Source: a virus | Virus record (IMG/VR): IMGVR_UViG_3300030108_001617 | Location: 1 to 47,263 of that record | Direction: 5' to 3' (one strand) | DNA length: 47,263 nt | Shown: in pieces, positions 1 through 47,263 of the stretch | Layout: each line of letters begins with the position of its first letter | Position numbering within the stretch: the stretch's first letter is position 1 | Translations under genes and position numbers: made by a program | Notes under the pieces: model-generated | The model's input: the letters and a program-made list of their open reading frames with translations, nothing else | What the model was told of the DNA's origin: nothing | Database searches by the model: none

Positions 1-153
1 GATAGTTCTAGAATCATTAAGCCAATGGGTGCTAGAGGGCCAAAACCAAGTCGTACATTCAAGCGAGTAAAACGACTGTTAATATATATGTTAGAAGAAG
101 TTAAAGATGAATTGAAAGTGATAGACAAAATCGAAGAAAATTCAAACAGGTGA
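1..153 (+). CDS. C-terminal end of a truncated small basic protein
   Basis: Frame 1 is open from the window edge to TGA at 151-153, giving the last 50 residues of a gene whose start lies upstream. The visible part is basic (PKPSRTFKRVKRLL) followed by a helical acidic tail (EEVKDELKVIDKIEE). Its stop codon sits inside the GGTGATT ribosome-binding sequence of the next gene, the same tight coupling seen down the whole cluster. No family recognised. Confidence 0.6.
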   Translation, partial: DSSRIIKPMGARGPKPSRTFKRVKRLLIYMLEEVKDELKVIDKIEENSNR

Positions 154-158
154 TTAAT

Positions 159-419
159 ATGACGTGGGAAGATATAGTTAAAGTGGATTTGTTTGATTAC
201 GACCCCACTTTTAAAAATAAAAATATAACTCCAGAGCAAAAAAACCGTTTTTATAATGATGCTAAAAATGGAATAAAAACTTTAAATGAACTAGAAAAAC
301 TAATAAAAGAACATGACCATCACTTTTTTCCCGAAATTGGTCTTTATCCTTTCTTAAATACCCATTTTCCTCAAATAAAAAAAAGACTAGAGGAAATAAT
401 GAAAGATGCTAGGAGATGA
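159..419 (+). CDS. Small tagged protein, 86 aa, unknown function
   Basis: The protein begins MTWEDIVKVDLFDYD, the first copy of the shared N-terminal tag. An in-frame GTG at 150 would add three residues, but ATG 159 is preferred because GGTGAT (149-154) lies four bases before it, as in many genes here. The body is charged and helical (TPEQKNRFYNDAKNG, then LNELEKLIKEHDHHFFPE) and ends in a basic helix. No domain recognised. It heads a run of tagged genes and is probably co-transcribed with them. Cargo of the viral head is an inference from the tag only. Confidence 0.8.
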   Translation: MTWEDIVKVDLFDYDPTFKNKNITPEQKNRFYNDAKNGIKTLNELEKLIKEHDHHFFPEIGLYPFLNTHFPQIKKRLEEIMKDARR

Positions 420-424
420 TTAAT

Positions 425-850
425 ATGGCGTGGGAAGATATATTGAAAACTAACAATAATAGGTTACGGGAGATAGAACGCCGACACCATGCACAGAAGT
501 TTGACCGCATGCGAGCAGAAAGACGAGCAGGTAGAAGAGGCCATACTGATAGTATGTCTGTAATGAATCTAAAGCAAGCGATTAGTAATATTGCAGAATT
601 AGAAAAAGAGCATCCTAAACCTCTGAATAGGAAAGAAATTGAAAAGATACTTGACCGTATGCCCGAATACTTCGGATTCGATTTTCGGAAAAAACTTATT
701 TTACAGGCAAATGGTAACAAGTTAACTTTAGAAGAATGGCGTGAAGTGTATGATAAATATAAGAAAGAACACAAAGCAAGAATGAAACTTTTTGATGAAG
801 ACTTGGCAAGGTTTGAGTATTTTTACGGCGATGAAGCACGTCAAGCATAA
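425..850 (+). CDS. Tagged basic helical protein, 141 aa
   Basis: Starts MAWEDILKTNNNRLRE at ATG 425, preceded by GGAGATGATTAAT; an in-frame ATG at 416 inside that ribosome-binding region would give a short extension and is less likely. After the tag comes a strongly basic stretch (ERRHHAQKFDRMRAERRAGRRG) consistent with nucleic-acid contact, then a helical region with EWREVYDKYKKEHKARM. No family recognised. Codon choice inside the tag differs from the previous gene (ATA TTG against ATA GTT), so the shared peptide is not just a recent DNA copy. Confidence 0.8.
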   Translation: MAWEDILKTNNNRLREIERRHHAQKFDRMRAERRAGRRGHTDSMSVMNLKQAISNIAELEKEHPKPLNRKEIEKILDRMPEYFGFDFRKKLILQANGNKLTLEEWREVYDKYKKEHKARMKLFDEDLARFEYFYGDEARQA

Positions 851-876
851 GAAGATTATAAAACAGGGTGATTAAT

Positions 877-1674
877 ATGAGTTGGAAAGACATCCTAAAG
901 GCAAAGAAGCCAGATTTCATAGACCTTGATGGTGATGGAAATACAACGGAGCCAATGTCTGAGGCTGCTAAAGATGTGGAGAAGCAAACTGGAAAATTCA
1001 ATGTAATACAGAATCAAAAACTTGGGGAGATGTTTGATGAAATTACTGAGATGGTAAACAAACTGAAAGAGATAGCACACGATGAACAAGATTTGAAATA
1101 TTTAATGTCACTCAATCCTCAAAAATTAAAACAAGTATTAGAGGCTAGGAAAAGAGTATCACAAGGCATTCCTTCTGATGCGGGTCAAAGACCAAGGATT
1201 CCTCAATTTAAAAAAATTTTAAAGGGATATAAAGATGACATGGAAGAACTAAGAGAAAGAGGTTTAATATCTGGTTATGACCCAAAGGACGTAATTGAAT
1301 ATGAAAAGGGGTATGAAGACAGGCAAATAAAAAGAATGCTTACTACGATTAGGGAATGGGCCAAAAAATTTGATTGGAATAAGGCTGATATAGAAGACCC
1401 AATTAGGTTTAGACAAAATAGAAATAGAATGTATCATGTATTGGAACAACTTGATTATGATACTTTAATAACAGAAGTCCATTATGAGATAAATAACTAT
1501 TTTGAAGATTTAGATGGTGAAGATGAACTTGTGTTAGGCACTTTAGATGGTGGACTTCGTGACCCAGTTAGCAACTTTAAACTAAATCCAAAACTTAAAA
1601 ACAACCCTATGAAATACAAAAATGAAATATCACAATTATATAGAGATTTAACATTTGAGAGGTTTTTAAAATGA
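877..1674 (+). CDS. Tagged protein with an EF-hand-like loop, 265 aa
   Basis: Begins MSWKDILKAKKPDF at ATG 877 after GGTGATTAAT. Directly behind the tag is DLDGDGNTTE (residues 16-25), a good match to a calcium-binding EF-hand-type loop. I recall similar I-D-(L/I)-(D/N)-x-D-G-x-x-T-E-P-M segments in small proteins of marine phages. The rest is long, charged and helical, with repeated Lys/Glu segments (residues 50-75, 115-150) and an acidic patch YFEDLDGEDELVLGTLDGG. No enzymatic motif seen. It overlaps the next gene by ATGA. The loop could bind Ca2+ or be a structural relic. Molecular function unknown. Confidence 0.8.
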   Translation: MSWKDILKAKKPDFIDLDGDGNTTEPMSEAAKDVEKQTGKFNVIQNQKLGEMFDEITEMVNKLKEIAHDEQDLKYLMSLNPQKLKQVLEARKRVSQGIPSDAGQRPRIPQFKKILKGYKDDMEELRERGLISGYDPKDVIEYEKGYEDRQIKRMLTTIREWAKKFDWNKADIEDPIRFRQNRNRMYHVLEQLDYDTLITEVHYEINNYFEDLDGEDELVLGTLDGGLRDPVSNFKLNPKLKNNPMKYKNEISQLYRDLTFERFLK

Positions 1675-1922
1675 GTTGGCAAGATATTTTAAAAAGAGAA
1701 CTTGGTAAAAAACTTCAAGCAGAAATTTTAGAGCATTTAAAATTTTATCCTAAATCAACAGTTACCGAAATTATACGGTCTTTAAAGAAAAGAAACTTAA
1801 AGCCAAGAAGCCTCAAACTTTTTTTAGATAACCATTCTAAAGTAACGTCCGAAACTTCTTTTGGTCAGCCAAAATCATCGGGATTGAGTGTAAAACAAAT
1901 GAGGTATTCTTTACAGGAGTGA
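1671..1922 (+). CDS. Tagged protein with winged-helix-like core, 83 aa
   Basis: Starts MSWQDILKRELGKKL at ATG 1671, overlapping the previous stop by four bases. The body EILEHLKFYPKSTVTEIIRSLKKRN, taken as helix-turn-helix, resembles the early part of a winged-helix or replication-control domain (L-x-x-x-P-K-S-T-V-T-E-I-I). That assignment is weak. The C-terminal third is polar with Ser/Lys. If it binds DNA, it could be a packaged or injected DNA-binding protein. No family recognised with confidence. Confidence 0.75.
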   Translation: MSWQDILKRELGKKLQAEILEHLKFYPKSTVTEIIRSLKKRNLKPRSLKLFLDNHSKVTSETSFGQPKSSGLSVKQMRYSLQE

Positions 1923-1926
1923 TAAA

Positions 1927-2355
1927 ATGAGTTGGGAAATAATATTAAAAGTGGACATCCAAGGTTTAAAGCGTTCATTCCCTGCTTTGAAAAATTTACC
2001 CGATGATGCGATTAGAGAATTTGCAAGCAAAATTAATGACCCAATGTCAGTTAGCATTAACGTTAAAAGATTAGTATCAGAATTGCAACAAAAGTATAAG
2101 ACAGGAATGGGGCAAAAACCTGTTCCTAAAACATCTCATTTTGGTCAAACGTCAAGACTTATGAAAGAAGATTGGTTCCAACAACTCAAAGCAACAGGTA
2201 CAGTTACTTCAAGCAGTGCTGCTGGTGGAGGCCCATCAGATTCAGCAACAACAGAAGGGATTTCTTTCTTTGATTCCCAAGGAAATCCTAGTTTAAGATT
2301 TAGAAAAAGGAGGAAAAAGCATGGTAAGAAAGATGACAAAAAAAGAGGCTGTTGA
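1927..2355 (+). CDS. Tagged protein with basic C-terminus, 142 aa
   Basis: Begins MSWEIILKVDIQGLKRSFPAL; ribosome-binding sequence AGGAGTGATAAA. Residues 15-60 form a helical segment with PDDAIREFASKINDP. The middle is Ser/Gly/Thr-rich and probably disordered (TVTSSSAAGGGPSDSATTEG). The end is strongly basic (RFRKRRKKHGKKDDKKRGC). It overlaps the next gene by 35 nt, and that gene has a strong AGGAGG inside this coding sequence. The layout, tag then linker then poly-basic tail, suits a DNA-binding internal protein, which is inference. Confidence 0.75.
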   Translation: MSWEIILKVDIQGLKRSFPALKNLPDDAIREFASKINDPMSVSINVKRLVSELQQKYKTGMGQKPVPKTSHFGQTSRLMKEDWFQQLKATGTVTSSSAAGGGPSDSATTEGISFFDSQGNPSLRFRKRRKKHGKKDDKKRGC

Positions 2356-3418
2356 TAAAATCAACAGATGGGAAGACGAGGCCGAGGCTGCAAGAGGGGC
2401 TAAAATTGGTTCTGGAAAAACAGATATGTCCCTTTACGATTATGCCATCGGGCATGGAGCCCGTTCTAGAAGTGCAGATAGAGGAGGTAGGAGAAGAGTA
2501 TCTGGACTTGGGAAATTTATTAATCCAATCTTGAATATTTTCAGTGGTGGGATAGATAAAGAAATAACCAATCAAGAATTTAGACTTATTAGGAATGCTA
2601 TTCGCACTGGTAATCAAATTAGTGACACTAGTGATAATAATCCTAGAAATATACGTAATAGTTATAATGCTGCTGGTAAAGGTGAACCAGTAAGAAGGGA
2701 AGTGCAATATGGGCATTGGTATAGTGAAAGATATAAACAAGGCCAAAAAAATAAAGGGACTCCATCTAAAGCAACCTATGGTAAAAAAGAAGCATGGTCT
2801 AGTACAAGTAAAGGTCAAGCAAAGCCTCCACTTTGGCAAGTATTTTTTGCTAAAAGAAATGAAAAATATGCGGGCGGGGGAAAGGTCATGTCTATTGGCC
2901 TATTTCCACTTTTAGAAGAAATTATTGAAGGGTTAGAAGGCGACCATTTAGAATTGGCTATACCTATGAGTTCATTGCAAAAAGAAAAAACATATCAAGA
3001 ATTAGTGAATATTAAATCTTTAAGAAAAGAATTAGACCAATTCTTAAGAATGGCTAATATATATACAAAGGCAAAATCAACAGATAAAGAAGGTAAAGAA
3101 ATAGATGTTGTTAGAATAAAACCTAGAGAGTTTCAAAGGTTTTTAGAAAAGAAATATACTGTTGATGGAACAGAAGGAGATTCAATAAAAACTTTAGCAG
3201 GTAAAAAAGATGCTGCTGGAGGAGTCAAAGAATTTAGTTTACCTAGATTAAGTGCGACTCAGATAGAAAGATTGTTACTTGCTGCACATGGGCCAGATGC
3301 TAAAGTTAGAGGGGTTCCAATTCAATGGTTTAATTTATGGAGAAGTGCGCCCCAAACAGCGAAAAATAGAGATTTGCAAAAAATGCATTGGCGAGATTAT
3401 TTACAGGTGGTATTATGA
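2321..3418 (+). CDS. Unknown protein, 365 aa, tag-like peptide at C-terminus
   Basis: ATG 2321 follows a strong AGGAGG at a spacing of seven. It is one of the few cluster members without the N-terminal W-x-x-I-L-K peptide, but it ends KMHWRDYLQVVL, a related aromatic/acidic/hydrophobic pattern. The N-terminal third is Gly/Arg/Ser-rich (RSRSADRGGRRRVSGLGKF). Residues about 190-250 are helical with hydrophobic runs (IGLFPLLEEIIEGLEGDHLEL). The C-terminal part is mixed alpha/beta. No family recognised. It overlaps the next gene by ATGA, so the C-terminal peptide is only a few bases from the next gene's N-terminal tag. Confidence 0.75.
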   Translation: MVRKMTKKEAVDKINRWEDEAEAARGAKIGSGKTDMSLYDYAIGHGARSRSADRGGRRRVSGLGKFINPILNIFSGGIDKEITNQEFRLIRNAIRTGNQISDTSDNNPRNIRNSYNAAGKGEPVRREVQYGHWYSERYKQGQKNKGTPSKATYGKKEAWSSTSKGQAKPPLWQVFFAKRNEKYAGGGKVMSIGLFPLLEEIIEGLEGDHLELAIPMSSLQKEKTYQELVNIKSLRKELDQFLRMANIYTKAKSTDKEGKEIDVVRIKPREFQRFLEKKYTVDGTEGDSIKTLAGKKDAAGGVKEFSLPRLSATQIERLLLAAHGPDAKVRGVPIQWFNLWRSAPQTAKNRDLQKMHWRDYLQVVL

Positions 3419-3801
3419 GTTGGGAAATCATCTTAAAAGATTTGGCTTGTCCTAGAGCGACACAAGATTTGAAACTTAATACTAAGAATAGGAATTCTGC
3501 AATCAAGGCAAAACACATCCAATATGGCCCCCTTAACTTAGAAGATGAAGATTATTGGGTTAGGGCAGCAGACCATTGGAACACATCAGTAGAAGTTGCT
3601 AAAAAATCAAAATGTTCTAACTGTATTGCTTTTGATATTAGTGATAGAATGATGGATTGTATGCCTCTTGAGGGAGACTTAGGTTATTGCTGGATGCACC
3701 ATTTCAAATGTCACAAAGACAGAACTTGTTACACTTGGGCTGCTGGAGGCCCGATAGATGATGATAAAACATCAAAAGAAAATCAAATGAAAGGGAAGTA
3801 A
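3415..3801 (+). CDS. Tagged Cys-rich protein, 128 aa
   Basis: Starts MSWEIILKDLACPRA at ATG 3415; upstream in-frame codons lie in the previous gene and would bury the tag. The distinctive part is the C-terminal half with six cysteines: C67-x2-C70, C82, then GYCWMHHFKCHKDRTC (C92, C99, C105) followed by TWAAGGPI. I recall this Cys/His pattern (C-x2-C ... GYC-x5-FKC-x5-C-x2-W) in small conserved proteins of many phages. Metal binding, zinc or an iron-sulfur cluster, is likely but unproven. A tagged metal protein is unusual if the tag marks packaged cargo. Confidence 0.8.
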   Translation: MSWEIILKDLACPRATQDLKLNTKNRNSAIKAKHIQYGPLNLEDEDYWVRAADHWNTSVEVAKKSKCSNCIAFDISDRMMDCMPLEGDLGYCWMHHFKCHKDRTCYTWAAGGPIDDDKTSKENQMKGK

Positions 3802-3802
3802 T

Positions 3803-4006
3803 ATGAGATGGGAAGAAGTATTAAAGAAGAAAAAAACTTCAAGGCAAAAAGACCCCGAATGTTATGATAAGGTAAAAGAAGCATATACAAGAGATGGGGG
3901 AAAATGGCCTTCTGCTTATGGTAGTGGTGCTTTAGTCCAATGTCGAAAAGTTGGTGCGGCTAATTGGGGTAAAAAGAAAAAGAAGAAAAAGAAGAAAAAG
4001 AAGTGA
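3803..4006 (+). CDS. Tagged small basic protein with poly-Lys tail, 67 aa
   Basis: Starts MRWEEVLKKKKTSRQ. The core DPECYDKVKEAYTR and KWPSAYGSGALVQCRKVGAA matches a family I know from marine phages (W-P-S-A-Y-x-S-G-x-L-V-x-C-R-x-x-G-A-x-N-W-G), function unknown. It ends in eleven consecutive lysines encoded by mixed AAA/AAG codons at about 3971-4003. The mixed codons mean this is not a simple homopolymer slip. The tail would bind DNA non-specifically and suits a genome-condensing internal protein. Confidence 0.85.
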   Translation: MRWEEVLKKKKTSRQKDPECYDKVKEAYTRDGGKWPSAYGSGALVQCRKVGAANWGKKKKKKKKKKK

Positions 4007-4011
4007 TTGAA

Positions 4012-4326
4012 ATGACTTGGCAAGATATTCTTCGCAAAAAGAGCAAGGCCCGAAGAAAGAGCGGCTCTAAGCAGCGTAAAAAAAAGCGAAGTGGGGATAA
4101 TTTTGCTAGAGAAAAAGAGTCTGGTCTTCATGGTTGGTTTTCAAGGAGAGGCGGAAAACAAAAGAAGGGCGGAAAAACTCAAGGCGGTTGGATTGCTTGT
4201 GGAACCTGTAATGATAAAGGTGGGCCAAAACCTTGTGGTAGGGCTGATGCCTCTAAAGGAAGAAAAAGAAGATGTAGGCCAACTTGTGCCGCATGTAAAA
4301 CTTACAAAAGGAGGAAAGGCACATGA
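4012..4326 (+). CDS. Tagged Arg/Lys- and Cys-rich protein, 104 aa
   Basis: Starts MTWQDILRKKSKARR at ATG 4012; an in-frame GTG at 4003 belongs to the ribosome-binding stretch GTGATTGAA. Residues 9-36 are almost all Lys/Arg/Ser. The second half has six cysteines (C63-x2-C66, C75, C88, C92-x2-C95) in a frame resembling a phage family with pattern GGW-x-x-C ... PCGRA-x-A-S-x-G ... CRP. It probably folds around metal. Highly basic, hence a candidate nucleic-acid-binding cargo. It overlaps the next start by ATGA. Confidence 0.8.
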   Translation: MTWQDILRKKSKARRKSGSKQRKKKRSGDNFAREKESGLHGWFSRRGGKQKKGGKTQGGWIACGTCNDKGGPKPCGRADASKGRKRRCRPTCAACKTYKRRKGT

Positions 4327-4811
4327 GTTGGATGACTGTTTTAAAACAAACTGCCTTAGTTGGTAAAAAGGCTAGGAATCCAAATATTTGGTTACACAGA
4401 AAGGCCACAACTAGAAATTTAGGTAGGCCAATGAAATCTAAACCACAAACTCTTTCTACTATTCCTATCGAAGTTCCACAAGAACAGTTTGAAAAATATT
4501 ACAGTTTTTTTGCTGAGTTTTTTGCTAATGGTGGTTGGGAAATGTATTCCCAAGGTACTTTACAACAAGGCTTAACTAATGCCTCAGTTGAAAGAGTGAT
4601 AAAAGATTTTGAAAGGGGAAAGATAAAAACTAATAGAAAATACTCTCCAGAACTTGATACACAAACAGAAAAAATGTTTTTCAAAACTATCAAACAAATG
4701 AAATTAACTGGTGAATTATTAATGACTGGCAGTAGAGATAGAATAAGAGAAGGTAGAGATATGCTTCGGTACGCTAAAGATTTAGAAACTTCATATGATA
4801 GGGGTCGATAA
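4323..4811 (+). CDS. Tagged helical protein, 162 aa
   Basis: Starts MSWMTVLKQTALVGKK, a slightly diverged tag (M-T in place of E-D). The next 40 residues are basic and Pro-containing, then a helical domain (QFEKYYSFFAEFFANGGWEMY; VERVIKDFERGKIK; KMFFKTIKQMKLTGELLM). No family recognised. It sits between two basic tagged proteins and shares their coupling. Confidence 0.75.
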   Translation: MSWMTVLKQTALVGKKARNPNIWLHRKATTRNLGRPMKSKPQTLSTIPIEVPQEQFEKYYSFFAEFFANGGWEMYSQGTLQQGLTNASVERVIKDFERGKIKTNRKYSPELDTQTEKMFFKTIKQMKLTGELLMTGSRDRIREGRDMLRYAKDLETSYDRGR

Positions 4812-4813
4812 TT

Positions 4814-5167
4814 ATGGAATGGTTTGATGTTCTGAAAAAAAAGAAAAAAAGCCCAAGGCAGAAGGCTATAGAAAGAGCAAAAAAGAAAGGACTCAAAGGA
4901 ATAAATCAATCTCAGAGATTAAAGAAAGACCCAGAAAAATCTCATCATGTTATGGCTTTTGAAAATAATAAAGCAAAATATATGAAATTTGGCCAAAAAG
5001 GAGTAAAAACTAACCAAACTGCTGGACAAAGAGAGGCTTTCAAGGCTCGACATGCTAAGAATATCAAGCGTGGAAAGATGTCTCGTGCTTATTGGGCGAA
5101 TAAAGTAAAATGGAGTCCAAGTAAAACTAAAGAAAAGAAAAATAAAAATTGGAGAAAGGGTTCATAA
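4814..5167 (+). CDS. Tagged very basic protein, 117 aa
   Basis: Starts MEWFDVLKKKKKSPRQ, an F-D variant of the tag. Body: YMKFGQKGVKTNQTAGQREAF, then KARHAKNIKRGKMSRAYWANKV. I recognise the latter as related to a widespread phage family (F-x-A-R-H-x-x-x-x-x-x-K-x-x-x-x-Y-W-x-x-K-x-x-W), often seen near head genes or as part of internal proteins, biochemical role unknown. The protein is extremely Lys-rich throughout. Its stop TAA overlaps the next ATG by one base. Confidence 0.85.
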   Translation: MEWFDVLKKKKKSPRQKAIERAKKKGLKGINQSQRLKKDPEKSHHVMAFENNKAKYMKFGQKGVKTNQTAGQREAFKARHAKNIKRGKMSRAYWANKVKWSPSKTKEKKNKNWRKGS

Positions 5168-5553
5168 TGTGGTTTGATTTGTTGAAAAGCATTAGTTATT
5201 CTGCTATTGTTCTCGATGACCCGTCCAAAAAAAAATTATTACCACTTGTTCCAAAGGGTTGGAAACCATACGCTCATCACATGACTATTAAACTCGGCCC
5301 ATTAAAAGAAGACTCACAGTATAAAGTTGGTGATAAAGTATCAATGAATATTACTGCTGTTGGTATGGATGATAGGGCAATGGCTGTCAAAGTAGATGCC
5401 AAAAGAGAAGATAGTAGAGGATTCCCTCATGTTACTGTTGCAACTAGTCCCGATGGTGGAAAACCATTTCATTCTAATAAAATTCCAGAAAAGAATTTTA
5501 AACCTTTTAGTGGCACTTTAACTGGGGTAGTAGAGGAGATTCCTAACAAGTGA
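5167..5553 (+). CDS. Tagged 2H-phosphoesterase (LigT-like) enzyme, 128 aa
   Basis: Starts MWFDLLKSISYSAIVLD at ATG 5167. Two H-x-T motifs define the 2H-phosphoesterase fold: H38-M-T40 in AHHMTIKLG and H88-V-T90 in FPHVTVAT. Between them is a beta-strand segment GDKVSMNITAVGMDDRAMAV. Known members hydrolyse 2'-5' or 2',3'-cyclic phosphodiester bonds, and the anti-CBASS phage protein Acb1 degrades cyclic oligonucleotides with the same catalytic pair. Substrate cannot be read from the sequence; RNA repair or cyclic-nucleotide destruction are both possible. This is the clearest enzyme carrying the tag, so the tag is not limited to DNA-condensing proteins. Confidence 0.8.
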   Translation: MWFDLLKSISYSAIVLDDPSKKKLLPLVPKGWKPYAHHMTIKLGPLKEDSQYKVGDKVSMNITAVGMDDRAMAVKVDAKREDSRGFPHVTVATSPDGGKPFHSNKIPEKNFKPFSGTLTGVVEEIPNK

Positions 5554-5557
5554 TATT

Positions 5558-5863
5558 ATGTGGTTTGATTTGTTGAAGGCTCCTCGCATCCCTAGAAAAA
5601 AAGGCCAGCATAGAGGCTCAAAATCACATTCAGATTTATACACAGATGAAAACCCAAGAGGAACAATACAGGGTCTAAAATTTGCAACTGTAAAAGATGC
5701 AAAAGCATCAGTAAACAAGATAAAATCTAGCGGTAAGTCTCACGCTCATAAAACTCAAGCAGCCGTTGCTATGGAACAGAGAGCAAGGGAAATGGGCAAG
5801 ACCGCACAGGCAAATGTATATCGTTCATTTATTGAACAACAAAAAAAGAAAACTAAGAGGTGA
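5558..5863 (+). CDS. Tagged conserved phage protein, 101 aa
   Basis: Starts MWFDLLKAPRIPRKKG; the first seven residues are identical to the previous gene, with slightly different downstream codons. The body (HSDLYTDENPRGTIQGLKF, then SGKSHAHKTQAAVAMEQRA and YRSFIEQQKKKTKR) matches a family I know from many phages, of unknown function. I infer that here the tag has been added to that core. Basic overall. Its stop TGA lies inside the ribosome-binding GGTGAT of the next gene. Confidence 0.85.
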   Translation: MWFDLLKAPRIPRKKGQHRGSKSHSDLYTDENPRGTIQGLKFATVKDAKASVNKIKSSGKSHAHKTQAAVAMEQRAREMGKTAQANVYRSFIEQQKKKTKR

Positions 5864-5867
5864 TACT

Positions 5868-6023
5868 ATTCCATTAAACGCTAAAGGTAAAAAAATTCTT
5901 TCTGCGATGAAAGAAACTTATGGTGACAAAGAGGGAGAGAAGGTGTTTTATGCTAGTATCAACGCAGGTAAAATAGATGGGGTCAAAAAAACGTGGCAAG
6001 AAAAATTGAGGAAGATAACATGA
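5868..6023 (+). CDS. Conserved small phage protein, 51 aa, probable ATT start
   Basis: The frame reads (I)PLNAKGKKILSAMKETYGD then KVFYASINAGKIDGV, matching a common phage family (K-x-x-x-x-A-M-x-x-x-Y-G-x-x-x-G-x-x-V-F-Y-A-S-x-N-x-G-K). No ATG, GTG or TTG precedes the conserved core after the previous gene. GAGGTGAT (5857-5864) is followed three bases later by ATT at 5868, which fits a non-canonical start. An ATG at 5907 would delete half of the conserved segment. It lacks the N-terminal tag but ends KTWQEKLRKIT, resembling the tag TWQDILRK at the C-terminus. Confidence 0.65.
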   Translation: MPLNAKGKKILSAMKETYGDKEGEKVFYASINAGKIDGVKKTWQEKLRKIT

Positions 6024-6676
6024 TAACTAGAAGAAGATGTAAAGTTTGTCAACATGAAGACAGAACTCAAATAGAAGAAATGGTTAATTCCATGACTAAG
6101 ACTTGTGACGACTTAGATTTAGAATTCAACTGGCCAAGTGGAACAACTGCTCGCCATATGAGAAATCATGCTCAAGGATATGATGATGCATCTAATCCTC
6201 AATGTGCTGTTTGTACACACCCAGAAAGAGCCAAAATTGAAACCGATATTAGTGAAGGCAAAATTGCCGCCAGTGAAGTGGCAAATCAGTTAGGGACGAC
6301 AGATGCCCAAATTAGAAAACACATGAGGTCACATTTACAGCCTCTTGTTCAGAAATCTGCGGCAACTCAAATTGCTCGTAAAGAAATTGATGAAATAGAT
6401 ATGCTTAGTACAAACTTGCAAAGATTAGATGCTAAATTAGATGAGTGGTTTCAAATGCCAACCCATACCACAAAAGAAATAGATTCATTGACTAAACTTG
6501 CAAAAGAGATTCGTGAGTCTTTGAAATATCTTATGGAGTTCAAGGGTAAACTTATTCACCGAAGGCAGGACACCATCATCGTAGCGCAGATGCAAATTGT
6601 CCAAGAGGTGTTGGCGCAAAACCATCCTCAAGTGTGGTTAGACGTTAAGGAAAAGATGAAGGAGAAGTTACAATGA
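6020..6676 (+). CDS. Double zinc-knuckle protein, candidate small terminase subunit, 218 aa
   Basis: ATG 6020 follows GAGGAAGATAAC; no tag. Two tandem units share the plan C-x2-C-x-H-x-x-R-x-x-I-E ... R/K-H-M-R-x-H: the first at residues 7-50 (CKVCQHEDRTQIEE ... ARHMRNH), the second at about 60-106 (CAVCTHPERAKIET ... IRKHMRSH). A coiled region and a C-terminal helix follow. Such units occur in phage proteins next to terminases and look like DNA-binding zinc fingers with a helix-turn-helix (SEVANQLGTTDAQIRKH). I infer the DNA-recognition subunit of packaging. TerL lies four genes downstream, and a transcription-factor role is not excluded. Confidence 0.6.
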   Translation: MITRRRCKVCQHEDRTQIEEMVNSMTKTCDDLDLEFNWPSGTTARHMRNHAQGYDDASNPQCAVCTHPERAKIETDISEGKIAASEVANQLGTTDAQIRKHMRSHLQPLVQKSAATQIARKEIDEIDMLSTNLQRLDAKLDEWFQMPTHTTKEIDSLTKLAKEIRESLKYLMEFKGKLIHRRQDTIIVAQMQIVQEVLAQNHPQVWLDVKEKMKEKLQ

Positions 6677-6873
6677 GTTGGGAAGCAATACTAAAAAGAG
6701 CCGTTTATAGAAATAAACACACAGGAAAGCAATATGCATTGGAAGGTTACGATATGATTAAAGAACCTAATAAAACACATCGAGTCGCTATTATGGTTGA
6801 TGATAGTGGTAAAAAACAAAGATTTGAACAAAAATATATTGATGCTCATTTTGATATGGTCGGAGAAGAATAG
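6673..6873 (+). CDS. Tagged small protein, 66 aa
   Basis: Starts MSWEAILKRAVYRNKHTGK, overlapping the previous stop by ATGA. The body looks like a small beta-sheet domain (YALEGYDMIKEPNKTHRVAIM, then DDSGKKQRFEQKYID). No family recognised. Size and neighbours are typical of the tagged set. Confidence 0.75.
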   Translation: MSWEAILKRAVYRNKHTGKQYALEGYDMIKEPNKTHRVAIMVDDSGKKQRFEQKYIDAHFDMVGEE

Positions 6874-6884
6874 GGGAGAATAAC

Positions 6885-7205
6885 ATGAGTTGGGAACAAG
6901 TAGTTAAAAAATTAGGTAACTGTTATCAATCTGCTTATTCTTATATTTTTGATAAGGCTATGAAAGGAAATGAAAATTTAATTCTTGTTCACGCAGATGT
7001 GATTGGAACAGGTAAAGATGTCAAAGGTGTATGTTATGGACATGCGTTTGTTTTAGATGGTAACATGGTTAGAGATACAGAAGCAAAAGCCGATATACCT
7101 TATCAATTATATAAGGCATTAGGACAAATAACAAATGAAAAAAGATATACTTTTGAGGAAATGTTACAAGAGGCAAGCAAGTCTGGACATTATGGGCCTT
7201 GGTGA
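6885..7205 (+). CDS. Tagged Cys/His/Asp protein, papain-like fold suspected, 106 aa
   Basis: Starts MSWEQVVKKLGNCYQSAY. C13 (GNCY), H53 (CYGHAFVLDG) and D64 (MVRDTE) line up as a Cys-His-Asp set in the order used by papain-like/NlpC-type thiol hydrolases. The pattern GNCY ... LVHADV ... GHAFV ... V-x-D ... GPW matches a small phage and mobile-element family that I recall, without an established function. The Cys immediately follows the tag. Possible roles are a peptidase, amidase or deamidase acting on a host target. Catalysis is inferred from residue order only. Confidence 0.7.
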   Translation: MSWEQVVKKLGNCYQSAYSYIFDKAMKGNENLILVHADVIGTGKDVKGVCYGHAFVLDGNMVRDTEAKADIPYQLYKALGQITNEKRYTFEEMLQEASKSGHYGPW

Positions 7206-7211
7206 TTTAAA

Positions 7212-8513
7212 ATGGTCTGGCAAGATGTTCTCCTCAAACAAGTAAAATTTCCAATCGCTGTAAGAGATTGGGTAGATACTTTTGAGTCAGAAGATACATT
7301 GAATAAATTTAAACAAGTATTACAACAGTATGTAGATTTTGGCCCTAATGAACTTCAAGGTGTTAATGAAAACGCAATAAAAACAATGAGGCAAAACATT
7401 AGTGATAAAAAATATGCTGAAGAAATTGCTTTGTATGCTAGACGTAGAAACAAGAAAATATTAGGTCAACAACTAACAGGTAAGAAATCAGATAATAGAA
7501 TTATTAAATTAGTTGAATCGCATTTAAAAAATATTTTTGAAATTTCAAGAGAATCTACGGGAGTAAGTAGAGGTGAACAACTCAATGATTTACTTGATAG
7601 TATAGTTCCAAAACTAAGACAAAACAATCCAAACTTTGTAGAAATAGAAAAAGAGGTTAATGAATTTCTTCAAAAAACAAATCAAACTAACAAACCATCT
7701 GTAATAAAAAAACCATTAGATAAAAGGATTCGAGGGCAGATTAAAATCATAAGTAATAAAATTTATGAATACCACACAGGAAGTAAGCCAGACAACGTTT
7801 CTGATAGGGTAGTTTCTAGAACTCCTATTCCTACATTATTTAAATTATTTAATCTAGGTGCAGCAGGACAATATAGATTAGTAACAACTGAATTCACTCC
7901 AGAAAATTTAATTAAATTTTATAGAAATGTTGTAACTAATATAACTCAAACTAGAGTATTATTGAAAGACAAAGTTGGTAAAATTTATCCTCATTTATAT
8001 TCTCCCGATACAAAGAGAGGATTGACTGAGGAATTTAAAAAAGCAATACAGGGCGATAAAGTTTCATTGAAAGGGTTTGAACAATTTGGTTATGTTGATG
8101 TGCCTTTGTCAGAAGTTAAAGAATCTCAAAAGTTAATAGACGATAAAGTAGCAATAAAAGATAAAGATAAACTTTGGATTCAACTTAGACGGGCCAAAAA
8201 ATTGCAAAGAAGAAATGTAATTTCTGTAGAAAATATTGGTGAAGGTAAACCAATTGTTGTAAATGGTAAACCTATATTATCTGGTAACAAATTACCATTA
8301 GAAAAAAAAGATATATTAGACCAATTTGAAGATTTTACTTTAGATGATAAAAGTTTAAAATATTGGGCTTTTAATCATGTGTCTAAAATTGAAGATTGGA
8401 AAACAAAAACCCAAGAGATAGTGCAAGACTTCCTAAAAAAGAAAAGGCGGCCACAATATATCATTGATATTTTAGTAAATTTAAAAATGATTCACAAGGA
8501 GGGAAGCAAATGA
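7212..8513 (+). CDS. Large tagged helical protein, 433 aa
   Basis: Starts MVWQDVLLKQVKFPIAV, a tag variant with one extra Leu. The rest is rich in Lys/Glu/Asn with predicted helices and no cysteine cluster or nucleotide-binding motif. A segment at residues 195-245 (SDRVVSRTPIPTLFKLFNLG ... LIKFYRNVV) may be a folded domain. It lies directly before the 698-aa unknown and is coupled to it by ATGA. No family recognised; possibly a large internal head protein. Confidence 0.75.
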   Translation: MVWQDVLLKQVKFPIAVRDWVDTFESEDTLNKFKQVLQQYVDFGPNELQGVNENAIKTMRQNISDKKYAEEIALYARRRNKKILGQQLTGKKSDNRIIKLVESHLKNIFEISRESTGVSRGEQLNDLLDSIVPKLRQNNPNFVEIEKEVNEFLQKTNQTNKPSVIKKPLDKRIRGQIKIISNKIYEYHTGSKPDNVSDRVVSRTPIPTLFKLFNLGAAGQYRLVTTEFTPENLIKFYRNVVTNITQTRVLLKDKVGKIYPHLYSPDTKRGLTEEFKKAIQGDKVSLKGFEQFGYVDVPLSEVKESQKLIDDKVAIKDKDKLWIQLRRAKKLQRRNVISVENIGEGKPIVVNGKPILSGNKLPLEKKDILDQFEDFTLDDKSLKYWAFNHVSKIEDWKTKTQEIVQDFLKKKRRPQYIIDILVNLKMIHKEGSK

Positions 8514-10606
8514 TTAAAGATAACATTATCAATGACGCTATAGACAAAATAGTTAAACGTAAAATGACAATTGAAGCAGTTAGCGATGAATATGTTAATG
8601 ATGAAAAAGTAGATGAGAACGAATTAGAAGAGAAATTAGAAGATTTAATTTATGAGGGTTTAGCAGAAGCATTTACTAATTATACTAATAAGCCAAAATT
8701 AAAATGGAGTGATAAATGGATTCCTCATTCTACTAAAAAAGGAACTAAAGAAGAACTGCTTAACTTACCAGTCAAAATTAAAAAAATTACTAATCTTACA
8801 GTTGATGATTTTATTCATGCTAACGAAGAAATCAAAACTAAATTAGAAAATTTCATGAAGGAAGTTGAAAAACCAAAAGAAGTTGCTAGTGGTGGTTTTA
8901 GAGCAGTAGTTTCTTTTCCAGAAAAAGTAGGAGTCTTAAGGTGGAAGTCAGCAAACACAAGAAAAAAAGTTTATAATTATTGGAAAGGCATATTTGATAA
9001 GTTTAATAAACTGAAAAAAGAAACCGATGATTGGATTGAAACATTGGGCGAAAAAGATGGTAAGAATTTAAAAGAAGCATTAGACAGGTTAGAAAACTAT
9101 ATTATAAAATCAGATGCAGAGGAAATGCCAGTTAACACTCATATAGAAATTTTTGAAAATATTTTAGAAGAGTTAAGTGAAAGGAAAGTATTAGGCCAGA
9201 GAGCAGCCCAAGATTCAGAAATGGCTAGAACACTGGCTAGTGGTCAAAAAGAACAAGTGTCAGAAGAGTCAGAAGAAGATGTGAGGCAAACCTATGAACA
9301 AGCCGCTCAAAAAATGGATTTAATTGACCCATTACTAGCGGTGGCTATTTCTAATGGTTTGACTAAATTAGGACTCTCTAAACAAACTTTAGAACGTGAG
9401 AAAAGAAGAATACAAATAGAGGCAGAAGATTTACCACCTAGTAAAAAAGAGAAAGTAATGGATAGGTTACAGGAATTGATAGCAGATGTTGATGATATGA
9501 GAAATATTGAATTTTATTTACCTAACACACAATTCACATCAAAGAATGAATCACAAACAGACGCTATGTGGGAAAAACATGAAGATTACCTAAACCTAAT
9601 TCATAGTATTTTATTTAAAGAAGGTAGTAGACCAGAAATGGGAACTCCTAGAGGTAGTGCTAGACTAGATGAAAGATTACGTGGTCAAGATATTTTTGTT
9701 GAACGTAGACCAGCAATAAAACGTGAAGAAGAAATCCCTCCTGTTTTACTTGATGTTATAAAAGAATATTATGGCCCAGTATTGAGAACAAATAAATATT
9801 TTATAGGTAATCCTCCAGACTTTATGGAAAAATCTATCTGGGAAGATATATCTTCTTTAGGTGGTACTGTAGGATTTGATTTTGATGAGGGATTAGTTGC
9901 TGCAACACAAATTGACGCATTGACGAAATTTGTAAGTAATTATCGAAAAGGTGCAGAAATTAAAAATTATGATAAGAGTGTTGAAAATTTAGCCTATACT
10001 GTTTGGGGAATATTGGACAAACTTTTCAAAGGAAAATATCGTCAAGAAAATAAAGAAAGCATTGGTTGGTTTTTGAATAGGGCTAACGCCCCACAGGGGG
10101 AACGATTTATGGGAGAATCAATCAAAGACTTGGCTAGAAAATATGAACAAGGTGAAGGTACAGGTAAAATATATCCTATAATGGCTATGGAGGGTTTAAT
10201 CAATAGTCGTAAATTTATCAATTTATTTAATCCAAAAAATCCACCAACACAAGGATTGTTTGGGATAGAGCCTCAAGTGAAGAAAAATTTATTCAAATCA
10301 ATTAAAGAATTGAATGAAGAATATAAAAGGTTGGCTAAAAAGAAAAAAGATATTAATTCGCAAATATTAGAAACTCATGATGTTATAAGAAAGTCTTTGG
10401 GCAAACCTATCTATTATGGTATGTGTGATTTGACAAATATTGAAGATGTTAGTTATCTATTGAAGCGATTATCAAATAGAGGATATGATTTGACAGCAAT
10501 GGAATTAACTGATATGGTAGAATCCGTAAGTTCTTTAAACAGAATTGCTAAATCTTTTGGAGTAAATGAAGAAACAGTATATCTGGCTAAGGGGCTATGT
10601 AGATGA
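8510..10606 (+). CDS. Large unknown helical protein, 698 aa
   Basis: Strong AAGGAGGG precedes ATG 8510. No tag at either end. The N-terminus is acidic and helical (KVDENELEEKLEDLIYEGL). There are several coiled segments (around residues 95-125, 150-235, 275-330), a central globular stretch with ILKEYYGPVLRTNKYF-like character and a Lys-rich end. I see no catalytic signature. Its position immediately before TerL suggests a packaging or head-assembly role, which is inference from order. The C-terminal NRIAKSFGVNEETVYLAKGL looks like a helix-turn-helix. Confidence 0.75.
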   Translation: MIKDNIINDAIDKIVKRKMTIEAVSDEYVNDEKVDENELEEKLEDLIYEGLAEAFTNYTNKPKLKWSDKWIPHSTKKGTKEELLNLPVKIKKITNLTVDDFIHANEEIKTKLENFMKEVEKPKEVASGGFRAVVSFPEKVGVLRWKSANTRKKVYNYWKGIFDKFNKLKKETDDWIETLGEKDGKNLKEALDRLENYIIKSDAEEMPVNTHIEIFENILEELSERKVLGQRAAQDSEMARTLASGQKEQVSEESEEDVRQTYEQAAQKMDLIDPLLAVAISNGLTKLGLSKQTLEREKRRIQIEAEDLPPSKKEKVMDRLQELIADVDDMRNIEFYLPNTQFTSKNESQTDAMWEKHEDYLNLIHSILFKEGSRPEMGTPRGSARLDERLRGQDIFVERRPAIKREEEIPPVLLDVIKEYYGPVLRTNKYFIGNPPDFMEKSIWEDISSLGGTVGFDFDEGLVAATQIDALTKFVSNYRKGAEIKNYDKSVENLAYTVWGILDKLFKGKYRQENKESIGWFLNRANAPQGERFMGESIKDLARKYEQGEGTGKIYPIMAMEGLINSRKFINLFNPKNPPTQGLFGIEPQVKKNLFKSIKELNEEYKRLAKKKKDINSQILETHDVIRKSLGKPIYYGMCDLTNIEDVSYLLKRLSNRGYDLTAMELTDMVESVSSLNRIAKSFGVNEETVYLAKGLCR

Positions 10607-12039
10607 CAGAAATAGAAATGTTAGATTTTGAAACTAAAATGGATATGGAATTATCCAAAACATCTTTTCCTTATTTTTTTCAGAATGTATTAGGTTGGGA
10701 GTTTACCCATTTCCATCAAGAGTGGTTAGAACTTATGGAGTCAACAGACCGTACTGTTATCATTTGTAGTCGTGACCATGGTAAATCTGTATTCATGCAC
10801 TCATGGGTGGTTTGGAATTTATGTTTTCAACCACCACCATTTCAAATGTTATACATTTCATCTAACCACAAACAGACTATGGTTCACATGAGAGACATTG
10901 ATAAGATGTTCAATCATAAAGCATTAGCACAATTTAGACCAAGTAGAGGTTGGGCTATAGGGAATATTACACTCACCAACGGTAATTCGATTCTTGAGCG
11001 TTCAGTAGGCTCTCAGATTCGTGGTCTTCACCCTCAAGAGATAATTATTGACGACCCTTTGAAAGAGTTCTCTATGTCTGCAATTAACAAAGTTACTGAT
11101 TGGTTTTTCGGGGATATGATACCAACACTTCATCACACTGCTAGTCTTAGAATGATTGGTACTCCTTTTTCTTATACTGATATTTTTACACAGTTAGAAG
11201 AAAACGAAGCCTACACTGTTAGAAAATATCCTTGTCTTAATCAACTCAATGAACCACTTTGGCCAGAAAGGTGGGATTACGATGCGCTTATGCAAAGAAA
11301 GACAGAAGTTGGCTCATTAAAATTCACAAGAGAATACATGTGTATTCCTATTTCAACAGGAACATCACTATTCAATGTAGAGCATGTTCAACAATGTATT
11401 AGTAAAGAAGACATTCTTAGAATGAGAAATAGAGAAGGTTACAGATATTTTGTAGGTGTTGACCCTGCCATATCAACAGATGGTGACTACAATGTTATTG
11501 TAGTGTTAGAAGTTGATGAAGAAAAAAATAAACGAGTAGTGTTTGTAGATAGACAAAAGAATGTGCAGTTTAGAGAAAATATAAACAAACTAAAATTAGT
11601 TGGTCAATTATTTCAACCAGAAGTAATCCTATTTGAAACTAATACTTTTGCTAAATCGTTTACTCAAGAATTGCGTAATGAAACCGATTTGAATGTTAGA
11701 GATTTCAACACAACTAGAAAAAAGAAACAAGAGATAATTCTCAACTTACAAATGAATATTGAAAATCATAAAATTGTTTTACCAAAAGGTAATGAAGAAT
11801 CTAAGAGAATGACAGATTTAATTGTAGACGAACTTAGCATGTTTAGTATATTAGATAATGGTAGGTTTGCAGGAGTTGGAGCGCATGACGATTTAGTGAT
11901 GGGATTGGCTCTCGCTAACTCAGCAACTCACACTTTGAATGAATCTTTTGTTTTATTAGATGATATTGATATATTTGATTCTCCCGTCACTACACAGGTG
12001 GGACAAATGGGAGGTGGTGTATTTGGTCTTAACATCTAG
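10603..12039 (+). CDS. terL: Terminase large subunit
   Basis: The ATPase-nuclease motor that packages viral DNA. ATPase motifs: a deviant Walker A CSRDHGKS (residues 55-62), Walker B IIIDDP (147-152) and coupling motif MIGTPFS (184-190). RNase H-like nuclease residues: D287 (FVGVDPAIS), E345 (VILFETNTF) and D429/D430 (AHDDLVMGL). The length of 478 aa is normal. It starts at an ATGA overlap with the upstream gene. The 3' end overlaps the start of the LAGLIDADG gene, and the portal follows after it. Confidence 0.95.
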   Translation: MTEIEMLDFETKMDMELSKTSFPYFFQNVLGWEFTHFHQEWLELMESTDRTVIICSRDHGKSVFMHSWVVWNLCFQPPPFQMLYISSNHKQTMVHMRDIDKMFNHKALAQFRPSRGWAIGNITLTNGNSILERSVGSQIRGLHPQEIIIDDPLKEFSMSAINKVTDWFFGDMIPTLHHTASLRMIGTPFSYTDIFTQLEENEAYTVRKYPCLNQLNEPLWPERWDYDALMQRKTEVGSLKFTREYMCIPISTGTSLFNVEHVQQCISKEDILRMRNREGYRYFVGVDPAISTDGDYNVIVVLEVDEEKNKRVVFVDRQKNVQFRENINKLKLVGQLFQPEVILFETNTFAKSFTQELRNETDLNVRDFNTTRKKKQEIILNLQMNIENHKIVLPKGNEESKRMTDLIVDELSMFSILDNGRFAGVGAHDDLVMGLALANSATHTLNESFVLLDDIDIFDSPVTTQVGQMGGGVFGLNI

Positions 12040-13357
12040 TAAAAAAATTAGAGAATCTGTTGCTGCACTTGAAGATGCGGCAGATGCTATGGAGGCCGCA
12101 GAAAATACAATGGGTGAGTTTCAAAAGTGGCTTTATGCACAATCTCTTGATGACGAATACAATGTTATCAAAAATGCTGCTAAACAATTCAGCCTTAATT
12201 TATCTCAAGCAAGAGAAAGAGTTGAGAAGTTTCCCTCTGAATATAAGATAGAAGGAGAAAGTATAGTAGATGTAGTAAAAAGATTAAGGGATTATAGGAC
12301 TACATTAAAAGGTGACATTAAAAAAGATTTTACTAAATCTATTGTCAATGTTATCAATGGATATTCTTCACATTTAGACGACTGTATAAAATCTATTTAT
12401 TGGTTGAGTGATTATCAAAAGCCACTTAAATCAATGTCTTTCAAAGAAAGTGATTTAAGAAAAATATATGAGATAAAAGATTATACTACAAGGGCGCAAC
12501 TAGTAGACATTTTATGTAAGTATTGGGAAGCGGATTTAGAACGTAAAAGTTTACAAGGCACAGAATATTTTAAATCAGAACATTCTTTGATTAAATATAA
12601 GGGCCAATTTAAAACCTTTATGAAATCATTACCTAATAGGTATGATTGGACTGATAAATTAAATACCCACATTTTAAAATGTGTTTCTGATGACCAAGGA
12701 ATTACTTGTAGGTCAATCATGGATAAGATGGATTCGTCTTTACAAAAAAGGAGCAGCCCACAAATTATTGCAAAACATGCTAAGAAAATAGGGGTTACGA
12801 TAGTTGAAGAACAATATTACAAATTAAATGACACATTCAAAAAAGACATTAACGCATATACTGCTGCTTTTATAGATTCAGATGGTTATATTACCTTAGA
12901 TAAAAATCTAAATCCTAGAGTTGGGCTTATCGCTACTGGGGATAGAGGAAAAGCATTCATGATAGAAATGCACAAAGCATTAGGTAGTGGTAAATTACAT
13001 CTTGACCAAAAGTCACCACAAAATACTAGAGCGGTAAACAGACTTAATTTTTATTCTCAAGATGATGTCCATAAGGTATTAACTCAATGTCGCCCTCACT
13101 TTAGAATGAAAGGGCCACAAGCAGATTTATTATTAGAACTTGTAAGAATTAAAAAGAATCACAAAAAGCAAGATTGGGCTAAAGACCGTATGCAAGAAAT
13201 ATATAAGTTGATGAAATGGTATAATCATTCAGATAACAAAAGTTATGATTGGTTAAAATATGATGTTGATATTTTTGCTATTGATAAATTAGAAGGTAAT
13301 TGCAAAATGAATCTGATGGATGAATTAGATTCAATCAGTAAAGGAGATGAAGAATGA
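12023..13357 (+). CDS. LAGLIDADG endonuclease-like protein, about 444 aa
   Basis: Located between terminase and portal. The start is probably TTG 12023, six bases after GGAGGTG and overlapping the terL end by 17 nt; GTG at 12014 or 12017 is an alternative. At about residue 278, AYTAAFIDSDGYITL matches the LAGLIDADG helix and active-site Asp. A homing-endonuclease core follows to about residue 400 (FMIEMHKALGSGKLH, then RLNFYSQDDVHKVL). The N-terminal 270 residues are helical, with a possible helix-turn-helix near ILKCVSDDQGITCRSIMDKM. There is one LAGLIDADG motif, so any nuclease would act as a dimer. It may be a freestanding homing endonuclease or a domesticated packaging nuclease. Confidence 0.7.
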   Translation: MVLTSSKKIRESVAALEDAADAMEAAENTMGEFQKWLYAQSLDDEYNVIKNAAKQFSLNLSQARERVEKFPSEYKIEGESIVDVVKRLRDYRTTLKGDIKKDFTKSIVNVINGYSSHLDDCIKSIYWLSDYQKPLKSMSFKESDLRKIYEIKDYTTRAQLVDILCKYWEADLERKSLQGTEYFKSEHSLIKYKGQFKTFMKSLPNRYDWTDKLNTHILKCVSDDQGITCRSIMDKMDSSLQKRSSPQIIAKHAKKIGVTIVEEQYYKLNDTFKKDINAYTAAFIDSDGYITLDKNLNPRVGLIATGDRGKAFMIEMHKALGSGKLHLDQKSPQNTRAVNRLNFYSQDDVHKVLTQCRPHFRMKGPQADLLLELVRIKKNHKKQDWAKDRMQEIYKLMKWYNHSDNKSYDWLKYDVDIFAIDKLEGNCKMNLMDELDSISKGDEE

Positions 13358-14979
13358 TGGCAGAAGGAAATGTGTTTACAAGGTTGTTTAGAAAAAGAAC
13401 ACCTATACCTAGTGATAGAAAAGTTTTCAATATTGGAATACAAGAAAGAGACAATTCTTTTTTCTTGTCTATACCATTATTATATCACATTGCAAACTCA
13501 TCTGTCATTTGTAGAACTTGTACTACACAATTAAAGAATGAAGTATTTAGAAGAGGTTTTACTTTTGCTAAAAAATTTACCATGAAGTGTAGACAATGTG
13601 AGAAAGAGTTTGAGAAAGAACTTGGAGAATGCCCTAAATGTGGTTCAATGGAATTCGATGTTCCAGACGAAGAGCAATTGAAATATGCTAAGAAATTGTT
13701 AACAGGTTATGTCAATGGTGCAAACCAAATGTTTGTTGATGTGCTAAGAGAGTTAGAAGATGACTTAAATATTATAGATGATGCATACATCGTGTTAGTT
13801 AAAGAATACTTTTGTGATTCTAAAGGGAATATTAAGTTACACAGGATAAAAGAGGTATTTAGAGGAGACCCTGCATCTATGACTATCTATGCGGACGAAG
13901 TTGGTGAAAGAGGGCAAAAAGGATTTATTGATATTCAAAATAGAGATTTTATTTCTGAAAATGCATACGATACTCATCCCGAATCTGGTAATGTTTTACA
14001 ACCAGTGCATTACGTTAACAGGGCTACTGGAGAAGAAGAATATTTCATTGAAGGTGAGGTTTTACATTTTAGTAAATATGCTCCTTCAAGATTATATGGT
14101 TCAAGTCCTGTTTTAACATTGTTTAGTCACTTAACTACATTGATAGCAATGGAAAATTATGTTAATGCATCTTATACTAAATCTAGAATGCCTAGAGGTA
14201 TTCTTGCAGTCCAAACTAGAAACATGGATTCTATGAGGCAATTTTGGAGAAGCGTCAAAGAAAAGATGGAAAGTGACCCACATTTTATTCCAGTTATGGG
14301 AATTGAAGCAGAAGGTAAAGGTTCAGTAGAGTGGGTCAAGTTTATGGATAGTCTAAAAGAAATGGACTATGTTGCAGTCAAAGAAGATTTAAGAGATAGA
14401 GTTGCTGCTTTCTATGGGGTTAGTAAAATATTCATGGCAGATAATACGGCTAGTGGTGGATTAAATAATGAAGGTATGCAAATCCTTGTAACTAATCGTG
14501 CAGTAGAAATGGCTCAGAATGTTTACAATCAATATGTGTTCCCTTGGCTAATGGAAGAATTTGGAGTTACAGATTGGGAATTAATATTGCCACCATCAGA
14601 AGAAGAAGATGAAATAGCCAAATTAAGAAAAAGAGAAATCGAAATCGGTCTTGCTTCTCAAATGCAAGGTTTAGGATTTGAAGTTGATTTAGATGATGAA
14701 AACAATTTTGTTTACAGTAAACCCCCACCCCCACCAGAACCAGAGGCAAAAATGGAAGGAGACGTGATGTTAGGTGATACTGCTATGGGAGAACCTGCTA
14801 TGGCAGATGTTCCTATGGAGGAAATTCCTATGGAGGAACAAGTTGAAGAAGTTGAAGAAACTCCGACAGATACACCCGATGTCCGTATGAGTGTGGGGCC
14901 ACCGCAAAGATTCAGTGGTTTACCTCAAGAGGCAGCGAACAATAATGTCGATAGAAGAACAGAGAGGCGAGTAGGATGA
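13354..14979 (+). CDS. Portal protein with zinc-knuckle insertion, 541 aa
   Basis: Forms the dodecameric DNA entry ring of the head. The portal core is recognisable from LHFSKYAPSRLYGSSPVLTL, the helix after it, and RVAAFYGVSKIFMADNTASG (about 348-367), typical of HK97/SPP1-type portals. Near the N-terminus are three C-x2-C pairs (C53/C56, C79/C82, C93/C96, the last as CPKCG) that should hold zinc, an addition uncommon in bacterial phage portals. The C-terminus is Pro/Met/Glu-rich repeats (EPAMADVPMEEIPMEEQ), probably disordered. Start ATG 13354 or 13357, with GGAGATGAAGA upstream. Confidence 0.9.
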   Translation: MMAEGNVFTRLFRKRTPIPSDRKVFNIGIQERDNSFFLSIPLLYHIANSSVICRTCTTQLKNEVFRRGFTFAKKFTMKCRQCEKEFEKELGECPKCGSMEFDVPDEEQLKYAKKLLTGYVNGANQMFVDVLRELEDDLNIIDDAYIVLVKEYFCDSKGNIKLHRIKEVFRGDPASMTIYADEVGERGQKGFIDIQNRDFISENAYDTHPESGNVLQPVHYVNRATGEEEYFIEGEVLHFSKYAPSRLYGSSPVLTLFSHLTTLIAMENYVNASYTKSRMPRGILAVQTRNMDSMRQFWRSVKEKMESDPHFIPVMGIEAEGKGSVEWVKFMDSLKEMDYVAVKEDLRDRVAAFYGVSKIFMADNTASGGLNNEGMQILVTNRAVEMAQNVYNQYVFPWLMEEFGVTDWELILPPSEEEDEIAKLRKREIEIGLASQMQGLGFEVDLDDENNFVYSKPPPPPEPEAKMEGDVMLGDTAMGEPAMADVPMEEIPMEEQVEEVEETPTDTPDVRMSVGPPQRFSGLPQEAANNNVDRRTERRVG

Positions 14980-15221
14980 GTTGGGAAAGTATAATTAAAC
15001 TTAGATTCAGAGATTTCAAATCAGAGGCTTATAAAAAATACAATTCTCAAATAGAATTACTTAATGAAACTATAAGTAAATTAGAAGATGAAGTAAAAAC
15101 CTATGTAGAAGGAGATGCTGAAAAATTTGAGCAATTCATGGATGAGATAAATGCGGATTTAAAAAAAGTATCTCAAAAAGTAATTAAAAAAGTAAATGAT
15201 GTAAGAACATATGACTGGTGA
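14976..15221 (+). CDS. Tagged coiled-coil protein, 81 aa
   Basis: Starts MSWESIIKLRFRDFKSEAY at an ATGA overlap with the portal stop. Residues 25-75 form a coiled coil (LLNETISKLEDEVKTYV; FMDEINADLKKVSQKVIKKV). First tagged gene after the packaging block, which shows that the tag is not confined to the 5' cluster. Could be a small scaffold or portal-associated internal protein. No family recognised. Confidence 0.75.
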   Translation: MSWESIIKLRFRDFKSEAYKKYNSQIELLNETISKLEDEVKTYVEGDAEKFEQFMDEINADLKKVSQKVIKKVNDVRTYDW

Positions 15222-15226
15222 ATAAT

Positions 15227-15433
15227 ATGACAACAAGAGAAGAAGTAATAAAATTAAAAAAAGAATTAGCAAGAAAACAGGCTGCGTTAGCACACAGAGA
15301 TAGAAGAGTAGAAACACAAAGAGATTTTACCCCTAGTCAACCTAAAGCACTTAAAGAAAGAAAAATGCCTAACTCAGTGCCTCATGTAATACAATATAAG
15401 AAAACTCCTAAAAGGACAGAAAATAAGTGGTAA
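15227..15433 (+). CDS. Small basic protein, 68 aa
   Basis: Begins MTTREEVIKLKKELARKQAAL at ATG 15227, preceded by CTGGTGAATAAT. Helical N-terminal half, then an Arg/Pro/Lys-rich tail (DFTPSQPKALKERKMPN). No tag, no family recognised. Sits between two tagged genes. Confidence 0.65.
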   Translation: MTTREEVIKLKKELARKQAALAHRDRRVETQRDFTPSQPKALKERKMPNSVPHVIQYKKTPKRTENKW

Positions 15434-15435
15434 GT

Positions 15436-17181
15436 GTGAATTGGCAATCTATTCTTAAGGCTAAACCTAGTTGGTTTGATAAAAAAAGTGTAGATGAATT
15501 TACTGACGATGAAAAAAAAGATTTTTATAGAATTCGTGATTCATTTGAAGAAGATTCAAATGTTGAATCAACGAAAGAAGAAAAAAAATATTTTGAAGAA
15601 TGGCGTGAAAAAATCCTTTCCCGATATAGGATAGGGACACCAGAAGAAAGAGAAGAAAGAAGAAGGGCTGCGGAAAGAGAATCTAGGCGAACAAGACGAG
15701 ATGAGGCATTAGCAAGAGTAAAAAGAACAAAAGAGCCAGAAATACTGGAAGAATTACTTGAAGAAAAACCAGAAGATTATTCAAAGAAAAGAAAAGGGTA
15801 TATTACATTAAAAGAATCCATAATAAATAATATCGAAGATTTAGGGCCGACAGATAAACCACGTTATTTTAAATTAGATGATAGTGGTAATTTATTATTT
15901 ATGAGTAAAAAAAAGGGAAGAAGAGACACTGAAAAACCGTTGCCCGAAGGTTTAGATTATTATATTGTCCCAGAAAGAATGAAAAATGTAAACATATATC
16001 ATTTAGCAAGTTTAGATAATAATTTCAAAAATACTATTGAAGAAATAGGAAAACAAAAATTTGGCCCTGCGTTATATGGTATGATGTTAGGAACAAAAAA
16101 AGTAGTAGATGAATCTGAATATTCCGAATTGATACGGAATTTTTTTAACGATGATAAATATTCAACATATAATTATATCAAATTTCGTGAAGGTTTAAAA
16201 TTGTTGGACAAAGCATATCGGTTGTATAAGCAAAATATTCCTAAAGAAGAATGGAAACCAGTTGAACTTCAAAAAATTGCTAATGAAATAAAGGCTAATA
16301 AAATAAAAAATATGTTACCTGTTCTTAAGATTTTAGAAAAACACATAGCAAACAATCCTAATTATAGAATCAAAGAGACTAGTGACCGCCAAGTTAAAAC
16401 GTTTAGAGAGTTTTACAATGAACTTAGACAATTTAAAAAAATCTATAGTGAATCTTTTGATAGGGTATTAGATGATTTAACAGGAAAAAAAGGTTTTAAT
16501 CTTGGGGAACAGTGGGACAAGGCATATAAATTAAAAAATAAAAGAATAGTAGAGGGTTATTCAAAACTTAATTTAAGTAAAAGAGAGCAAGATATTGCTT
16601 TAACTTTACATAAAGAAATAGAAAGAGCAATTAAAAAAGATTTAGATTTAACAAAAGAAGAAGTTGAAAAAATTATTAAAGACAATATTGATAATTTAAA
16701 AGAAGAAGATTTGTCTCGTAATTTTATTAAAATTTTAAAAGGTCAACTTTACAAATTGATTGGTGCATTAAAGAACGTAGAGGGAATAGATAATTTAAAA
16801 ACAATTGTTGATTCTTTTGAGGTATCTAGTCGTGAGTTTACTTATGATGTCAAAAAAGCACTCAATCCAAAATTAGCATCTTTACCAGAAGAACCAATAA
16901 AACGATTAAAGAAAACATTACAAGCAGCAGAACCTTCTGAGTATTTTGGACAAGATTATACTAGGCTAGGAGAGTTGATAGATTTACTTCAAGAAATGGA
17001 TTTTACCAAAGGAGATACAGAGTTAAATGAGAAGATAAAGTCCATCAGTGAGCAAAACATAGATATGGTGGCTACTGCTGCGAGGTTACGTAAGACTTAT
17101 GAAACATTGTACTTACAGGTTAGAAAGATAGTGTACCCTAAAGCCAGCGAAGGTAGTTTAAGAGAGGAGGAAGAAGTATGA
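15436..17181 (+). CDS. Large tagged helical protein, about 581 aa
   Basis: GTG 15436 gives MNWQSILKAKPSWFDKK, restoring the exact M-x-W-x-x-I-L-K spacing; GTG 15427 would put three residues in front. I choose 15436 because the upstream AAGTGGT is better spaced and because of the tag. The body is long, charged and mostly helical: Glu/Arg-rich coiled stretch at 60-125, helical repeats at 190-480 (KKDLDLTKEEVEKIIKDNID) and an acidic C-terminus. No catalytic motif seen. Possibly a large internal head protein or scaffold component, inferred from position between portal and protease. Confidence 0.75.
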   Translation: MNWQSILKAKPSWFDKKSVDEFTDDEKKDFYRIRDSFEEDSNVESTKEEKKYFEEWREKILSRYRIGTPEEREERRRAAERESRRTRRDEALARVKRTKEPEILEELLEEKPEDYSKKRKGYITLKESIINNIEDLGPTDKPRYFKLDDSGNLLFMSKKKGRRDTEKPLPEGLDYYIVPERMKNVNIYHLASLDNNFKNTIEEIGKQKFGPALYGMMLGTKKVVDESEYSELIRNFFNDDKYSTYNYIKFREGLKLLDKAYRLYKQNIPKEEWKPVELQKIANEIKANKIKNMLPVLKILEKHIANNPNYRIKETSDRQVKTFREFYNELRQFKKIYSESFDRVLDDLTGKKGFNLGEQWDKAYKLKNKRIVEGYSKLNLSKREQDIALTLHKEIERAIKKDLDLTKEEVEKIIKDNIDNLKEEDLSRNFIKILKGQLYKLIGALKNVEGIDNLKTIVDSFEVSSREFTYDVKKALNPKLASLPEEPIKRLKKTLQAAEPSEYFGQDYTRLGELIDLLQEMDFTKGDTELNEKIKSISEQNIDMVATAARLRKTYETLYLQVRKIVYPKASEGSLREEEEV

Positions 17182-17438
17182 CATGGGAAGATATAGTAAA
17201 AGGGCCAGCAGATGTAAAATTAATAAATAATTACATAATGTTCATAAATAATACAAATGCGTTTGAAAAAATAGAAATTCTTTTTGGTCAACCTTATGAT
17301 GAGATGGAAGGCCATAGAAAATCATATGTTAAAAAATTCATGGATGTTCATACTGATGTAGTTAGATTATGGGGTATGCTTGACCTTGAAAACAGACAAA
17401 AGTTAGTAGATGCGGCAATCGACAAATACGGTAGGTAA
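17178..17438 (+). CDS. Tagged helical protein, 86 aa
   Basis: Starts MTWEDIVKGPADVKL; its eight-residue tag is identical to that of the first tagged gene at 159 although they are 17 kb apart and unlike afterwards. AGGAGGAAGAAGT lies upstream. The body is a compact helical domain (INNYIMFINNTNAFEKIEIL; MDVHTDVVRLWGMLDLENRQ). No family recognised. Confidence 0.8.
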   Translation: MTWEDIVKGPADVKLINNYIMFINNTNAFEKIEILFGQPYDEMEGHRKSYVKKFMDVHTDVVRLWGMLDLENRQKLVDAAIDKYGR

Positions 17439-17443
17439 TTAAA

Positions 17444-17677
17444 ATGAGTGAAGAAAATGAAGTATTAGATATTCTAAAACAATTAGTTGATAGAATCAAA
17501 ACATTAGAAAAACACGTTTACAATGAAGATAATGTGTTAATGAAATCTGGTTGGGTGCAAGCAAAATCTCCTTCACCATCAATAGATAATGATAGAACAG
17601 GAATGCCTAAGAATATTGGAGATAAATCTTGGGGCGAATTGCATGATATAATTTCAAAAATGGAGGGTCGACAATGA
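17444..17677 (+). CDS. Small coiled-coil protein with scaffold-like C-terminal peptide, 77 aa
   Basis: The N-terminus MSEENEVLDILKQLVDRIKT contains DILK in a coiled-coil helix. The C-terminus KSWGELHDIISKMEGRQ closely resembles the last residues of the protease-scaffold protein (MSWDELHQVIDNLENR). The shared pattern S-W-x-E-L-H-x-(I/V)-I-x-x-(L/M)-E-x-R suggests both bind the same partner, perhaps the inner face of the capsid protein. No domain recognised. Confidence 0.75.
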   Translation: MSEENEVLDILKQLVDRIKTLEKHVYNEDNVLMKSGWVQAKSPSPSIDNDRTGMPKNIGDKSWGELHDIISKMEGRQ

Positions 17678-18318
17678 CACGATATGTAAAACCTAGAAAA
17701 GTAGTAAACATAAGAACAGATATGGAGCCATACTTCAAGAAAAAAGAAGAACATGTGGCAGATGATGAGAAAGGCCCAATGTCTTTCTTTGGTAGAAAAC
17801 CCCCAACAACCTCATTAGCCTATGAAGATTTATTTGAAGGTGAAACTGGTGAAGATGTCAAAAGGGAAAAACCAACAGCAGAAAAAGATAAGCCTAGAGG
17901 AGAGGATGGTAAATCCAATCAAAGTAGAACCACACCAATGGATGGTAAAACTTATTCTAATTTAGATGTGACCACAGTTGACGTTAGCAAACAAGTTGTG
18001 TCTAAAATTAATCAAATTAAAGATATGATTAGTAAAGCCCCACCTATATTTAATCCAACAAGGGCAAGAGAGGACGCAGAAGGAAAAAATGATAATTTAG
18101 AAGGAAGGGCTTTAGAAGAATTATTTGAAAAAGTAATTGACCCAAAAATTGTAGAGGCTTCTAATGAAGATGAATCATATGTAACAATTGACCCTAAAGA
18201 ATTGGGTATGTCATTAGAAACAGCAGAAAAGAAAATAGAGGGATTATATACTAAAAAATTAGGCTACCCTAGTGTGTTTATTAGTCAAGGAAAAGTCAGT
18301 ATACGATTAGAAAGGTGA
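17674..18318 (+). CDS. Unknown protein, 214 aa, largely disordered
   Basis: Starts MTRYVKPRKVVNIRTDMEP at an ATGA overlap. The first 110 residues are charged and low in hydrophobics (GEDVKREKPTAEKDKPRGED). A helical segment follows (VSKQVVSKINQIKDMIS), then a small mixed domain at 140-214 (PKELGMSLETAEKKIEGLY; YPSVFISQGKVSIRLER). No family recognised. It lies just before the ligase and within the head gene block. Confidence 0.65.
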   Translation: MTRYVKPRKVVNIRTDMEPYFKKKEEHVADDEKGPMSFFGRKPPTTSLAYEDLFEGETGEDVKREKPTAEKDKPRGEDGKSNQSRTTPMDGKTYSNLDVTTVDVSKQVVSKINQIKDMISKAPPIFNPTRAREDAEGKNDNLEGRALEELFEKVIDPKIVEASNEDESYVTIDPKELGMSLETAEKKIEGLYTKKLGYPSVFISQGKVSIRLER

Positions 18319-18324
18319 TGTAAT

Positions 18325-20787
18325 GTGCCTCAATTACTTTTCCAAAAAGAAAGCGACCCTGCTAGATTAGTTCGCACCTTATTTGAAAAGGTTAGAATTG
18401 GTTACTTACTAGGAAAAGATGACCCTAAACATTATGCCGAGCGTTGGACATCTGTTATAGATGAACTAAAAGATTTACATGATGACACTAGCAACTTTGC
18501 AGCATTAATTAAAAGAACATTGAATGAAAAAGAATTGTTCTCAGACGAGGCTAAAAATCCAGAGTCACACGAAGCAGGTAGAATTTTTGCAGCAATTAAA
18601 AAACTACGCTATTCTAAAATTACTAAAGACCCGTTTATTGAAGAATTCGGAGAAGAAGTTGTTGACGCTCTTTTATCAGATGAACATGTTTATGTCAAAT
18701 TTTTGCACTGGGCATTAAGAAACGATGACGATGTTTTAGAACCAGAACTATATGAGAATCAAGATTTAGACCCCGATGAAATCACTGGTGGTTTTGCTGG
18801 ACTAGATTTAAAAGAAAAAGAAATTATTCCTTTTATTATAGAACATTATGGCGATGATAAAGATTTATCAAGATTAGAATCTAAATACAAAGGTGCTATT
18901 AACACACTAAATAGAATCATAGACAATAAAGAACAAATGAAAAATCTAGTAGATTTAGATTTAAAGAAAGCAGAAAAATCATTATCTTTTATTGTCCCTA
19001 ACAAACCAATGTATCGTATTTTTGAAATAGATGATTTACAAGAATTAAGAGGTTTTACTGGAAAGTGGGTAGTTCAAGAAAAATACGATGGGATGAGAAT
19101 ACAAATCCATAAATCAGCAGGAAATGTAAAAATATATTCTTTTAACAAAAAAGACATCACAGATAAATGTCCAGAACAAGTTAAGATGATGAGAGAGAAA
19201 AAATTTCCAGATTGTATTTTAGATGCTGAACTTATGTTATTTGATGGTGATACCCCTTTACATCGAGCAGAAGTAGTTGCTAAAATTTTCAAAAATAAAA
19301 AATCAGACACAATATTAAGAGCGCATGTATTTGACATCATGCAACATGACGATAAAGATTTAACAGATTCACCATTAGAAGAAAGAATCAAAGTATTGTT
19401 TCAAAACTTTAGTCAACATTCAGATATTGAATTAGCATTCCCATCCAAAAAAGATACGAGGATTGCAGACTCAATAAAAGACGTAGAACAATACTCTAAA
19501 GAAATATTCAAAATTCCAACAGCCGAAGGAGTTGTTTTGAAAGATTTAACTTCTACTTATTTCTTAGCCAATAGAAAAAATCCTAAATGGGTCAAGTGGA
19601 AAAAATTTGTAGATATTGACGTGATAGTATTAGGTATGAAGAAAACCAAATCAGATTTATTTTCTTATAGTGTAGGAGTAGGGCCAGTAGAAGAAGGTGT
19701 AGAAGTAAATGGTGTGAAATATCTAAATGTTGGTAAAGCCCTTAATACTAAAATTAGAGTAGATGTTGGAGATATTGTTAGAGTTAAAGTGGATGAGGTT
19801 AGGCAAACACCAGATGGTTTTGCTTTACAATCTGCTAAGGTTATAGAAGTTCCCGAAGTTGAACATCCAGACAAAGTAGTGACTTTAGAATTTTTAGCAA
19901 AAGATACTAAGAAATCTTTGAATTATAATATTGAAGCACTGACTAAAGGATATACGATAACTGACCATGTTCATGGGGAAGCCACTATTATTACTAAATC
20001 AGATATGGATGGTTTTACAATATATGGTTTCCAAGAAGACAATCTCATGGCTAAGAACGCTCTAGCGAACATGGAAGTTTGGAGAGAACAATTAGGTAAA
20101 GCACTTGATGAAGATAGGGCAGTTTTAGAAACAGCAATCATAAATGAAATTAAAAGAATTAATAGACCTATGGATATTAATGCAATTGTAAGGTTCTTTA
20201 ATAAAGATAAAGAACTAAAGAGAATATACGAAAGTGTATTTAACAGTAACAAAAATGAGTTGTTTAGAAGTCTTAAGAATAAATCACAAGACCACCTCAT
20301 ATATGAAAAACAAAAATTTGATTTGAACATGGAAACAGGAGAGCCATTGAGAAAAGAATATTCTACCCCAGAAGAATATAGAATGGGTACTTTTAAAGTG
20401 TATTTAACTAAAAATGAAAATATACAAATTATTATGAAATTAAGTGATGAAACTATTTCATGGATTATAGAGTTAGATACAGAAGATGATATATTCAATT
20501 TGTTTGGTAAATCTAAAAAGTTTAGAGCAGAGGTTGCTAGAACATTATCTAAAGAAAAACTAATTGATTCTGGGGAAGTTGAATTAGGAGTTCAAAGGCA
20601 TGGCTATCACGAATATATTCTCAATGGTAACAAATTCGATACTCGTTTACACTTTAGAGTAGTTCCAATAGATGGTAAAAAGAGTTGGGTAGCATTTACT
20701 AGTGTTAAACCAGAACGAGTTGATTCTAATACTGACGATGGAATATGGGATATAAGACAAGATAAACATAATAAATTAACCCTTTAA
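18325..20787 (+). CDS. ATP-dependent DNA ligase with N- and C-terminal extra domains, 820 aa
   Basis: Start GTG 18325, after GGTGATGTAAT. Nucleotidyltransferase motifs are intact: I, EKYDGMR with K253 as AMP-accepting lysine; III, DAELMLFDG (E302); IV, AEGVVLKDL (E401); V, KWVKWKKF (421-428). An OB-fold follows (about 430-510). This order is that of archaeal/eukaryal-type ligases, which seal nicks in DNA. The first 230 residues may be a DNA-binding domain. The C-terminal 300 residues are unusual: around 755-800 (GVQRHGYHEYILNGNKFD, then RLHFRVVPI) there is a segment that I recall fused to XkdF-type proteases in other phages. The gene sits between portal and protease, not in a replication module. 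Confidence 0.85.
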   Translation: MPQLLFQKESDPARLVRTLFEKVRIGYLLGKDDPKHYAERWTSVIDELKDLHDDTSNFAALIKRTLNEKELFSDEAKNPESHEAGRIFAAIKKLRYSKITKDPFIEEFGEEVVDALLSDEHVYVKFLHWALRNDDDVLEPELYENQDLDPDEITGGFAGLDLKEKEIIPFIIEHYGDDKDLSRLESKYKGAINTLNRIIDNKEQMKNLVDLDLKKAEKSLSFIVPNKPMYRIFEIDDLQELRGFTGKWVVQEKYDGMRIQIHKSAGNVKIYSFNKKDITDKCPEQVKMMREKKFPDCILDAELMLFDGDTPLHRAEVVAKIFKNKKSDTILRAHVFDIMQHDDKDLTDSPLEERIKVLFQNFSQHSDIELAFPSKKDTRIADSIKDVEQYSKEIFKIPTAEGVVLKDLTSTYFLANRKNPKWVKWKKFVDIDVIVLGMKKTKSDLFSYSVGVGPVEEGVEVNGVKYLNVGKALNTKIRVDVGDIVRVKVDEVRQTPDGFALQSAKVIEVPEVEHPDKVVTLEFLAKDTKKSLNYNIEALTKGYTITDHVHGEATIITKSDMDGFTIYGFQEDNLMAKNALANMEVWREQLGKALDEDRAVLETAIINEIKRINRPMDINAIVRFFNKDKELKRIYESVFNSNKNELFRSLKNKSQDHLIYEKQKFDLNMETGEPLRKEYSTPEEYRMGTFKVYLTKNENIQIIMKLSDETISWIIELDTEDDIFNLFGKSKKFRAEVARTLSKEKLIDSGEVELGVQRHGYHEYILNGNKFDTRLHFRVVPIDGKKSWVAFTSVKPERVDSNTDDGIWDIRQDKHNKLTL

Positions 20788-20795
20788 CATTGCTC

Positions 20796-20804
20796 TTTAT
20801 ATAG
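20796..20804 (+). promoter_or_regulatory. Archaeal TATA-box-like promoter element
   Basis: TTTATATAG lies in the 37-nt gap after the ligase gene, a relatively long non-coding gap for this window. Its centre is about 25 nt upstream of GTG 20825. Archaeal TATA boxes sit about 25-30 nt before the transcription start, so transcription would begin at or next to the GTG and give a leaderless mRNA. It would separately drive the protease-scaffold and capsid genes. Confidence 0.55.
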
Positions 20805-20824
20805 TAGAACAGAAAATCGACAGC

Positions 20825-22123
20825 GTGTTAGGAGGAGTTGTAACAACAAAATCAAATACGTTTGATATATTGAAGTCACAAGATGATTTAATAATTGCAG
20901 GATATGCTTCAATAGAAATGGTAGACAAACAAAATGATTTAATAACTCTCGAAGCGTTGGAGGAAGCAGTACAAAAATTCATGGCACAAAATGAATATAG
21001 AAACGTAATGACCAACCATTCAAATGTTCAAGTAGGAGAAGTAGTAAACAAATATAGAGATTCAAAAGGACAAGTATATAAAACACAAGTAGATGATGTA
21101 GGATTTTTTGTAGTGATAAAATTAAGGGATGATATAGAAAAAGCAAAGGAAGTATCGAGGGACATAAGACAAGGAACATTAAGGAGTTTTAGTATCGGTG
21201 GACAAGCATTAGAAAAAAGAACAGTCAGAAATCAAGAAATGGGGGAATACAACGAAATTAGTAAATTGGAACTACATGAAGTAACAATCTGCGAAAAAGG
21301 AATAAACCCAGAAGCAAAATTTGACATATTGAAACAAGACAAAAATAAGGTGAAAAAAATGAATGAACTAGAAAAAGCACTTGGCGAATTAAATGAACTA
21401 GTAAAGAACATGAATTTGTCCAAGGAAGAAGAAGATAACGAAAAAGGAATGCATGGAGACCATGAAAAAGGAATGCACGAAGAAAAAGGAATGCATGAAG
21501 AAAAAATGGGCTATGGTGGCGACAAAGAAATGGCTGATGATGAAGACGATGATGTAGAAGACATGTCTTACAAAGGCGATAAGAAAGATAAAGATGATGA
21601 CCTAGAATCCACTAAGAAAGAAGATGATGATGACGAAAATACTGAAAAAGCATTAGACCTCAACACTTATTCACAGGCTGGAGAAGTCATCTTTGAAAAT
21701 GGTAGAACAAAAGAGTCTGAACAAGCGGATGCATATCCAGATAGTATTCGTAGGTCAATGCAACCTCCTACATTAGATTTGAGTGCTGCTAACTTAGAAA
21801 AAGCATATGAAGCATTTAGAGCAGAAAAGTTAGAAGCAATGGCTTACGAAAATCTATCCAAAACATTTAGTGACAGATTTGAGTCTGAATTAAAAGCAGA
21901 AGATGAAGCAATTGCAAAAGCAAACTACGATGCTAAAGCAGAAGTAGCAGAACTAAGAGAGCAATTTGCATCATTGAAGAAATCATTAACAGAAGAAAAA
22001 CAACAAGTAATTGCAAAACAAGAACAAATTGTAAGTAATTTAAATATTCCAAGTACTGACGATATTGTAAAAATGAGTTGGGATGAATTACATCAAGTAA
22101 TTGATAATTTGGAGAACAGGTGA
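20825..22123 (+). CDS. XkdF-like prohead protease fused to scaffold, 432 aa
   Basis: The N-terminal 165 residues are an HK97-type (XkdF-like) serine protease: candidate catalytic H65 (MTNHSNVQVGEV) and S121 or S123 (LRSFSIGG), followed by KLELHEVTICEKGINPEA. FDILK occurs directly before (residues 13-17) and directly after (166-170) the domain, resembling the cargo tag. Residues 171-432 are scaffold: coiled coil, an acidic Met/His/Glu repeat region, a second coiled coil and the C-terminal MSWDELHQVIDNLENR. GTG 20825 is the only standard start before the domain; the GGAGGAG at 20831 lies inside the gene, which suits leaderless translation. The protein should shape the prohead and then cleave itself and partners. 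Confidence 0.85.
   Translation: MLGGVVTTKSNTFDILKSQDDLIIAGYASIEMVDKQNDLITLEALEEAVQKFMAQNEYRNVMTNHSNVQVGEVVNKYRDSKGQVYKTQVDDVGFFVVIKLRDDIEKAKEVSRDIRQGTLRSFSIGGQALEKRTVRNQEMGEYNEISKLELHEVTICEKGINPEAKFDILKQDKNKVKKMNELEKALGELNELVKNMNLSKEEEDNEKGMHGDHEKGMHEEKGMHEEKMGYGGDKEMADDEDDDVEDMSYKGDKKDKDDDLESTKKEDDDDENTEKALDLNTYSQAGEVIFENGRTKESEQADAYPDSIRRSMQPPTLDLSAANLEKAYEAFRAEKLEAMAYENLSKTFSDRFESELKAEDEAIAKANYDAKAEVAELREQFASLKKSLTEEKQQVIAKQEQIVSNLNIPSTDDIVKMSWDELHQVIDNLENR
21440..21507 (+). repeat. Short tandem repeat in scaffold
   Basis: Three near-copies of a unit reading GAAAAAGGAATGCA(T/C)G(G/A)AGA encode EKGMH-(G/E)-(D/E). They are followed by a Asp/Glu/Lys-rich low-complexity stretch. Likely a flexible acidic linker between protease and the distal scaffold; copy number may vary between related viruses. 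Confidence 0.7.
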
Positions 22124-22128
22124 TTAAA

Positions 22129-23562
22129 ATGGTAAGAACAATAAACACAATAAGAGATTTAGAAGCGGCTACATACGGCTTCCAAAACAACTCAATTCTA
22201 AAAGGTACTGGAGTAGTTGGTGCAGCAGGAATTGGTGTAACTGGACACGATGCAGCAATAGGAATAAACGGAACAGCATCTCCAGCAATGACTGATTTAT
22301 ACAATGTAGTATATGGTCAAAAAGTTTGGTCAATGTTGAACCAAGAAATAAACCCACTAGCAATTCTTCCAAAAAGACCGTACACAACAAGCGGTTGGAG
22401 AATTCTAAAAGCAAGACCATTTGGTGGAGCAGATGCAAAATTCGGTTTAGCACATGAATTTTCTGACAACTCTACTGGTGATGCTTTAACAGCAGGTAGA
22501 AGTGGAACACAAGTTGACAGGCCAATGCCAGATGAAATTGGTGGTGTTAGGGAAAATGCAGGAATAGGTGGAGCAGCATCAGACGGTGATTTGACACCAG
22601 TTGCACCAGAATACACAAAACTATTCATGACTCCTAAAACAATTGCTCACATGTTTGAATTCAGTGAATTAGCATCTGAAATGGCAAAGATTGATGATGG
22701 TATCGGTGACTTAAGAGCATTGATTCGTGAAGATATGGGTAAATTCCATGCAGAAGTTCAATCAAAAATGTTAGTAATGCCTCTAGAAGCATATGACTTA
22801 GATGCTGGATTAGCAGCAGGTAGTTCCGCTAACGGTACTGTTGCATTCACAGATATGGAAAGAAACTTAACATCATTGATGAAAATCGTTTCTTCCTCAG
22901 CAGAAGTTCATGAAATGGGTGCGCAACATTTAGTAGCAGCAGCAGATGGTGCTAACAGTGTAGACACAGTTAAACTATATGGTAACACAGATAGAGCAGC
23001 AGACACAGCATTAGGTTCCTCAGTAGGATTTATGGATGCAGTAGTTAATCTTGGAGATGGATATGCAGCAGCAGAACAAAGAGTATTAACACTTTCAATA
23101 ATGAACAATTTAATTCAAACACTAAGAACAAATGGAGCAAGTCCTAAAGTTATTATGACTGGATATGATACAATTCAAGCAATTGCTGACTTATTGCAAA
23201 GCCAAGAAAGATTCATGGATGCTAAACACATTGTACCAACACATAATGGTGTAAAAGGTGTTGCTGGTGCAGAAGTTGGATTCAGAGTTGCAACATACTA
23301 TGACATCCCACTAATTCCAGCAAAAGACATGCCAAGCACATGCCACTTATCATTATCAACAGGATTAAGTGATATGTTATTCTTAGACACTGACCACTTA
23401 TGGTACTCCGTACTAAAACCAACTCAATACTTTGAAGATGGTATCAATCATGGAAACCCATTCGGCATTGGTAAACTAGGGAATCAAGGAATGTACCGAA
23501 CTATTGGTGAAGTAGGCTGTTCTTTCTTCAAAGGACAAGGTAAAATCACCAACCTAAAGTAA
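22129..23562 (+). CDS. Major capsid protein, HK97 fold, 477 aa
   Basis: ATG 22129 follows GGTGATTAAA, directly after the protease-scaffold. Length and order are right for an HK97-type shell protein. The N-terminus (TINTIRDLEAATYGF) is followed by a Gly/Ala-rich linker, an E-loop-like region (SGWRILKARPFGGADAKF), a spine-helix segment (MGKFHAEVQSKMLVMP) and the A-domain (VIMTGYDTIQAIADLL). SILKGTG at residues 22-28 could be a processing site if ILK is a protease signal, though that is speculative. Ala/Gly-rich composition is typical of capsid proteins. Confidence 0.85.
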   Translation: MVRTINTIRDLEAATYGFQNNSILKGTGVVGAAGIGVTGHDAAIGINGTASPAMTDLYNVVYGQKVWSMLNQEINPLAILPKRPYTTSGWRILKARPFGGADAKFGLAHEFSDNSTGDALTAGRSGTQVDRPMPDEIGGVRENAGIGGAASDGDLTPVAPEYTKLFMTPKTIAHMFEFSELASEMAKIDDGIGDLRALIREDMGKFHAEVQSKMLVMPLEAYDLDAGLAAGSSANGTVAFTDMERNLTSLMKIVSSSAEVHEMGAQHLVAAADGANSVDTVKLYGNTDRAADTALGSSVGFMDAVVNLGDGYAAAEQRVLTLSIMNNLIQTLRTNGASPKVIMTGYDTIQAIADLLQSQERFMDAKHIVPTHNGVKGVAGAEVGFRVATYYDIPLIPAKDMPSTCHLSLSTGLSDMLFLDTDHLWYSVLKPTQYFEDGINHGNPFGIGKLGNQGMYRTIGEVGCSFFKGQGKITNLK

Positions 23563-23572
23563 GGTGATTTGA

Positions 23573-23929
23573 TTGGCTTTAGCGTTTACAGTAACAATAT
23601 TAGCAGACCACAAAGGACATACAGGGCCAAGAGTATCTGGTGATGAGTACTTTGTAGATGCAGTAATTGATGTAACATCCCATGTGGCGGCAGGGGCCGT
23701 AATCCCTGCTACCCAGTTTGGATTAGAAACAATCACTGCTGCTTGTATTACAGGAACAGAAGGTGGAAACACTAGACTTGCTGGAATTGAAACAAGTGCA
23801 ACAGGGGCTTATGAATCAGCAACTTCTCTTGCTCTTATCTTTACAAACTTAGACGGTACTAATGCAACTGTTGCAGATGATGGCGACCCAACTTGTGCAG
23901 TAAGAGTAAGAGTATATGGTTTAATCTAA
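23573..23929 (+). CDS. Small beta-rich head protein, 118 aa, TTG start
   Basis: TTG 23573 lies four bases after GGTGAT, the normal spacing here. Sequence MALAFTVTILADHKGHTGPR, then strands and loops (AGAVIPATQFGLETITAAC; SATSLALIFTNLDGTNATV), ending in a strand VRVRVYGLI. Predicted all-beta. Its position immediately after the capsid protein suggests a decoration or cement protein. No specific family recognised. Confidence 0.7.
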   Translation: MALAFTVTILADHKGHTGPRVSGDEYFVDAVIDVTSHVAAGAVIPATQFGLETITAACITGTEGGNTRLAGIETSATGAYESATSLALIFTNLDGTNATVADDGDPTCAVRVRVYGLI

Positions 23930-23939
23930 GGTGGTTTAC

Positions 23940-24275
23940 TTGGTTAAAGTTACCAACTATAGTGGGCGAAGATTCAGAACTAGAAATATGACTCTGATGC
24001 CAGAAGAAACTAAATCCATAGATGTTGAAACAGGAATTCAACTCATGGGTTTATCTGGTGTCAAAGTCGCTTTTGAGGCTGGCGATAATTTATCCAACAT
24101 AAGCGAATATCGTTTAATAAAAGCAGCAAAGTTCGTAGGATTAACTGCCACATCTAAAGATGATGCAATCAAACAACTAGTACCTAAGAGAACAAGAAGC
24201 AAGCAATTAAAGTCAGTAGTGACTAAAGCAAAAGAAGCAGTATTACCTGCGGAAGAAGAAACTACTGAGGAATGA
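23940..24275 (+). CDS. Small head-associated protein, 111 aa, TTG start
   Basis: TTG 23940 after AAGGTGGT gives MVKVTNYSGRRFRTRNMTL. The N-terminal half is a small beta domain (LMPEETKSIDVETGIQLMGL). Then comes a helix-extended-helix-like stretch (LIKAAKFVGLTATSKDDAIK) and a charged C-terminus ending EEETTEE. GTG 23931 is the alternative start but lies inside the ribosome-binding site. Possibly a head-completion protein; uncertain. Confidence 0.65.
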   Translation: MVKVTNYSGRRFRTRNMTLMPEETKSIDVETGIQLMGLSGVKVAFEAGDNLSNISEYRLIKAAKFVGLTATSKDDAIKQLVPKRTRSKQLKSVVTKAKEAVLPAEEETTEE

Positions 24276-24277
24276 TT

Positions 24278-24571
24278 TTGTCTTGGGAAGATATACTCAA
24301 AGTAAGAGTTCCAGTAGGCAGAGCGCAAGGCTCTGATGAACGATTAGACATCTTTATGGATGTATCTAAAAGAATATTAGCAGGTGCTATGATTCTTGAT
24401 GCATTTGAAGATGCAGGTAAATCTGTAACAGTAGGGAAAGAATTGCTAATAAAGAATTTAGATTATACACCTCAAGAAATGAATACTGTCGAAAAGTTAT
24501 ATGATGATATGGCTGGTGGAAAATGGGGAGATACACTACTTAATGAAAGGTTTGAACAAGAAAATCTTTGA
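24278..24571 (+). CDS. Tagged helical protein, 97 aa, TTG start
   Basis: With TTG 24278 the protein begins M-S-W-E-D-I-L-K-V-R-V-P, the consensus tag exactly. ATG 24272 would add two residues but overlaps the previous stop and sits in the ribosome-binding region GAGGAATGATT. The body is helical (DERLDIFMDVSKRILAGAMI; VGKELLIKNLDYTPQEMNTV). A tagged gene located downstream of the capsid gene. No family recognised. Confidence 0.75.
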   Translation: MSWEDILKVRVPVGRAQGSDERLDIFMDVSKRILAGAMILDAFEDAGKSVTVGKELLIKNLDYTPQEMNTVEKLYDDMAGGKWGDTLLNERFEQENL

Positions 24572-24620
24572 CCGATATTATTAATAGACAGGTGTATTTT
24601 GGGGTAAATGAGGAGATACT

Positions 24621-24896
24621 ATGCCAGCATGTAGAAGTAGTGGAAAATTAACAGCAGATACTTTAGTATTAACAGGTAGTGCTAGAGTTGCTAGTTTCTT
24701 TGTACAAGAGTCTGCTGGCAGCACAGCAGAGATTGCAATATATGATAATACTGCGGCAAGTGGTGCTGAAATAGCAAGAGTAGGGTTAACTTCTGGTGAC
24801 AAGATAGACATAGATTTACATGGCGTTATGGTTACTAATGGTATTTACTTCAAAAAAGTTAGTGGAGCAGTTAATATGTTCATTAACTTTTACTGA
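24621..24896 (+). CDS. Small beta-sandwich-like protein, 91 aa
   Basis: MPACRSSGKLTADTLVLTGS, then strands AEIAIYDNTAASGAEIARVG and GIYFKKVSGAVNMFINFY. The alternating beta pattern and final F-K-K-V-S-G-x-x-x-x-x-F-x-N-F-Y resemble small virion surface proteins I recall from marine phages. GAGGAG precedes the ATG. It is preceded by a 49-nt gap, with only an AT-rich TATTATTAATA as a weak promoter candidate. Decoration protein is the best guess. Confidence 0.65.
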   Translation: MPACRSSGKLTADTLVLTGSARVASFFVQESAGSTAEIAIYDNTAASGAEIARVGLTSGDKIDIDLHGVMVTNGIYFKKVSGAVNMFINFY

Positions 24897-24908
24897 GAGG
24901 TGTATAAG

Positions 24909-25298
24909 ATGGCAGCAATGGACAAAGACACAAGGCTTGTAATGACGATATTGTTTGTAGGAGCGGTATCTGGAACGAATGTATATTTTTATAGTGCGTA
25001 TGGTGCAGAATTACCATTTACAAATTTTGCACACGCAGTACTATTTGGGTTTTTAACAGTTGGAGGAATCATGGGATTAAAAGCATGTTTTGATTTAGCA
25101 GTTAATGATAGAATGGAACTATGGTTATTAGACCGTAAGATTAAAGTTTATTGGGAAAAGAAACAAAGAGAAACCCAACAAAAACAAAAGATTAGAGAGT
25201 CTATGAATAATTATGGAGTAAACTATGTACCTCCACAAAAACAAGTCAATCAAGATAATGAGGTTCCAAACACATTCCTAGCATCAATAGAGCAGTAG
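24909..25298 (+). CDS. Two-helix membrane protein, 129 aa
   Basis: ATG 24909 after GAGAGGTGTATAAG. Two hydrophobic segments, residues about 10-29 (LVMTILFVGAVSGTNVYFY) and 39-60 (NFAHAVLFGFLTVGGIMGLK), flank a short loop. The remaining 70 residues are a charged, Gln-rich cytoplasmic-type tail (YWEKKQRETQQKQKIRESM). First gene of an apparent membrane module. No family recognised; holin-like function is possible from the topology but the long tail and the GTPase neighbour argue for something else. Confidence 0.7.
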   Translation: MAAMDKDTRLVMTILFVGAVSGTNVYFYSAYGAELPFTNFAHAVLFGFLTVGGIMGLKACFDLAVNDRMELWLLDRKIKVYWEKKQRETQQKQKIRESMNNYGVNYVPPQKQVNQDNEVPNTFLASIEQ

Positions 25299-25307
25299 GT
25301 GTGTTAG

Positions 25308-25514
25308 ATGCCTTTTCTCCCATCAATTACTGGCAACGAACAAGTAGCCTATGATATGAGTAGGGCGCATTCTGCTGATTTATTTTTTATCAAGATGAGA
25401 GCATGGTTTTGGGGAGTAACTGCCAGTGTTGCTACTTTCTTATTAGGTCATATGATTGGCGTACTTGGTATTAATTTATATGAAATGGTGTGGAGTTGGT
25501 TCGGTGGTCATTAA
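25308..25514 (+). CDS. Single-pass membrane protein, 68 aa
   Basis: MPFLPSITGNEQVAYDMSRA precedes one transmembrane segment at about 32-55 (AWFWGVTASVATFLLGHMIG) and an aromatic end MVWSWFGGH. Stop and next start overlap as TAATG, so translation is coupled to the GTPase gene. Probably a membrane partner of the GTPase. Confidence 0.7.
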   Translation: MPFLPSITGNEQVAYDMSRAHSADLFFIKMRAWFWGVTASVATFLLGHMIGVLGINLYEMVWSWFGGH

Positions 25515-26179
25515 TGTCATTGATGGCTGGATTTGCTGTAGTTGCTGCTGATATTGCTTTAGGAATATATCATAAATTAAACACTATACCTTTTGGTGTA
25601 TATGGTGCTACAAGAGTTGGTAAAACAACATTACACAATCAATTAAGAACAAGAGGCGAAGTTGCTGATATTAAAAAGAGAACAGTTGGTTTACAAAGAG
25701 CCACTAGAAAATCTGTTAAGATAGATGGTGATGCTAGAACTTTAAAAACTGCCGATATAGGTGGGGAATCAAAGTATTGGGATTTATGGAAAAAAGATAT
25801 GAAAGAAAGAAAAGTAGATTATATTATTTTCATGATTGATGATAGACATTTAGAACAAACTTACAATTTAGAAAACCAATTGGCTTGGTCTTATCTTGTA
25901 GATTTAGTTTGTGACGATTACTGGTATATAGGCAAAAAACGTAAAAAGAAAAAACAATTCCCCAAAGCAGTAGGTTTGTGGGCAAACAAATATGATAAGT
26001 GGGGGAAAAAACATAATCATGAAGGGCCAATAGAAGACCACCCTATATTTCAGTCATTTAAATACGGTATGCAGCGATTACATGATAAAGGAATACCTAC
26101 TCACAAGTACATCGTGAGCGCAAAGTCCGACCCAGAAATGGTATATCGTGGAGTAATGACAATGATAAAAGACTATTGA
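25514..26179 (+). CDS. Membrane-anchored Arf/Ras-like small GTPase, 221 aa
   Basis: ATG 25514 gives an N-terminal transmembrane helix (MSLMAGFAVVAADIALGIY) followed by a complete small-GTPase domain: G1 GATRVGKT (31-38), G2 T57 in KRTVG, G3 DIGGES (81-86), G4 NKYD (158-161) and G5 SAK (202-204). The DxGG form of G3 is that of Arf-, SRbeta- and Gtr-like GTPases. It lacks the usual Gln after DxGG (Glu at 85), so hydrolysis may depend on a partner. A Lys-rich insert (KKRKKKKQF) precedes G4. It would bind GTP on the cytoplasmic face of a membrane. Embedded among virion genes, it is unlikely to be a routine tail or head component. Role unknown. Confidence 0.85.
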   Translation: MSLMAGFAVVAADIALGIYHKLNTIPFGVYGATRVGKTTLHNQLRTRGEVADIKKRTVGLQRATRKSVKIDGDARTLKTADIGGESKYWDLWKKDMKERKVDYIIFMIDDRHLEQTYNLENQLAWSYLVDLVCDDYWYIGKKRKKKKQFPKAVGLWANKYDKWGKKHNHEGPIEDHPIFQSFKYGMQRLHDKGIPTHKYIVSAKSDPEMVYRGVMTMIKDY

Positions 26180-26180
26180 G

Positions 26181-26828
26181 ATGATGAAAATGATGCAGGG
26201 AAATTATAATGCAGGATTGATTGGAGGAAGTACACAACATAATCCATTTGACAAACCTAGCAAAATCGCAAGATTAGCAGGGCCGATGATGGAATACAGA
26301 TTTGAAAATACAGCCCCCAAAAAAAAATTAAAAGAATTGAGAAAAGTTTTGTTACCAGAAAAAAGAAAATTTTTGTTTCTTAAGTTTGGTTATAAATACA
26401 ACATTCGTAATAGATGTTTAGTGTGTGGTTCGTTCCACGAATGGGATGCATCTGACCCATTAAGGGCTGGTATCATATTATCAGAAGTAACCAAGGGAAG
26501 ACCGCTTCAAGGAACTTATTGCCCTAGACACGCTAACATGTATAAACAATTTGAAATGCTTCAAGATGAAGTTTTGGCTGACAAACATGGTTTAGAATTT
26601 AAAAGATATATTCCTAAGCCGAGAATCCCAATGCTATCACAAGGGCCACTGACCGACTTAAATCAAGCACAAGTTTCAAGTCTAATAGCAGCAGGGTGGT
26701 TAATAGAGCCGCCAAAAGGTACGAGGGAGATTCCGAAAGAACAATACGTTAGATTAATGTCGGAGATACAAGGCAAACTAAAACAAATAGAAAATTTAGT
26801 AGGAGTGATAGACAATGGTGAGGAGTAG
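26181..26828 (+). CDS. Zinc-knuckle protein of the GTPase module, 215 aa
   Basis: Starts MMKMMQGNYNAGLIGG (ATG 26181 or 26190). Central metal site: C-x2-C in RCLVCGSFHEWDASD and a second half TYCPRHANMYKQF. A Lys-rich helix lies before it (KKKLKELRKVLLPEKRKF) and a predicted helical end after (YVRLMSEIQGKLKQIENLVG). No family recognised. It overlaps the next gene by 14 nt and may act together with the GTPase. Confidence 0.65.
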   Translation: MMKMMQGNYNAGLIGGSTQHNPFDKPSKIARLAGPMMEYRFENTAPKKKLKELRKVLLPEKRKFLFLKFGYKYNIRNRCLVCGSFHEWDASDPLRAGIILSEVTKGRPLQGTYCPRHANMYKQFEMLQDEVLADKHGLEFKRYIPKPRIPMLSQGPLTDLNQAQVSSLIAAGWLIEPPKGTREIPKEQYVRLMSEIQGKLKQIENLVGVIDNGEE

Positions 26829-27504
26829 TACATTAAATACAGCATTACAAGGTCAACAGACAAATACCTTCAAAGCAATGAATAATTTATTAACATTGCA
26901 AGACAATCATGTAGAAGAATTTTTGCAATATCATGGCCATGAGTTTTTTTTAGGCATTGAGAAATTTTTAGAGGATATTGTAGAAAGAGTCATGAGTGAA
27001 ATGTTATCTAAAATAGAATTTACAGTAGATAATGCAAGTGGCACAATGAGGCTAAATGAATATTGTCTAAAGGAATATGAACGGATTACACAAGAAAATA
27101 TCGAACTAGATATTCAAGCCATCCTTGCCGCTTCTCTAAACATGGAAGTAGTAAACCAAAGAAGGTTAGCAAAAAACAGTTATTTAGAATCTCAAGGATT
27201 TAACCCACAAAGTCCTGCCTCGCCAGCAGGTCAAGGTATGCCCGCAAATAACGGGATGATGCAAGGCCAAATAAATGGTCAACCGATGGGTGGACAAATC
27301 AATCAGCAATTGGCTATGCAACAAAACAACCAATCTGGTTATCCTGTACCACCAGCAGGTTATGATAACTATGGTAATCCATACTGGTTAGACCCTAACA
27401 CTGGACAGGTATCATATACTGCCCCATCTAGTGGATTAGGTATTGGTCGTGCGGCTATGCAAGGAATTGGTAAAGCGGCTGCATGGGCCAAGTGGTTAGC
27501 ATGA
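26815..27504 (+). CDS. Protein with Gln/Asn-rich linker and WW-like patch, 229 aa
   Basis: The first 120 residues form a helical domain (NHVEEFLQYHGHEFFLGIEK; FLEDIVERVMSEMLSKI). A Gln/Gly/Asn/Pro-rich linker (about 125-165) leads to a segment at 166-191 (GYDNYGNPYWLDPNTGQVSY) that looks like a WW or OCRE-type aromatic motif. A small amphipathic tail follows (GIGRAAMQGIGKAAAWAKWL). Such motifs usually bind Pro-rich peptides. The Pro/Gln-rich protein at 32430 is a candidate partner. Start ATG 26815, with GGAGTGATAGAC upstream. Confidence 0.65.
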   Translation: MVRSSTLNTALQGQQTNTFKAMNNLLTLQDNHVEEFLQYHGHEFFLGIEKFLEDIVERVMSEMLSKIEFTVDNASGTMRLNEYCLKEYERITQENIELDIQAILAASLNMEVVNQRRLAKNSYLESQGFNPQSPASPAGQGMPANNGMMQGQINGQPMGGQINQQLAMQQNNQSGYPVPPAGYDNYGNPYWLDPNTGQVSYTAPSSGLGIGRAAMQGIGKAAAWAKWLA

Positions 27505-28637
27505 GTGATACAAAAATCAAAATGCCTTTTCCCGACAAAGGGGATTTTGCTGAAAGTAATTTAAATGTGGATGATATTAAAGAACATCTTTTAGATTGGC
27601 TCATAGGATGTTATGACAAGGGAGAAATTATTTGCAATTTATTACCTGCTTATATGGCTGACATTGAAGAAAGATTTTCAGAAAAAGAAAATCCTAATTT
27701 AGAACGAACCAAAGAATATCTAAAAGAAGCGTTTACAAAATTAGAAAATGAAAGAATAGATACAGCAGTGCAAAAAAGAACTGAATCAAATGAGGATGGT
27801 AAAAAGAAATTAAATTTAGATATTAATTTTGTAGACGAGGCATTAAAGGATTGGACATTTAAAAATATAAATACTCCAAAGTCAGAATTCACAGGTCTTA
27901 GGACTCGATTAACAGAAACGTTCTTAGAAAGAACACCTATGGATTTTAGAATAAAACGAGAAGAAAGCCTATGGAGAAAAATGGAATATCAAAATTCTAA
28001 TGTACAATTTAAAGACAATATTTTTTCTTATACTGCGTTACCAGAACCATCTACTAAAACATTTTTACAGGAACAATTAGAAGAAATGCTAGGTAAAGAA
28101 TTCCCTATAAAGTGGGGTAGAAGTTATAAAGAACCACAAGAATTAGCATCTGTTAAATTTGATAGTAGAAAAGGATTTGCAAAAAAAATAAAAGAGCAAT
28201 TGCAAGGTGAAGATAGTAAGGCAAAAAAACGAAAAATTTTAGAGGCTTTTTTTGATGGTGTTGATTGGTTTAATGAATTAGAAGATAAGTTTTGGAAGGA
28301 TAAAGTTGGCACTGTAAGTAATTCTGATTACTTATTAAACCCGTTCATAATTTTTACTTATGATATAAAAATAGAAATTAAAGAAAATGACTTATTAGGT
28401 AAAGCAACAATCAAAGCAATTCCTCTAGAAGAATTAGTAACTTACCAGCCAACTAGAGGAGAAACAAGAAGAGAGCCTACTATAGAAGAATTGCTTTCTC
28501 CAGATAAACCTTCTTCGTTAGATAATGTGGGGAGAGATATAAAAACTGATGATTTACAAATCAAAAATGATTTGTGGAAACATTTAAAAAATAATATGGA
28601 ATCATTAAAGCGATACATTGAGGAGGCCACTGCATGA
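27501..28637 (+). CDS. Unknown structural-region protein, 378 aa
   Basis: Starts MSDTKIKMPFPDKGDF at an ATGA overlap. The N-terminal half is charged and helical (YLKEAFTKLENERIDTAVQK). The C-terminal half is mixed alpha/beta with DGVDWFNELEDKFWKDKVG, then a strand-rich FIIFTYDIKIEIKENDLLGK. No motif recognised. Position between the membrane module and the connector suggests a head-tail joining or membrane-module role, which is weak inference. Confidence 0.7.
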   Translation: MSDTKIKMPFPDKGDFAESNLNVDDIKEHLLDWLIGCYDKGEIICNLLPAYMADIEERFSEKENPNLERTKEYLKEAFTKLENERIDTAVQKRTESNEDGKKKLNLDINFVDEALKDWTFKNINTPKSEFTGLRTRLTETFLERTPMDFRIKREESLWRKMEYQNSNVQFKDNIFSYTALPEPSTKTFLQEQLEEMLGKEFPIKWGRSYKEPQELASVKFDSRKGFAKKIKEQLQGEDSKAKKRKILEAFFDGVDWFNELEDKFWKDKVGTVSNSDYLLNPFIIFTYDIKIEIKENDLLGKATIKAIPLEELVTYQPTRGETRREPTIEELLSPDKPSSLDNVGRDIKTDDLQIKNDLWKHLKNNMESLKRYIEEATA

Positions 28638-29752
28638 AATACATATCACCATCTGATAGGACAGCAATAGCCCCTAATTATAATAATGGAGATGGCTATT
28701 ATACAACAGATACTCTCATAGCAGCAATGTTACAAATACCTGCTTTCAGTTCTTCAACTAATCCTACCTCAGCAGAAGTAGGTACGATAATAAGAAATGT
28801 AGAAGATAGGATAGATAGTATCACAGGAACATCTTGGCGACCTATAATTTATAGAGATGAGTACCACAACTTTTCATTCACAAGCAATGTAGTTGCAATA
28901 CCTACTGATTTTGTAGATTATGTAGGGTTTGTTCAGTTAGATAATCCACATATTCGTAAACTCATAAGATTAGAAATCTATCAAGGAAATAATTATTTAG
29001 ATTTAGCATCTGCTACAGCCACAGTTAACTTTGATGATTTTACTGCTATCCAAAGTAATACAACACAAATCAATCTTAAATTACCTAACAGTGGTTTAGT
29101 GTTTAATCTATTAGCAGGAACTACAGATTCTAGATTTGACTCAACTTATGGTAATCAAACTGCGGCAGAAGAACTTGTAGCACTAATCAATGAAACATTC
29201 CCTGCTAACACATCTACACTAACTGGTGCAACTCAAGCAAAAGCACAAACTGATAGTACAGGTGCTAAACAAGTGTCAGACTTTTTCTATGCAACACTAG
29301 ATTCTGAAAATAATAACAAGGTAATAATATCATCTCTATTGCCTAGTGATGATGGGGCTAATTGTTCAATTTATCTTAATGGTAGTTCATCTACACTAAA
29401 CGCACATGGTATAACAGTTACAGGCTTTACAGATAAAGAAGAGTTGGGAAGATTAAGTAACTTCTGGACAATAGGACATGAAGGAAGAATCTTCTTTAGA
29501 AAACAATTCCCATATTCATTATCTAATTCAATAAGGGCAACTTATATCGCAGGTAATCAAAGAGTGCCAGCAAGTATTGCAGAAGCCGCAACAAAATTAG
29601 CGTGTTGTGAAATATTGCGTCATGATGATTCAACAGTGTTGATTGGTGAAAGTGGTAATCAAATAACTCCTAGAGAGAAATATGATTTATTAACTTTAGA
29701 AGCAAATGAAACATTGAATGCATACAAGAGTACGGTGGTGTTGGTAGATTGA
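28634..29752 (+). CDS. Head-tail connector (adaptor) with beta insertion, 372 aa
   Basis: The N-terminal helical part (IIRNVEDRIDSITGTSW) and the C-terminal helices (VPASIAEAATKLACCEILRH; NQITPREKYDLLTLEANETL) are those of gp6/gp15-like adaptors that bind under the portal. The length (372 aa) exceeds the usual 100-200. The extra residues, about 100-285, are a beta-rich, Thr/Asn/Ser-rich domain (LPNSGLVFNLLAGTTDSRFD) inserted between the helical halves. Coupled to the next gene by a 4-nt overlap. Confidence 0.7.
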   Translation: MKYISPSDRTAIAPNYNNGDGYYTTDTLIAAMLQIPAFSSSTNPTSAEVGTIIRNVEDRIDSITGTSWRPIIYRDEYHNFSFTSNVVAIPTDFVDYVGFVQLDNPHIRKLIRLEIYQGNNYLDLASATATVNFDDFTAIQSNTTQINLKLPNSGLVFNLLAGTTDSRFDSTYGNQTAAEELVALINETFPANTSTLTGATQAKAQTDSTGAKQVSDFFYATLDSENNNKVIISSLLPSDDGANCSIYLNGSSSTLNAHGITVTGFTDKEELGRLSNFWTIGHEGRIFFRKQFPYSLSNSIRATYIAGNQRVPASIAEAATKLACCEILRHDDSTVLIGESGNQITPREKYDLLTLEANETLNAYKSTVVLVD

Positions 29753-29904
29753 AGTCTTTGAAACAATACATGAAAGATGTACAAGATTTAGAGGCTATGT
29801 TTGCTGAGGCAGGGTTTGGCGCATTTGCTAGAAGATTAAGTCAAGAAGATATACTATCTGAGGCGTTAGATTTATGGGCTAAAGATGCAAGAAAATTAAA
29901 GTGA
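29749..29904 (+). CDS. Small helical protein, 51 aa, TTG start
   Basis: TTG 29749 overlaps the previous stop as TTGA and gives MKSLKQYMKDVQDLEAMFAE, then a helix FARRLSQEDILSEALDLWAK. ATG 29770 is an alternative start. It fills what would otherwise be a 156-nt gap in a tightly packed region, and the GATATTATGG spacing to the next gene is normal. SQEDILSEALDLW distantly recalls the tag but may be chance. Confidence 0.6.
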   Translation: MKSLKQYMKDVQDLEAMFAEAGFGAFARRLSQEDILSEALDLWAKDARKLK

Positions 29905-29908
29905 TATT

Positions 29909-30472
29909 ATGGATGAAGTAACCTATGTTGTTGAGTTGTTAAAAGGTACTAATATTGCTACTAGCCAATATGGTGGAACCAATACATGGGCAGGTTCAAT
30001 TTCTTCATTATCTATACCTGCTGCACATCAAGTAACTCCAACAATTATAGACATTCGCAACATGACAAAAAACAAAGGTAGGGCTTATGATTTATCTACT
30101 GCGGCTGCTGGAGAATCTTCTTCTGACCTCATAGTAGTTTTTGAGGATTCTCAGACAATAAATTATCCTACAGTAGCCTATGATATTAGGAATGAAATCT
30201 ACACATTAACATTACATATTCGCACAATACAAGACGATAGAGGGGCAAGTGATGCCAATTTTGCTAGAGATAGACTAGAAAATTTGTATAAAATTGTCCG
30301 TCATAGACTTGAAGCGAATCGCAAAGGAGCGAAGGTGACAGTTAGTGGAGATTCTAATTCTTTCGACCTTATATATTTAAGGGGTAGAACGGAGTCGAAT
30401 GACCGAGCCAAAAGGCTGTTTGGGTACAAAGTTCAGATAGAATTACAAAAGTATGCAGTGGCCTTACCGTAA
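29909..30472 (+). CDS. Tail terminator/completion protein candidate, 187 aa
   Basis: MDEVTYVVELLKGTNIATSQ, then alternating strands with YTLTLHIRTIQDDRGASDAN and a helix RDRLENLYKIVRHRLEANRK. The strand-helix-strand layout, size and location between connector and tail tube match tail-terminator or head-completion proteins that cap the tail. Not confirmed by a specific motif. Confidence 0.6.
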   Translation: MDEVTYVVELLKGTNIATSQYGGTNTWAGSISSLSIPAAHQVTPTIIDIRNMTKNKGRAYDLSTAAAGESSSDLIVVFEDSQTINYPTVAYDIRNEIYTLTLHIRTIQDDRGASDANFARDRLENLYKIVRHRLEANRKGAKVTVSGDSNSFDLIYLRGRTESNDRAKRLFGYKVQIELQKYAVALP

Positions 30473-30494
30473 GTAAGTATGTAGGTGAAAAGAA

Positions 30495-32282
30495 ATGGTA
30501 ACGAATAGTGAAGTATGGATGGGGTCTGGTGCATCAGTAACATTAGTCCCAGAGAGTGATTTATTTTTAGGATATAGAGCGGCTGGAATGGATGCAACTG
30601 TTGACCTTTTTGGTGGCAGTGCTAGTCTTTCTGCTGCTAGTGGGGATGCAACTAAGGGCAGTTTTTTCTTAGACACAGATGATTTTATGTCACAAACAGG
30701 CGGTGCTGGTGCTGCTTTTAAAGCCCATTATTTATTAGTTGAAGATTTATATACAGGGTGTATTGCTGATTTTTATGATAGCAGTAATAATTTAATTTTA
30801 AGTAGAGTTATTTCTGGAAATGACTCAGAACGTATTTATTTCAATGAAACTTTTCAATCTTCTAGTTTAGGTGCTAATTCTTATGTTATCATAAGGAAAT
30901 TCGGCACTCCAGTAGTTGGCCCTAAAACAAGTGATGCTGGCGGTCAAGGTCAACCTACGTTACTCGCAGATAATTGGTTGGGAATCGTAAACACGATTAC
31001 TTTTCCTAATCCAGAAATAGAAATGTTACAAAAGAATCTTGCTCTTGGAGGAAGTAGAAATTTTACTTTTCAATTTAAAGGAATGGAAAATGCAGCAGGA
31101 GGGTCTTTTGAAGTTAGTGCTAATCAAGGAACGTGGTTATATTATGCATTAGGTAAATGTACAAATGTTAATGCTAGTTTTACACCATCAAGCAACAACC
31201 ATTTGACCGATAATTTTGTAGGTTCAAATAGTGGCACTAATGCTTTCTTACTAGACACTGGTAGCACAGGAGATAACACTGCGTTTTTAGAACAAGGGCC
31301 AATATTTTACAGAAAGATAGGAGATACTGTTTGCCCACCAATAACTAAAGGAGATTTTTCTGGAAGTGGCGCACAAAATCAAATGGAAGAATTAACAGAA
31401 CCAGAAGAAAATAGTTCTGGAATCATTACAAATGCAATAACTTATACTTTTGGGGAAGCCAATGGTAGTGAATTACCTTCATTCACATTAGAACACGTAA
31501 TTGAAAAAGGTTCACCTACACAATCTTTATTGTCTGATGGTTCAGACCAAACATATTCAACTACTGCTAATGATGGCACAACAACTACTTTGAGAGTAAG
31601 TGATGAAGTATTTTCAAGAATAGCAACAGGTAATATGGTTAACACTTTAACTCTAATGGCTAATGAGGGTGAAGAACTTAAAATGAGTATGGACTTGATG
31701 ACCAAACAAATTGTTAAACCTCAAAGTAATGATACATCTTCTGAGGCTGCTTCTTATTTTGCTAGGAGAGGAGTAACTGATGAAAGAGATTTAATTAATT
31801 TCGGTTCAGCGATAGGTGGGGCAAACAACTCTTTTGAGGGGTTTCTAAAACCATTCTTTTTCCATGATGGCAGTTTAAGTATATTCGGTCAACAGTTTTT
31901 GAAAATATCAAACTTTACATTAACAATAAACAATAACTTACAAGAAAAAAGATTTGTCGGTAATTATAAGAAAGGTTCAAAATCAATTTTACCAGCACAA
32001 AGAATGTATGAAATTTCATTAAGTGGTTTAGTTACAGACTCATTATTGTTTGACCAATTATTAAATGAAGCAGAAAACCCAAGCACAAGTGGGCAAATGA
32101 TTGAGTTAACATTTACTAAAGAAAACGGTGAAAACATCACACTTAAATTCACAGATTATTTTGTTAGTACGGCTAACTTCCCAATACCAGAAGATAACAG
32201 CCCATTTATTGTAGATGCTGTAATTATGCCAAGAACTTTGAATACATGTACGGTGAAGACGCACTGGTTATTACAAGGGTGA
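30495..32282 (+). CDS. Major tail tube protein candidate, 595 aa
   Basis: Located between the terminator candidate and the tail chaperone, where the tube gene normally lies. Beta-rich and Ser/Gly/Asn-rich, with GMENAAGGSFEVSANQGTWL, FTLEHVIEKGSPTQSLLSDG and ISNFTLTINNNLQEKRFVGN. The last fits tube proteins that carry repeated N-x-x-K-R/N-strand patterns. At 595 aa it is far longer than simple tubes (150-250), so extra surface domains are likely. GTAGGTGAAAAGAA precedes the ATG. Confidence 0.65.
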   Translation: MVTNSEVWMGSGASVTLVPESDLFLGYRAAGMDATVDLFGGSASLSAASGDATKGSFFLDTDDFMSQTGGAGAAFKAHYLLVEDLYTGCIADFYDSSNNLILSRVISGNDSERIYFNETFQSSSLGANSYVIIRKFGTPVVGPKTSDAGGQGQPTLLADNWLGIVNTITFPNPEIEMLQKNLALGGSRNFTFQFKGMENAAGGSFEVSANQGTWLYYALGKCTNVNASFTPSSNNHLTDNFVGSNSGTNAFLLDTGSTGDNTAFLEQGPIFYRKIGDTVCPPITKGDFSGSGAQNQMEELTEPEENSSGIITNAITYTFGEANGSELPSFTLEHVIEKGSPTQSLLSDGSDQTYSTTANDGTTTTLRVSDEVFSRIATGNMVNTLTLMANEGEELKMSMDLMTKQIVKPQSNDTSSEAASYFARRGVTDERDLINFGSAIGGANNSFEGFLKPFFFHDGSLSIFGQQFLKISNFTLTINNNLQEKRFVGNYKKGSKSILPAQRMYEISLSGLVTDSLLFDQLLNEAENPSTSGQMIELTFTKENGENITLKFTDYFVSTANFPIPEDNSPFIVDAVIMPRTLNTCTVKTHWLLQG

Positions 32283-32287
32283 TTAAA

Positions 32288-32437
32288 ATGGAAAAATCAA
32301 TAGATGCATATCCTTATCGTAGAGAAGCGAAAAATAAACTAGAGGCATTAGAGGCTAAGAAAAATCCTCCTAAGCCAAAGAAACAACGCAAGTCTAGAAA
32401 GAAAAAAGAAGAAACAGTAGTTGAAGAAAATGAGTGA
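32288..32437 (+). CDS. Small Lys-rich protein, 49 aa
   Basis: ATG 32288 follows GGGTGATTAAA. Sequence begins MEKSIDAYPYRREAKNKLEA and ends in a Lys/Arg/Pro-rich stretch and acidic tail (KKKEETVVEENE). Overlaps the next gene by 8 nt. Function unknown; could be a short tail-associated helper. Confidence 0.6.
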   Translation: MEKSIDAYPYRREAKNKLEALEAKKNPPKPKKQRKSRKKKEETVVEENE

Positions 32438-33368
32438 ATGGTTTGATATTCTTAAGCAACAAGGTACGTTGGACGTAGGGCTTCCACCTGCTCAACCAGC
32501 CAATCCTCAAACTCGAAGACCACCGACAGCAGAAGAGCGGCAACAGTATCAGCAACGGCGGCGGCGACTAAACAGAAGACAAGGCCCACCGACAGCAGCA
32601 GAGAGACAACGAATGCAACAACGGCAACGTCAAGGAAAGCCCACACCACAACAAGCAGTACAAGGAATGGCAGGTACAATGACTGTCGATTTATCACCAG
32701 AACAAGGTAATCGACTTCACGCTCAAGCAAAAGAAAACCCACACCCTCAATTTAGAAATTTAAGTAGAGAAGAAGTAACATACCTTCAACAATCTGGTAT
32801 GACTCCAGCACAAATTAGGAATATAAATAATCAAGCCTCATCTCAAAATCAAGTAGCATTCGGTGCAGCAGGACAAAGTTTAGGAAGACGGGCAGCAGCA
32901 GGAGCAGGTAAATTAGCATTAAGAGGGGCAAAAGGTGTTTTAGGTGGTGTGGGTGCTGCGGCAGGAGGAATCAAACAAAGATTAGGGCAAATGGTAACAC
33001 CTAGTCCCAATCAACCAAGAGGCGCACAAGCAAATGTCCCATCACCTACTGAAGTAAATTTGGCTGCTCGACCAGACCCACAAGTTATTCAAAATTTAAA
33101 AAATCAGATACAACAAATGAAAGCGGAAGTTGCTGGTAATCCTGCTGCACGACCAAGACTTGAAGCATTAGAAGCACAATTACAAGCAGAACAAAACAAA
33201 GGTAAACTACATGGTAGAGAGATTATACGACCAGTAGCAGGTAGACCACCAGCAGGAACAAGAACAGGCCCACCACCAAGACGTCCTTTTTCTGCTCAAC
33301 CAACCAGTATTCAAACAATAGCCAAATCAGAATGGTTCAATGTATTATATTCACACCAAACAATGTAA
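32430..33368 (+). CDS. Pro/Gln/Arg-rich protein with tag-like motif at both ends, 312 aa
   Basis: Starts MSEWFDILKQQGTLD and ends AKSEWFNVLYSHQTM, so SEWF-(D/N)-(I/V)-L occurs at both termini. The interior is low complexity: Arg/Gln/Pro repeats (PPTAEERQQYQQRRRRLN; PPTAAERQRMQQRQRQ), a Gly/Ala hydrophobic helix (about 155-185: GAGKLALRGAKGVLGGVGAA) and Pro-rich linkers. Only this protein has a double-ended motif. It sits between tail tube and tail chaperone, so a role bridging head cargo and tail components is possible, unproven. Confidence 0.7.
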   Translation: MSEWFDILKQQGTLDVGLPPAQPANPQTRRPPTAEERQQYQQRRRRLNRRQGPPTAAERQRMQQRQRQGKPTPQQAVQGMAGTMTVDLSPEQGNRLHAQAKENPHPQFRNLSREEVTYLQQSGMTPAQIRNINNQASSQNQVAFGAAGQSLGRRAAAGAGKLALRGAKGVLGGVGAAAGGIKQRLGQMVTPSPNQPRGAQANVPSPTEVNLAARPDPQVIQNLKNQIQQMKAEVAGNPAARPRLEALEAQLQAEQNKGKLHGREIIRPVAGRPPAGTRTGPPPRRPFSAQPTSIQTIAKSEWFNVLYSHQTM

Positions 33369-33388
33369 GTAAGTAAAAGGTGAAAAAA

Positions 33389-33748
33389 ATGGAAAAATTA
33401 GTAACGAACAAGTCAGCGTTATTTGCTGGCCAAGCAAGAGAGCATTATATCCGAGTCGCCCCCGATTCGGACGAATATCTGAAGGTATGGGTAAAAGAGC
33501 CAACATGGTTACAAGTAGAACAAGCCATGAACTCTGTTATGAAATTAGATGCCAAAACAGGTGAAATGAATTTAGACCTTAACGCAATGTATAAGTTTAT
33601 GGTCGAAAATTTCATAGAAAAAACTGAACCAGAATTATCAAAGATAGACTATATAAGATTAAGTCCTTATATCGGAAATCAATTAAAAGAAATACTCCCT
33701 AATCCTATGCAAGATATGATACAGGGGGATGACCAAAAAAACGAGTAA
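33389..33748 (+). CDS. Tail assembly chaperone, short form (gpG-like), 119 aa
   Basis: ATG 33389 after AGGTGAAAAAA. Sequence MEKLVTNKSALFAGQAREHY, then EYLKVWVKEPTWLQVEQAMN and VENFIEKTEPELSKIDYIRL, typical of phage tail chaperones acting on the tape measure. It ends DDQKNE just after an A-rich slippery site; a fraction of ribosomes should continue in the -1 frame. It lies directly before the tape measure, as in lambda G/GT. Confidence 0.8.
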   Translation: MEKLVTNKSALFAGQAREHYIRVAPDSDEYLKVWVKEPTWLQVEQAMNSVMKLDAKTGEMNLDLNAMYKFMVENFIEKTEPELSKIDYIRLSPYIGNQLKEILPNPMQDMIQGDDQKNE

Positions 33749-33960
33749 TCGAACAGGCTTTACAAGGAAGACCTGTTGATGCTAGGCTGTCATCCAGAAT
33801 AATGGTATATACCCTTGCAAAAGGATTGGGGATAAGTCCCCTTGAGGTGTACAAGATGCCATCAGAACTCTTTATGGATATGCTACTCATCCACACAAAT
33901 GTCGAAGCGATGAAAGCGAAAGAAATAGACAAGGCGGTGAAGAAATCTGGCATTAGATAG
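33389..33960 (+). CDS. Tail assembly chaperone, -1 frameshift fusion (gpGT-like), about 190 aa
   Basis: A -1 shift at 33736-33742 joins the short form to a frame with no start of its own, continuing from CGA 33742 to TAG 33958-33960. The extension reads RVIEQALQGRPVDARLSSRI, then LAKGLGISPLEVYKMPSELF and HTNVEAMKAKEIDKAVKKSG. The G-x-x-P-x-E-V-x-x-M-P core is typical of chaperone T extensions. The order (chaperone, extension, tape measure) matches the conserved arrangement, so this is translated through frameshifting. Confidence 0.75.
33736..33742 (+). promoter_or_regulatory. Programmed -1 frameshift slippery heptamer
   Basis: A-AAA-AAC lies in the correct phase (CAA AAA AAC) two codons before the zero-frame TAA. 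An SD-like GGGGGAT at 33724-33730, about five bases upstream, could stimulate slipping as in bacterial dnaX. I did not identify a clear downstream stem by eye. Confidence 0.7.
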
Positions 33961-35593
33961 GGACGCAATAACTGGCTTGAGAGATGGCCTTAGAGAAGTA
34001 GAGTCTGCGGCAAAAGATGCTAGAAAAGGACTTGCTGGTTTTGGTGAAGGCACGTTATATCAAGGAATGATGAGGTTAGGTGGCCCCATCGGAAATGCTA
34101 TGTTTAGACTTAAAGGTTTAACAGATACCGTTGCGTTTTTTATGGGAAAAACAAAAGAAAATAATAAAGTTCAAGAAAAACAAGTCAAAACACTCAAAGA
34201 AAGTGCTGCTATTTTAAAAGTATTATATGGTAGACAACACGCTTTAAGAATGATTGCGTTAGAAGAAAACAAAGCACAAAAAGAAAAATTAGAATTACTT
34301 GCGAAAGAAGTAGGTGGTAAAGGTAAATTATTCAAAACGTATAAAGAAGAGATGAAGTTTTTAGAAAAGAGATACATTAGACTTAGAGATACTGGGCAAC
34401 TAGAAAAAGCAGGAAAGGTTCTTGGCCGAATGAAAAAGACTACAGACACAGCAAGAGAAGTAGGGCTTATCAATGAAAAAGGAAAAGCAAATTTTGGATT
34501 GATTAAAACTCCATTTCAAAAAATACAACAAAGGGCAGCAGAAATAAATATAAAAGTAGCCACACTTCAAAAAAGAGCATTTAACTTTTTAGCCAGTCTA
34601 CCTTCTAGGACAATAAGTTTAGTTTTTAGAGGGTTAGCAAAATTAGTTATTGTGGGATTAATTGGGTTTGGGTTAATTATTGCAGCAATTTATCTGTTTA
34701 GAAAACCATTGATGAATGCATTTAAAGACACTGCTAAATTAAAAAGAAGAGTTGAACAATTAAAAAATACATTAATAGAGTTTTATGATTCTTATTTAAA
34801 GCCAGTAGTAGAGGCAGGTGTTAAGTTATTCAAAGCATTAGCAGACCCTCTAAAAACTTTTGATGAAGTATTAAGTATATTTGGTGATTTTATTTTAACA
34901 GGATTAGCAAATTTAGTCGCTTTTGCTATAAACGAGATAATACCTAGACTTGCTGATTTTTTACCAAAGGTATTTGCGTTTTTATTAAATACTTTTTCAA
35001 TGTTTATCAAGTGGTTTAGTACATTTGACTTTAGTTCTTTCTTTGAAAAATTAAAAGTTAGATTTGCTGCCTCTTTGCAAGAAGCAGGTTTAAATAAAAA
35101 TAGTGAGGGTTATAAAAAAGCAATGTCTGCTTTTGCATCAATCATGACCATAGGTAGAATTATATTAGGTCTTTCTCAAATAGTGATAGGTATCACTCAA
35201 ATATTGTTTGGTATCGGTCAAGGTATAGGTGCTGTAGTAATGGCTGTTACTGGTCGTTTGTTTAAAGCGAAGGAGGGCTTGGAGGAATCTGGCAAATCAT
35301 ATATATCAGCAGGGCAATCAATAGCGACTGGAAGTAGAAATATTGTGGGGCTGGCCACAGGTGGAATAGTAACTAAATCTGGTGCATTCTTGGTTGGTGA
35401 ACGTGGGCCAGAGATAGTTAATTTACCCAAGGGTTCTGCTGTTACACCCAATGGTGGTGGTAACACAATTCATGTTCATGTCAATGGCCGTCTTGGTGCA
35501 AGTGAAAATGAACTTAGAGATATTGCTAGGAGAGTAGGGCAAATGGTAAGTAGAGAAATGAATAGGAGTACAAGTACGGGAGTGAGATTATGA
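33947..35593 (+). CDS. Tape measure protein, about 548 aa
   Basis: Sets tail length and is ejected with DNA. The C-terminus has the diagnostic LATGGIVTKSGAFLVGERGP-type segment, then EIVNLPKGSAV. Hydrophobic segments occur at about 225-250 (LVIVGLIGFGLIIAAIYLF), around 335-350 and 405-440. The first half is Lys/Glu coiled coil. The start is uncertain: the first standard start is TTG 33977, which has no ribosome-binding sequence. CTG 33947, after GCGGTGA, would give MALDRDAITGLRDGL. At about 1.5 angstrom per residue it implies a tail near 80 nm. Confidence 0.85.
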   Translation: MALDRDAITGLRDGLREVESAAKDARKGLAGFGEGTLYQGMMRLGGPIGNAMFRLKGLTDTVAFFMGKTKENNKVQEKQVKTLKESAAILKVLYGRQHALRMIALEENKAQKEKLELLAKEVGGKGKLFKTYKEEMKFLEKRYIRLRDTGQLEKAGKVLGRMKKTTDTAREVGLINEKGKANFGLIKTPFQKIQQRAAEINIKVATLQKRAFNFLASLPSRTISLVFRGLAKLVIVGLIGFGLIIAAIYLFRKPLMNAFKDTAKLKRRVEQLKNTLIEFYDSYLKPVVEAGVKLFKALADPLKTFDEVLSIFGDFILTGLANLVAFAINEIIPRLADFLPKVFAFLLNTFSMFIKWFSTFDFSSFFEKLKVRFAASLQEAGLNKNSEGYKKAMSAFASIMTIGRIILGLSQIVIGITQILFGIGQGIGAVVMAVTGRLFKAKEGLEESGKSYISAGQSIATGSRNIVGLATGGIVTKSGAFLVGERGPEIVNLPKGSAVTPNGGGNTIHVHVNGRLGASENELRDIARRVGQMVSREMNRSTSTGVRL

Positions 35594-36432
35594 GTTTTGC
35601 AAGTCCAAATACAGGATTAAGTGGCCATCATGTTTTTTTACAATTGGCTAATAGAGAACCAACACAATTATTAGATAGCGATGTAATATCTGCTACTGGT
35701 GCTTCTATGCAAAATAGAATAGCATTAAAGGCAGAAAATATTAACATAACAACTACAAAACAAGTTCCTTCTTTTCCTATACCTTTTTCGGGTATATCAA
35801 AAGGTGAATCTACAAACTTAGGTATAGATTTAGGTATGACGCAAAAAAGTATTTCTATTGATGGAGTTATTACCAATCAAAGTATTCAAAAAGCATATCC
35901 TTTGAATGCTATAGATGGCGCAGGGGCATTAAGTGATACTACTCTAGACAGAACATCTAGTACTTATAGTGGGACTTCACCGAATGAATTTAGCCAATCT
36001 AATGGGTTTGATGTTATTGATGTAGAGATGACAGCACACGAAGTTGCTCAAATGATTCATTCTTATGTTGATTCTTCTATTGTTCAAAGACAACAAAATC
36101 TTAACGAGTTGATTATTTTATATCCATCATTTGTATCTAAATATTGGCTGTATCATAATGATACTATAGCAACAGCAGCAACTAGAAATGTAGACAGTGC
36201 AAAGATGGTTCCTTTTAATTTTGGTTCAAGACACAAAGGTAAAAACCATAAATTAGATAACGATTTTACTATAGGTCATTCTCCTTACCCAGACCCATTT
36301 AGTTCATCCAGTGACAGTCCAGCAGAAGGAATAAAAGGATTCATTAGAAATTTTGGAACTACATTAGTTGGTGGGCAACCACACGTTGAATTTAATTTAG
36401 AATTTGAGGTAGCAACTGTTCCTCTTGGGTGA
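35590..36432 (+). CDS. Baseplate/distal tail protein candidate, 280 aa
   Basis: Starts MSFASPNTGLSGHHVFLQLA at an ATGA overlap with the tape measure. A core with FPIPFSGISKGESTNLGIDL, then MTQKSISIDGVIT, resembles baseplate proteins that follow tape measures. A helical middle (QMIHSYVDSSIVQRQQNLNE) and a strand-rich end (HVEFNLEFEVATVPLG) follow. Distal tail function is inferred from gene order. Confidence 0.65.
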   Translation: MSFASPNTGLSGHHVFLQLANREPTQLLDSDVISATGASMQNRIALKAENINITTTKQVPSFPIPFSGISKGESTNLGIDLGMTQKSISIDGVITNQSIQKAYPLNAIDGAGALSDTTLDRTSSTYSGTSPNEFSQSNGFDVIDVEMTAHEVAQMIHSYVDSSIVQRQQNLNELIILYPSFVSKYWLYHNDTIATAATRNVDSAKMVPFNFGSRHKGKNHKLDNDFTIGHSPYPDPFSSSSDSPAEGIKGFIRNFGTTLVGGQPHVEFNLEFEVATVPLG

Positions 36433-36437
36433 TTACT

Positions 36438-37628
36438 ATGCCTATGAATATGTACGTGTCTAATAGGAAAGCACTAGTCTTTCCTGTAATGTGCAACGGA
36501 CATATAAAAATTCCACAAGTTTCTGGAGAAGGCTATGGTTTATTCGGACACGAAGGTAGTTTTACAATTGAAACTATTATTACCCCATATGAAATAAATG
36601 GGTGGGGTTTTGATTTTGAATTACAAGATGATACTATTAACTCTCCAGTAGGTGATGCTGGAGTTCTATCAAGCAGAAGAACAATGCCCTCTAATTGTGA
36701 TGGCACTCCCCGTAATTTTGAAGACTTTGTATATTCCCCTTCTCATGCTGGCACTGGGACAATACAAGTAGGTGGGGTTGAACTACGTTATCTCCAAGAA
36801 ATGACATTATTTTATAATGGAAATGTTAGTCTGAGTTTAGTTAACAACACAAACCATAATACAAATCAACCCGCAGAATATCAAGTGAAATTTCAAGTTC
36901 ATAATAACGGCACTACTAAATCATTAACAACCTCAAATAATGTTATATCTGCCAATACTTACCATACAGGAACATCGACACAAAGAGAATATCCAACTAC
37001 AACATATAATGATAATGCCTATGAGGGAGATAATAGAGCAAGATACAGAAAAACAGGAACTACTGTAAACGGGGCTACATCAAGTGCTGCTAATTTTACT
37101 GCCACTACACAATATAGAGTTTACAAAGGCCAAAGATTATACACTTTGAGCGGGACTACATTTACTTCTATTGGCACTGTAACTGGTATAAGTGGTACTA
37201 CTATTACTATGAGCCAATCTAATTCATTATCTGATGGAGCAGTTCTTTATACTGATGCTTACAAAGAAGCATTTTACATGTTTAACTCTTATCACATAGC
37301 AGCAGTTTACAATGACCTCACTAAGCATTTATCTATTTATGTAAATGGAGAACTAAAAGAATCTGGGAACATAGATGTTGTTGGTGCATTTACTTTTGAG
37401 CAAGCAGATAGTTACATTGGTCAAGTCCCTGCAAGTGGATTAGGTAATCTTAACAATACCATTGGCCCAACTGGTTATCAATTCGGGACACCTACACAAT
37501 TTATGGGGGAGTTGCACGAGTTTGCTATATTATCAGATGCTAAAAGTAATTTTGATACATTAGAGACTTTGGCCCCTAGTTTTAGGTCAGCACTATTATA
37601 TTATAGGTTTGAGGAGGCGAACTTGTAA
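36438..37628 (+). CDS. LamG/ConA-like carbohydrate-binding tail protein, 396 aa
   Basis: ATG 36438 after GGGTGATTACT. The N-terminal strands (GSFTIETIITPYEINGWGFD) and C-terminal HIAAVYNDLTKHLSIYVNGE, then FMGELHEFAILSDAKS, form a concanavalin A-like (LamG) jelly roll. Such domains bind sugars, here probably the host surface. An inserted region (about 150-275) includes the small beta module ATTQYRVYKGQRLYTLSGTT, which recurs in the next gene. The stop overlaps the next ATG as TAATG. Confidence 0.75.
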   Translation: MPMNMYVSNRKALVFPVMCNGHIKIPQVSGEGYGLFGHEGSFTIETIITPYEINGWGFDFELQDDTINSPVGDAGVLSSRRTMPSNCDGTPRNFEDFVYSPSHAGTGTIQVGGVELRYLQEMTLFYNGNVSLSLVNNTNHNTNQPAEYQVKFQVHNNGTTKSLTTSNNVISANTYHTGTSTQREYPTTTYNDNAYEGDNRARYRKTGTTVNGATSSAANFTATTQYRVYKGQRLYTLSGTTFTSIGTVTGISGTTITMSQSNSLSDGAVLYTDAYKEAFYMFNSYHIAAVYNDLTKHLSIYVNGELKESGNIDVVGAFTFEQADSYIGQVPASGLGNLNNTIGPTGYQFGTPTQFMGELHEFAILSDAKSNFDTLETLAPSFRSALLYYRFEEANL

Positions 37629-40600
37629 TGTCATTAGATTTTTTTGTCATGGGGACAGGTTCTACTCCTATGTCTACACCAACAGGAACTACCATCCAAT
37701 CTTCTGTTCCTACTAATCCTCTTTTGAAAACTGCTGCTGGAGCGGGAACATTTAACGATGCAACATATAAACTGGTTTGTTATGAAATTTATAATAGTCC
37801 AACTAATCCAACTGGTGCTGGCAATACAAGTAGCGTATATGGGGTGTCTTATTCAGATGGCTCAACAGATACTACTTTATCTGCTGTAGTGAACAGATTA
37901 TATCCAAATACTGATACTGGTGTATTAGTAGATGGGGCAATAAGTGCAGATTCTCAAGGATATGTAGATGTTGATACAATAGACCCTAATCTAGTATTCA
38001 AATTAGGAGATAGCATTTTTGACGATGCTGGCGCATTAGTTGGCACAGTAAGAAATATAGTAACTATTTCTGGTGGACATAGAATATATTTTGATGATGG
38101 TTCTGGTGGGGCTACAAATAATTTAGTGGCGTTAGCAAATAATGAAAATTTGAGAAGAACTAGTACAGTGGATGTTCATTCTGATTATTTATCTAATTTA
38201 AGTAGAACAGAATCATATAGACTTCATGTATTTGATAAACAAGAAGTATTAGGACAAGAATTATCAGCAGTTAATTCTGGGATGTCGACAAATGATTATT
38301 TTGTTATACTTCACGCAGATGATGAAAACTTACACCATATGGCAAAAATTACTTCTGTTAATTCAGAAGAAAGCGATACAAGCATCTACTCTTATCTTGA
38401 ATTCGACCCTCCTATGCCTACAGACGTTCCCAAAGGGACAAAGTTTGCAATTTATAAAGGGCCACTAAAAACAAGAACAGATGTGGTAGCAGTTGCTTAT
38501 GGTTTACTGCATGGTACTGCTAGTTTTGATACTGATGATGACGGTTCAGATGACATCACTCTTCAAAAACATATAGAATATTGTTATGTTAGTTCTCCTA
38601 AATTTTATTTTTACAATGATAGGGTAGATAACAAGAACCAATTAAATAATAATACAAAGTATGGAATAAGAAGAACTATCAATAGACATGATGGTTCTAC
38701 TTATAATAATACAATGTATCATGATTTAAGTATATTTTCTACTGAATCCGAATATGGTAATTTTGTTTCAGACACAGGTAGATTTAATCATCATGGATTA
38801 TTAGTAGACAATCTTAGAGCGGCAGATGAGCCGACTTTTGCAGTAACAGGTAGTGGGGGGACAGGTGGTACTGGTTTTGCTAGTAGTGGCCAACCAACGC
38901 AATACAGAAGATATTTAGATGATAATGGTGGAGATGGAACTCCTTTTGGTACAACTGCTGGTGATTACAATCAAAGTTTTTCTGCAATCATAAACCTTTG
39001 GTCAAATATGTTTCTTAATATCAATAGAGAGAGAAGTGGAAAAAAAGGCCATTTTCTAACTGATGGCCCGTTACGATATTTACATTACGATGACAGCCCA
39101 ATAAAAAATGAAAAAATACCTAGAGTTTCTGATGTCAAATTATCTAATTCTATAACCTCTGCTGGTTCATATGCAGAAATAGAAATTTTAGATGCCCATA
39201 ATATTATGGCTAAAAAGATAAATGCAAATGACCCCATAGAACTTAAACAAGTCGTTGCATCTGGTAATATTAGTTATTTAGAAATGTCTAGGTTATTTGG
39301 TACAATTACTTCACAGTCCTCTGGAGATACTATTCTCGTTTTTGATGATTTAGAAGAAGGTCAAGATTTAAGGACACTTCTAGTATCTGGTAGTTCTTTT
39401 GAAACTATTAGAATAAATACTAACCGTTACAAAATAAGTGCGGTTGGTGCGCCATCTAACGGCTCACAACAAGTTACTATCTCACATTATAGAGAATCAG
39501 ATGAGTCTGGGTTTTCTTCTGGTGGGCTTAGAGAAAATTTAACTTCTGCTAAAGCATTTAGAAGAACTTGGTCAAAACTAACTTCTACTCTTATGGTAGA
39601 TTTTCCAATAGATACTGAGATAACTTATGATTCTTTACCTATGTCTGCCGATATAGTTATTGGGACTGATACTCTTTCATACAATAGTACAGCACTTACA
39701 TCTTTTGCAGAATCTAGAATCAACGGGTTAGAATTGACATTGGCTGGAGATGATAGTTTATCTGGTCAAACCATAAAAATAAAATATGGAGATTCTAAAA
39801 ATCAATACGTAAAAATACAAGATTTTGATAGAGATTTTTCACCCACTACTGGATTAACTATTAATGGTATAACTCAAGCATACTTTCCAATTGATACTTT
39901 AACAAATGTTGCTGGAAGTACTACACATCAAGCATCTGTAAATCTAGTAGATACTAATAAGAAAACGGGTTCTATTCTAGATTATTTTGCTGGTGCGTAT
40001 ATTGTAGAAAAAGTAATGTTCAAAGGTAGTGTAGAAACAATAGAAGAAAAAATACAATTTGGAATGCACAAACTTATGATTACTGGTAGAAGTGATGTAT
40101 CTAAATTGTTAGGGCCAGTGCTTAATAAAAATTATACTTTTTCAGAGGATTGGGTTTACTCTACACTTGGGCCATATTATGAAATTCAAGATACTGGGAC
40201 TGCGTTAACTAATGATTCTGATGGTGAAATTTTTATCGGTGATACATCATTTACTGTAAGTGATGGTAGCGTATTAAGTACAGGAGATTTAGTATTTACT
40301 AGCAGTGCTGGAGATTATAATTTTATAGGGGTAGTTTCTAATATTTCTAGTAATACAATAACTTTAGATGATGGTTCAGTCGCATACAGTGCAAGAAATC
40401 AAACCTTGTATAAATCATCTATCAACATATATAATTCAAATCATACTAATAGTGTTTATTTTGGAAAAGCAATTCAATCTCATCCTACACTAACAAATAC
40501 TCCAACTTCGTTAAAAGGGGCATCCAATAAAGGGTTTTTCTTTACTAGTGGTAAAAAATTAACATTTTCATCAAGTTCTAACTTAGTCACATCTAAAGAA

Positions 40601-43600
40601 GGTAAACTATTGGCTAATACTAGTGATGATTCTGACGGTAGGGCTAGAGGATATTACTTAGATAACGTTAGAGATATTGGTGATACTGATGTTGGTTTTT
40701 TTGCTAATGCTAGAAATAAAGCAGTAAACACAATTAATTCTCTTTCTCATTATAATATAGTAAGTATTGAAAGTGGTGAAGGTGAAGCAATAATTGAACT
40801 CGCCCCTAATTGTCCTGCTATTTTAGCAAGAGTTGATAGAAATGTAGAAGATGTTAGGTTTGAAACAGTGACGGTAACTACTACACAAATAGATGCTGCT
40901 AGTGATGATGATAATTCTCAAACTTATTTTGATGGTTCAACTTACAGTGCAGGTCATAGAAATGAAATTACTGTAGATACAGGAAGTGCTAATACAAACA
41001 TAGGTGAAGGCAATCCTATTTACAAAAGTGATGGTACTTTTGTTGGAATCGTTTACAAGATTAGAGCAAGGGCTGGCGCACAAACCCCGACAGAATGGGA
41101 TATTTTGTTAGAGTCTAAACTTCCAGATGGGGTTAGTTTAGCAGAAAATGAACAACTCTATGTTTCTACACAACACAATCATGGTTTATATTTTATAAAC
41201 ACTCAAGGGTTAAATGATGGTGGCATATTACAAGCAGTTAATCCAGTCTTAGGTAACAGTAGAAAACCATTAATAAATGGGGCAGTCAATTATGCCGAAT
41301 GGACTACATCTTTAATCATAACTGTAACTGGAACTAATTTTAGATTTGGTAAACCAATATATCGCTATGTTGATTTACAGAAATCTAAAAAAGGTGGTTT
41401 ATATAGGGCAGCAAGAGATATTAGAGTCGGTGAAAAATTCATAGAATATAATGGTAGAGATGTTGGTAATATTCATGCTTATGCTAGTTCATATAAATCT
41501 AGCCAAAGAATAAACGGAAGAACATCTGCTACCAATGATGTCCAAATGGGTGCAAAATTGTACCCTTATGATTACGATTATTATGATACTGCTTATAGTA
41601 ATCAAAAGAAGATAGGTAGTTTAGAAACTAGAGGAGTCGGCCCAGTATATGGTAGTAATACTATATCCGAGCCAATAAGAAACGAAACCAAACAATTACT
41701 TGATAAACTTCCAAAATTAATGACAAGTTCAACTATGTCATATGGTAGTCAATATTCTAATCTTGGTGGGCCTTGGGGATTTGAACAAGTTACTGCTGTT
41801 ACTTCTACTGATAGTAAAACACTATCAGCCAGTAGTACTAGTGAATATAATCCATTAGAATTCTGGAGACATAATCCAGTAACACAAGGACAAACTGTAT
41901 TAGATAAAATAGACCCAAAAGGAATAAGTTATCATATTTTCGCAGCAAGCGATTTATATCCAGAATCAATGTCTAGGCCAAATCATTTAGGTTTTTCTGC
42001 TAGAGATTTGACAGATTACAATCTAGTATTACACGATTCTGGAGCAAGAATCTCATCAGAAGTAACTCATGAAAATTATGTAGGTTCTATATCATCACAT
42101 GAAATGACGGATGAATCTTTTGAAACTGTACCGATAACATCGTCCTCTATTACTGGGAATCAAATCAAAAGGTTTGGTTTAATGAGGTTGATAGATTTAA
42201 CCTTTGATTGGCACTTTAATGTAGTTGACCCAGAATCTCCAATAAATGAAAGTGAAATCACTAATAGACAAAGATTTGATGATGCTGACACTTTAGCAGT
42301 TCCTAATTTTTTACCATTAAAAACATTAAACAATTTAGGATTAACTAATGGTAATTACGCTATTACTGGATGGGATAGTACAACTGTAGCAACAGTTACA
42401 AAAAATGGCAGCGCAGTTACCGCTTCACAAATTGATACTGATTTTAATGATAGCACTAACGATAGAGGGTGGCCATACATATATACTGACAGAGGTGAAT
42501 TTTTAGGTAAAGTCGCTACAGATGGTTCAGCAACGTCATCTGCTGATAATAAATTAACATTTAGTGCGGCAGTGGAATTTCCCACAGGCTCAGATACCCA
42601 ATATACTGGAAATATATTTTGTCTTAGATTTACAGATGATGCGGATTTTACAAATAACGCTGCATATTGGTTGCCTAGATTGGGTGGCATAGGAACAGCA
42701 GATTCTATATTAGCCCATAAGGAAGGAAATGCACTTACATTTAACGATATAACACAAACTAAAGGGGCAATATTTTCTGGTAAATATGTTGGAGATACTA
42801 ATTTTGCTTTAAAAAATTATGACATTGAGCAAAATCCAACTGGAACAAATGCAGTGTTTAGCAAACCAGATAATTCAGTAACTTCTACAAATTCAGCATA
42901 TTTCCCTCTATCACCAACTGAAACAGATACTTTGGTAGATGGAGCAATAACTGCTGGAGCAGCATCGAGTATAACTGTAACTGGAACTTATGGTAATTGG
43001 AGTTTTAGCCCTAGAGATAAAGTGTATGATAATGCAGGGGCGCAAGTAGGTATTGTTCACAATGTTGGCACTGCAAATGTAGTGACTCCTACTAACATTA
43101 CTTTAACTGGGGCAACAGAAGAAGACTTAGCAAATAATGAAAATTTAAAAAGAGGAAACGATGATACATTAGCATTATGTATGTTACCACCTATATTTAG
43201 GGGGACTACAACCAACAATTATATGTTCATAAGTCCCGATTCTGCACCAGCAGGAACACAGGCAAATTATGCACAAGGAGATGTAGTTCATTCTTCTAAA
43301 ATATTATATTATCTTAGCCAAGGTAGAAATATTTATCGTGGATTAAAAGGGGTTGTTTTAGATAGATTTACTATAGATAACGCAGATGAAGAAGGTGGAC
43401 AATTAGCAACTGGTATGACTTTCCCAGTTTCAGATGCATTGTATTCTGCTATTGGTACTGGTGTATTAAAAGAAAACAGAATATACTTAAAAATGTCAAG
43501 CAAAAAATTACGTTCTAATTCCGATGGTGCAAATGAGTTTCCTTCTGCCCCATATGTTCAATTCGCAGAAACTACTAATGTTAGTAATGGTATTTCTAAT

Positions 43601-45670
43601 CCAAAAATCAAAAGAGCGTATGATAAAGATTTTGCTGCTGTAACATTTAATGCAGAAGAAAAACCAACCAATGTTGCAGATGGTGCTAAAATACTATTTA
43701 AACCATATTTGCATTTAGGCCAATATGCTCAATCTAATTTAGGTGTTAGTATTACTATGCTTACACAATTAACCCACAAACCAAGTGGCTTAGATACCTC
43801 ATCTAATACTGGGTCACAAGCAGTAATAGAAATAAAAGAAGGGGATAATTCAGCAATGGATGATAACCATTGGCTTGCTTTTGCCCCTAATTTAACAGGG
43901 TATTATCTTGTATCTACAGAAGGATATTATCAAGGTAGAACTCAAGGAACCATAAACTCAGCAGATAGTACTAGAAGATACCCTATTGGTGGAACTTGGA
44001 CTAATGCTGGAACTGGTGCTAATGATTCTCAATATTCTTTCATGGCCTCAGAAGAAGGATTGTTACCTAAACATATTATGCACGTAATTAGTCATAGTGT
44101 ATCACAAGGCGCAGATACTAGAGAACATGTGTTGATTGTAGATAATGTTAACACTAGCACCCCATATATTTCTAATTATTATAAAGTAATGAAACCATCA
44201 GAAACATGTTTATGGCCAGATTCTCCATCTTCAATTAATCTATACACGCTAAGTTCCTCTACTACAAAAAGACCTTTTGATGATAAAATGTATGCAAGTG
44301 TTCCACATATTCAATTATGGAATGGGGCAAATGTAAGTGATAAAAGAGAGGTATTTGGATATAAAGAAGCAGTTCAATCTATGTATGTATTAGTTAATAT
44401 GGATTCAACTAGTGATGATATTCATATTGTTCCGAGAGGAGTTACTAGTATAAATTCAAGCCCTCCAACTTTCAATTACTTTACGACTATTTTTGGAGAT
44501 GGGGGCAGTGGAAAAAGATTTGAAAGTGGTAAGTCTTATGACGTGTTGTTAAATGACGGAGATGCGCAAGAAAGAAAACAAATGAGTGTATCTAAACCAC
44601 CAGCAGGTTTGATGACGGCTTGTAACATAAATTTTGGTGAAAAAGTAAGTCAAAAAATGGCAGGTATAGTTTCTGTTGGGGAAATATTTACAGTAAAAAC
44701 TCCATTACCTTCTAAAATAAGAAACCCAGTAAAAGCAAACATAGCCTCTACTGCCACTATTGCTATGGAAACAGAAGATATAGTAGAAGATATAATGAAA
44801 ATTAACAATATTGATTTTACAGAATCAACTGTAGAATACCCATACTTTACTGGGCCAGAATTTACAGGAATAGATGTCTACAAAGCCATTCAATTTTTAA
44901 CAGAATTTAAAGATAAAAGAATTACTATCACCTCAGAAGGAATAAAAATTAGACCAGATAATGCTAATTTAGATTATTCGGGTTATGGTATATCAGAAGA
45001 AACTAGTAATATTATAGATGTGTCTAAAGAACAATCACAATACGATTTCTATAATGAAGTAATAGTTTATGGTTCTGGGGTTAAATCTATTAGAAGATTA
45101 GGCGCAAGCATAAAAGAAGTTGGAAAGAAAACCTTTGAGGAAGTTGATGAAACCATAAGAACTCAAGAAGAGGCAGATGTCAAAGCAAATAAATTGTTAG
45201 ACTTTTATGCTAAAAATAACTTTAGGATAACGATTAAAATATCTATGGTAGGGTTAGAGTATCTTAGAGTTGGAGATATAATTAGTTTAGATATTCCAAG
45301 TAGAGGAATTCCCGCAGATAGATATGTTGTACTAGAAATAAGGTATGATAATCTAGGTATAATGGAATTAGAAATAGGGGCTTACAATAAAGGGATTAGT
45401 GAAAGACTTGCTGAACTGATGGTTAAAAGTAAAAAGACTTTAGCCTTTTTAAGAGCAAGTAAATTTAAATCAGTCAATGACACAAATAACTTCTTTGACA
45501 CCATGAAAATCAAAGGAGTGAGACTAGTTGCTACTAAAACAGGTGTGTTTAGTAGTCCATTTACCATTGGATTTAATTATACAGTTAATGTAGCGACTAA
45601 CAGCGTGGGATTCAACCCAAGTTTAGGTTCAGTAGAAACAAGCGTAATTTTAGATGAGGATTTAACATGA
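37628..45670 (+). CDS. Giant baseplate hub/fibre protein, 2680 aa
   Basis: The largest gene of the window, three times the length of a usual hub. Nearly all of it is beta-rich, Ser/Thr/Asn/Gly-rich and without cysteine clusters. The C-terminal part (about 2379-2620) looks like a baseplate hub domain: IDVYKAIQFLTEFKDKRITI, then FYNEVIVYGSGVKSIRRL and LDFYAKNNFRITIKISMVGL, then LRVGDIISLDIPSRGIPADR. A repeated module of about 80 residues appears at least four times (see separate entries). A short Asp-rich loop DTDDDGSDD near residue 303 may bind Ca2+. Likely central tail fibre and hub in one chain, mediating host recognition. Confidence 0.75.
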   Translation: MSLDFFVMGTGSTPMSTPTGTTIQSSVPTNPLLKTAAGAGTFNDATYKLVCYEIYNSPTNPTGAGNTSSVYGVSYSDGSTDTTLSAVVNRLYPNTDTGVLVDGAISADSQGYVDVDTIDPNLVFKLGDSIFDDAGALVGTVRNIVTISGGHRIYFDDGSGGATNNLVALANNENLRRTSTVDVHSDYLSNLSRTESYRLHVFDKQEVLGQELSAVNSGMSTNDYFVILHADDENLHHMAKITSVNSEESDTSIYSYLEFDPPMPTDVPKGTKFAIYKGPLKTRTDVVAVAYGLLHGTASFDTDDDGSDDITLQKHIEYCYVSSPKFYFYNDRVDNKNQLNNNTKYGIRRTINRHDGSTYNNTMYHDLSIFSTESEYGNFVSDTGRFNHHGLLVDNLRAADEPTFAVTGSGGTGGTGFASSGQPTQYRRYLDDNGGDGTPFGTTAGDYNQSFSAIINLWSNMFLNINRERSGKKGHFLTDGPLRYLHYDDSPIKNEKIPRVSDVKLSNSITSAGSYAEIEILDAHNIMAKKINANDPIELKQVVASGNISYLEMSRLFGTITSQSSGDTILVFDDLEEGQDLRTLLVSGSSFETIRINTNRYKISAVGAPSNGSQQVTISHYRESDESGFSSGGLRENLTSAKAFRRTWSKLTSTLMVDFPIDTEITYDSLPMSADIVIGTDTLSYNSTALTSFAESRINGLELTLAGDDSLSGQTIKIKYGDSKNQYVKIQDFDRDFSPTTGLTINGITQAYFPIDTLTNVAGSTTHQASVNLVDTNKKTGSILDYFAGAYIVEKVMFKGSVETIEEKIQFGMHKLMITGRSDVSKLLGPVLNKNYTFSEDWVYSTLGPYYEIQDTGTALTNDSDGEIFIGDTSFTVSDGSVLSTGDLVFTSSAGDYNFIGVVSNISSNTITLDDGSVAYSARNQTLYKSSINIYNSNHTNSVYFGKAIQSHPTLTNTPTSLKGASNKGFFFTSGKKLTFSSSSNLVTSKEGKLLANTSDDSDGRARGYYLDNVRDIGDTDVGFFANARNKAVNTINSLSHYNIVSIESGEGEAIIELAPNCPAILARVDRNVEDVRFETVTVTTTQIDAASDDDNSQTYFDGSTYSAGHRNEITVDTGSANTNIGEGNPIYKSDGTFVGIVYKIRARAGAQTPTEWDILLESKLPDGVSLAENEQLYVSTQHNHGLYFINTQGLNDGGILQAVNPVLGNSRKPLINGAVNYAEWTTSLIITVTGTNFRFGKPIYRYVDLQKSKKGGLYRAARDIRVGEKFIEYNGRDVGNIHAYASSYKSSQRINGRTSATNDVQMGAKLYPYDYDYYDTAYSNQKKIGSLETRGVGPVYGSNTISEPIRNETKQLLDKLPKLMTSSTMSYGSQYSNLGGPWGFEQVTAVTSTDSKTLSASSTSEYNPLEFWRHNPVTQGQTVLDKIDPKGISYHIFAASDLYPESMSRPNHLGFSARDLTDYNLVLHDSGARISSEVTHENYVGSISSHEMTDESFETVPITSSSITGNQIKRFGLMRLIDLTFDWHFNVVDPESPINESEITNRQRFDDADTLAVPNFLPLKTLNNLGLTNGNYAITGWDSTTVATVTKNGSAVTASQIDTDFNDSTNDRGWPYIYTDRGEFLGKVATDGSATSSADNKLTFSAAVEFPTGSDTQYTGNIFCLRFTDDADFTNNAAYWLPRLGGIGTADSILAHKEGNALTFNDITQTKGAIFSGKYVGDTNFALKNYDIEQNPTGTNAVFSKPDNSVTSTNSAYFPLSPTETDTLVDGAITAGAASSITVTGTYGNWSFSPRDKVYDNAGAQVGIVHNVGTANVVTPTNITLTGATEEDLANNENLKRGNDDTLALCMLPPIFRGTTTNNYMFISPDSAPAGTQANYAQGDVVHSSKILYYLSQGRNIYRGLKGVVLDRFTIDNADEEGGQLATGMTFPVSDALYSAIGTGVLKENRIYLKMSSKKLRSNSDGANEFPSAPYVQFAETTNVSNGISNPKIKRAYDKDFAAVTFNAEEKPTNVADGAKILFKPYLHLGQYAQSNLGVSITMLTQLTHKPSGLDTSSNTGSQAVIEIKEGDNSAMDDNHWLAFAPNLTGYYLVSTEGYYQGRTQGTINSADSTRRYPIGGTWTNAGTGANDSQYSFMASEEGLLPKHIMHVISHSVSQGADTREHVLIVDNVNTSTPYISNYYKVMKPSETCLWPDSPSSINLYTLSSSTTKRPFDDKMYASVPHIQLWNGANVSDKREVFGYKEAVQSMYVLVNMDSTSDDIHIVPRGVTSINSSPPTFNYFTTIFGDGGSGKRFESGKSYDVLLNDGDAQERKQMSVSKPPAGLMTACNINFGEKVSQKMAGIVSVGEIFTVKTPLPSKIRNPVKANIASTATIAMETEDIVEDIMKINNIDFTESTVEYPYFTGPEFTGIDVYKAIQFLTEFKDKRITITSEGIKIRPDNANLDYSGYGISEETSNIIDVSKEQSQYDFYNEVIVYGSGVKSIRRLGASIKEVGKKTFEEVDETIRTQEEADVKANKLLDFYAKNNFRITIKISMVGLEYLRVGDIISLDIPSRGIPADRYVVLEIRYDNLGIMELEIGAYNKGISERLAELMVKSKKTLAFLRASKFKSVNDTNNFFDTMKIKGVRLVATKTGVFSSPFTIGFNYTVNVATNSVGFNPSLGSVETSVILDEDLT
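37911..38162 (+). repeat. Hub protein beta module, copy 1
   Basis: Encodes TGVLVDGAISAD ... GDSIFDDAGALVGTVRNI ... LANNENLRR. Shares the LVDGAI-(S/T)-A opening and D-N/D-A-G-A-x-V-G core with the copy at 42920-43158, and a 20-base identity TTAGCAAATAATGAAAATTT at its end. More diverged copies lie at about 40206-40425 (DGEIFIGDTSF ... FIGVVSNISSNTITLD), 40960-41172 (GNPIYKSDGTFVGIVYKI) and 42400-42635 (WPYIYTDRGEFLGKVATDG). Confidence 0.7.
42920..43158 (+). repeat. Hub protein beta module, copy 5
   Basis: Encodes ETDTLVDGAITAGAASS ... RDKVYDNAGAQVGIVHNV ... LANNENLKRG. Best match to the copy at 37911-38162, including near-identical DNA at the 3' end, so the pair probably arose by duplication or gene conversion more recently than the other copies. 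Confidence 0.7.
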
Positions 45671-46098
45671 TAACAGAAGATGCTAAGAAAAAAGTAAATT
45701 TATTTTTACAAACTTTTTTTACGACAGGTAATGTTGGGATAGGTGGAGACACTACTAACCCTAATGCAAATACATTGGATGTTCCAATTTTGACTGCAAA
45801 TGAAACACTAACAATTACTAATACTGGTGATACTAGTACAGATTTCAAATTAACAGTAACAGGTAGTCAATTGGCTGCTAGTGCGATTAGAGAATTTGGT
45901 GTGTTCGGGGAGTTACCTCAAGATAATCAATTCGATGAGATGAGATTAGAAGGGGTTCAGATTACTGGAGAATCTAATACAGATGGTACAGAGGCAACAG
46001 TAGAAAGTATAATGTTGGCTAGATTTCCTTTTGATGCAATCGGCCCTTTTAATAATTCAGACCAAATAGATATTACTCTTTCAGTGGAGGTAGAATAA
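45667..46098 (+). CDS. Small tail/baseplate protein, 143 aa
   Basis: Starts MITEDAKKKVNLFLQTFFTT at an ATGA overlap. The N-terminal helix is followed by beta strands with NETLTITNTGDTSTDFKLTV and a jelly-roll-like SAIREFGVFGELPQDNQFDE. Probably a fibre-attachment or minor baseplate protein. It is translationally coupled to the following fibre gene (TAATG). Confidence 0.65.
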   Translation: MITEDAKKKVNLFLQTFFTTGNVGIGGDTTNPNANTLDVPILTANETLTITNTGDTSTDFKLTVTGSQLAASAIREFGVFGELPQDNQFDEMRLEGVQITGESNTDGTEATVESIMLARFPFDAIGPFNNSDQIDITLSVEVE

Positions 46099-47263
46099 TG
46101 ACATTAATAGTTAACAATGACGGAGTAGGAATAAGTCAATTAGTAACACCAGCAAATACTGGTGATGAAACTGCAAGTTTACAAATTAGAGATGGGCTAG
46201 ATTTCCCACATTCTGGGGTTTTCAAAGCATTGTATTCTGCGGCTACAGGAAATTATGCATTAAAAAATGGTGCGGCTGGAAGTATGGGATTCAATTTCAC
46301 TTATGCTGGTGGGACATCCCCAACTGTAGCAGTTGCAGCAGGTAAAATATTTAGAGATGGAGAATATGTTTCAATAAGTGCTTTGAGCGCACACGCATTA
46401 ACTAGACCAACTTCTGGTAACTTCTACCATCTAGTAGTAGTTAAAGCAGATAATTCAATGGATGTTAGAATATCAACATCGGTTGATGACATTCCAGAAT
46501 TGACCGATGGTGACATTCCTATCGGTTTAGTTAAAGTTGCTCACGATGCCGATACTGCAACTGCAAGTTTACCAACACAGTTTTTTACATCACACAAAAC
46601 AGATAATAATCTATCAATAGGTTATTTAGATTCAAATGCATATACTCCAGCAATGGATGTTTTTGGTGACGGAACAAGAACAGTATTTAAAAATAAAATA
46701 GCAAATGCGGATATTAGATTTATATTAGCAGATAATACAGCAGATGAAAAATTTGAAATTTTATCGGATGATGATTCTGATGGTGATGACGGTGACACAA
46801 CTGTATTTTCTGTTGATGGGCTAGGTGCTACTTCTGTTGTAGGAACTTTGAATTTAGGCAGTGTTGTAAATGCTGGAACAGATACAGATAAATTTTTAGT
46901 TTTAGATGGTAGTGGGAATGTAGATTTTAGAACTGGTTCTGAAGTTGCTAGTGATATAGGTGCTAGTGGAGCGTCTTTAACTGGTTCAACCAACAATACA
47001 ATTACAACTGTTACTGGCTCAAATGCCATTCAAGGAGAGGCAAACTTAACTTTTGATGGAAGCACATTAGCAGTTACAGGTGCATTAACAACTACAACTA
47101 CTGCAACAGTTGGGACTGATTTAACAGTTACAGGTGGAGATATTGGTTTTGGAAATGGTCAAGATGCAACGGTAAGCGTAGCGGCAACAACTTCAACAAC
47201 AGCAGGTAGAGACTTAACTATCTCTGCGGGTTCTACATCCACTAATGGTAATAACATAGATGG
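46098..47263 (+). CDS. Tail fibre protein, N-terminal part, runs off the window
   Basis: ATG 46098 opens a frame without stop to the window edge (388 codons seen). It begins MTLIVNNDGVGISQLVTPAN. It continues with a domain containing VAAGKIFRDGEYVSISALSA and FYHLVVVKADNSMDVRIST, then Asp-rich DDDSDGDDGD, then repetitive beta-fibre sequence (NLTFDGSTLAVTGALTTTTT; GTDLTVTGGDIGFGNGQDAT) typical of trimeric tail fibres. The 3' end, with any chaperone or receptor-binding tip, is outside. Confidence 0.8.
   Translation, partial: MTLIVNNDGVGISQLVTPANTGDETASLQIRDGLDFPHSGVFKALYSAATGNYALKNGAAGSMGFNFTYAGGTSPTVAVAAGKIFRDGEYVSISALSAHALTRPTSGNFYHLVVVKADNSMDVRISTSVDDIPELTDGDIPIGLVKVAHDADTATASLPTQFFTSHKTDNNLSIGYLDSNAYTPAMDVFGDGTRTVFKNKIANADIRFILADNTADEKFEILSDDDSDGDDGDTTVFSVDGLGATSVVGTLNLGSVVNAGTDTDKFLVLDGSGNVDFRTGSEVASDIGASGASLTGSTNNTITTVTGSNAIQGEANLTFDGSTLAVTGALTTTTTATVGTDLTVTGGDIGFGNGQDATVSVAATTSTTAGRDLTISAGSTSTNGNNID

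Follow-up and report, generated by a model that had tools for sequence, protein, structure and literature searches.

Within the window, that is, the whole 47,263-nucleotide stretch of viral DNA analysed here, 20 gene starts encode variants of one short peptide, hereafter the tag (Table 1). The shared peptide is confirmed as a real observation: translation from each coordinate returned all 20 N-termini that an earlier sequence-only reading of this DNA had described. Two of these genes start with GTG or TTG (15436 and 24278), and two carry variant tags (7212 and 32430). In a six-frame scan, all strong tag matches were gene starts on the plus strand. On automatic gene calls, a strict pattern matched 15 of 52 genes, versus 0.015 expected when residues were shuffled within each protein (maximum of one match in 2000 shuffles). 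The strict count is lower than 20 because the caller missed genes or starts, and because some tags are looser variants.

The conserved head and tail genes (TerL, portal, major capsid protein, protease, tape measure and fibre) are untagged at the N-terminus, as had been claimed for TerL, portal, capsid and tape measure. The tag is not strictly N-terminal, since C-terminal copies occur in two genes of the window. A second copy (SEWFNVLYSHQTM) closes the 32430 protein, and the product of the gene at 2321 has a degenerate tag, HWRDYLQVVL, at its end; the C-terminal Trp is invariant in this family.

Table 1. Tags and associated head-region features in the window.
Feature	Position	Strand	Remark
Tag MTWEDIVK	159..182	+	start of 86-aa protein
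Tag MAWEDILK	425..448	+	start of 141-aa protein
Tag MSWKDILK	877..900	+	start of 265-aa protein
Tag MSWQDILK	1671..1694	+	start of 83-aa protein
Tag MSWEIILK	1927..1950	+	start of 142-aa protein
Family 26 protein	2321..3418	+	present in nearly all mapped relatives
Degenerate C-terminal tag WRDYLQVVL of family 26 gene	3389..3415	+	Trp invariant in 19/19 aligned members
Tag MSWEIILK	3415..3438	+	start of 128-aa protein; orthologue tagged in distant relative L298
Tag MRWEEVLK	3803..3826	+	start of 67-aa basic protein
Tag MTWQDILR	4012..4035	+	start of 104-aa basic Cys-rich protein
Tag MSWMTVLK	4323..4346	+	start of 162-aa protein
Tag MEWFDVLK	4814..4837	+	start of 117-aa basic protein (family 2)
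Tag MWFDLLK	5167..5187	+	start of 2H-phosphodiesterase-like protein (Pfam tRNA_lig_CPD)
Tag MWFDLLK	5558..5578	+	start of 101-aa protein
Tag MSWEAILK	6673..6696	+	start of 66-aa protein
Tag MSWEQVVK	6885..6908	+	start of 106-aa protein
Tag MVWQDVLLK (one-residue insertion)	7212..7238	+	start of 433-aa protein
Tag MSWESIIK	14976..14999	+	start of 81-aa coiled-coil-like protein, directly after portal
Tag VNWQSILK (GTG start)	15436..15459	+	start of 581-aa protein (family 5)
Tag MTWEDIVK	17178..17201	+	start of 86-aa protein
Family 7 C-terminus SWGELHDIISKMEGRQ	17627..17674	+	small universal protein; in common with putative scaffold C-terminus
Prohead protease (S78/XkdF type) fused to scaffold-like C-terminal region	20825..22123	+	C-terminal end MSWDELHQVIDNLENR
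Major capsid protein, untagged	22120..23562	+	conserved N-terminal segment, [LI]LK-[ASG] at residues 26-29
Tag LSWEDILK (TTG start)	24278..24301	+	start of 97-aa protein
Tag MSEWFDILK	32430..32456	+	start of 312-aa protein
Tag-like C-terminal copy WFNVLYSHQTM of 32430 protein	33333..33365	+	second copy

Spread, position and selection of the tag in magroviruses

The window belongs to the genome of a magrovirus, a tailed virus (order Magrovirales). Its near-identical relative (L004/G001) is 86.6 kb long, and in 12 of 12 relatives PolB lies on the strand opposite TerL, which fits the magrovirus layout. According to passages in PMC12999244, magroviruses carry the head module and the PolB replication module on opposite strands of a genome of about 90-110 kb; passages there and in PMC10160649 give Poseidoniales, marine archaea, as the hosts. 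Two matches in genome collections are bins named after bacteria, which is probably contamination.

The consensus S-W-x-x-[IVLT]-[LIV]-K was found throughout the magroviruses, at the N-terminus in 253 sequence families. An alignment of 137 tagged proteins, one each from 137 families, had only MSWxxILK in common, so that the claimed divergence of the bodies behind the tag holds well beyond the window. A search of related genomes, which the sequence-only reading had proposed, showed that orthologues retain the tag, and the same tags were present in a relative with 42% capsid-protein identity. In HVTV-1 and HCTV-1, cultured relatives that share this gene order and the protease, the late-region genes that were checked lack such a tag, which counts against the loading explanation given below. 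No earlier description of the peptide was found in the papers searched, nor is it mentioned in the searched passages of the magrovirus papers.

The tag is nearly confined to the head-gene (TerL) strand (p=2e-45): 163 of 764 genes carry it there, compared with 6 of the 772 genes on the replication strand. Tagged genes mostly sit in variable islands between the invariant, untagged head genes, and their share is 38% in rare families versus 12% in core families. A few are found in the tail-connector region, which speaks against head loading. Among the 137 tagged members, Pfam recognised nine families, each matched once; for most of the tagged proteins no domain could be recognised, so that their content does not reveal whether they serve as cargo.

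Besides N-termini, the tag was found at C-termini and between fused domains. Most members of family 26 carry it at the C-terminus, and one clade is tagged at both ends. In two relatives (L069 and L077), a C-terminally tagged domain and an N-terminally tagged domain are fused, with a single tag in between. None of the C-terminal tags listed stops exactly at the Lys; at least one residue always follows. In the AlphaFold2 model of a family 26 protein from a relative (pLDDT 83.5), an ordered domain is followed by a disordered tail, and the tag is a small helix tipping this tail. The model had no fold match in the PDB, and its three structural matches were all unnamed viral proteins.

Within the tag, dN/dS was 0.106, versus 0.286 in the bodies, with silent sites near saturation. 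This shows that selection acts on the tag as a peptide, as had been proposed from the synonymous codon variation inside it. That variation was seen again, with silent sites varying freely.

Prohead protease, putative scaffold and capsid protein

An S78 prohead protease is present in all 22 large relatives, and its C-terminal region presumably constitutes the scaffold. The C-terminus of this putative scaffold (MSWDELHQVIDNLENR) resembles the tag in SW-x-[DE]-[IL], a short likeness that could be due to chance. The junction between the protease and the putative scaffold ends in an invariant FDILK. A possible protease site lies near the N-terminus of the capsid protein, at residues 26-29, where [LI]LK is conserved and the next residue is A, S or G. 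The residue following the tag Lys, unlike that at the capsid protein site, shows no bias towards small residues. With a mean pLDDT of 40, the capsid protein model from AlphaFold2 was too poor for placing the [LI]LK site; among solved structures there was no convincing match for the capsid protein, and none at all for the protease.

Two FxILK stretches of the protease were considered as cleavage sites and withdrawn. Both align with strands of ordinary S78 proteases, and their role may be structural.

Probable docking in the prohead and alternative readings

We consider it fairly likely that the tag is a portable docking motif, by which cargo proteins are loaded into the prohead. It would act as an address label read at the protein level, binding its carrier to the prohead interior during head assembly, with candidate docking partners in the scaffold/protease complex or on the capsid protein's inner face. 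Varied accessory proteins would thereby be enclosed with the DNA, and then delivered into the next archaeal cell; binding, presence in the virion and delivery are all steps that we infer. The tag may form a short amphipathic helix (Trp, hydrophobic residues three and four positions on, then Lys) on a flexible linker, and for this reason could work at either terminus of a protein or between fused domains.

Several other readings would account for part of these observations. Codon use near the start is biased, with AGT for Ser at codon 2 in 95% of the tags, as expected if the first codons tuned the initiation of late genes. The same bias is largely common to untagged genes, where it is weaker (65%), the silent sites are free to vary, and Shine-Dalgarno sites precede 88% of tagged and 77% of untagged genes. 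A translation-start signal, one of the alternatives raised initially, is ruled out for practical purposes because the tag is also C-terminal, lies between fused domains and occupies either end in one family. Equally far-fetched is a functionless peptide, inherited by paralogues of one ancestral gene or copied to many genes as a DNA cassette. The common first codons (ATGAGTTGG) would suit it, but the bodies are unrelated, silent sites are nearly saturated, dN/dS is lowest in the tag and C-terminal copies exist; the cassette idea was tested and rejected on codon variation, dN/dS and these copies. Short hydrophobic motifs at protein ends can act as degrons, and the tag might thus mark proteins for degradation or quality control by a host protease. 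Its retention on widely conserved proteins (family 26) and between fused domains, as well as its restriction to the head-gene strand, make this highly improbable.

Any short docking motif would look alike, and the presence of tagged proteins in the particle is itself inferred. The tag could therefore direct its carriers to an assembly site, a membrane or a host factor in the infected cell, without particle entry. We regard this as unlikely: replication genes are nearly free of the tag, which tracks the head cluster and is missing from the tape measure, the fibre and most tail genes. A replication-site form of the localisation signal suggested earlier is likewise unlikely. A further possibility extends prohead loading and is compatible with it. 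After docking, the prohead protease would cut behind [IVL][LIV]K and free the cargo inside the head, as happens to the internal proteins of T4. The capsid protein site, at which trimming of an N-terminal extension is conceivable, the FDILK closing the protease-scaffold junction and the residues that always follow the Lys of C-terminal tags point in this direction. Against it, small residues are not favoured after the tag Lys, the protease stretches may be structural, and cutting C-terminal tags after the Lys would take off only a few residues. Such maturation is conceivable, although we rather doubt it.

A bolder form of prohead loading, which we put forward tentatively, is that a position-independent motif mimicking the tip of the virus's own scaffold serves as the loading tag of the whole virus order, so that a new gene might become injected cargo through about seven codons. 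If so, hundreds of small uncharacterised proteins would be effectors or counter-defence proteins, injected with the genome into archaea. If prohead loading as such is right, sequence alone would mark which uncharacterised proteins travel inside the particle, giving a defined cargo list for marine archaeal viruses that are among the most abundant of their kind.

Comparison with known loading systems

The parallel drawn earlier with the capsid-targeting sequence of T4 is apt. In T4, diverse internal proteins (IPI, IPII, IPIII and Alt) have only this sequence in common (PMC3012670). By translation, IPII and IPIII start with MKTYQEFIAE and IPI with MKTFKEFTST; the aromatic-x-x-hydrophobic-hydrophobic spacing is like that of the tag, whereas the sequences are unrelated. 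Both systems have a short N-terminus common to diverse proteins, a variable cargo set, a prohead protease and a virus-encoded scaffold, cargo and scaffold being putative in magroviruses. Unlike the handful of families in T4, 253 N-terminally tagged families occur here, and the magrovirus tag is also found at C-termini and inside proteins. The proteases differ as well (S78-type versus gp21), the magrovirus hosts are archaea, and loading and cleavage are putative in magroviruses. Should the loading reading be correct, archaeal viruses would have evolved a T4-like targeting strategy independently, based on a motif usable at either protein end.

In phage P1, an N-terminal peptide likewise steers Dar proteins to the head for injection, as the tag would do in magroviruses, and the first 30 residues of DarB suffice for capsid targeting (PMC9024508). 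The Dar proteins have no common N-terminal consensus (PMC9024508), whereas that of magroviruses is nearly invariant. The particles of SPN3US and phiKZ contain numerous internal (ejection) proteins, and in some of these the prohead protease cuts an N-terminal propeptide (PMC5694885), a situation that magroviruses may resemble. Those propeptides are mostly longer than 100 residues, unlike the tag, and no comparable short common motif was reported there (PMC5694885).

The cargo-loading peptides of encapsulins also resemble the magrovirus tag in its proposed role. That of the magroviruses is nonetheless distinct in sequence, and encapsulins are cellular compartments, with a peptide that is usually C-terminal. 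In these, a short terminal peptide docks the cargo inside an HK97-fold shell.

The tag in the window and across the virus group

The sequence-only reading had listed 20 gene starts in the window that share one short peptide, and all 20 of 20 encode it on translation. It is close to certain that this tag (S-W-x-x-[IVLT]-[LIV]-K, consensus MSWxxILK) is a real feature. In a six-frame scan, the strong matches in the window all lie at gene starts and on the + strand, and shuffled proteins gave an expectation of 0.015 tagged genes in the window.

The 47.3 kb window comes from a tailed virus and encodes a terminase, a portal, an S78-type prohead protease, an SU10-like capsid protein and an ATP-dependent DNA ligase. 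It is placed with the magroviruses: its near-identical 86.6-kb contig (L004/G001, 99% in TerL) and eleven other long relatives have PolB on the strand opposite to TerL, the layout given for magroviruses in PMC12999244.

The tag extends throughout the virus group. Among 160 loci, collected using TerL or the capsid protein as query, the strict pattern adjoined start codons in 689 cases on the + strand and in a single case on the - strand. Roughly two dozen of the + strand cases were WLSVMKP, a sequence conserved in the interior of the capsid protein, and later counts exclude them. At least one tag was found in 98 of the 102 loci of at least 15 kb; the four untagged ones cover only part of the region. 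When proteins were clustered after masking the motif, N-terminal tags fell into 253 families, and an alignment of 137 families, one protein each, had nothing in common beyond the consensus. Seemingly untagged exceptions mostly bear relaxed forms, such as MSWFETLK and MTWEDMLIK, and in a relative whose capsid protein is just 42% identical, proteins of the same kinds bear the same tags. A degenerate pattern, run against 2.9 million viral contigs, returned 73 stretches, most with clear magrovirus homology and five without (L242, L246, L263, L269, L289), several very short stretches being left unclassified in this tally. The same protein, starting MSWEDILKLGSDIAKK, occurs in L242, L263, L269 and L289, through either chance, transfer or independent use of the tag.

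Tags go with head genes. In a set of twelve long contigs, the tag was present on 163 of the 764 genes encoded by the TerL strand and on 6 of the 772 encoded by the other (p=2e-45, with genes from related genomes taken as independent). In the gene maps, TerL, portal, the small universal protein of family 7, ligase, protease, capsid protein and tail genes are conserved and untagged; many of the variable genes between the conserved head genes are tagged. The tagged share was 12% in families found in at least 9 of the 12 genomes and 38% in rare families, a contrast probably understated because some of these "core" families are mixed clusters.

Position and selection

The tag is independent of the protein start. 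Twelve families carry it at the C-terminus. The window gene at 2321 belongs to family 26. There, the C-terminal Trp is invariant in 19 of 19 aligned members, one clade has an extra N-terminal tag, and in a reasonably confident protein model the tag forms a short helix ending a disordered tail. Furthermore, a protein of L039 and L041 has KWFYLMRR as its end, and in L069 and L077 a protein of this type is fused to a domain that elsewhere starts MTWFTVIK, with a single WFALVK at the junction. Tags at the C-terminus, at either end and between domains rule out a signal at the mRNA level, and such freedom of position is how a docking motif behaves. The tag is very likely a protein-level docking or targeting motif.

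Selection on the peptide itself, as proposed from the sequence alone, was borne out. Inside families, dN/dS was 0.106 for the tag versus 0.286 for the body, with silent sites close to saturation; pattern-based picking lowers the tag value somewhat, and the silent-site variation is independent of it. Codon bias in the tag matches that seen near gene starts in general, apart from a stronger AGT preference at codon 2, and Shine-Dalgarno sites are equally common upstream of tagged and untagged genes.

Possible docking partner, possible cleavage and known systems

In this virus group the protease is fused to a scaffold-like region. The C-termini of the protease-scaffold (family 1) and of family 7 are alike, and SW-x-[DE]-[IL] is common to both and to the tag. 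In the window and its relatives, the C-terminal motif shared by the two proteins extends to SW-x-[DE]-[IL]-[HN], and family 7 is a candidate for a second component of the scaffold. Tentatively, judging by this resemblance, the tag would imitate the tip with which scaffold proteins grip the shell. The tagged proteins are likely to be loaded into the head. The tag could also be cut by the protease at its ILK: a conserved N-terminal segment of the capsid protein ends in a similar [LI]LK-[ASG], and if this is a protease site, as it may be, cleavage could extend to the tag, although the residue after Lys is not the same in the two.

If head loading is right, the tag would work like several known signals. 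T4 internal proteins are diverse and have only a capsid-targeting sequence in common (PMC3012670), targeting of P1 DarB relies on its N-terminal 30 residues (PMC9024508), and giant phages have long propeptides (PMC5694885). However, the magrovirus tag is unrelated to these in sequence (the T4 internal protein genes translate to MKTYQEFIAE and MKTFKEFTST), is free in position and has far more numerous carrier families; it is not a member of these signal classes. The haloarchaeal relatives HVTV-1 and HCTV-1 share the magrovirus gene order, but the tag is absent from those of their late-region genes that were checked. P-x-E-A-P repeats are common to their large proteins between portal and protease, possibly as an analogous, unrelated lumen signal.

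Putative cargo and neighboring genes

The 137 tagged representatives gave single matches to a tRNA nucleotidyltransferase, a PAP2 phosphatase and a tRNA-ligase-type 2H phosphodiesterase, and no convincing match to defence systems. The nucleotidyltransferase and the phosphodiesterase hint at RNA repair cargo; our guess is that tagged cargo would act in RNA repair or counter-defence after injection.

In most of the 12 long relatives (L163-L222), PolB matches fall into two separate pieces, sometimes with stops between, and their PolB may be split or interrupted. L231, with 184733 bases about twice the usual magrovirus size, has a magrovirus TerL and tags, and is either a large relative or an assembly artefact. 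The ligase of mapped relatives lies outside the replication module.

Coordinates and characteristics of selected window genes
Feature	Position	Strand	Characteristics
Family 26 gene	2321-3418	+	
Gene between TerL and portal	11960-13357		Overlaps TerL end; conserved in this place in most relatives; LAGLIDADG-type endonuclease look, judged by eye, no Pfam hit
Portal	13354-14979		Insertion resembling a zinc ribbon, with CxxC pairs around residues 50-100; Pfam hits weak
Family 7, small universal protein	17444-17677		Family C-terminus KMSWDDIxxxV
ATP-dependent DNA ligase	18325-20787		Head cluster, immediately upstream of prohead protease in all mapped relatives
Protease-scaffold (family 1)	20825-22123		Family C-terminus M[SD]WxDIHxL, Trp 93%
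Ras/Arf-like small GTPase	25490-26179		Conserved member of head-tail gene cluster

What the first reader, a model, noticed from the sequence alone, without database searches (positions are those of the whole stretch)
25514..26179. Virus-encoded membrane-anchored Arf/Ras-like GTPase with all five G motifs
G1 GATRVGKT, G2 Thr, G3 DIGG, G4 NKYD and G5 SAK are in order and spaced as in small GTPases, behind an N-terminal transmembrane helix. I know of no routine small-GTPase gene in the structural module of tailed viruses. It is flanked by coupled membrane proteins. Possible roles: membrane remodelling during assembly or exit, a switch at entry, or interference with host surface polarity. The Glu in place of the usual catalytic Gln after DxGG suggests a need for an activating partner.
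Basis: partly seen in the sequence, partly recalled or inferred. Interest (0 to 1): 0.9.

Follow-up and report, generated by a model that had tools for sequence, protein, structure and literature searches.

The report
Membrane GTPase cassette in marine archaeal viruses
A group of abundant ocean viruses that very probably infect archaea carries, inside its capsid-gene operon, a Ras/Arf-type molecular switch anchored in the membrane, kept with four partner genes and more conserved than the capsid protein, which suggests the virus runs its own GTP-driven membrane step late in infection.

Summary
The ORF at 25514-26179 (221 aa) encodes a genuine Ras-superfamily GTPase. Pfam MMR_HSR1 matches at 8e-7. 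The AlphaFold2 model (pTM 0.71) has full GTPase topology, and every one of the top 50 PDB fold matches shown is a G protein or a complex with one. G1-G5 residues are invariant in 81 relatives, behind a conserved hydrophobic N-terminal helix.

IMG/VR holds at least 334 relatives. The window looks like a magrovirus (Poseidoniales virus): MCP related to Druskaviridae, and Cpn60 and split PolB in 87-97 kb relatives. That assignment is inferred.

The GTPase belongs to a five-gene, tightly packed cassette (24912-27504): two membrane proteins, GTPase, a CxxC/CxxH protein and a helical protein. It is absent as a unit from sister viruses and haloviruses; the MCP tree needs one change (support 100/96). 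The GTPase is the most conserved protein measured there, ahead of the MCP.

Corrections: only upstream neighbours are membrane proteins; two loops are longer than in Ras/Arf; the Glu after DxGG is Gln in 16 of 81 relatives, so no special GAP need follows; Arf membership is not shown.

Most likely role (inferred, about 0.4): a GTP-switched complex at the host membrane for virion assembly or release.

The parts
25514..26179 (+). Small GTPase gene, 221 aa
   Evidence: motifs invariant in 81 relatives, Pfam MMR_HSR1 8e-7, GTPase fold
25517..25570 (+). Hydrophobic N-terminal helix (residues 2-19), membrane anchor, with conserved acidic residue 13
   Evidence: low hydrophobic moment, so transmembrane-like rather than Arf-like amphipathic
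25604..25630 (+). G1 / P-loop GATRVGKTT (residues 31-39)
   Evidence: G31, G36, K37, T38, T39 in 81/81
25679..25693 (+). G2 / switch I RTVGL with T57
   Evidence: T57 81/81, G59 79/81; aligned with Arl PTVGF
25754..25789 (+). G3 / switch II DIGGESKYWDLW (residues 81-92), E85 where Ras/Arf have Gln, W92 aligned with Arf-family Trp
   Evidence: D, GG, W89, W92 81/81; position 85 E65/Q16; alignment to Arl
25934..25957 (+). Lysine-rich extra loop between helix 3 and strand 5
   Evidence: 8-9 basic residues in the 26 before WANKYD in the members listed
25985..25996 (+). G4 NKYD
   Evidence: N, K, D 81/81
26117..26131 (+). G5 SAKSD
   Evidence: 81/81
24912..25298 (+). Cassette gene 1: protein with two hydrophobic segments and a charged tail
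   Evidence: 79/79 loci; hydropathy peaks; at least 332 relatives
25308..25514 (+). Cassette gene 2: 68-aa protein with one hydrophobic segment and motif RAHSAD; its stop overlaps the GTPase start (TAATG)
   Evidence: 79/79 loci
26181..26828 (+). Cassette gene 4: soluble protein with CxxC...CxxH, putative zinc site
   Evidence: 75/77 loci; C79, C82, C114, H117 conserved; at least 330 relatives
26815..27504 (+). Cassette gene 5: protein with conserved N-terminal half, Gly/Pro/Gln-rich linker and conserved C-terminal segment (AAWAKWL)
   Evidence: 70/71 loci, conserved segments; overlaps cassette gene 4
22129..23562 (+). Major capsid protein, HK97-type; anchors the locus in the head module
   Evidence: phrog_24667 1.9e-21; related to HVTV-1/HCTV-1 MCP
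24621..24896 (+). Small protein upstream of the cassette, also found in some viruses without it
27483..28637 (+). Fast-evolving large-ORF slot; sister viruses have a 790-1030 aa ORF here directly after the small protein
28634..29752 (+). Conserved gene after the cassette, connector-like by position; present in both clades
   Evidence: 58/58; homologous-looking ORF in sisters

Best explanation
Shown: this is a genuine Ras-superfamily GTPase with a hydrophobic N-terminal helix, encoded in the structural operon of a clade of marine tailed archaeal (magrovirus-like) viruses, as the most conserved member of a five-gene cassette that occurs as a unit. Inferred: the three hydrophobic proteins form a complex in the host cytoplasmic membrane, with the G domain held at its inner face by the helix and the lysine-rich loop. 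GTP loading switches the complex on; it then recruits or organises partners (the zinc-site protein and the helical protein) and deforms or marks the membrane so that late virions can be assembled there or released, in a way comparable to Arf or archaeal ArvA. The zinc-site protein could be a regulator of the GTPase, by analogy with ArvC only.
For: GTPase identity. Membrane helix and two adjacent hydrophobic proteins. Cassette as a unit: (334, 332 and 330 relatives found with three different genes; GTPase present in 74 of 80 and 78 of 80 loci anchored on the others, the 8 exceptions being loci that end near the anchor, or in L328 after inserted cargo genes). One change on the MCP tree, support 100/96. 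Strongest constraint of the proteins measured, median pairwise identity 65% against 61% for the MCP. Overlapping or abutting genes in the head operon. Known precedent for a small GTPase with a zinc-ribbon partner driving archaeal membrane budding: ArvA/B/C, PMC10927574. Review stating that no holin gene is known in isolated archaeal viruses and that egress of most is unknown: PMC4456609.
Against: No biochemical or localisation data. No sequence link to ArvB (DUF2073) or ArvC (DUF2072): Pfam scans of the neighbours gave nothing. The sister clade and haloviruses manage without the cassette, so it is not a universal egress or assembly tool. Position beside head genes fits assembly as well as release. 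Hydrophobic segments were called from hydropathy only. Late expression is inferred from gene position.
Confidence: 0.42

Rival explanations
1. Membrane-docked assembly platform: the GTPase complex tethers procapsids or packaging or head proteins to the host membrane and times a step of head maturation, with no role in membrane remodelling.
For: The cassette lies between MCP-side genes and the connector-like gene; it is conserved like structural genes; the helical protein with a disordered-looking linker could be an adaptor.
Against: Viruses with related MCPs and the same flanking genes lack the whole cassette, so head assembly as such does not need it.
Confidence: 0.28
2. Host-takeover or exclusion device: the GTPase mimics or titrates a host small GTPase pathway (vesiculation, division, surface polarity) or blocks superinfection at the membrane.
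For: Small GTPases such as ArvA control envelope processes in archaea (PMC10927574); accessory distribution.
Against: Position in the structural operon and tighter conservation than the MCP are unlike typical fast-evolving host-interference genes; no PADLOC match.
Confidence: 0.16
3. Virion component: the cassette products travel in the particle and act at entry, inserting in the membrane of the new host.
For: Located among structural genes; tailed viruses do inject proteins (general knowledge).
Against: None of the five carries the N-terminal WxxILK motif seen on 18 other window ORFs, which would be the obvious candidate sorting tag; three of the proteins have hydrophobic segments.
Confidence: 0.1
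4. Not a true GTPase: a degenerate or kinase-like P-loop protein.
For: Overall scores to GTPase families are modest and below several cut-offs.
Against: All five motifs invariant in 81 relatives, NKxD and SAK included; GTPase topology and fold matches.
Confidence: 0.04

Closest known systems
ArvA (OapA) archaeal vesiculating GTPase with ArvB and ArvC, Haloferax volcanii (PMC10927574)
   Same: Archaeal small GTPase scoring to both PF01926 and PF00025, hydrophobic residues on an N-terminal helix, operon with a zinc-binding partner, proposed membrane-deforming switch
   Different: Cellular, not viral; amphipathic rather than fully hydrophobic helix; partners DUF2073 and DUF2072 not detected here; direct sequence comparison and tree not done (no ArvA sequence at hand)
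Arf/Arl family of eukaryotes
   Same: GKTT P-loop, switch I TVG, DxGG followed by Trp at +11 (aligned to Arl), NKxD
   Different: No Gly2; longer G3-G4 and G4-G5 loops; SAK in G5; Glu mostly in place of Gln; Pfam Arf only at its threshold
SR-beta (signal recognition particle receptor beta)
   Same: N-terminal membrane helix directly before an Arf-like G domain
   Different: Pfam SRPRB 17.3 bits against a cut-off of 25; no SR-alpha-like domain among the cassette proteins
Rag/Gtr GTPases
   Same: Gtr1p-Gtr2p among fold matches (2.9e-6, best query TM score of the list, 0.57)
   Different: No Gtr1_RagA Pfam match; no C-terminal roadblock-like extension
Ras/Rab/Ran-like GTPases of giant viruses of eukaryotes
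   Same: Virus-encoded small GTPases; the BFVD fold matches
   Different: Viruses of eukaryotic hosts; here a conserved operon cassette in a tailed virus
Magroviruses (Magrovirales: Aoguangviridae, Apasviridae)
   Same: Relatives of 87-97 kb, Cpn60, PolB split as in the Aoguangviridae map legend, MCP kin to Druskaviridae
   Different: GTPase not mentioned in the two ICTV profiles read or in PMC10160649; the original genome papers could not be read

Membership tests
Ras-superfamily small GTPase | G1-G5 motifs in order | tested here: met
   Invariant in 81 sequences
Ras-superfamily small GTPase | Six-stranded G-domain fold | tested here: met
   AF2 strand/helix order and PDB fold matches 7e-7 to 5e-6; model mean pLDDT only 67, residues 34-63 below 50
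Ras-superfamily small GTPase | GTP binding and hydrolysis | not testable with these tools
   Needs protein
Arf family | Pfam PF00025 over curated cut-off | tested here: inconclusive
   22.0 against 22.3 for the 221-aa protein; 22.3 counted as over in the longer open frame
Arf family | Switch signature TIG/TVG and DxGG...W | tested here: met
   T57, W92 81/81, G59 79/81; aligned to Arl
Arf family | N-terminal amphipathic, Gly2-myristoylated helix | tested here: not met
   Residue 2 is Ser/Thr; helix hydrophobic on all faces, moment 0.19 against 0.27 for a typed-in Arf1 helix
SR-beta | PF09439 match over cut-off | tested here: not met
   17.3 bits against cut-off 25
Rag/Gtr | Gtr1_RagA domain match | tested here: not met
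   Not listed at E up to 1
ArvA system | ArvB (DUF2073) and ArvC (DUF2072) in the operon | tested here: not met
   No such Pfam match in neighbours or their relatives
ArvA system | GTPase groups with ArvA in a tree | not tested
Magrovirales | Replication module with PolB, and Cpn60, in about 90-kb relatives | tested here: met
   PolB in 18 of 18 relatives, split in most; Cpn60 in 16 of 18. The window itself is a fragment without these genes
Magrovirales | Poseidoniales host | not tested
   No host link obtained; inferred from virus kinship

The most novel reading that the evidence does not exclude
A tailed virus of archaea encodes its own Arf/ArvA-like GTP-driven membrane-remodelling machine, with dedicated membrane partners and a regulator, as the exit or assembly-site system of an abundant ocean virus group: a release mechanism unlike holin-endolysin or virus-associated pyramids.
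Probability: 0.3. Interest if true: 0.88.

Novelty: new variant of a known kind. Interest (0 to 1): 0.64.

Why it matters
In the material searched here, small GTPases that switch membranes turn up in cells and in giant viruses of eukaryotes; no counterpart was found in prokaryotic virus records. A GTPase conserved more tightly than the capsid protein, with a fixed set of membrane partners, gives a concrete candidate for the unknown way tailed archaeal viruses assemble at or leave the host membrane, and can be tested in a laboratory archaeon.

Tried and rejected
PHROGs, PADLOC and NCBIfam for function: nothing informative. tblastn of the GTPase against phage and plasmid records: no match. The only hits in genome assemblies were two contigs in a Maricaulis MAG, read as viral contamination. 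Named magrovirus genomes ON649702, OR863078 and PP497040 are not held, and the founding papers are not held. Archaeal GTPases for a tree could not be drawn. The zinc-site protein was modelled (mean pLDDT 64, pTM 0.46) but is too poor for a fold search. Considered and rejected: kinase or ATPase P-loop (NKxD and SAK kept); chance motif match (81 of 81 conservation); the idea that the cassette is needed for head building (absent in sister clade). The large ORF of sister viruses was tested as a replacement of the cassette: it corresponds by position to the variable ORF slot at 27483 (weak similarity 7e-4 for L010 against L222), so the cassette looks inserted rather than swapped.

Full report
OBSERVATION. 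The 221-aa ORF at 25514-26179 is present as described. It is tightly packed with its neighbours: the stop of the 68-aa membrane-type protein upstream overlaps its ATG (TAATG at 25512-25516), the next gene starts right after its stop, and the following one overlaps. Pfam gives MMR_HSR1 8.1e-7 (over cut-off), Arf 1.2e-4, Ras 1.9e-4, Roc 3e-4 and SRPRB 3e-3; 27 of 27 aligned relatives match MMR_HSR1. In an 81-sequence alignment every diagnostic residue of G1, G2, G3, G4 and G5 is invariant. An AlphaFold2 model from 27 sequences (mean pLDDT 67, pTM 0.71; residues 34-63, the P-loop end and switch I, are poorly modelled) has the strand/helix order of a G domain. Foldseek against PDB returns Rac, Rab, Ral, Ras, Arl, Gtr and G-alpha entries at about 1e-6 in the 50 rows shown (a few rows are named after a larger complex). 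Sequence profile search against PDB agrees but is weak (Ras 0.0016, Arl 0.004). This is not chance.

FINE STRUCTURE. Switch I (RTVGL) and switch II (DIGG-E-x6-W) align with Arl proteins, including Trp at +11. The residue after DxGG is Glu in 65 and Gln in 16 of 81. Papers conflict on Glu at this place in Ras: increased intrinsic activity (PMC10515638) or reduced hydrolysis (PMC6813200); no need for a partner can be read from it. Compared with Ras/Arf (numbering from memory) the G3-G4 interval is about 18 residues longer, containing a lysine-rich loop, and G4-G5 about 11-15 longer. The N-terminal helix is hydrophobic on all faces, with low moment, and has an acidic residue at position 13 in every relative, so it looks like a transmembrane or deeply inserted helix rather than the amphipathic helix of Arf or ArvA. 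An acidic residue inside such a helix suggests pairing with a partner; conserved His and Lys in the 24912 protein are candidates (inference).

WHAT VIRUS. The window's terminase, portal and MCP match tailed-virus families. The MCP is related to Druskaviridae (HVTV-1, HCTV-1). Relatives of 87-97 kb carry Cpn60 and a PolB that is split in most of them, as the map legend of Aoguangviridae lists (PMC10768690). The window is therefore most likely a magrovirus fragment; a Poseidoniales host is inferred, not shown.

CASSETTE. Across 80 relatives the genes at 24912, 25308, 25514, 26181 and 26815 are kept: 79/79, 79/79, 80/80, 75/77 and 70/71 of loci long enough. Independent scans of IMG/VR find at least 334, 332 and 330 relatives for the GTPase, the 24912 protein and the zinc-site protein. 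Loci anchored on the other two genes hold the GTPase in 74 of 80 and 78 of 80, always in the same order; the exceptions are loci that end near the anchor, and in one case (L328) after inserted genes. A scan by MCP (504 relatives; 80 kept) shows the five genes together or not at all apart from contig ends. On the MCP tree of loci with enough flank, 27 carriers and 45 non-carriers split by one branch, support 100/96; the nearest group consists of 25 non-carriers. Whole-record searches found no relative of the GTPase elsewhere in twelve non-carrier records, some of them fragments. In four sisters the small protein upstream is followed directly by a large ORF and the connector-like gene, so the cassette looks like an insertion, most simply gained once; loss in the sister line is not excluded. 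Over a common set of up to 15 viruses, median pairwise identity is GTPase 65%, MCP 61%, helical protein 58%, 24912 protein 55%, zinc-site protein 51% and connector-like protein 48%.

NEIGHBOURS. The 24912 protein has two hydrophobic segments and a charged tail; the 25308 protein has one, after a RAHSAD motif; the 26181 protein has conserved C79/C82 and C114/H117 and no hydrophobic segment; the 26815 protein has a Gly/Pro/Gln-rich linker and a conserved end. None matches a known family convincingly.

PRECEDENT. No PHROG for the window protein, no INPHARED hit, and the named BFVD fold hits are viruses of eukaryotes. Papers read on magroviruses do not mention a GTPase; a search for Poseidoniales + virus + GTPase found one review of Asgard archaea, which was not opened. 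The founding magrovirus genome papers and their tables could not be read, so an unnoticed GTPase label there cannot be excluded.

MECHANISM. Shown: real GTPase by sequence and fold, membrane-type helix, fixed cassette, strong constraint, head operon. Inferred: a late membrane complex switched by GTP. The closest working model is ArvA of Haloferax, where a small GTPase drives budding and loss of its zinc-ribbon partner ArvC increases vesicles (PMC10927574). The viral system resembles it in parts list but not by detected homology of partners. Release or assembly at the membrane is favoured over host interference because of operon position and constraint; the choice between release and assembly is open. 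The absence from sister viruses shows it is an optional solution. A review notes that no holin gene is known in isolated archaeal viruses and that most rely on an unknown exit route (PMC4456609), which is why this is worth testing.

Noticed in passing
window 150-7205, 14976-17438, 24272-24571, 32421-33368 (18 ORFs): 18 of 51 non-overlapping + strand ORFs start with a short motif M..W-x-x-[ILV]-[LIV]-K (as in MSWEDILK); 0.06 expected from internal frequency. The proteins look otherwise unalike; the motif could be a sorting or cleavage tag, for instance for packaging proteins into the capsid.
   Followed up: partly
L328 3111-3904; L027 6656-7707; L020 6669-7196; sister loci L207, L222, L249: Genes with the same WxxILK start are inserted at different points between conserved structural genes, even inside the GTPase cassette, as if they were exchangeable cargo genes.
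   Followed up: no
window 11960-13357: ORF overlapping the end of the terminase gene, with a LAGLIDADG-like stretch (AAFIDSDGYITL), a possible homing endonuclease.
   Followed up: no
window 18325-20787: 820-aa ORF with ATP-dependent DNA ligase-like motifs (EKYDGMRIQ) inside the structural module, before the MCP.
   Followed up: no
window 27483-28637 and equivalents (L063 8007-10592; L240 9527-12610): A very variable ORF slot of 350-1030 aa just upstream of the connector-like gene, in both clades.
   Followed up: partly
L084, L085: Two virus contigs with the GTPase are binned into a Maricaulis genome assembly, apparently contamination.
   Followed up: no
records behind the loci: PolB is split into two ORFs in most GTPase carriers and is one ORF in the three sister-clade records where it was found, a second character separating the two clades.
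   Followed up: no
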